Shown piece by piece: positions 1-22,715 of a DNA stretch of 22,715 nucleotides (positions within the stretch are counted from its first letter, which is position 1; each line of letters begins with the position of its first letter). Both the position numbers and the translations under genes were made by a program. This DNA comes from a virus. The notes under the pieces are model-generated. The model ran no database searches. It had not been told where the DNA came from and worked only from the letters and a program-made list of their open reading frames with translations. The stretch spans positions 1 to 22,715 of IMG/VR virus record IMGVR_UViG_3300044640_002097; one strand, written 5' to 3'.

Positions 1-84
1 TATACTCATACTCAAAAAGTTAACAATTATAGTGTAAAAGCAAAAAATTATTTAATTTGTGAAAAATGTAAAGATGGAAAATAA
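1..84 (+). CDS. C-terminal end of an upstream gene (partial)
   Basis: An open frame runs from the window edge to a TAA at 82-84, giving 27 residues that end in ICEKCKDGK. The C-x2-C pair close to the end suggests a small zinc-binding tail, and another small protein of this cluster (733-909) ends in a similar way. It is rightward and lies 27 bp before the SLOG gene, so it is probably the previous gene of the same unit. The start lies outside the window. A chance open frame of this length cannot be excluded. Confidence 0.45.
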   Translation, partial: YTHTQKVNNYSVKAKNYLICEKCKDGK

Positions 85-111
85 AGTAAGAATAACTATT
101 AAACTATATTT

Positions 112-480
112 ATGTCTGTCGTAAGAGTAGGAGTTTCAGGTTCTCGTACAATAAAAGATAGAGAGTTTGTTTTTCAACAACTAGATTGGTATCTAAGTAG
201 ATTAAAAATGGATTATGAATTAATACTTTTACATGGAGGAGCTAAAGGATTTGACAGTTTATGTGAAAGTTGGGCGAAAAAGAATAAAATAAAAACAGAA
301 ATTTACTTACCTCAATACGACTTACATCCACCAAAACTTGCTCCTATTCTAAGAAACGAAACAATAGTTAACAATTCAGACTACTTTATAGCAATCCAAC
401 AGAATGACTCAAAAGGCACACAAGACGCAATAAACAAAGCAATTAAAAGAGGTTTACCAATAAAAATAATTAAGCTATGA
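112..480 (+). CDS. SLOG-fold (YspA/DUF2493-like) nucleotide-binding protein
   Basis: A 122-residue protein with the features of the YspA-type SLOG (DprA/YpsA-related Rossmann) family: GVSGSR near residues 7-12 as the first strand and loop, LLHGGAKGFDSL in the middle, a conserved RNE, and the late KGTQDAI segment that matches the family's SrGT. Such proteins bind nucleotides or nucleotide derivatives; some act as sensors or nucleotide-processing enzymes, but the phage versions have no established substrate. Length is normal and the fold looks complete. Its TGA overlaps the ATG of the next gene, so the two are probably translated together. The family call is strong; the role is unknown. Confidence 0.8.
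   Translation: MSVVRVGVSGSRTIKDREFVFQQLDWYLSRLKMDYELILLHGGAKGFDSLCESWAKKNKIKTEIYLPQYDLHPPKLAPILRNETIVNNSDYFIAIQQNDSKGTQDAINKAIKRGLPIKIIKL
272..300 (-). repeat. Dispersed G/C-core motif, copy 1
   Basis: Read leftward: TCTGTTTT, AT spacer, TTTTT, core CGCCC. It lies in the rightward SLOG gene, antisense to it (codons for WAKKNKIKTE). Confidence 0.55.
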
Positions 481-752
481 AAGAAAAAGAATATTGGCAA
501 GAGCTCAATGAAAAATACAACGTTTTTCCAAATGGAGAAATAATGGATGGTGATTTAGATAAGTGGATTAAAAAAGACAGAGAACAAAGTGAGTATCTAA
601 TCGATAAATATGGAAAGTCAGCTTGGAATATATGGAGATTTATGGAACTTTGCCGAGCAGAAGATATAAGTGAGAGTTTCTTCCGTCAGTTGGTTAGATA
701 TGAAATGGACAAATGTTTTAAAGAATTAAAAGATGAAAATAGAACCACTTAA
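477..752 (+). CDS. Hypothetical protein, 91 aa
   Basis: A charged, probably helical protein rich in Lys, Glu, Trp and Arg, with no signal peptide or membrane segment. I do not recognise the family. The ATG overlaps the stop of the SLOG gene (ATGA), and its own 3' end runs 20 bp into the next small gene, as is usual in tightly packed phage units. The sequence gives no catalytic motif. Its place in the short rightward cluster, opposite to the replication genes, suggests an accessory role, but this is inference only. Confidence 0.7.
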   Translation: MKEKEYWQELNEKYNVFPNGEIMDGDLDKWIKKDREQSEYLIDKYGKSAWNIWRFMELCRAEDISESFFRQLVRYEMDKCFKELKDENRTT

Positions 753-909
753 CTTAGAACTATCAGAAAATTTAAAATACATAATTCAGCTACAAGAAGA
801 ATTACAAACTAAAATGGATAATAGTATTTTAGGAATACCTGTTCATTATTGTGAAAGTTCAGGAGAGAAATGTGATAAACAATGTAAATTTTGTAAATAT
901 GAAAAATAA
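733..909 (+). CDS. Small cysteine-rich protein, 58 aa
   Basis: A short frame with ATG at 733 and TAA at 907-909. The N-terminal half is an amphipathic helix rich in Leu and Gln; the C-terminal half carries four cysteines in the order YCESSGEKC, DKQC, KFC, spaced C-x6-C-x3-C-x2-C, which could hold a zinc ion. It overlaps the gene before by 20 bp and the gene after by 11 bp, filling what would otherwise be the only gap in this cluster. No family was recognised. The cysteine spacing and perfect tiling argue that it is a real gene. Confidence 0.6.
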   Translation: MKIEPLNLELSENLKYIIQLQEELQTKMDNSILGIPVHYCESSGEKCDKQCKFCKYEK

Positions 910-1156
910 AATACAAAAAGGTCTAAAAATAAATATATGTAGGTGGGATTGGAATGGTGTAGATGTTATTGAAGAAGTGATAGAAGTAGAGATTATTAAT
1001 GATAGTTCTGCATGGGTATACACAAAACACGGTAAAGTGAAATTTGATAGGAGTAAAGAAAATAATGCAGGAAGATTTAAATGGAAAAATAAGAAAAAGT
1101 ATTCATGGGAATCTGTATACCAAACAAATATTGACTTAAAAGAATATTACTTATGA
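899..1156 (+). CDS. Hypothetical protein, 85 aa
   Basis: The frame is open from a GTG at 851, but that start lies deep inside the preceding cysteine-rich gene. The ATG at 899 gives an 85-residue protein with only an 11-bp overlap and is preferred. The protein looks like alternating beta strands (for example VIEEVIEVEIIND) with many aromatic and charged residues in the second half. Its TGA overlaps the ATG of the next gene. No known domain or motif is recognised. Confidence 0.65.
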   Translation: MKNKIQKGLKINICRWDWNGVDVIEEVIEVEIINDSSAWVYTKHGKVKFDRSKENNAGRFKWKNKKKYSWESVYQTNIDLKEYYL

Positions 1157-1539
1157 ATAAAAGAGAAATAGATTTATTAAAACTTAATTTTGAGAAAAAT
1201 GAACACCAAAGGTCATTTCAACTATCAAAATATGATTCAACTTGGTACGTTGATTTTTGGAAGATTTCAGACTATACAGAGCACAAATGGAGTATTCTTA
1301 TAGAAGATATAAAATATGACCTAGAAATGGTTAAAAAGCGCTATTTTGAGGATTTAAAACAACACCCTGCCTATGATTTTGCGCAAAAAGAAATAAAACA
1401 GAAACTTTTAAATAAACTAAACCACTACAAAAGTAATCTAAAACAAGAAACAGCAGTAAAACTAACTAAAATAATAAACCAAGATAAAGTAAAAGAGTTA
1501 GAAATAAGAATAGAAACTTTAAAAGAGTTGATAAAATGA
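1153..1539 (+). CDS. Hypothetical coiled-coil protein, 128 aa
   Basis: A 128-residue soluble protein. Roughly residues 50-128 are Lys/Glu/Leu-rich and read as long helices, ending in a heptad-like stretch (KVKELEIRIETLKELIK), so a coiled coil is likely. It starts with an ATGA overlap on the gene before it and ends with an ATGA overlap on the gene after it. A copy of the dispersed G/C-core motif lies inside it around 1377-1403, on the strand opposite to the gene. No family recognised. Confidence 0.7.
   Translation: MNKREIDLLKLNFEKNEHQRSFQLSKYDSTWYVDFWKISDYTEHKWSILIEDIKYDLEMVKKRYFEDLKQHPAYDFAQKEIKQKLLNKLNHYKSNLKQETAVKLTKIINQDKVKELEIRIETLKELIK
1377..1403 (-). repeat. Dispersed G/C-core motif, copy 2
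   Basis: Leftward: TCTGTTTTATTTC, TTTTT, core GCGC, AAAAT. It lies antisense in the rightward 128-aa gene. Confidence 0.6.
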
Positions 1540-1694
1540 AACCACTAGGTCGGCTAAAAAAGCTAAAAGGAGGATTCCCATGGAAACAAAATCTTTTTAA
1601 AATAGGAAATTGGTGGGAAGAAATGACAGAACCAATAAGTAATAAATCGGCAAGAAGAAGATTAAAGCAGCAACTAAAAAGAGAAAACCCATAA
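1536..1694 (+). CDS. Small basic protein, 52 aa
   Basis: ATG at 1536 overlaps the preceding TGA (ATGA) and the frame ends at TAA 1692-1694, inside the stem of the terminator that closes this cluster. The peptide is strongly basic, with Lys/Arg clusters at both ends (GRLKKLKGG and SARRRLKQQLKRE) and a Trp-rich middle (GNWWEE). A small nucleic-acid-binding peptide is possible but not shown. The overlap with the gene before and the exact fit to the terminator support a real gene. Confidence 0.55.
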   Translation: MKPLGRLKKLKGGFPWKQNLFKIGNWWEEMTEPISNKSARRRLKQQLKRENP

Positions 1695-1721
1695 GACTTA
1701 AATCCTATGGGTTATTTTTTT
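1686..1721. terminator. Bidirectional intrinsic terminator between convergent units
   Basis: AACCCATA (1686-1693) pairs with TATGGGTT (1706-1713). On the plus strand this is followed by ATTTTTTTATTT; on the minus strand G-U pairs lengthen the stem and it is followed by TTTTCTCTTTTT. It lies exactly between the last rightward gene and the last leftward gene, so it can end both transcripts. Confidence 0.8.
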
Positions 1722-1983
1722 ATTTAAGTTGTTTTATATTTATATCCGCCAAAGAAAAAATATCTCTCAAATGTTCATATTCTAAAAATTCGGGGAAAGA
1801 AAAATGAGAATCTAACCCCAATTTCATAGCTTCATCATCAAGAAGCCTTAATCGGATATTATAACCGTCACTTTCTATTTCAAATAAATCTTTCTGTTGT
1901 TTTATTAAAACTAACTTACCTAAGAAAGACTGCTTGGAAAAACGTTCTCCGAGTGTTTTGTATTGTTCAATGTTAAATTTCAT
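1720..1983 (-). CDS. Hypothetical protein, 87 aa
   Basis: A soluble 87-residue protein beginning MKFNIEQYKTLGERFSKQSF, with a beta-rich middle (LVLIKQQKDLFEIESDGYNIRLRLLDDEA). No signal peptide, membrane segment or known motif is visible. It is the last leftward gene, 3 bp after the 78-aa gene, and its stop abuts the bidirectional terminator. Expression is expected from promoter P1 at 2259-2290. Confidence 0.65.
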   Translation of the reverse strand: MKFNIEQYKTLGERFSKQSFLGKLVLIKQQKDLFEIESDGYNIRLRLLDDEAMKLGLDSHFSFPEFLEYEHLRDIFSLADINIKQLK

Positions 1984-1986
1984 AAT

Positions 1987-2223
1987 TTAATTTTTAAATG
2001 CTTCTTCAGGAGTAAAAGGATAAAAATAAGTATTACCCATTCTTCTTCTACTGAATCTTTTTCTGTTATTATTTTCTACATACTCTTGCCAAGATTCTTC
2101 AGAATATTTAGGCATACCTTCTCTCCAACAATAATTATTATAGAAGTACTCAAATGATTGACACTTTTCTATTTCTTTTTGCTGTTCTTCTTTTGATAAG
2201 TTATTAAACTCTTCTGCTTTCAT
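1987..2223 (-). CDS. Hypothetical protein, 78 aa, ending TPEEAFKN
   Basis: First gene behind promoter P1. It is highly charged, with a helical N-terminus (NNLSKEEQQKEIEKC), an Arg-rich stretch (NRKRFSRRRMG) and the C-terminal tail TPEEAFKN. The 30-aa frame at 8204-8296 also has NRKR followed by TPEEAFK, so the two may share a small module. AAATT precedes the ATG, as usual here. No enzyme motif is seen and the function is unknown. Confidence 0.65.
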   Translation of the reverse strand: MKAEEFNNLSKEEQQKEIEKCQSFEYFYNNYCWREGMPKYSEESWQEYVENNNRKRFSRRRMGNTYFYPFTPEEAFKN

Positions 2224-2258
2224 AATTTCTATTTCTTGAACTCTGTTCTTTTATTCGA

Positions 2259-2290
2259 CAAATATAAGACTTATTTTTGAGGTGTGCAAG
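2259..2290 (-). promoter_or_regulatory. Promoter P1 (Bacteroidota type)
   Basis: Read leftward: TTG (2289-2287), a 20-nt spacer, then TATATTTG (2266-2259), a perfect TAnnTTTG -7 element. The spacer shares CTCAAAAATAAGT with promoter P2. It lies 35 bp before the 78-aa gene, so the leader is short, and downstream of a terminator that isolates it from the phosphoesterase unit. Confidence 0.8.
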
Positions 2291-2325
2291 GAAATTTCAT
2301 AAAAACTTTGATTTATTTTTAAATT

Positions 2326-2351
2326 CGCCGCGTAAAAGACTAAAAAACAGA
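2326..2351 (-). repeat. Dispersed G/C-core motif, copy 3 (intergenic)
   Basis: Leftward: TCTGTTTTTTAGTC, TTTT, core CGCGGCG, AATTT. It lies between the phosphoesterase terminator and promoter P1, with no coding constraint. Confidence 0.7.
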
Positions 2352-2354
2352 CAA

Positions 2355-2384
2355 TTAAAAAAGCCCTATAATTAAATAGAGCTT
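2355..2384 (-). terminator. Intrinsic terminator after the phosphoesterase gene
   Basis: Read leftward, AAGCTCTAT (2384-2376) pairs with ATAGGGCTT (2369-2361) around a 6-nt loop, a 9-bp stem with one G-U pair, followed by TTTTTT AATT. It starts 9 bp after the stop of the phosphoesterase gene and ends the long unit that starts at promoter P4. Confidence 0.75.
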
Positions 2385-2392
2385 AGTTGGTG

Positions 2393-3994
2393 TTAGATAA
2401 GACCACTTAAAGAATAATCATCATCAAATACTAAAAGTTGATTCTTACCATTATTATGTATCACTGAATGAGCATAAGCCCATGAAGATAAACCTTTTCT
2501 GTTGTAATACTGATGTAAATTACAGGTTACACCGACAGTTGAAACATTATTATGTAACATTGGAGAATGAGTGTGTCCGTGGATAATTTTTAAATTTAAT
2601 CTACTAAAACTTTTTGTACCCCCCTTTGCTCCGTTGCTTGAATAATCCCCGTGACTAGAAATGTGATAATCCGCAATGTATTCTGAATCACCCATTTTCA
2701 TATATTTAACAGAATCTCCAAAACGTTCCCAAAGTAAATAACCTAATATATTACCATAATTTCGTAAATCAACAGTTTGTGTTATTAAAGCATATTTTAG
2801 ATAAGCAGGAGAGTTGTGTAAATCTCTTTTCCAATTCTCATTGTCGATATGTCTTGTCAAAAAATTATCATGATTCGATTCTGATATTAAAACTTTACCA
2901 CAGCAACCTTTTATTTCTTCTACTAAATCTAAACATTCATTAACTTCATCTTCTAATAAGTGTTTACCCTGAGTTATTTTAAGGCGTTTTAAGAACATAT
3001 CTTTAGCTTCGTGAACATTGATTGTACTAGAATCTAAAATATCATGTAAAACGCTTTTTTGAGGGTTTAATTTAGCAACTAACTCTTTAGTCACATTTAA
3101 AAAATCCCTATTTATTTCTCGTGCATGAATATCACCCCAAACAAAACCTAAAGAAGAGTCAATAACAGAGACAGCTTTTTTATCTACAGAATAAATTAAA
3201 TCGCAAAAACTTCCATCAGATTTAACTTTTACATTACGTGGAATGTAACAATTATCTTTCTCTTTTAACTCAACAACAACAAAACCGTATGAGTGTAATA
3301 GTGCTCCTGTCTCTCCTGCCTTCGACCTTGAATAGTTTTTAGTTGTGATATATCCTGTTGTACAAATAGTTTTTAAAGTGTCCCCTCTAAAACGAGGTAA
3401 AGTTCTAAAATGATTTTTACTATGACCTAAAACAACATGTCCATTTTCGGCTAATATTTCATAACCCTCAGTAGGGTTTTTTGCTGTTGGTGAAATATGA
3501 GAATCACAACTAATTAAAGTATTACCAAAATTAACTTTTCCATAGAATAAAAAGTCTTCTACCTCATCTTCCCACCATTCTTGAGACTTAGTTTTTTCGT
3601 CTTCTATATTATTTGTTGGATTACGATAACGAGAAGGTATAATAACTACTTCACATTCCTTACCTAATTCACTAGTAATATAATCTTTATAAGCAATTAA
3701 ATTATTTAAAAAATCTTTGTTTACTGCTGTTTTATTTTGAGCAGTTGTAACTAATAAAACTTTTGTATTTTTGTTAAGTGTTCTATCTTGTGCCTTTTGT
3801 AATTGAGGTGAAAGATTAGTAGCCAATTTAGATAAATCTAGTTTTTGCCACCAACTACGAATTGTCCTTTCTGCCACATTGAATTTTTTAGAAAGAATTT
3901 CCATCTTCTCTACGTGTAACATTTCCTGGTAGTATACGTGTTTAAGGTATTCTATATTTTCAGGAGTTAAATCTTTAAATGTTGTTTTAGTCAT
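2393..3994 (-). CDS. Metallophosphoesterase with N-terminal helix-turn-helix
   Basis: A 533-residue protein. Residues about 25-55 (LSKKFNVAERTIRSWW) read as a helix-turn-helix. The C-terminal half carries the calcineurin-like phosphoesterase series in order: GDIH (287-290), HDILDSST (317-324), SNHD (373-376), HGD (448-450) and GHTH (473-476), so all metal ligands seem present. The middle is specific to phage versions of this protein. The layout recalls the large phosphoesterase-like early proteins of phages such as the T5 A1 protein, which acts in host takeover and DNA transfer; that link is inference. A nuclease or nucleotide phosphodiesterase is the likely activity. Start ATG overlaps the preceding gene by 8 bp; a terminator follows. 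Confidence 0.8.
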   Translation of the reverse strand: MTKTTFKDLTPENIEYLKHVYYQEMLHVEKMEILSKKFNVAERTIRSWWQKLDLSKLATNLSPQLQKAQDRTLNKNTKVLLVTTAQNKTAVNKDFLNNLIAYKDYITSELGKECEVVIIPSRYRNPTNNIEDEKTKSQEWWEDEVEDFLFYGKVNFGNTLISCDSHISPTAKNPTEGYEILAENGHVVLGHSKNHFRTLPRFRGDTLKTICTTGYITTKNYSRSKAGETGALLHSYGFVVVELKEKDNCYIPRNVKVKSDGSFCDLIYSVDKKAVSVIDSSLGFVWGDIHAREINRDFLNVTKELVAKLNPQKSVLHDILDSSTINVHEAKDMFLKRLKITQGKHLLEDEVNECLDLVEEIKGCCGKVLISESNHDNFLTRHIDNENWKRDLHNSPAYLKYALITQTVDLRNYGNILGYLLWERFGDSVKYMKMGDSEYIADYHISSHGDYSSNGAKGGTKSFSRLNLKIIHGHTHSPMLHNNVSTVGVTCNLHQYYNRKGLSSWAYAHSVIHNNGKNQLLVFDDDYSLSGLI

Positions 3995-4391
3995 TTCCTA
4001 ATCGTTTTTGTAGTAATTCTATTTGTCTTTTAATATCTTCTTTTTCTCGTATTTTATCACGTTCTTGTTTTGCTAATTGCAGTTCAATTTCAGTTTCAAC
4101 CCACCTTTCTAATTTTTCGTCGGAAAAAGATAAAAGACAGATTGGAATATAAGAGAAATCTTGATTTGTATATGATTCATAAGGTACAAACTCATCATTA
4201 AAAATAACAATATTATCATTTTCAACTTTAAAACTGTAATAACTTAAAAAACTATCAAATTCTTGTTGACAATAATTAGAACTATTACCTAATAAACTAA
4301 CATAAATATCTTTTTCTTCCTCTAATTTTAATTGTTCGTAGGAAAGTCTATTACATATTTCCCAAATCTTTTCTAGGTTTAAATTTTTCAT
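3987..4391 (-). CDS. Hypothetical protein with C-terminal coiled coil, 134 aa
   Basis: The first 80 residues are mixed and rich in Tyr, Ser and Asn; the last 45 (from about ERWVETEIELQLAKQERDK) are strongly charged and helical and end in IELLQKRLGND, a probable coiled coil. Its 3' end overlaps the phosphoesterase start by 8 bp, so the two are likely co-translated and the proteins may work together. A copy of the dispersed motif lies within it at 4118-4141. No known family. Confidence 0.65.
   Translation of the reverse strand: MKNLNLEKIWEICNRLSYEQLKLEEEKDIYVSLLGNSSNYCQQEFDSFLSYYSFKVENDNIVIFNDEFVPYESYTNQDFSYIPICLLSFSDEKLERWVETEIELQLAKQERDKIREKEDIKRQIELLQKRLGND
4118..4141 (-). repeat. Dispersed G/C-core motif, copy 4
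   Basis: Leftward: TCTGTCTTTTATC, TTTTT, core CCGACG, AAAAATT. It lies in the 134-aa gene. Confidence 0.5.
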
Positions 4392-4395
4392 ATTT

Positions 4396-5073
4396 TTAAT
4401 ATTGTGTTCTCATTAATTGAATTACATCCCAAGCGTCATCAATTGCATCATGTGTTACTTCCCCACCTGTTTTAGCACGTTCTTTACAAGTTGTTAAATT
4501 AGGAAGTGCTTCGTCATTAATCCAATCTGTAAAAAGTATTGTTGGGTCAATAATTCTTTGGCGGATTTTAAATACCTGTTGCCAACGAGGTAACTTTTCA
4601 ATAAATAATTTATCGAATGTTCCAAAATTTTTACCTGCAATGGTTAAATGTGATTTAGTGATGTTACTGTTTAATTCAGGACATTTTTCAGATATTTCTA
4701 CGTATTCTACTCCATTTTTAATTTTCAAATAAAATAAATCATTTAGTACCCCATTAAAAAACAAAAATCTAAACAAATGTTGAACAACTTCATCCTCTTT
4801 ACAGAAAATCATTCCTGTTTTCTCTTCTATTAATTTTTTACCTTGGTCATCTGTATTATTCCAAGTGTTTATAGTTTGAATTAAATCTCTGTTTAAATTT
4901 AAAGCAAACAAACCGCCAACTAATTCTTCTCGTACAATTGCACAATGGAATTTAGGAATTTCGTGGAATGGTAATTTTTTAGTAGTGTCTTCTACTATTA
5001 CACCAATACTTAATATTTGGTGGTTTTCAGGATTTAAACCCGTCGTTTCAATATCACAACTCAAATAAATCAT
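4396..5073 (-). CDS. DEDDh 3'-5' exonuclease (DnaQ / RNase T-like)
   Basis: A 225-residue exonuclease of the DnaQ superfamily. Exo I is CDIETTG with D7 and E9; exo II is NFGTFD with D154; exo III is HDAIDD with H208 and D213, the DEDDh variant. All four acidic ligands and the general-base histidine are present. The segment between exo I and exo II is longer than in oligoribonuclease. The polymerase in this window has its own proofreading domain, so this free enzyme more likely processes ends or degrades RNA or host DNA. It is 5 bp upstream of the coiled-coil gene in the same leftward unit. Confidence 0.85.
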   Translation of the reverse strand: MIYLSCDIETTGLNPENHQILSIGVIVEDTTKKLPFHEIPKFHCAIVREELVGGLFALNLNRDLIQTINTWNNTDDQGKKLIEEKTGMIFCKEDEVVQHLFRFLFFNGVLNDLFYLKIKNGVEYVEISEKCPELNSNITKSHLTIAGKNFGTFDKLFIEKLPRWQQVFKIRQRIIDPTILFTDWINDEALPNLTTCKERAKTGGEVTHDAIDDAWDVIQLMRTQY

Positions 5074-5097
5074 TTTCTCTGTTTTAAATTATTAATT

Positions 5098-5355
5098 TTA
5101 TAAGTAGGCACTGCTGCATATCACTTCATTCCAAGTTTGACCTTGCATAAATTCCTCTATTGTTGTTTTTAAATTGTCTTCATCATATTGAATCCACACA
5201 TCTTTCCATTTTTTGCGCGGAAAAAGAGTTAAAGAAGAAATTCCATCTTTGTCACACATTGTCTCCTCAATATACCATTCTCTAGCATTCTTCTTACTAC
5301 CATCAAAACAGAAGTACGTTGTATCTTCTTGTTCTTCTACTTGCCAAACTTTCAT
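5098..5355 (-). CDS. Hypothetical protein, 85 aa
   Basis: An acidic 85-residue soluble protein with many aromatic residues (KVWQVEEQEDTTYFCFDGS at the start, a Trp-rich KKWKDVWIQYDEDN in the middle). The first half resembles small phage proteins that begin with a beta hairpin, but I recognise no family. It is joined to the 109-aa gene upstream by an ATGA overlap. A weaker copy of the dispersed motif (5215-5241) is read here as SLTLFPRKK. Confidence 0.65.
   Translation of the reverse strand: MKVWQVEEQEDTTYFCFDGSKKNAREWYIEETMCDKDGISSLTLFPRKKWKDVWIQYDEDNLKTTIEEFMQGQTWNEVICSSAYL
5215..5241 (-). repeat. Dispersed G/C-core motif, copy 5 (weaker)
   Basis: Leftward: TTCTTCTTTAACTC, TTTTT, core CCGCGC, AAAAAA. 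The TCTG part is changed to TCTTC. Confidence 0.4.
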
Positions 5356-5681
5356 ATATTTTCTTTAGCTTTATTAACAATAGGTTCTAAAACATCTAAA
5401 ATAATCTTATTATTCTCTCTTTGAACTCCTAAAACTCGTTCATAGTTTAAAGTAAACCACTGTTGTTCTCCGTCAAACCACATACAATCTTCTGAATCAT
5501 CATAGTTATTGTGATAATTATAACTCTCATTACTTGCTATCCAACCCTCTCCTGCAACAATAGAATTATCTTTTAAATTAATAGAATAAGCTTTTACTTT
5601 ACTATTACCTATTAAATTTTTTAATTCATCCACATTTTCGTAGTGGGAGGGAATATTTACTTTCCAAATGTCTATTTTCAT
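5352..5681 (-). CDS. Hypothetical protein, 109 aa
   Basis: A 109-residue acidic protein, rich in Asn, Tyr and Trp, with an aspartate-rich segment (NNYDDSEDCMWFDGEQQWF) that could bind a cation. It has no signal peptide or transmembrane stretch. ATGA overlaps link it to both neighbours, so the three are translated as a block. No known family and no functional evidence. Confidence 0.65.
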   Translation of the reverse strand: MKIDIWKVNIPSHYENVDELKNLIGNSKVKAYSINLKDNSIVAGEGWIASNESYNYHNNYDDSEDCMWFDGEQQWFTLNYERVLGVQRENNKIILDVLEPIVNKAKENI

Positions 5682-5839
5682 TTCTGTATATTTTTAATTG
5701 TTTCTTTAGCCAATCTAATTTCATAATTATCTTCAAAGTCTTGTGGTAAATGAGTGGCTAATAAAACACCACGAGTGAATTTATAAAGTCTCTCATAACG
5801 TTCTTCTAAAGTTTGTTTGTTGTCTTCTATATTTTCCAT
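5678..5839 (-). CDS. Small hypothetical protein, 53 aa
   Basis: A short frame filling the gap between longer genes: ATG at 5839, TGA at 5680-5678 overlapping the next ATG. The peptide is helical and charged (NKQTLEERYERLYKFTRG, then EIRLAKETIKNIQK). The exact ATGA coupling downstream and the 2-bp spacing upstream are what support it. No family recognised. Confidence 0.6.
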   Translation of the reverse strand: MENIEDNKQTLEERYERLYKFTRGVLLATHLPQDFEDNYEIRLAKETIKNIQK

Positions 5840-5841
5840 AA

Positions 5842-6006
5842 CTAAACTGTTTCTATTACTACATCTACGTTATTGTAGCCTGCATCAAAGTAGATTAAAG
5901 ATTGTTCTCCATATTCAAGAGTTAACTTATCTACTATTTCTTTAAGTTCTTTAAGTGTGCCTTTAAAGTCTTCTAATTCTGCTATATCAATTTGATTTTT
6001 TGTCAT
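5842..6006 (-). CDS. Small hypothetical protein, 54 aa
   Basis: ATG at 6006 and TAG at 5844-5842, overlapping the end of the gene before by 20 bp. The N-terminal 30 residues form a Leu/Glu/Lys-rich helix (AELEDFKGTLKELKEIVDKL), then a short beta-rich tail (YGEQSLIYFDAGYNNVDVV). This helix-then-strand pattern looks like a folded small domain. Function unknown; the tiling with its neighbours supports it as a gene. Confidence 0.6.
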   Translation of the reverse strand: MTKNQIDIAELEDFKGTLKELKEIVDKLTLEYGEQSLIYFDAGYNNVDVVIETV

Positions 6007-6226
6007 AACTCTCTATAAATTTATTGTATAATTCTTCTGTTTCAAATTCTTTATCGTCCCCTAAGTATTTAATCCACCTATCAGAATGTAAATGAATGTA
6101 ATTTTCCGCGCAAAAAAGGCTAAAAGAAACTGAAAAATTTTTAACAACATTCTCTAACTCATCTAAAGTATCTTTCTTTAAACCACCAAAAGGTTCATTT
6201 AATAAAAATCTAAGGTTTTGTTTCAT
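5987..6226 (-). CDS. Hypothetical protein, 79 aa
   Basis: A 79-residue soluble protein starting MKQNLRFLLNEPFGGLKKDT, with no recognised motif. A copy of the dispersed motif at 6106-6134 is read in frame as FSVSFSLFCAEN, an odd run of Ser and Phe in an otherwise charged protein, so part of the protein sequence may be dictated by the DNA signal. It overlaps both the upstream and downstream genes. Confidence 0.65.
   Translation of the reverse strand: MKQNLRFLLNEPFGGLKKDTLDELENVVKNFSVSFSLFCAENYIHLHSDRWIKYLGDDKEFETEELYNKFIESYDKKSN
6106..6134 (-). repeat. Dispersed G/C-core motif, copy 6
   Basis: Leftward: TCAGTTTCTTTTAGCC, TTTTTT, core GCGCGG, AAAATT. It codes for a Ser/Phe-rich run in the 79-aa gene. 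Confidence 0.5.
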
Positions 6227-6440
6227 AACTAATCTTTAATTCATATTTACTATTATCCGTATGTAATTCACAACCACCAAAATCATTATCAAAATAAATT
6301 ACATTGTCCCTAACTTGATTATCTAATTGAACAGCACAAACATATCCCATATTTTCAGATACACTCCCTTTACCTTCTCCCTTATTCCAAGGATGTTTAT
6401 TGACTTTTAGAAGCCAAATGCAATTTTCACATGTCTCCAT
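6210..6440 (-). CDS. Small cysteine-rich protein, probable zinc-binding, 76 aa
   Basis: METCENCIWLL at the start gives a C-x2-C, and YVCAVQ and GGCELH supply two more cysteines and a histidine, the layout of small phage proteins in which two CxxC-like corners hold a metal. The rest is short and Gly/Asn-rich. It overlaps the genes on both sides by about 15 bp. A metal-binding fold is a fair inference; the binding partner and role are unknown. Confidence 0.65.
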   Translation of the reverse strand: METCENCIWLLKVNKHPWNKGEGKGSVSENMGYVCAVQLDNQVRDNVIYFDNDFGGCELHTDNSKYELKISYETKP

Positions 6441-6762
6441 ATTTTATTTTATAATAAGATTCTTCACATCTTTTATTTTGTTCCTCTATAACTTCATCAA
6501 TAGATACACACTCATAACCACCATCATCGCCTTCTAATTGAACACCGTCTTCAAAAAATTCAATATCTTCTTTTTTGAGGAGACCTTCTGTAATAAAATA
6601 GTTAAGCTCTCTAATAATAAAATCAGAATTAGTAGTTAATTCAAAATCTTCACCTTGTTCAACCAATTGCACAAATCTTTCAATTTGATGTTTTGGATGT
6701 AAGTCATCAAAGATACATTCTTTAGGTTCTACTGTAACACCTGTATAAATTTTAATTTTCAT
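6427..6762 (-). CDS. Hypothetical protein resembling the tail of a P-loop ATPase, 111 aa
   Basis: The segment FELTTNSDFIIRELNYFI resembles the LTTHS-x-(Y/F)-IIRELN end of AAA/ABC-type predicted ATPases, in which the histidine is the switch residue; here it is Asn. No Walker A or B is present, so it cannot be an ATPase by itself. It may be a stand-alone relic or a mimic of that domain, or the likeness may be chance. The last third is acidic (FFEDGVQLEGDDGGYE). ATGA overlap with the gene before. Confidence 0.65.
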   Translation of the reverse strand: MKIKIYTGVTVEPKECIFDDLHPKHQIERFVQLVEQGEDFELTTNSDFIIRELNYFITEGLLKKEDIEFFEDGVQLEGDDGGYECVSIDEVIEEQNKRCEESYYKIKYGDM

Positions 6763-6980
6763 AATTTCTCTATTTCAATTTTATGACTATAGCTATCTCC
6801 ATTACCCGAAGCATTTAATGTATAAATAATACCATATTTATCTATAACCTCGCAATAACTCCCACTTTGTCCTGCTATTTCAACATCATCTTCCATTTGA
6901 TTATCCAACCAATCATTTAAAGTGAAAGTATTGTCAGGGTGATAGTATTCTGTTTCCCAATAAAAAGTTCCTGTTCTCAT
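6759..6980 (-). CDS. Hypothetical protein, 73 aa
   Basis: An acidic, beta-rich 73-residue protein (MRTGTFYWETEYYHPDNTF, later YGIIYTLNASGNGDSYSHKIEIEKL). No signal peptide or membrane segment. It begins 2 bp after the small membrane protein gene and ends with an ATGA overlap on the next gene. No family recognised. Confidence 0.65.
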   Translation of the reverse strand: MRTGTFYWETEYYHPDNTFTLNDWLDNQMEDDVEIAGQSGSYCEVIDKYGIIYTLNASGNGDSYSHKIEIEKL

Positions 6981-6982
6981 AA

Positions 6983-7096
6983 TTATAATTTTAACCTGTA
7001 ATAAATTAAATCATTAACAAACATTCCTATTATCATTCCAAAAGCAATACATATAATTGTCCAAAGAATAAATCCAAACCAATCTTTATCTTTCAT
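6983..7096 (-). CDS. Tiny single-pass membrane protein, 37 aa
   Basis: First frame behind promoter P4, with ATG at 7096 preceded by AAATT and TAA at 6985-6983. Five charged or polar residues (MKDKDW) are followed by a continuous hydrophobic stretch (FGFILWTIICIAFGMIIGMF) and a short basic tail, giving one transmembrane helix, probably N-in. Tiny membrane peptides are common at the head of phage early units and may act on the host membrane, but nothing here shows which target. Confidence 0.65.
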   Translation of the reverse strand: MKDKDWFGFILWTIICIAFGMIIGMFVNDLIYYRLKL

Positions 7097-7112
7097 AATT
7101 TCTAATTTTTTA

Positions 7113-7143
7113 CAAATATACTAATTAATTTTTAATCTCACAA
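7113..7143 (-). promoter_or_regulatory. Promoter P4 (Bacteroidota type)
   Basis: Leftward: TTG (7143-7141), 20-nt spacer, TATATTTG (7120-7113). The spacer shares ATTAAAAATTAATTA with P3 and GAGATT with P5. It lies 16 bp before the ATG of the 37-aa membrane protein, so the leader is nearly absent, and it drives the unit ending at the terminator at 2355-2384. Confidence 0.8.
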
Positions 7144-7151
7144 GGAAAATT

Positions 7152-7301
7152 TTAATTTTCTTTTATAGTGATTACTTTATTTCTATTTTCTGTTTTTATT
7201 TCTACTTTTTGCGGAAAATTAGCTATACAATCTAAGCAACAAAGTACAAACTTAGGTTTATACGTTTTCCAATCTTCTCTTAAAAATTGCTGTTTATCCA
7301 T
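7152..7301 (-). CDS. Small hypothetical protein, 49 aa, with CCxxC
   Basis: ATG at 7301 overlaps the last codons of the primase-like gene; TAA at 7154-7152 lies just upstream of P4. The middle carries VLCCLDC, a possible metal-binding cysteine cluster. A copy of the dispersed motif (7189-7220) lies in the C-terminal half, read on the complementary strand and giving NFPQKVEIKTEN. No family recognised. It is the last gene of the P2 unit. Confidence 0.55.
   Translation of the reverse strand: MDKQQFLREDWKTYKPKFVLCCLDCIANFPQKVEIKTENRNKVITIKEN
7189..7220 (+). repeat. Dispersed G/C-core motif, copy 7
   Basis: Rightward: TCTGTTTTTATTTC, TAC, TTTTT, core GCGG, AAAATT. It lies antisense in the 49-aa gene before P4. 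Confidence 0.65.
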
Positions 7302-8211
7302 TATCATCAAGTGTTAAAGGTGCTGACATTCCCAAATTCTTCATATCCAAACAAGTTTTTTTATAAGATTTCGGTTTTTGACTTAGATAATCATTACTAT
7401 CTATCAAATCAAAAAGTATATCTTGCATTTCATCTTCTGTAAAGTACCCTGCTCCGCAATAACCCCAACCTAAAATACAAGTACTTCGACAAATATAATG
7501 ACCACTATCGGTGATTTTATTCATCATTGAAGTTAATATCCTAATTATAGTTTCTCTATCTTCTTCTGTTGCTTCCACTTCAATTTTCTCTCCTGAATAC
7601 TGTTTAAATTCATCTACCTTAATACCTCTTCTATTAAAAACACTTGGATTTTCTCTAATTAAGATTTCTCTATCATAAGTAAGATAAGCAGGTAAAGATG
7701 GATTTTGAGGTGCAAAGTCCATATTTTTTATAAATTGCCACGAAGACATAAGACCGTAAAAATACGATTTGAAGTCGTTAACATCTGTGGCAATAGGAAT
7801 ACGTACAAGAACTTTAACACCTTTTTTTGAAACTGAAAGAAAGGAAGCTATAACAAAATCATAAGTATCAAATAAATACTTTTTTAAAGCGACAGCAACA
7901 TCTTCATCTAAGTTATCTACGTCAACCAAAAGTATGCCTGTATATGAAACAATATTTTCATATTTTCTACCTGTTCCATTCATTACACAGCAAGGATTAA
8001 AGTAAAACAACTGACTTTTTAATTTATCTTTTAGTTTTTTATCCCCAACTTTTGAAGCTTCTTCAATCTCTTTAAAAACTTTTAAAGTAGTTTCTTTAGG
8101 TGATTGTATGGCAGAAAGCATGTCTCTTAAAGAACACATCCCTAAAGGAACAGTTTCATATACAGAACTTGGGTAATATTGGAATTTAACGCTATCTATG
8201 AACTTATTCAT
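7294..8211 (-). CDS. PrimPol-like primase (BT4734/VirE_N-like N-terminal domain)
   Basis: A 305-residue protein matching the BT4734-like / VirE N-terminal domain common in Bacteroidota phages and mobile elements: YTGILLVDVDN places a D-x-D pair at residues 97 and 99, as in archaeo-eukaryotic primase catalytic cores, followed by SVSKKGVKVLVRIPI (126-140), the S-x-x-G-x-K motif. The C-terminal part (GHYICRST and then a helical FTEDEMQDILFDLI segment) resembles the helical PriCT domain that often follows. No DnaG-type primase is seen in the window, so this is the likely primer-synthesis enzyme. It is in another unit than the helicase and polymerase. Confidence 0.75.
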   Translation of the reverse strand: MNKFIDSVKFQYYPSSVYETVPLGMCSLRDMLSAIQSPKETTLKVFKEIEEASKVGDKKLKDKLKSQLFYFNPCCVMNGTGRKYENIVSYTGILLVDVDNLDEDVAVALKKYLFDTYDFVIASFLSVSKKGVKVLVRIPIATDVNDFKSYFYGLMSSWQFIKNMDFAPQNPSLPAYLTYDREILIRENPSVFNRRGIKVDEFKQYSGEKIEVEATEEDRETIIRILTSMMNKITDSGHYICRSTCILGWGYCGAGYFTEDEMQDILFDLIDSNDYLSQKPKSYKKTCLDMKNLGMSAPLTLDDNG

Positions 8212-8296
8212 CTATTTCTACTTTATAGGTTTTAAAGGCTTCTTCGGGTGTTATATAATCTCTTAAAAAATTTGATATAGTTCTTTTTCTATTCAT
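8204..8296 (-). CDS. Very small protein with TPEEAFK motif, 30 aa
   Basis: ATG at 8296 and TAA at 8206-8204, overlapping the start of the primase gene, and filling a gap of 95 bp. The peptide starts MNRKRTISNFLRDYITPEEAFK. NRKR and TPEEAFK recur in the 78-aa protein at 1987-2223, with a shorter stretch between. That shared pattern is the main reason to consider it real; its size leaves doubt. Confidence 0.4.
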   Translation of the reverse strand: MNRKRTISNFLRDYITPEEAFKTYKVEIDE

Positions 8297-8306
8297 TACT
8301 CATAGC

Positions 8307-8600
8307 TTAATAATCAACACTATCAATAATTTGTCTCTCTAAGTCTTTATAATCAAATTCTACATCATTTGAATTCTCATCAATAACTCTTAAATTACTT
8401 ATAAAAACATCTCTTGACACTTCTTCCATTGTACTTTCATCTAAATATCCGCCGTAAAAAGAATTAAAAACAACAGAAAAACTTAAATCAAATAACACCC
8501 AATAATCCCCTAATTCAATCTCATAACTATCGTTATAAGAAGCATAATCACCATCAAAATCTAAAGGTACAGTGATTTGTTTGTTGAAGTTTATTTTCAT
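8307..8600 (-). CDS. Hypothetical acidic protein, 97 aa
   Basis: An acidic protein that reads as beta strands (MKINFNKQITVPLDFDGDY, then IELGDYWVLFDLSFSVVF). Its VFNSFYGGYL segment is encoded by a copy of the dispersed motif (8449-8478). The C-terminal half is rich in Asp and Glu. No known family. Its start overlaps the stop of the 47-aa gene by ATGA. Confidence 0.65.
   Translation of the reverse strand: MKINFNKQITVPLDFDGDYASYNDSYEIELGDYWVLFDLSFSVVFNSFYGGYLDESTMEEVSRDVFISNLRVIDENSNDVEFDYKDLERQIIDSVDY
8449..8478 (-). repeat. Dispersed G/C-core motif, copy 8
   Basis: Leftward: TCTGTTGTTTTTAATTC, TTTTT, A, core CGGCGG, ATATT. It lies in the 97-aa gene, codon phase TCT-GTT. Confidence 0.65.
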
Positions 8601-8740
8601 AGTTTAAATATTTTTCGTTTTCTAGTGTTTTTTGCGCCGTAAAAAAGAATTAAAAGAGATTCTTTCTCTAAATACTCCACTCTTGGACTAAATCTAAGTT
8701 CTATAAAAAGAACAGCTATAAGTAATAGTAGTATTGTCAT
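8597..8740 (-). CDS. Small membrane protein, 47 aa
   Basis: ATG at 8740 and TGA at 8599-8597, with an ATGA overlap on the next gene and a 4-bp overlap on the gene before. MTILLLLIAVLFIELRF is a single hydrophobic helix at the N-terminus (membrane anchor or uncleaved signal), followed by a basic tail (KNTRKRKIFKL). A copy of the dispersed motif at 8634-8660 codes for ILFYGAKN. No family recognised, but the overlaps and the clear hydrophobic helix support it. Confidence 0.6.
   Translation of the reverse strand: MTILLLLIAVLFIELRFSPRVEYLEKESLLILFYGAKNTRKRKIFKL
8634..8660 (-). repeat. Dispersed G/C-core motif, copy 9
   Basis: Leftward: TCTCTTTTAATTC, TTTTTT, A, core CGGCGC, AAAAAA. It lies in the 47-aa membrane protein gene, only 156 bp from copy 8. 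Confidence 0.55.
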
Positions 8741-8955
8741 TTTTTACAAATTTGTTTAATTAAAAATCTATTATAATCTTCATTAGTTAAATGTTGAATA
8801 TACCATAGTTTCTGCCCTAACTCTAAAAAATTATATCTTTCTCCTTGAAGTATATGTTTCCACTTCTTTTTAAATTTTCTTGGCACTCTTTTATAATTGA
8901 ATCCTATTGTTTTTGGTGCTGTAAAATGTTTTTCAAGCTCTTCGTATGGTATCAT
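8737..8955 (-). CDS. Hypothetical basic protein, 72 aa
   Basis: A 72-residue basic protein with a Lys/Arg-rich middle (NYKRVPRKFKKKWKHILQGE) and a helical end (NEDYNRFLIKQICKK). It may contact nucleic acid, but no known domain is visible. ATGA overlaps connect it to the genes on both sides. Confidence 0.65.
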   Translation of the reverse strand: MIPYEELEKHFTAPKTIGFNYKRVPRKFKKKWKHILQGERYNFLELGQKLWYIQHLTNEDYNRFLIKQICKK

Positions 8956-9179
8956 TTTATTAAAATTTTAAGTGTATTAATTGTAAATTCAACTGTCCTA
9001 TAATCAGCTCCCGTATCAATATATTCTTCTAATTCTTTTATCCGCGCCAAAACACTTGAAACAGAAATATAACATAAGTCATCATCATTAATCCTACTAT
9101 CACTCCAAGATACTTCAAAGTCTTGACATTCTCCGTCTGCACCTATGTTTAAGTAGATTTTTGTTGGTTGGTTTTTCAT
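8952..9179 (-). CDS. Hypothetical protein, 75 aa
   Basis: A 75-residue acidic protein. The start MKNQPTKIYLNIGADGECQ reads as a beta strand and turn, and the second half is helical (VLARIKELEEYIDTGADYRTVE). The dispersed motif at 9042-9066 codes for SVSSVLARIK here. Phage proteins with a short strand followed by a helix of this kind are common in Bacteroidota phages, but no function is known. ATGA overlap with the next gene. Confidence 0.65.
   Translation of the reverse strand: MKNQPTKIYLNIGADGECQDFEVSWSDSRINDDDLCYISVSSVLARIKELEEYIDTGADYRTVEFTINTLKILIK
9042..9066 (-). repeat. Dispersed G/C-core motif, copy 10
   Basis: Leftward: TCTGTTTCAAGTG, TTTT, core GGCGCGG, ATAAA. It lies in the 75-aa gene and is the last copy before a 4.2-kb stretch without any. 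Confidence 0.5.
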
Positions 9180-9181
9180 AA

Positions 9182-9427
9182 TTAACTATTAAAATAATCA
9201 ACTGTTTCTTTTTTAAAATTTTCAGCAAACTCACCTGACCTTTTTATAGAATATTCCTGCCTATTTTTTAGATTACTAATATCTGAAACTACAACAGAAT
9301 AGTGGTCTAAAATACCACAGAGTTTTTGTAAATTTTCAAATCTTTTATTATCTACATGTGTTTCCCCCACAGGTTCTACTTCACCTATGAGTTTATCGAT
9401 AATTTCTACTATTGTTCCTATTTCCAT
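9182..9427 (-). CDS. Hypothetical protein, 81 aa
   Basis: A soluble 81-residue protein with an N-terminal helix-like stretch (MEIGTIVEIIDKLIGEVEPV), a polar middle and no motif that I recognise. It is 5 bp downstream of the HD gene and 2 bp upstream of the 75-aa gene, so it belongs to the same transcript from P2. Whether it assists the HD enzyme cannot be told. Confidence 0.65.
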   Translation of the reverse strand: MEIGTIVEIIDKLIGEVEPVGETHVDNKRFENLQKLCGILDHYSVVVSDISNLKNRQEYSIKRSGEFAENFKKETVDYFNS

Positions 9428-9432
9428 AATTT

Positions 9433-9855
9433 CTAAATTTTACTTAAATAAACAAAACTTCTATGATACTTTTCCATGCGGTCAAAATCTTTTTTAGACA
9501 AACCTTTCAAACGTGTAATATCTGAATTATCTTTTAAATCTGCTAATTTAACTTTAGTAGCATCGGCATTAAAAGAAATAGCTTTAATATAATCATCATA
9601 AGGAACATTTCTATCGTGAGTTAAAAGACGTAAAGCTGAAACAACTCTATAAGAAAACCCCATAGCATATAAACATTCTTCTGTAACTGTCGTATCCTCA
9701 ATTATATCGTGAAGCACAGCTATAATTTTAAGTTCTTCATCATCTGTATGAAGATTATTCATAACTCTTAAACAATGTAAAATATAAGGTTGTCCACCTT
9801 TATCTTTTCTTTCTTGAAATGCTCTTGAAGCCAATGCAATTGCTTTTCCTAACAT
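9433..9855 (-). CDS. HD-domain (p)ppGpp hydrolase-like protein (MESH1/SpoT-HD type)
   Basis: A 140-residue single-domain HD phosphohydrolase of the RelA/SpoT (HD_4) type. The ligands line up as H27 (GGQPYILHCLRV), H49-D50 with the E53-D54 pair of hydrolase-active members (VLHDIIEDT), and D106 with N110 (KLADLKDN). MESH1-like enzymes remove the 3' pyrophosphate from (p)ppGpp, and some act on related alarmones or NADPH. A longer frame begins at a TTG at 9909, but this TTG lies in the -7 element of promoter P2, so the ATG at 9855, preceded by AAATT, is the start. It is the first gene of its unit, so it is likely expressed early. No synthetase domain is present. Confidence 0.85.
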   Translation of the reverse strand: MLGKAIALASRAFQERKDKGGQPYILHCLRVMNNLHTDDEELKIIAVLHDIIEDTTVTEECLYAMGFSYRVVSALRLLTHDRNVPYDDYIKAISFNADATKVKLADLKDNSDITRLKGLSKKDFDRMEKYHRSFVYLSKI

Positions 9856-9906
9856 AATTTCTATATTTGTGTTCAATTTTCCGCAATAGAACTGATTAAT
9901 TTTTGT

Positions 9907-9937
9907 CAAAGATATAACTTATTTTTGAGATGTGCAA
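9907..9937 (-). promoter_or_regulatory. Promoter P2 (Bacteroidota type)
   Basis: Leftward: TTG (9937-9935), 20-nt spacer, TATCTTTG (9914-9907). Except for a few bases it copies P1 (shared TTGCACA and CTCAAAAATAAGT). It begins only 7 bp after the stop of the homing endonuclease gene and leaves a leader of about 45 nt before the HD gene, with a weak hairpin GTTC/GAAC at 9871-9892. Confidence 0.8.
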
Positions 9938-9944
9938 GTAATCT

Positions 9945-10973
9945 TTAAAGTTTTTTCATAAAATAAAAACCTTTTAGTATTTTCTGTTGAGTTATGGCTT
10001 GTGATACACTATGTAAGTGGCAACCTAAGACCTGTGCTATAGTCTCATTAGTAAATGTACCTAAATATTCATGGAATAGAGTAAACACTTTTATATTTCC
10101 TGAGTTTTCTACGCTATTAAAAGCATCTAAAACTAGAGTCTCCACTACTTGTGATTCACTAAATAAATTATATAAGTGTATTCCCTCTCTGTGTAATACT
10201 TTTTTCTTAGGGCGGTCTAACATCCTACAAGTAGAAGATGTGTCCACATTAAAATAATTAGCTACAGATGTATTTGATTCAAATTTTTTAAAGAATCTTC
10301 CGTATATATCATAAGCGTAAACCTCTTTATAATTTTCAGGGTGAGTGACAACTCCTTTTTGTCCTTTGTTGTATGGTGTACATATTTTTGGAATATATGT
10401 TTCATCATATTCATCCTCATACACAAAGTAAAAATCTTTATCTTTTGGACACCTTTTATTCTTAATACTATTACTTACTGTAGTTCTATTTAAAAAGTTA
10501 TCATCTGCCGCATCACACTGTAATTGATAGGAGTTCATAACCCCACCGTTTTTATGAACTTTTAATACTACTCCAAAACCTCTCGTTCTTATACCCTTTA
10601 CAATTGATTCATCTTTATTAGGTAATCCAGGAGTACCCCAAACTAAAGGTTTTATATTGTAAGTGCAATGGATAAAATAGTTACTCTCCCCTTTTATATA
10701 TTCCTGTGCCTTACACAATGTATCAAGATAAAACTGCTCCCGTTGATTTAATAGATGAGGAGGATGTAGTTCTAAAATTTCAAATTTAAAATTCTCTAAG
10801 CCATATTCTTTAACAGCCTCTTGAAGTTTGTAGTTTACATGGTTTTCATTCTTTAAAGCACAAGTGTGATTAAACCACCTACTAAATATACTCTTACCTG
10901 ACCCTACATAAAATTTACCGTCTGCTTTATTGGTGATAATATACACACCACTTAATTCAAAATTTTTACTCAT
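9945..10973 (-). CDS. GIY-YIG homing endonuclease with NUMOD-like repeats
   Basis: A 342-residue free-standing homing endonuclease. The GIY-YIG domain covers about residues 8-95: GVY (9-11), YVG (22-24), catalytic R32 (FSRWFNH) and E79 (NQREQFYLD). The C-terminal part has three repeats of about 45 residues that resemble NUMOD1-type DNA-binding modules: about 130-187, 215-262 (VYAYDIYGRFFKKFESNTS) and 293-340 (KVFTLFHEYLGTFTNETIA), each ending in a helix-turn-helix-like segment. It sits between the DNA polymerase gene and the HD gene, has its own promoter P3 and a long structured leader, and its stop lies against promoter P2. This fits insertion of a mobile gene between two units. The frame is intact, so it may be active. 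Confidence 0.85.
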   Translation of the reverse strand: MSKNFELSGVYIITNKADGKFYVGSGKSIFSRWFNHTCALKNENHVNYKLQEAVKEYGLENFKFEILELHPPHLLNQREQFYLDTLCKAQEYIKGESNYFIHCTYNIKPLVWGTPGLPNKDESIVKGIRTRGFGVVLKVHKNGGVMNSYQLQCDAADDNFLNRTTVSNSIKNKRCPKDKDFYFVYEDEYDETYIPKICTPYNKGQKGVVTHPENYKEVYAYDIYGRFFKKFESNTSVANYFNVDTSSTCRMLDRPKKKVLHREGIHLYNLFSESQVVETLVLDAFNSVENSGNIKVFTLFHEYLGTFTNETIAQVLGCHLHSVSQAITQQKILKGFYFMKKL

Positions 10974-10993
10974 AATTTTGGCTTATAAAAATT

Positions 10994-11088
10994 AATGCCT
11001 CTACAAAATCAATGTTGGGTCTGAAGCAACATCTCATTCATAAAGGCAATATCTTAAATGTTATTCTTATAGTTTCAGACCAATAACA
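10994..11088 (-). promoter_or_regulatory. Structured 5' leader with two kissing-loop hairpins
   Basis: Read leftward from just below P3. Hairpin 1: TGTTATT (11088-11082) pairs with AATAACA (11065-11059) around a 16-nt loop that starts GGTCTGAA (11081-11074). Hairpin 2: ATTGCCT (11050-11044) with AGGCATT (11000-10994), one U-U mismatch, then an 11/11 internal loop, then ATGTTG (11032-11027) with CAACAT (11017-11012) around a 9-nt loop C-TTCAGACC. The last 8 nt of that loop are the exact complement of GGTCTGAA in loop 1. The start codon is 21 nt after the structure. None of the other four promoters has such a leader. Confidence 0.6.
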
Positions 11089-11091
11089 GTG

Positions 11092-11122
11092 CAAATATAA
11101 TAATTAATTTTTAATTGTGCAA
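11092..11122 (-). promoter_or_regulatory. Promoter P3 (Bacteroidota type)
   Basis: Leftward: TTTG with TTG at 11122-11120, 20-nt spacer, TATATTTG (11099-11092). The spacer shares ATTAAAAATTAATTA with P4 and the box shares TTGCACA with P1 and P2. It lies between the polymerase stop (21 bp away) and the structured leader of the homing endonuclease gene. I see no hairpin terminator between the polymerase gene and P3. Confidence 0.8.
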
Positions 11123-11143
11123 ATCATTTAACACGGTTTTAAC

Positions 11144-13099
11144 TTAGTGTACATCCCCATAATTTTTTCCTTTTTGGACATCAATTTTTAAAGGTACTCT
11201 TAATTTAGCTTGTTTATTCACAGCTTCAATACTTTCCCATAAAAGAGATTTTACTCTTTCATAATCATTTGATTTACAAACAGTTAAAATTTCATCGTGG
11301 AAATTTCCTACAATTTTGATACCCTTTCTTCGTATATAAGCACACCATAAAATATGTAAGTAACTCCCTGCGCCTTGGTTTACTGTAGAAAAAATATCAG
11401 ATTCCTTTCTAAGTGTATAAAAATAACCATTTAGGGGATTTTTAACCCACATTTGATGTCTTACTGTTTTTACTTCACATTGAGAACTAAAAATCTTTAC
11501 TGCCTGATTAAGTTTCCAATACCCATCTAAAAGTTGTTGAGCCTCTTTTTCTGATATTTTTAACTCTTTTGCAAGTTTTTTCTTACCTACTCCATAAAGT
11601 GCACTGTATGACGTAGTTTTCGCCTTATTTCTAATAATATTTAACTTTGAGAATTGTTCAGATATTTCTTCATCATTGTATACCTTATAAAATTCAGGTA
11701 GTGTATTTCTATCTTTAGTACCTTTTTTGTACCACTTGTAAAAATCTTCATCCTCTTGAGACATCATACCTGCAAATATTGCAAGTTGTGTATGACTATC
11801 ATAATCAGGGTCAGATAAAATATCAATAGCTTTAGGGTCAATATCTGCTACAAAGTTAGTCCTTGTGTAATTTTCAAGAGAGCTTAAATCTGAACCAACA
11901 AAAACTTCATCAGCTTCACAAGTTAAAACAGGTCTAACATATTCTCCATAAGGAGCAGATATTTTTGGAAGATTTACTAAAGTTTTATGTCTTAGACGTA
12001 TAGTATTAGTCAAACCCCCTATCTGAGCTTGAATATAACCATTTGGTTGTACATTTTTTAAAAAACTCTCCAGGTAGGATTTTCTATGGTTGATAACTGA
12101 TAAATCATCAAGAGCTATTAACTCAGGTACTTTTTCAACTAATTTTAGAACACTCTTACAAAGGTTCTTATCTTTATCTTTTATCTGTTCAACTTGTTTT
12201 AACTCACCTTTTGTATTTACTGTTTCTACATATATTTCGGGAATCCATCCAAGGCTAAACAAATACTGCTTAACTTGTGAGACGCTTACGGGGTTGCTTT
12301 CAGAATACCCTGTAATCTCTTCTATAACTCCATCGTAGTCATCAGGTAAACCACAAGCCTTTACAAGATACATCCAACGCTCTCCACTAGAAGATAAACT
12401 TCCATCTTTTTTGAACATATTCTTAGGTTTAGTTCTCTTAGATTTTATAGGTATTTTTGGCATGATAGTTTTTAGGATGTCTATTTTTTCCTGTGCCATT
12501 TTAGTTAGTATTTCTAAGTTTTCTCTACACTTGTTAATATCTAACTTTATGCCATAGGTTTCTTGGTCTGCTACTATTTGCATAACCTCCGCCAAGAATC
12601 TAAGATAACTTTCTATTTTAGCTAAATCCCCATCATAAATTTCCTTTAAATAATTTAAGCAATCTTCCCATAGAGCTATGTTAATTTTAACGTCCTCTCT
12701 AACACGATTAGCATATTCTTCATAGGTTAAATCAGTCCAAGACTCAATTTTAGGTTTTTGTAGTCCATAATCCTCTGCAAAAAATTCTAAACCATATTTC
12801 AATCTATTTGGAAATAGTGCCCAAGATAAGGGTAAAGTATCTATAATAAAAGCTTTTACTTCTATACCTAATACTTTTTCTAATGCTTTTTTATCAAATA
12901 AGTATCCATTATGAAATACACAAACTTTTGTTGGGTCTGATAAAACTTTTATCATATCGTCATACTTAGCTGTATCTTTTAAAGCCCAAGAGTTATCTTT
13001 TGTTTTCCAACCTATACCAAAAGTGTGTATTTTAGTAAGTGAGTCTAAAAATCCGTCACTTTCACAATCACAAACATAAATACCATTATCTAAATTCAT
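11144..13099 (-). CDS. Family A DNA polymerase with 3'-5' exonuclease domain
   Basis: A 651-residue T7-type replicative DNA polymerase. The exonuclease domain shows D11 and E13 (CDCESDG), HNGYLFD with D69, and D136 (VREDVK), so proofreading looks active. The polymerase domain shows motif A GSDLSSLE (D404, E409), motif B R490-x3-K494-x3-Y498-x3-YG, and motif C HDE (601-603). No 5'-3' exonuclease domain is present, as in phage T7. Tyr498 corresponds to T7 Tyr526, the residue linked to poor discrimination against dideoxynucleotides. The gene is last in the P5 unit and its ATG overlaps the stop of the 54-aa gene. The dispersed motif is absent from it. Confidence 0.95.
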   Translation of the reverse strand: MNLDNGIYVCDCESDGFLDSLTKIHTFGIGWKTKDNSWALKDTAKYDDMIKVLSDPTKVCVFHNGYLFDKKALEKVLGIEVKAFIIDTLPLSWALFPNRLKYGLEFFAEDYGLQKPKIESWTDLTYEEYANRVREDVKINIALWEDCLNYLKEIYDGDLAKIESYLRFLAEVMQIVADQETYGIKLDINKCRENLEILTKMAQEKIDILKTIMPKIPIKSKRTKPKNMFKKDGSLSSSGERWMYLVKACGLPDDYDGVIEEITGYSESNPVSVSQVKQYLFSLGWIPEIYVETVNTKGELKQVEQIKDKDKNLCKSVLKLVEKVPELIALDDLSVINHRKSYLESFLKNVQPNGYIQAQIGGLTNTIRLRHKTLVNLPKISAPYGEYVRPVLTCEADEVFVGSDLSSLENYTRTNFVADIDPKAIDILSDPDYDSHTQLAIFAGMMSQEDEDFYKWYKKGTKDRNTLPEFYKVYNDEEISEQFSKLNIIRNKAKTTSYSALYGVGKKKLAKELKISEKEAQQLLDGYWKLNQAVKIFSSQCEVKTVRHQMWVKNPLNGYFYTLRKESDIFSTVNQGAGSYLHILWCAYIRRKGIKIVGNFHDEILTVCKSNDYERVKSLLWESIEAVNKQAKLRVPLKIDVQKGKNYGDVH

Positions 13100-13260
13100 A
13101 CCTTCTCAAATTTACTATAAAAATCTTTTTCTTCTCTTGTAAAAACTAATCCTGATTCTATTTGTTCGTAGACTATTGAATTATACCACACTCTTGACTT
13201 TCTACTTTTTGATTTTGAGAAGTATAGTATTTTATATGTTTTTTCTTTGTATTTGTACAT
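13096..13260 (-). CDS. Small protein, possibly DUF1653-like, 54 aa
   Basis: ATG at 13260 and TGA at 13098-13096, with an ATGA overlap on the polymerase start. The order YKYKEKTYKILYFSK, then VWYNSIVYEQ, then LVFTREEKDFYSKFEKV recalls DUF1653, a small beta domain built on Y-K-x-K-x-Y-x-V-L and R-x-x-x-x-F. The likeness is by eye and not strong. The translational link to the polymerase argues that the gene is real. A copy of the dispersed motif (13269-13300) lies immediately upstream of its start. Confidence 0.65.
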   Translation of the reverse strand: MYKYKEKTYKILYFSKSKSRKSRVWYNSIVYEQIESGLVFTREEKDFYSKFEKV

Positions 13261-13268
13261 TTTTTCTT

Positions 13269-13300
13269 TCTGTTTTTTAATCTTTTTCGCGCGAAATTAA
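13269..13300 (+). repeat. Dispersed G/C-core motif, copy 11 (intergenic)
   Basis: Rightward: TCTGTTTTTTAATC, TTTTT, core CGCGCG, AAATT. It fills the gap between the 130-aa gene and the start of the 54-aa gene. Confidence 0.75.
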
Positions 13301-13689
13301 GCCTCAAAATTACTTGTTAATCTTAACCACCAACCTATAGATTTTTTCAATTCTTTTCTAAAAGCTGTAAATATATTATCAATTTCCCACATCTCTTCAT
13401 CTGTAATCCAACGGACAAAGTAAAAATCAACTCTACTGCTCCACTCTCCTAAAGTGTTATCTACAAACTTACCTTTGCTGTAGTTTATAAAATGTATTAT
13501 AGGGTATCCATCATCTAAGTAGATACACATTGCTAATTTTTTATGTTTATTCTTTTTAGCTTCGTGAACAGCGTTATATTGACATCTGAAATTGTATCTA
13601 CACTTACCTGCTTTTACTTTTATCTTTTTATAGTTAGCTATTGTGTAGTTTACTATTTTTTGTTTTGCTTCATGGTTGTTGTAATTCAT
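13297..13689 (-). CDS. Hypothetical protein, 130 aa
   Basis: A basic, aromatic-rich protein: an N-terminal helix rich in Lys and Tyr, a Cys pair (GKCRYNFRCQYN), a beta-rich centre (LAMCIYLDDGYPIIHFINYSKG) and a Trp-rich end (IGWWLRLTSNFEA). Proteins of this make-up are common next to replication genes in flavobacterial phages, but no function is known to me. The start codon abuts a copy of the dispersed motif at 13689-13718, and its stop overlaps another copy (13269-13300), so it is framed by two copies. Confidence 0.7.
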   Translation of the reverse strand: MNYNNHEAKQKIVNYTIANYKKIKVKAGKCRYNFRCQYNAVHEAKKNKHKKLAMCIYLDDGYPIIHFINYSKGKFVDNTLGEWSSRVDFYFVRWITDEEMWEIDNIFTAFRKELKKSIGWWLRLTSNFEA

Positions 13690-13718
13690 CTGTTTTTATT
13701 TTTTACGCGCCAAATTAA
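13689..13718 (+). repeat. Dispersed G/C-core motif, copy 12 (intergenic)
   Basis: Rightward: TCTGTTTTTATTTTTT, A, core CGCGCC, AAATT. It fills the gap between the 93-aa and 130-aa genes and touches the start codon of the latter. Confidence 0.75.
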
Positions 13719-13996
13719 GTCCAAAGAAAACCACGCCTTTTAACTAATCTCATTAGGTGCTCATCTGCGACTTCATCATCAATACTTATTGTATCTTTGT
13801 TTTCTTTCCACCATTCATAAAGATATTTTAATTCATCTACACTTTCTTTATGTACTTCATAGTTACAATGATTTAAACCACCTTCTCGTTCTACGAAGTC
13901 TATTAAAATTTGAAAGCAAGCGTGTAGCATTATCATGTCTCTATCTATCCAACCTTCTTTTACTGAGTTTAAACTGTGTATTTTTAGTGTTCTCAT
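13715..13996 (-). CDS. Hypothetical protein, 93 aa
   Basis: A 93-residue protein with the core GWIDRDMIMLHACFQILIDFVE, which I recognise as typical of a small protein family in phages of Bacteroidota and others; its function is unknown. It is helical and acidic (a Trp-Trp-Lys-Glu stretch follows), ending LVKRRGFLWT. It starts immediately after the stop of the membrane protein gene and lies upstream of the polymerase in the P5 unit. Confidence 0.7.
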   Translation of the reverse strand: MRTLKIHSLNSVKEGWIDRDMIMLHACFQILIDFVEREGGLNHCNYEVHKESVDELKYLYEWWKENKDTISIDDEVADEHLMRLVKRRGFLWT

Positions 13997-14593
13997 TTAC
14001 TTAAAGTTTTCATTAAACACTTTGTTTAGATTATCTATTTTCTGTTGTTCTAATGTTTTTGCGGAATTTATTAATTCTTCTACTTGTCTATTTTGTTCGT
14101 CTTTTATCTTGTAAGGTATTTCTAAGTTTGTAACATCCTCCACTTTCCAACCACCATCATCAAGAGTAAAATTATAACTGCCTTCTAAAATATATTCTTG
14201 CTCTTGAAAAAGTGTAGAGAAAGGAATTGACCATTCTAAATCTAAGTTTGTATACTCAACTGAGTATTTACTTATTGTAAAGTAATATCCATAATTGGTT
14301 AGTTTATAAATAGGACTGACTCTACCTTTCAATCTATAAATTTTCCAACGTTTCTTTACAATTTTCGCCAAAAAAGAATTAAAACAGAAAGTTAAAACTC
14401 TATAAACAACAGCTAGTAGTTGTAAACCAATAGCCCATATAGCAGTAGCTTCTAAAGGTTTACTAGTTTTAAAACCAAATATAAATTCTAAACTAATACT
14501 AACCAAAATTGTAAACCCTATCCAAAATAACCATAGATAACTGTTTCTTTTTTCTTTTAATACGGAACGTTGTTCTTCTGTTCTATCTTCCAT
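13997..14593 (-). CDS. Membrane protein with two helices, 198 aa
   Basis: The open frame can be extended upstream to 14671, but that part lies inside the methylase gene; the ATG at 14593 (MEDRTEEQ) overlaps the methylase by only 11 bp and is preferred. Two hydrophobic helices follow: SYLWLFWIGFTILVSISLEF and ATAIWAIGLQLLAVVYRVL, the first after a basic N-terminus. The remaining 120 residues are soluble, beta-rich and end in a helical tail, likely on the cytoplasmic side. No family recognised. Two copies of the dispersed motif (14041-14070, 14366-14390) lie in it, on opposite strands. Confidence 0.65.
   Translation of the reverse strand: MEDRTEEQRSVLKEKRNSYLWLFWIGFTILVSISLEFIFGFKTSKPLEATAIWAIGLQLLAVVYRVLTFCFNSFLAKIVKKRWKIYRLKGRVSPIYKLTNYGYYFTISKYSVEYTNLDLEWSIPFSTLFQEQEYILEGSYNFTLDDGGWKVEDVTNLEIPYKIKDEQNRQVEELINSAKTLEQQKIDNLNKVFNENFK
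14041..14070 (+). repeat. Dispersed G/C-core motif, copy 13
   Basis: Rightward: TCTGTTGTTCTAATG, TTTTT, core GCGG, AATTT. It lies antisense in the 198-aa membrane protein gene. Confidence 0.6.
14366..14390 (-). repeat. Dispersed G/C-core motif, copy 14
   Basis: Leftward: TCTGTTTTAATTC, TTTTTT, core GGCG, AAAATT. A near-consensus copy in the 198-aa gene, codon phase TTC-TGT, different from copy 8. Confidence 0.7.
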
Positions 14594-15098
14594 AAAATTC
14601 TGTTTTACATTTACTATTTTCAAATTTATACCAACAGCAATTATCTTTACCTGTTGTATTAGTACCTTCAATCCAAATCAATCTACCAACTGAAACTATT
14701 TTTGAACAGTATTGCATTAGTTCATGTGACTGTTTAGTATGCATCCAATCGGCATCAAATAAAAGCCAAGTAGGTCTTAACTGTCTAAAATGGTCTATTA
14801 GTTTATGCAAGATATAATCTGACTTTTTATCTCTACTCCACGGCGGATTTGTAATAATTAAATCAGCACCTTTACAGTAGTTTTCATCAATAGATAAAGC
14901 ATTTGTTCCAGAAATAATATCGCTATAATTAACACATTCTGCGTGGTTCTCTAATAATTTAACCAAATCACCTAAACCATAGCAAGGTTCAACATATTTA
15001 CAGTCTTTTATGAAAGATATTAGAGGTTCAACAGCTCTTTTGTCAAAGGTTCTGTAAAAGTCCTTATCTATCTTTTCAAAATCACTTCTTTTGCCCAT
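14583..15098 (-). CDS. Small DNA adenine methylase-like protein, 171 aa
   Basis: A short class I SAM-dependent methyltransferase. Motif I is EPCYGLGDL (37-45), the acidic residue of the second strand is in YSDI (about 59-61), and motif IV is TNPPWS (83-88), the signature of N6-adenine or N4-cytosine methylases. The N-terminal KDFYRTFDKRAVEPLI and the C-terminal VSVGRLIWIEGT and CCWYKF stretches match a small phage family in which no clear target-recognition domain is present. It may modify phage DNA against host restriction, but specificity cannot be read from the sequence. Overlaps of 11-17 bp with both neighbours. Confidence 0.75.
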   Translation of the reverse strand: MGKRSDFEKIDKDFYRTFDKRAVEPLISFIKDCKYVEPCYGLGDLVKLLENHAECVNYSDIISGTNALSIDENYCKGADLIITNPPWSRDKKSDYILHKLIDHFRQLRPTWLLFDADWMHTKQSHELMQYCSKIVSVGRLIWIEGTNTTGKDNCCWYKFENSKCKTEFYGR

Positions 15099-15306
15099 TT
15101 ATATTTGTTGTTTTTGTGTAGTGTTTTGAAAATTTAGTGTATAACTTATCTAAGTTAATTTCATATCTATTTTCATTGTCATCGGCAAAGATAATGAATT
15201 TTTTAGAATAATCTTCAATTAACTCTAAAATATTTTTAAGAGTTTCTTCTTTTGTCCATTCTTCATTTAATAGAAGTTCTAATCTTCTAAGTATAATTTT
15301 TTTCAT
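15082..15306 (-). CDS. Hypothetical protein, 74 aa
   Basis: A longer start exists at 15315, but the ATG at 15306 overlaps the preceding TGA as ATGA and is preferred. The protein is helical, rich in Lys, Leu and Glu (MKKIILRRLELLLNEEWTKE, then LKNILELIEDYSKKFIIF), with no known motif. Its 3' end runs 17 bp into the methylase gene, so the two are probably made together. Confidence 0.6.
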   Translation of the reverse strand: MKKIILRRLELLLNEEWTKEETLKNILELIEDYSKKFIIFADDNENRYEINLDKLYTKFSKHYTKTTNINGQKK

Positions 15307-15599
15307 ATAATGCATTTTAAAGTTTTTCCTGAATCTTGAAAACTTAATTCTACATCTCCATAATAAGTAAATATTCTTCCTACTTCTTTATCTGTTTGAG
15401 TGTGATTGATTATTTCTAGTCTATTAACTTTTGTTTCAGAATTCATTAATTCTATTAATTGTTGTTTTTGCTCTCTCTTGTCAAAACCTCTTATATACCC
15501 ATCTCTAAAAACTCTTTCAAGTTGTTTTAGATTTGCTAGAGGTTCTCTTATTTGGGATTTATATTCTTCCCAAGCTTCGTTTATGCTAGTATATTCCAT
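15303..15599 (-). CDS. Hypothetical protein, 98 aa
   Basis: A 98-residue protein with two parts: a helical N-terminal half (SINEAWEEYKSQIREPLANL, then LERVFRDGYIRGFDKREQ) and a beta-rich C-terminal half (EVGRIFTYYGDVELSF). There is no signal peptide or membrane helix. It lies 10 bp after the 309-aa gene and is ATGA-linked to the 74-aa gene. No family recognised. Confidence 0.65.
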   Translation of the reverse strand: MEYTSINEAWEEYKSQIREPLANLKQLERVFRDGYIRGFDKREQKQQLIELMNSETKVNRLEIINHTQTDKEVGRIFTYYGDVELSFQDSGKTLKCII

Positions 15600-15609
15600 G
15601 CGCTTCGCT

Positions 15610-16539
15610 TTATATTTCTAAATATTCTATTAAATTTAATAATGTTTCTGTTGTACAACCTTTACCTTTAACTACTGCGTCTATGTCAGCTAAACTAAAT
15701 CTTTTTTTATTTAATCTGATTAACTCTTCTACTTCTTTCTTTGTTTTAAATCTTTTTCCCGCCCACTTATCAGCCGTAAAATTACCAAAAGATGTTTTTA
15801 CACATTTGAAAAACTTATCATCATAGATATAAAAAGTCTGACCCTCTACAATTTGCTGTCCATCTGCTGTTTTGTAGTTTTTATAGGTATTAATATATTC
15901 TTCTGCATTTTCTCTTTTGGCGAAAGTTTTAAATTTACTAAAATCTTCATCGCCTTTAAAAAGACAAGATGTTTCACAAATATTATCTGCATCTCCAATA
16001 TAGTAAAATACATCCCCTACATAAATATCTTTACCATCAAAAGACTGAAAAATAGGAAGTTTTACCAATCTCACAGCTCCTAACTTAGAGGTATGATTAC
16101 CATAATAAACTATTATTTTATTATTTATTACTTCAAATTTTGATATAAACCCACAGATAGTATCTTCATTACCAAACTGAACTTTATTTTTTAATTCAAA
16201 CACTTCTCCTGTTGGTAAATATTTTACAGAGTGAATTTTATGTATACTTTCATCCCAAAAACCTAAAACTTCTTCCCATGTAGCTCCTTTATTTGTGTAG
16301 GTCAATTCATACTTTTCACCTAAATAATTTCCATTTTCTCTTTTGGTAACAAGACCTACATCATAATAAGAATAACTTAAAACCTCATAATCCTTATAAA
16401 CTACCTCTTCATAGTCACAAGAGTTTTCTACTAACTCACTTGGAATATAATAACCTTCGTATTTATCTGAATAATAAGATTTTCCATTACCGCTTTTATT
16501 AAATACAGCTTGTGTACCTTTATGTTTATATTGTTTCAT
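15610..16539 (-). CDS. Large hypothetical protein with SVK-x-L-x-x-GEVF repeat motif, 309 aa
   Basis: A beta-rich soluble protein. The segment IHSVKYLPTGEVFELKNKVQ (about residues 101-120) matches a motif (SVKRLSDGEVFxVGD) that recurs in hypothetical proteins of Bacteroidota phages, usually as a small beta unit; related turns recur later (FQSFDGKDIYVGDVFYY, then KTADGQQIVEGQTFYIYDD), so the protein is probably built from several such units. The last 50 residues are helical (KEVEELIRLNKKRFSLADI). A copy of the dispersed motif lies in this part at 15738-15765. Role unknown; position between RNase H and the methylase. Confidence 0.7.
   Translation of the reverse strand: MKQYKHKGTQAVFNKSGNGKSYYSDKYEGYYIPSELVENSCDYEEVVYKDYEVLSYSYYDVGLVTKRENGNYLGEKYELTYTNKGATWEEVLGFWDESIHKIHSVKYLPTGEVFELKNKVQFGNEDTICGFISKFEVINNKIIVYYGNHTSKLGAVRLVKLPIFQSFDGKDIYVGDVFYYIGDADNICETSCLFKGDEDFSKFKTFAKRENAEEYINTYKNYKTADGQQIVEGQTFYIYDDKFFKCVKTSFGNFTADKWAGKRFKTKKEVEELIRLNKKRFSLADIDAVVKGKGCTTETLLNLIEYLEI
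15738..15765 (+). repeat. Dispersed G/C-core motif, copy 15 (weaker)
   Basis: Rightward: TCTTTGTTTTAAATC, TTTTT, core CCCGCCC. It lies antisense in the 309-aa gene. Confidence 0.4.
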
Positions 16540-16541
16540 AA

Positions 16542-16721
16542 TTAATATTGTGTTTGTTGTAGTTCTTGAATTTCTTCTTCTAATTCCTCTATTTTTTCAT
16601 CTTTTATTGAAATTTCGGTTTGTAATCTTTCAATTTCCGATTCTAAATTTAAAATCTCTTGCACTAAAGCATCTATTCCATCTCTAGCGTAATCTACACT
16701 TCTTTCTAAAGTTCTGTCCAT
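16542..16721 (-). CDS. Small coiled-coil protein, 59 aa
   Basis: A frame in the gap between RNase H and the 309-aa gene: ATG at 16721, TAA at 16544-16542. Residues 20-55 are an almost ideal coiled coil, with Leu and Ile at heptad spacing (VQEILNLESEIERLQTEI and then DEKIEELEEEIQELQQ). It is 7 bp downstream of RNase H and 2 bp upstream of the next start. Such small coiled coils can act as adaptors or as dimer parts; no partner can be named. Confidence 0.65.
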   Translation of the reverse strand: MDRTLERSVDYARDGIDALVQEILNLESEIERLQTEISIKDEKIEELEEEIQELQQTQY

Positions 16722-16728
16722 AATATTT

Positions 16729-17190
16729 TTATTTTATTTGTTGTCTCATCCATTTTTTTGCATTTTTATCTAATTTATCATTAACCCAACTCCTTGAGTC
16801 CGAAGTTCCGTTATGGCTCTTTACATGCTTGAATTCTAAATTTTTACAATGTGTTCTTGATTTTAAATCATTTAAAAGTTTAGCTATTAATTGTTCTACT
16901 TTTGATTTATTTTTCTTATTTGTTACACAACCAACTGCACCTAAACAATCTGTATTGAATACTATCTTTTTTATTTTTGGTAATTCTTTTTGCGCCAAAA
17001 TTGTAGCTAAAGCATTTCCAAAACATTTCATCTCTGCATCAATAGAAGATTTAGGATTTTGTTTAAATTTACCTGATTTCTCTATTTTAAATAAATCACA
17101 AATAATATAAAAAGCATACCCACCAACTTTATGTATTGGATGAAAAGAAGCATCTGTGTTTATAGTTAAACAGTTTATAGTTTTATCCAT
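16729..17190 (-). CDS. Ribonuclease H (RNase H1-like)
   Basis: A 153-residue type 1 RNase H. The acidic residues are D13 (INTDASF), E53 (DAEMKC) and D81 (FNTDC), and the last metal ligand is probably in VNDKLD near residues 136-141; VKSHNG supplies the conserved His. It removes RNA from RNA-DNA hybrids, likely primers made by the PrimPol-like primase, which matters here because the family A polymerase lacks a 5'-3' exonuclease domain. Normal length, no hybrid-binding domain. Its start overlaps the 70-aa gene by 16 bp. Confidence 0.88.
   Translation of the reverse strand: MDKTINCLTINTDASFHPIHKVGGYAFYIICDLFKIEKSGKFKQNPKSSIDAEMKCFGNALATILAQKELPKIKKIVFNTDCLGAVGCVTNKKNKSKVEQLIAKLLNDLKSRTHCKNLEFKHVKSHNGTSDSRSWVNDKLDKNAKKWMRQQIK
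16966..17000 (+). repeat. Dispersed G/C-core motif, copy 16 (weaker)
   Basis: Rightward: TCTTTTTTATTTTTGG, TAATTC, TTTTT, core GCGCC, AAAA. The first part is further away than usual. It lies in the RNase H gene. Confidence 0.4.
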
Positions 17191-17387
17191 TTACGCATCC
17201 ATTTTGTATATTCCATTTGATAATAGAATTCATTAAAATATTTTCTTCTGTATTTTACTTTTTGTTGCCGAAGTTTAGTCCACCCAAATAACTCATCTGT
17301 TTTATAAAATTTTCCGCCAAAAAAAGTTAAGTAAAGAACTGAAAAACAGATTGTGGTACGATATTTTTCTAATTTAATTTCTTCCAT
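17175..17387 (-). CDS. Hypothetical basic protein, 70 aa
   Basis: A 70-residue protein, very basic in the second half (TKLRQQKVKYRRKYFNEF) with several Tyr and Trp residues. The N-terminal ICFSVLYLTFFGGKFYKTD is encoded by a complete palindromic copy of the dispersed motif (17296-17350) and could pass for a weak membrane segment; that hydrophobic run may be a by-product of the DNA signal. Overlaps the genes on both sides by 14-16 bp. No family recognised. Confidence 0.6.
   Translation of the reverse strand: MEEIKLEKYRTTICFSVLYLTFFGGKFYKTDELFGWTKLRQQKVKYRRKYFNEFYYQMEYTKWMRKWIKL
17296..17350. repeat. Dispersed G/C-core motif, copy 17 (two arms, palindromic)
   Basis: TCTGTTTT at 17296-17303 and its exact complement AAAACAGA at 17343-17350 flank one core CCGCC (17314-17318) with T tract on one side and A tract on the other. 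Both orientations of the motif are thus present around one core. Confidence 0.75.
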
Positions 17388-17535
17388 AATAAAACTCTTT
17401 ATAGTTAATCCAACATAAACCTAATATCTTTACTTTTAATCTCACTCCTATAAGTGGATTATAATAACCCCAACTCTCTAAATGACAATCGCCATATAAA
17501 TAAACTTTCTTATAATCTGTTATTAGATTTTTCAT
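17374..17535 (-). CDS. Small hypothetical protein, 53 aa
   Basis: ATG at 17535 overlaps the end of the 146-aa gene by 26 bp; TAA at 17376-17374 overlaps the next start by 14 bp. The peptide is aromatic and beta-like (YKKVYLYGDCHLESWGYY, then LKVKILGLCWINYKEFYYG). It fills a gap of 122 bp between two longer genes. The overlaps favour a real gene; the family is not recognised. Confidence 0.55.
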   Translation of the reverse strand: MKNLITDYKKVYLYGDCHLESWGYYNPLIGVRLKVKILGLCWINYKEFYYGRN

Positions 17536-17950
17536 TTTCTAAATATTTTACAACTGCATTAAACGTATTCTGAATCCAAGTTAAATCTTTATCGTGAAAT
17601 TCTTGATATTGATTATCTCCTATTACACCACAACCATTATTATTCAAATAAAAGCTAACTTTACCCTCTTTTTCAATCTTTTGTATAACAGGAATAATCG
17701 CGTCAAAAGAATTATAAAATCTTAACTCAGAATGATTTCTACAAACATAATATCTACTACCTAATTTATCTTTGTGGTTTTTAGATTTTTCCTGTATTAT
17801 TTTATTTAGCGGGTTTTCTTCTTGTTTTATAATAGGTGTTCTCCACCAGCCTGCTTTTGAGTATCCTTGTAAATCGTTAAATGGTATGTATTGCCAACCT
17901 AAATATTCAGCAATAAGTTTTGACCCATTAATTATTTCTTCTTTTGTCAT
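17510..17950 (-). CDS. Conserved phage protein of unknown function, 146 aa
   Basis: The segments LIAEYLGWQYIPFNDLQGYS, then GWWRT, then VCRNHSELRFYNSFDAIIPV and finally NTFNAVVKYLEN make up a pattern seen in many hypothetical proteins of Bacteroidota phages and prophages. It is a soluble, mixed alpha/beta protein of ordinary length for that group. I know of no assigned function. It is the third gene of the P5 unit and overlaps the small gene after it by 26 bp. Confidence 0.75.
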   Translation of the reverse strand: MTKEEIINGSKLIAEYLGWQYIPFNDLQGYSKAGWWRTPIIKQEENPLNKIIQEKSKNHKDKLGSRYYVCRNHSELRFYNSFDAIIPVIQKIEKEGKVSFYLNNNGCGVIGDNQYQEFHDKDLTWIQNTFNAVVKYLENEKSNNRL

Positions 17951-17952
17951 AA

Positions 17953-18102
17953 TTACTTCTTTTTAAATTTATCTAACCAACCTAAAAAAGTATTAGGTTT
18001 TTTCTCAATGTGTAAAACCGTCTCTTTATTTATTTTTAGCTCCAAACTTACTAACTTAGAGCCCTTTCCTAAAATTATTCCTTCGGGTGATGATTGTGCC
18101 AT
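17953..18102 (-). CDS. Small hypothetical protein, 49 aa
   Basis: ATG at 18102, TAA at 17955-17953, 2 bp from both neighbouring genes. The sequence MAQSSPEGIILGKGSKLVSL then LKINKETVLHIEKKPNTFL ends in a Lys-rich tail. It reads as a small beta structure; no motif is recognised. The exact tiling in the gap between two genes and the strong ATG support it. Confidence 0.6.
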   Translation of the reverse strand: MAQSSPEGIILGKGSKLVSLELKINKETVLHIEKKPNTFLGWLDKFKKK

Positions 18103-18104
18103 GG

Positions 18105-18296
18105 TTATTCACTTAAAGTAAAACGTGTTAATTTTGTATCTAAATCATCAGACACTGTATATTTTAAACTGATTGAGTTAAGTAAACTCTTAAAAGTTTC
18201 AGAACTATTTGTATCAATTCTTATACTTCCTTTTTCTTGCAGTATTTCTAAGGTTTTACCCCAAGTTGGGTTTGGTATTATTGTTGTTACTCTCAT
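18105..18296 (-). CDS. Small hypothetical protein, 63 aa, first gene after P5
   Basis: Starts 20 bp after the -7 element of P5, with AATT before the ATG. The peptide MRVTTIIPNPTWGKTLEILQ then IDTNSSETFKSLLNSISL has a short strand, a helix and a further helix, without membrane or signal features. As first gene of the polymerase unit it will be well expressed. A regulator or host-directed early protein is possible, but there is no sequence evidence for either. Confidence 0.65.
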   Translation of the reverse strand: MRVTTIIPNPTWGKTLEILQEKGSIRIDTNSSETFKSLLNSISLKYTVSDDLDTKLTRFTLSE

Positions 18297-18316
18297 AATT
18301 ATTTATTTTTATACGG

Positions 18317-18347
18317 CAAATATATAACATTATTTTCAATCTCGCAA
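18317..18347 (-). promoter_or_regulatory. Promoter P5 (Bacteroidota type)
   Basis: Leftward: TTTG with TTG at 18347-18345, 20-nt spacer, TATATTTG (18324-18317). The spacer begins CGAGATTGAAAATAA, sharing GAGATT and the A tract with P4. It lies just after the terminator of the helicase unit and serves the unit that ends with the DNA polymerase. Confidence 0.85.
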
Positions 18348-18368
18348 ATAAAATTGAATAAAAAATAA

Positions 18369-18394
18369 AAACCCGCCAAATTAATGACGGGTTT
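18369..18394 (-). terminator. Strong intrinsic terminator after the helicase gene
   Basis: Read leftward, AAACCCGTCA (18394-18385) pairs with TGGCGGGTTT (18378-18369), a 10-bp stem with one G-U pair and a 6-nt loop, followed by TTTATTTTTTATTC. It begins 22 bp after the helicase stop and separates that unit from promoter P5. Confidence 0.9.
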
Positions 18395-18405
18395 ATATAA
18401 AATTT

Positions 18406-18430
18406 CGCACAAAAATTAATCAAAAACAGA
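18406..18430 (-). repeat. Dispersed G/C-core motif, copy 18
   Basis: Leftward: TCTGTTTTTGATTAA, TTTTTG, core TGCG, AAATTTT. It overlaps the helicase stop codon just before the terminator. Confidence 0.6.
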
Positions 18431-19531
18431 CTTAACATCCTTAAAATCTACTTCAGGTAAAGGTTTAGTAGAATCAAATGTAGGCAGATTAGTAGTAGAG
18501 AAGTTTGGTGTGGAAGTGAAAGATATTGTTTCATTCTCTGATTTACGCATTTTGTCAAGTTGCTCCTTTGGTAAATCTAATTTACGAATAAAAAGATTTT
18601 TCCATTCCGAATCAGATTCTCTAATTTTACTCACAAATAAAAATAAATTTCCAACAGTATCAAAACTTATTTTATTTTGTTTTTCCGCCACAAAAAACTC
18701 AGATAAGTAGTCATATCTGTCTTCATGAAATCTCAAATACTCTCTAACAGATTGTTTGAAAGGATTTGTAATGATAATGATATAGTCAGCCAACTGTTCC
18801 ATAAAAGATGAGCCAAACAGGTGAGTATTATTAGGTATCATATCATTAGACCTTTCTTTAACAACTGAAGCGTATGCTCTGTTCAACTGCGATAATATTG
18901 CAAAAAATACATTGTTAAATTCTAATTTTAAAAGATTAATATACTCTGAAACTTCTTCTAAAACCGCTTGCTTATCTTTCCCTTTAAACAATAAAATGTG
19001 GTCAGCCGAAATCCAAATAGCTTTTTTAGTTCTATTTAACAAGCAAAAGTTTCTTGTCATATTATAAAAGTCAATAGGAGAAACAGGCTCTTGAACGACA
19101 TATCTTCTGTCATCTTGCAAGTTTTTATAATATTCTTTTACTTTCAAAGCTTCTTCTTCATTAAAAGGCTCAAATAAAATATCAGACTTTCTTTTCCCCG
19201 TAATTCTATGAGTTGCTCTTAAAAGTTTTTTGAGCATCTTCATCTCCAAGCTATATTCAAGACTAACAAACTCTTCTGCATTGGGATTTATCTCTTTATT
19301 CATAACATTATCTGTCATTCTGTAAAGAGTTTCGGATTTACCTGAGCTTGGTGAACCTGCAAGTATCAGACAGTCGCCTGGAAGCATACCTCCTATATGG
19401 CAATCAACCTCTTCATAACCCGTTTTTAAAATAAGATTATTTCCATCTTGATATTTTTTAAGTTCTTTAAAACCTTCATCTGCTAAATCACCTGCTTTTT
19501 TTATTCTTGGGTCAAGAGTTATTTCTTGCAT
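18416..19531 (-). CDS. DnaB-type replicative helicase (RecA-like ATPase domain)
   Basis: A 371-residue helicase made of the RecA-like motor only. Walker A is GSPSSGKS (59-66); EYSLEMK (92-98) matches the DnaB SLEMS motif; Walker B is AIWISADHILLF with D177; SQLNR (214-218) is the DnaB motif 3; and GSSFMEQLADYIIIITNP (240-257) matches the GSGAIEQDAD region with the arginine-finger area near it. The N-terminal primase-interacting domain of DnaB is missing, which fits a system that uses a different primase. The upstream gene, 3 bp away, is a candidate loader. It is the last gene of its unit and is followed by a strong terminator. Confidence 0.9.
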   Translation of the reverse strand: MQEITLDPRIKKAGDLADEGFKELKKYQDGNNLILKTGYEEVDCHIGGMLPGDCLILAGSPSSGKSETLYRMTDNVMNKEINPNAEEFVSLEYSLEMKMLKKLLRATHRITGKRKSDILFEPFNEEEALKVKEYYKNLQDDRRYVVQEPVSPIDFYNMTRNFCLLNRTKKAIWISADHILLFKGKDKQAVLEEVSEYINLLKLEFNNVFFAILSQLNRAYASVVKERSNDMIPNNTHLFGSSFMEQLADYIIIITNPFKQSVREYLRFHEDRYDYLSEFFVAEKQNKISFDTVGNLFLFVSKIRESDSEWKNLFIRKLDLPKEQLDKMRKSENETISFTSTPNFSTTNLPTFDSTKPLPEVDFKDVKSVFD

Positions 19532-19534
19532 ATA

Positions 19535-20101
19535 TTAATATTCTTCAAATGTTTTTTCTAATCTTTCTCTGTTCTTAATGAAATGATTCCACAACCACGA
19601 TTCTTCCAAATCAAAACGTGTTGCAAAAGCAGTTTTGGGGTAATACCAAATATATTCTAACTTCTTACTTCTTTCTTCATTTTCCGCCAAAAAATCTAAG
19701 ACAAGATTAATAAGATTGTTCTTTTGAATCCCACTTTTCAAACGGAAATCACGTATATGTCTTTGAGTTTTAGCACCATTTCCAATATCTTTACCTGCTT
19801 TAATGTAGTAGTTTTTCAACCACTCAAAGACAGTTTTATCTTCAGGTGCAATTTCTGCTTCTTCTAACTCAGATAAAAGTGACTTTCCTAAATCACTTAA
19901 TCTAACGCTATTATAAAGATGTTCTTTTTTAGACTTCTGCTTTATATGTTTTATAAGAGAAAGTCCCTCAAAACGCTCATAATCACTTTCTTTTAGGTTT
20001 TCTATGAGCCAATCTGTTTCAGTTTGATTAATTGCGCATAAAAAAACTAAATCAGAATATTCTAAACCTGACTTTCCTAATACCGATAGATTTACATACA
20101 T
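19535..20101 (-). CDS. Winged-helix protein, candidate helicase loader or initiator
   Basis: A 188-residue protein. Residues 1-80 read as a winged helix: SGLEYSDLVFLCAINQTE, then YERFEGLSLIKHIKQ and VRLSDLGKSLLSELEE (wing and last helix). The second half is helical and basic (KAGKDIGNGAKTQRHIRDF) and ends with FDLEESWLWNHFIKNRER, a pattern seen in hypothetical proteins beside phage DnaB helicases. It lies 3 bp upstream of the helicase, the place where phage helicase loaders or DnaD-like initiators usually sit. The role is inferred from position and fold only. Confidence 0.65.
   Translation of the reverse strand: MYVNLSVLGKSGLEYSDLVFLCAINQTETDWLIENLKESDYERFEGLSLIKHIKQKSKKEHLYNSVRLSDLGKSLLSELEEAEIAPEDKTVFEWLKNYYIKAGKDIGNGAKTQRHIRDFRLKSGIQKNNLINLVLDFLAENEERSKKLEYIWYYPKTAFATRFDLEESWLWNHFIKNRERLEKTFEEY
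20034..20056 (-). repeat. Dispersed G/C-core motif, copy 19
   Basis: Leftward: TCTGATTTAG, TTTTTTT, A, core TGCGC, AATT. It lies in the winged-helix gene. Confidence 0.5.
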
Positions 20102-20104
20102 AAC

Positions 20105-20446
20105 TTAATCAAATAAATTAAACCAACCACTTCCAATACTATTAACATTAGGTAAAATAGGACTGTTATTCTGAACTTCCAATCTCTGAATAGGGAATAA
20201 CGACTGAATCCCATTCTCCACTTTGTAAACATATCCATTTGGTTTAATTATTGCTGATGGTTGAATATTTTGTATACCATTTGTTGTTTGATACACTTTT
20301 GTTTCTGTTTGTGTTTTTACAATTATTTGTGTAGGTGTTATATCTTTTACACCATTAACATATTCATACACTTGAACTGTTTTTGTTTCTTGTGCAAAAG
20401 TTATTGCTGAGAATAACAAAAATGCTGATTTAATTATTTTTTTCAT
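20105..20446 (-). CDS. Secreted protein with three short repeats, 113 aa
   Basis: The N-terminus MKKIIKSAFLLFSAITFAQ is a classical Sec signal peptide, with likely cleavage before ETK. The mature part has three imperfect repeats of about 22-24 residues: VYEYVNGVKDITPTQIIVK, VYQTTNGIQNIQPSAIIK and VYKVENGIQSLFPIQRLEV, with the shared core VY-x3-NG-(V/I)-x2-(I/L)-x-P. It ends IGSGWFNLFD. It thus goes to the periplasm or outside, unlike its neighbours, which are replication and nucleotide enzymes. A role in superinfection exclusion or envelope change is conceivable, but nothing proves it. It is 3 bp upstream of the winged-helix gene. Confidence 0.7.
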   Translation of the reverse strand: MKKIIKSAFLLFSAITFAQETKTVQVYEYVNGVKDITPTQIIVKTQTETKVYQTTNGIQNIQPSAIIKPNGYVYKVENGIQSLFPIQRLEVQNNSPILPNVNSIGSGWFNLFD

Positions 20447-20474
20447 TATATTTGTTTTATTTTTTCTACGAATG

Positions 20475-20846
20475 TTAGCATATTAGATTTACTTCTTTAA
20501 AATTCTTATCGCAGTATTCTTTAGCTTGTTCTATGCTTTCAAAATATTCTGTTTTTATTTGTTTTCCGCCCGAAAAAATCTCTATTTTAGGTTTTGACCA
20601 AACACAATTATCTTTAATAAAATGCCAATGTTCAAGTTCTAAAGGTGTGTCATTTGAAATAAATTTCCTTTTACAATTCCTGTAAAATCCCGCAGGATAA
20701 TTTAAAATCTTATAAAACCAAAGAAATAAGAAACTGTCTTCTTCCATCCAAACATAATCTATTGTTCCAAATAGGTATCTTACACCTTTACACTCATCAT
20801 AAATCTTTATATGACTTACTTGTTGAGGATTAATTCTTGTTTGCAT
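20475..20846 (-). CDS. Hypothetical protein, 123 aa
   Basis: A mixed protein rich in Tyr, Trp and Phe (IDYVWMEEDSFLFLWFYKIL) that ends with YFESIEQAKEYCDKNF, a helix pattern common at the ends of small phage proteins. A copy of the dispersed motif (20548-20578) on the complementary strand codes for SGGKQIKTEYF. No signal peptide or known domain. It follows the 118-aa gene by 3 bp and precedes the secreted protein by 28 bp. Confidence 0.65.
   Translation of the reverse strand: MQTRINPQQVSHIKIYDECKGVRYLFGTIDYVWMEEDSFLFLWFYKILNYPAGFYRNCKRKFISNDTPLELEHWHFIKDNCVWSKPKIEIFSGGKQIKTEYFESIEQAKEYCDKNFKEVNLIC
20548..20578 (+). repeat. Dispersed G/C-core motif, copy 20
   Basis: Rightward: TCTGTTTTTATTTG, TTTT, core CCGCCCG, AAAAAA. 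It lies antisense in the 123-aa gene. Confidence 0.65.
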
Positions 20847-20849
20847 AGT

Positions 20850-21206
20850 TTAAATTTTATTTAATCCTTCCTCAAGCATCTCGCTGAAACACGTGCCGCC
20901 ATTGTAAAACATATATGTAAAATCTATAGTACCATCTTCTGATTTATTAGTTATGTCAACATAATCTGCTTCACCTAATTTATTATGTTCTATAAATTCA
21001 TATAGGGTATTTTTACTGAAAACATGTGTATAGTCTCCTGTCCAATATCTTTGCTTTACAAGTACAGCAACTCCATCTGCTAATCTTTCGTCTAAATCTT
21101 CTGTATATCTTGACTCATCTTCTTTTAACCAATTTTTAAAATCTTCAACACTTAAATTGTGTTGAATTGGTTTTAATTTTCCTGTGTGTAATTCTGTATA
21201 ACTCAT
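20850..21206 (-). CDS. Hypothetical protein, 118 aa
   Basis: An acidic 118-residue protein with a helical first part (SVEDFKNWLKEDESRYTEDL), a basic aromatic stretch (VLVKQRYWTGDYTHVFSKN) and a Gly/Cys end (MFYNGGTCFSEMLEEGLNKI). I recognise no family. It is 2 bp downstream of the 90-aa gene. No odd features. Confidence 0.65.
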   Translation of the reverse strand: MSYTELHTGKLKPIQHNLSVEDFKNWLKEDESRYTEDLDERLADGVAVLVKQRYWTGDYTHVFSKNTLYEFIEHNKLGEADYVDITNKSEDGTIDFTYMFYNGGTCFSEMLEEGLNKI

Positions 21207-21208
21207 AA

Positions 21209-21481
21209 TTAAAATTTCTTTAGTTTATTAAACTCTTTTTTACTTAAAACAATATCACAAGTTTTGCTCTTACCGCCAAACAATATTTTTAATCTTTCCC
21301 AAAAACTATATCTCTCGTTTAAATATTGATAAACAGTAATATAAACATCCTCCTCATCTTCCCACTTAGAAACTCTTAATAATTCTGTTTCACAAGTACA
21401 AGGTAAATATAAATCTTTTCTTTTTGGTGAAGTGTAATTGTATTCATGTGTTACAAGTCCGTCGTTGTATGTTAGTACCAT
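21209..21481 (-). CDS. Conserved small phage protein, 90 aa
   Basis: The order LPCTCETELLRVSKWEDEED, then YITVYQYLNERYSFWERLK, then ILFGGKSKTCDIVLSKKEFN with a C-terminal KKF matches a small hypothetical family found in many phages: a C-x-C near the start, a beta hairpin, then SFWERLRxxWRIL and a last DxxxLxxxE strand and helix. Function is unknown. Its ATG overlaps the end of the MazG-like gene by one base, so the pair is probably coupled. Confidence 0.7.
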   Translation of the reverse strand: MVLTYNDGLVTHEYNYTSPKRKDLYLPCTCETELLRVSKWEDEEDVYITVYQYLNERYSFWERLKILFGGKSKTCDIVLSKKEFNKLKKF

Positions 21482-21888
21482 TATAAAAACTGTTTTAAAT
21501 TTGGTTCTGAAAAATTCTTTGATTTTAATATTTTACCTTTTGCACGAGTTTCATCCCACACTCCATTTTCTCCATTAACAATAGGTAATCCGTCATCATC
21601 TAATTTACTCATATTTGAACGTTGAACCTCTTCAAAACATTTTTCAATGATATTCTGCATCCCATGTTCTAAGATTGTCCCATAAAGGATATAAAGTTCA
21701 TCGGTAAGAGCGTCTGCAATTTCAACTAAATCATTATTTTGAACAGCTTCTAAATATTCTTCATTCTCTTCTTTCATTAACTCAAACCTGAGTTTAGCTT
21801 TTTCTTTACTGATTAAAGTTGGTTGTGTTTCCACATTTTGTCCAAAAGCTCTTTGGAAAGTTGCAACTTGTGCTAATTGTTTTTGCAT
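21481..21888 (-). CDS. MazG-like / PRA-PH family nucleotide pyrophosphohydrolase
   Basis: A 135-residue all-alpha NTP pyrophosphatase of the MazG / phosphoribosyl-ATP pyrophosphohydrolase superfamily. The metal-binding residues are E40, E41 and E44 (MKEENEEYLE), with E56, D59 and D63 (EIADALTDELY), and the late RSNMSKLDDDG and KGKILKSKNFSEPNL segments are typical of the phage PRA-PH-like branch. Such enzymes hydrolyse (d)NTPs or related nucleotides to monophosphates; in phages they are thought to shift nucleotide or alarmone pools. Complete, normal length. The 264-aa gene lies 8 bp upstream. Confidence 0.88.
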   Translation of the reverse strand: MQKQLAQVATFQRAFGQNVETQPTLISKEKAKLRFELMKEENEEYLEAVQNNDLVEIADALTDELYILYGTILEHGMQNIIEKCFEEVQRSNMSKLDDDGLPIVNGENGVWDETRAKGKILKSKNFSEPNLKQFL

Positions 21889-21896
21889 AATTTATT

Positions 21897-22691
21897 TTAT
21901 TTCTTTATTAATTCACAAATATATTTACCTAAATTCTCAACTACGTTTCCTGGTCTAGTTAAATCTATATATTCTACTACAAAAGTATGAAAATCTTTTT
22001 GAATATCAAAATTTTCATCAATAATTAAACATTTTTCATACTTGTCAGCCACAACCTTACTACCCTTTAATTTAGCAATTTTAATCTCTACATCTAAATT
22101 AAAGTTATAGTGCTTTTTTATTTCTAAGGCGAAAGGTGTGATATACTCAACTTCATCTACTATGATAGAAGGCTCTGAAAAAGTTTGGGGTTTTGTTTCA
22201 ACTGTTACTTCACTACTATAACTCCATAAACTGTCTTCTATTGTTTTAATCTTTTTTCCGCCGATTTTACAATCTTTTTGTTTTCTAACTTTATCAATCA
22301 GCCAATCATAGGAACTGACCTCTCCAAATTCTTCATAAATTTCAGTGGTTATCTTTTTAACTGCTTCTGAAATCCAATCAGAATAACTACAATTACTGCT
22401 TAAAAACTCTTTTTCTTCTGTTTTGAAATCTTTTGTTATTACAGTTCTTAAAAATTCTTCATTGTCAGTGTCTTGAATTGCATAAGATATACTTTGCTCA
22501 ACAGAGTAGACATTGTTTAAAATACGTCTTTCATCAATCTCTCCAAATTTAATATTCCAAGCAAATCTACTAGGTCTGTCTCTATCTTCATAAACTAAAA
22601 TATTTTGTTTGTAAATTCTAAGATAATTTTCCTTATTTTCCAAACATTCAACAGAATCGGATACTTTAAATAAAGGCTTTTCAAAATTCAT
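21897..22691 (-). CDS. Hypothetical protein, 264 aa
   Basis: A large soluble protein, acidic, with no signal peptide or membrane helix. The first half is beta-rich (ENYLRIYKQNILVYEDRDRP), the middle has a helical part with a Lys-rich segment (DKVRKQKDCKIGGKKIKT), and the end is mixed alpha/beta. I do not recognise the family and see no catalytic motif. The DNA motif at 22238-22267 lies under the KIGGKKIKT part. Only 24 bp remain upstream in the window, without a complete promoter, so it may be preceded by further genes of the same unit. Confidence 0.65.
   Translation of the reverse strand: MNFEKPLFKVSDSVECLENKENYLRIYKQNILVYEDRDRPSRFAWNIKFGEIDERRILNNVYSVEQSISYAIQDTDNEEFLRTVITKDFKTEEKEFLSSNCSYSDWISEAVKKITTEIYEEFGEVSSYDWLIDKVRKQKDCKIGGKKIKTIEDSLWSYSSEVTVETKPQTFSEPSIIVDEVEYITPFALEIKKHYNFNLDVEIKIAKLKGSKVVADKYEKCLIIDENFDIQKDFHTFVVEYIDLTRPGNVVENLGKYICELIKK
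22238..22267 (+). repeat. Dispersed G/C-core motif, copy 21
   Basis: Rightward: CTATTGTTTTAATC, TTTTTT, core CCGCCG, ATTTT. It lies antisense in the 264-aa gene. Confidence 0.5.
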
Positions 22692-22715
22692 ATAAAGATG
22701 TCGATTTTGCCAAAC

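Follow-up and report, generated by a model that had tools for sequence, protein, structure and literature searches.

The window, by which we mean the whole stretch of 22,715 nucleotides that was analysed, is a 22.7-kb viral fragment without structural genes; G013 and other relatives have large structural proteins. Scattered over it is a DNA word of about 40 letters, asymmetric, in which two T-rich tracts are followed by a short core made only of G and C and then by A's, with the conserved form TTCTGTTTTWWTTCTTTTT-[CG]4-7-AAAATT. The copies found in the window are listed here, with their scores on the two-block matrix described below.

272..299, minus strand: candidate copy matched by the strict pattern only; poor right flank, no score from the matrix
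1375..1402, minus strand: copy with core GCGC, 24.5 bits, in gene 1153-1539(+)
2320..2351, minus strand: copy with core CGCGGCG, 23.8 bits, between genes; a minus-strand promoter is predicted here, and the copy lies about 70 bp upstream of its -7 box
5209..5238, minus strand: copy with core CCGCGC, 14.8 bits, in gene 5098-5355(-)
6100..6133, minus strand: copy with core GCGCGG, 17.5 bits, in gene 5987-6226(-), where it encodes SVSFSLFCAENY
7189..7220, plus strand: copy with core GCGG, 25.1 bits
8443..8477, minus strand: copy with core CGGCGG, 22.2 bits, in gene 8307-8600(-)
8628..8659, minus strand: copy with core CGGCGC, 14.5 bits, a near-dyad with 9.9 bits on the other strand
9036..9065, minus strand: copy with core GGCGCGG, 19.2 bits, in gene 8952-9179(-)
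13269..13299, plus strand: copy with core CGCGCG, 27.4 bits, filling a gap with a minus-strand gene on each side
13689..13717, plus strand: copy with core CGCGCC, 25.6 bits, filling the gap before gene 13297-13689(-)
14041..14070, plus strand: copy with core GCGG, 20.2 bits, in gene 13997-14593(-); identical in relative G010
14360..14388, minus strand: copy with core GGCG, 29.6 bits, the highest-scoring
15902..15928, plus strand: copy with core GGCG, 16.3 bits, in gene 15610-16539(-)
16970..17002, plus strand: copy with core GCGCC, 17.5 bits, in the RNase H gene 16729-17190(-); identical in G010
17296..17324, plus strand: copy with core CCGCC and both arms, 16.1 and 13.3 bits, in gene 17175-17387(-)
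18400..18430, minus strand: copy with core GTGCG, 16.2 bits, next to the DnaB-like helicase gene, at its 3' end
19678..19706, minus strand: weak copy with core GGCGG, about 7 bits on each strand
20028..20056, minus strand: weak copy with core GCGC, 9.2 bits
20548..20578, plus strand: copy with core CCGCCCG, 23.9 bits, in gene 20475-20846(-)
22240..22269, plus strand: copy with core CCGCCG, 20.2 bits, in gene 21897-22691(-)

The core has no fixed sequence: any G/C string holding a CpG is found, most often ending in CG or GG, and over 30 distinct cores, 3-9 nt long, were recorded rather than one palindromic octamer. The T-tracts lie about 11 bp apart, around one helical turn. An earlier note, made from the letters of the window, had described this context; its two-block form with a G/C core stands, while the AATTC placed between the blocks proved to be preferred only weakly, and the core was found to lie 8-12 nt from TCTGTTTT. 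Full dyad symmetry was significant in a first test and became marginal once the control was matched (second arm of at least 8 bits in 17% vs 11%), and the motif was thus treated as asymmetric with occasional dyads, such as that at 17314. Folding z-scores were close to 0 on both strands, the sites matched no Rfam family, and a description of the motif was not found in the literature.

The matrix was trained only on related virus contigs, with the window held out, and sites of at least 6 bits were counted; since unseeded EM drifted to the general AT context, seeded blocks were used, and k-mer z-scores proved too blunt for a gapped motif. With this matrix, the window contains 20 sites, compared to 0.75-1.1 in order-2 Markov controls, in agreement with the roughly 20 dispersed copies on both strands previously proposed, and the 11 copies then indicated as the best are all among them. 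The strict pattern, TCTGTTTT-N(3-18)-TTTT-N-SSSS, matched 10 times, with one site counted twice, whereas dinucleotide shuffles gave 0.01 matches. This pattern also recovers the copy claimed at 272, to which the matrix gives no support. The richest relatives hold 103, 87, 61 and 57 matrix sites, where 2.8-6 were expected, and a separate pattern scan revealed enrichment in further contigs too.

Two thirds of the sites lie inside genes, on both strands and in all three codon phases, so that the placement in genes and gaps and in differing phases first noticed in the window is confirmed. In all, 302 genic sites were counted, 3.7-fold the 81.6 found in a synonymous shuffle that keeps proteins and codon usage, and compared to 21.2 in a codon-order shuffle. 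These data support that the motif is selected at the DNA level and is not explained by protein constraint, as had been argued before, and an excess of this size, with the proteins fixed as well as with the codon order free, indicates a strong selective agent acting on the phage DNA. Over all genomes, the A-rich strand is the coding one in 218 genic sites and the T-rich strand in 79; the former gives Lys-rich stretches and the latter the Ser/Phe runs to which attention had been drawn, which are therefore the less frequent outcome.

The comparison between relatives allowed us to follow how sites come and go. At homologous positions, 46 sites were present in both genomes and 48 were lost; about half of the positions thus lack the site, and single sites are dispensable. 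Shared sites were more conserved than their flanks by 0.041 ± 0.016, a value inflated by the condition that both genomes have a site; at 22240..22269, for instance, the identity with relative G004 is 0.91 at the site and 0.78 in the flank. Core letters that had changed remained G or C in a fraction of 0.45, vs 0.16 in flanks (P = 3e-4). In L006, another relative, a site is made by 12 substitutions within 32 bp, the region around it being otherwise 89% identical. The relatives' proteins show no excess of gaps at sites (0.149 vs 0.133, P = 0.96, 92 sites), and any gap at the site occurs in only 17% of the site/no-site pairs; in G004, the copy at 7189..7220 has 12 extra bases between both T blocks. 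Sites are thus gained and lost by substitution, not by insertion. A small mobile element inserting its own copies, which the earlier note had entertained as a spreading micro-element, could have accounted for so many like copies, each about 40 bp long, and the copy at 14360..14388 does lie in a segment of about 147 bp (14313-14460) that is missing from L006. However, this segment is far longer than the motif and does not end at it, the core is not copied, and, together with the ungapped proteins, this leaves such an element largely refuted and highly improbable.

The motif is carried by more than 15 contigs, all from a single lineage of environmental sequences related to Cellulophaga phage phi17:2 and the epsilon crAss-like phages. 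According to the DnaB-like helicase (42.5% identical between the window and phi17:2) and a large structural protein, the closest named phages appear to be Cellulophaga phi4:1/phi17:2 (Lightbulbvirus) and the epsilon crAss-like phages; unlike the window, however, phi17:2 has a single site in 145 kb, and a pattern scan of csAssE-Sib found none. Ten named relatives were tested in total, and the motif is carried by none of them. Megablast of the window and of its relative L132 against phage records gave no match. In 300 Flavobacteriaceae genomes (roughly 1 Gb), which may not be those of the host, about 60 matches were found, close to the reversed-pattern control, and the same pattern gives 3 matches in the 22.7-kb window; a scan of genome contigs returned, among the matches listed, scattered ones in unrelated bacteria and, among the loci scored, no dense one. 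Among the sequences tested, the motif is restricted to this phage lineage. Chi and DNA uptake sequences are short dispersed words used by a recombination or uptake machine and enriched in the cellular genome; the motif differs from them in that the Flavobacteriaceae sampled, possibly not its hosts, are not enriched, and a host Chi-like signal, another role suggested beforehand, is accordingly disfavoured.

Placement along the genomes is far from uniform. Intergenic sites are 3-fold enriched (139 of 436, expected 44) and show no orientation bias, the T-rich strand being equal to the gene strand in 62 cases and opposite in 70. Sites avoid the region from -50 to 0 of predicted promoters, sitting on either side of them, and the majority lie away from promoters; an operator overlapping promoters was ruled out on this ground. 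Spacing is irregular on both strands. The sites are confined to the non-structural (early) half and are nearly missing from the structural operons: intergenic sites number 0 in four structural regions vs 47 elsewhere, and the density in G013 is 0.76 per 10 kb in the structural part vs 8.5 per 10 kb in the rest. Irregular spacing, the lack of intergenic strand bias and a structural half without sites speak against regular priming sites, also considered previously. An early half that a virion polymerase would transcribe, and the virion RNA polymerase encoded by epsilon crAss-like phages (PMC11054128), could suggest phage transcription signals, such as initiation or loading sites of this enzyme, but the unbiased intergenic orientation, the many antisense copies in genes and the lack of the motif in phi17:2 and csAssE-Sib, of the same lineage, make this improbable. 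Architectural or topoisomerase (e.g., gyrase) sites organising the early region would fit the random spacing on both strands and the T-tracts around a G/C core, which resemble bent or topoisomerase-preferred DNA; their absence from the structural half and the lack of enrichment in host-type chromosomes leave them little probability. Equally hard to credit are recombination or module-exchange sites, which would serve as short homologies where mosaic segments join: a UvsX/RecA-like recombinase is encoded in the lineage, the copies lie in the half with gene flux and the joint between L006 and the window at 13130 adjoins a copy, but many copies are within genes and alignments end within 20 bp of sites 15 times vs 14.8 at gene-boundary-matched positions.

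Among known systems, the stoperators of the cluster A mycobacteriophages L5 and Bxb1, for which transcription silencing by repressor binding has been proposed, are 13 bp long, all oriented one way with respect to transcription, and found mostly between genes (PMC3029335). The motif shares with them dozens of short, asymmetric, dispersed sites (20 in the window and up to 103 per contig) and intergenic enrichment; by contrast, it is about 40 bp long, with a free G/C core, occurs in both orientations in gaps and genes alike, and is mainly genic. The localized single-strand interruptions of T5, phiKMV-like phages and phage tf are also dispersed phage sites, and the T5 consensus R/GCGCRGG contains a GCGC core, but they have a fixed nick sequence on one strand only (PMC3517423), whereas the motif has no fixed core and lies on both strands. 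Like HIP1 and other highly iterated palindromes, it is very frequent, has a G/C-rich part and is superimposed on coding DNA by substitution; HIP1, however, is a fixed 8-bp palindrome, methyltransferase-linked and found throughout cyanobacterial cellular genomes (PMC4390886), while the motif is asymmetric, belongs to phages, has a variable core and is limited to part of the genome. For HIP1, a model has been published in which sites would be made and kept by mismatch repair linked to methylation (PMC4390886). By analogy, the motif could be the product of biased mutation, repair or conversion with no function of its own, since sites appear through substitution without indels in genes and gaps alike, as in L006, and a methyltransferase-like protein (PHROG 799) is among those encoded in the window. 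We regard this as unlikely, though still deserving some weight: a motif of this length (about 40 bp), whose core is free and whose TCTG block lies at a distance, goes far beyond what methylases or short-patch repair are known to target, and a process acting genome-wide should neither spare the structural half nor favour intergenic gaps.

Taken together, the origin by substitution, the lack of RNA structure and of host enrichment, and the presence in both orientations refute an inserted micro-element and disfavour an RNA signal, a host Chi and strand-specific nicks. We suggest instead that the motif represents dispersed, non-directional sites on double-stranded DNA for one candidate binding protein, involved in silencing or architectural control of the early region, a reading to which we give an even chance. 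Protein binding, already put forward in the earlier note, would be the likeliest role, and silencing or architecture most likely its effect. One protein would read two T-tracts about one helical turn apart beside a G/C-only step, tolerating any G/C core; selection would place sites one base change at a time, in either orientation, within and between the genes of the early region, and would keep them from core promoters and the structural operon; the outcome could be a non-directional control, by roadblock or nucleoid-like organisation, comparable in effect to that of stoperators. As for the binder, the phosphoesterase (A1-like protein) indicated earlier is not supported, its gene being absent from three motif-rich contigs (G013, G015 and G007) and found in phi17:2, pT24 and G008, which are motif-poor. 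In a screen of gene presence and absence, four small families were shared by the four near-complete rich contigs and missing from phi17:2 and G008, none of them recognisable as DNA-binding; no family combined a recognisable DNA-binding character with presence in every near-complete motif-rich contig and absence from the motif-poor ones. Among the early proteins, a wHTH-like one is encoded beside DnaB in the window, at 19535-20101.

More tentatively, and with less probability than not, the motif might represent a new category of phage cis-element, namely a dense non-directional code of T-tracts and G/C cores superimposed on early-half coding DNA, read by a putative packaging, silencing or insulating protein and switched on or off between lineages independently of phylogeny. 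The motif is strong enough to bend the sequences of dozens of proteins, and its confinement to the early half, together with its patchy presence in deeply diverged crAss-related phages, an abundant and mostly uncultured group, makes it a case in which regulation or organisation across a whole genome can be tested. The reader of these sites, if found, would be a DNA-binding protein of a new kind, and might bring to light a further level at which early genes are controlled or the host is engaged.

A DNA motif recurring about 20 times in the window had been described in the earlier note, and both the motif and its copy number held up. A tightened form of the pattern gave 10 matches in the window vs 0.01 in dinucleotide shuffles, and a two-block matrix, trained on 88 sites from eight related contigs with the window sites excluded as a held-out test, gave 20 sites scoring 6 bits or more vs 1.1 expected (order-2 Markov). 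The matrix consists of TTTTCTGTTTTTA, then WTTCTTTTT, then a G/C core holding a CpG, then AAAATTTAA. TCTGTTTT and the core lie 8–12 nt apart, independently of core length (r = −0.07), and the T-tracts are about 11 bp apart. The cores, of 4–7 nt, comprise more than 30 distinct strings usually ending in CG or GG; an inverted second arm is found in a minority of sites and barely exceeds the matched control. No description of the motif was found in the open-access papers searched.

Relatives were collected by protein and pattern scans, and the matrix found 103 sites in G005 (5.6 expected), 87 in G013 (5.5), 61 in G015 (4.75) and 57 in G004 (2.75), all related contigs; the sites counted on these kindred, fragmentary genomes are not independent. 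Additional whole contigs were motif-rich on both strands. In a separate second pattern scan 32 of 91 scored loci, several on contigs met before, had 4 or more sites, exceeding the expectation at least fourfold; all 23 of the 32 whose gene content was checked belong to the same phage lineage. The nearest named phages are Cellulophaga phi17:2/phi4:1, csAssE-Sib being more distant: phi17:2 has 1 site in 145 kb, csAssE-Sib has no strict-pattern match, and none of nine named relatives has more than one such match. Protein trees, built on DnaB, on an exonuclease-like protein and on a large structural one, intersperse motif-poor phages (including G009, a 20-kb fragment with 3 sites) with motif-rich ones, and motif status is estimated to have changed at least two or three times. 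Among Flavobacteriaceae, which may not be the host's family, 55 of 300 genomes had a match, about as with the reversed control pattern; the window alone has 3 matches.

Protein constraint cannot explain the motif, as the earlier note had argued, since 302 genic sites were observed vs 81.6 expected when synonymous codons were shuffled within genes, keeping proteins and codon usage. Shuffling codon order lowered the expectation to 21.2, and the proteins themselves seem bent to the motif (81.6 vs 21.2). The codon-shuffle check put forward in the earlier note is thereby answered in the motif's favour. The coding strand was A-rich in 218 genic sites and T-rich in 79, with every phase used.

The suggestion of a spreading micro-element was not borne out, signs of insertion being absent. 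At homologous positions both members had the site in 46 pairs and one in 48, and just 17% of the latter showed a gap at the site; residues under 92 genic sites with aligned homologues were gapped at 0.149 vs 0.133 elsewhere, and in L006, another relative, the window sequence is turned into a site by 12 substitutions over 32 bp, indels being absent. Shared sites were slightly more conserved than their flanks, a figure inflated by counting only pairs in which both members carry the site, and core letters, when changed, remain G/C more often than flank letters do.

The window, a linear fragment of 22,715 bases with 28.8% G+C, makes up a whole IMG/VR record; its tightly packed genes, predominantly on the minus strand, encode an A1-like phosphoesterase, a family A DNA polymerase, a DnaB-like helicase, RNase H, a MazG-like pyrophosphohydrolase, a BT4734-type protein and others. 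A GIY-YIG endonuclease (PF01541) at 9945–10973 is likely a homing-type gene. The protein adjoining DnaB (19535–20101), kept in 14 of the phages compared, has no Pfam match and an N-terminus resembling, by eye, a winged helix; it is perhaps a helicase loader or initiator. The gene repertoire of these phages also includes a GroEL-like chaperonin and a recombinase resembling UvsX/RecA (G013, L283 14479–16011). Window 11090–13130 and L006 9970–12010 are 99.7% identical across the DNA polymerase gene, identity drops sharply on either side and the two mosaics are otherwise diverged; judged from sequence, this common segment is a recent exchange. A segment of about 147 bp (14313–14460), within which the best motif copy sits, is missing from L006, whose reading frame stays intact. 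The window also carries a second repeat:

Window 2254–2293, 7108–7147, 9902–9941, 11087–11126 and 18316–18349: dispersed repeat of about 40 nt, on the reverse strand TTGCACACCTCAAAAATAAGTCTTATATTTG

This repeat has the appearance of an extended, conserved promoter of Bacteroidetes type belonging to the window phage.

As for location, 139 of 436 motif sites of at least 8 bits were intergenic vs 44 expected, counts that are approximate with gene boundaries from a simple ORF caller. Between genes the orientation was balanced (62 vs 70), and spacing was irregular. Only 4 sites fell at −50 to 0 of predicted Bacteroidetes-type promoters vs 12.3 expected; the sites flank promoters. No RNA structure was detected at the sites. 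The structural regions of four contigs had 0 intergenic sites vs 47 in the remainder, and few genic ones; in G013 the structural part had 0.76 sites per 10 kb vs 8.5 per 10 kb. The main rival explanation, a HIP1-like repair bias creating the sites (PMC4390886), does not predict such regional confinement.

The phosphoesterase, proposed earlier as the binder, is unlikely in that role because its presence mismatches motif richness: the gene is absent in motif-rich G013, G015 and the related contig G007, whereas motif-poor phi17:2, pT24 and the contig G008 all have it. The closest working analogy is with stoperators (PMC3029335); two of their defining features, however, a single orientation and a mainly intergenic position, were looked for in the motif and are not shared by it. 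The motif is thus a site in double-stranded DNA that has no direction, is restricted to the early half, avoids core promoters and shows no detected RNA structure; it is best explained as a putative binding site for a protein that would coat, silence or organise early DNA.
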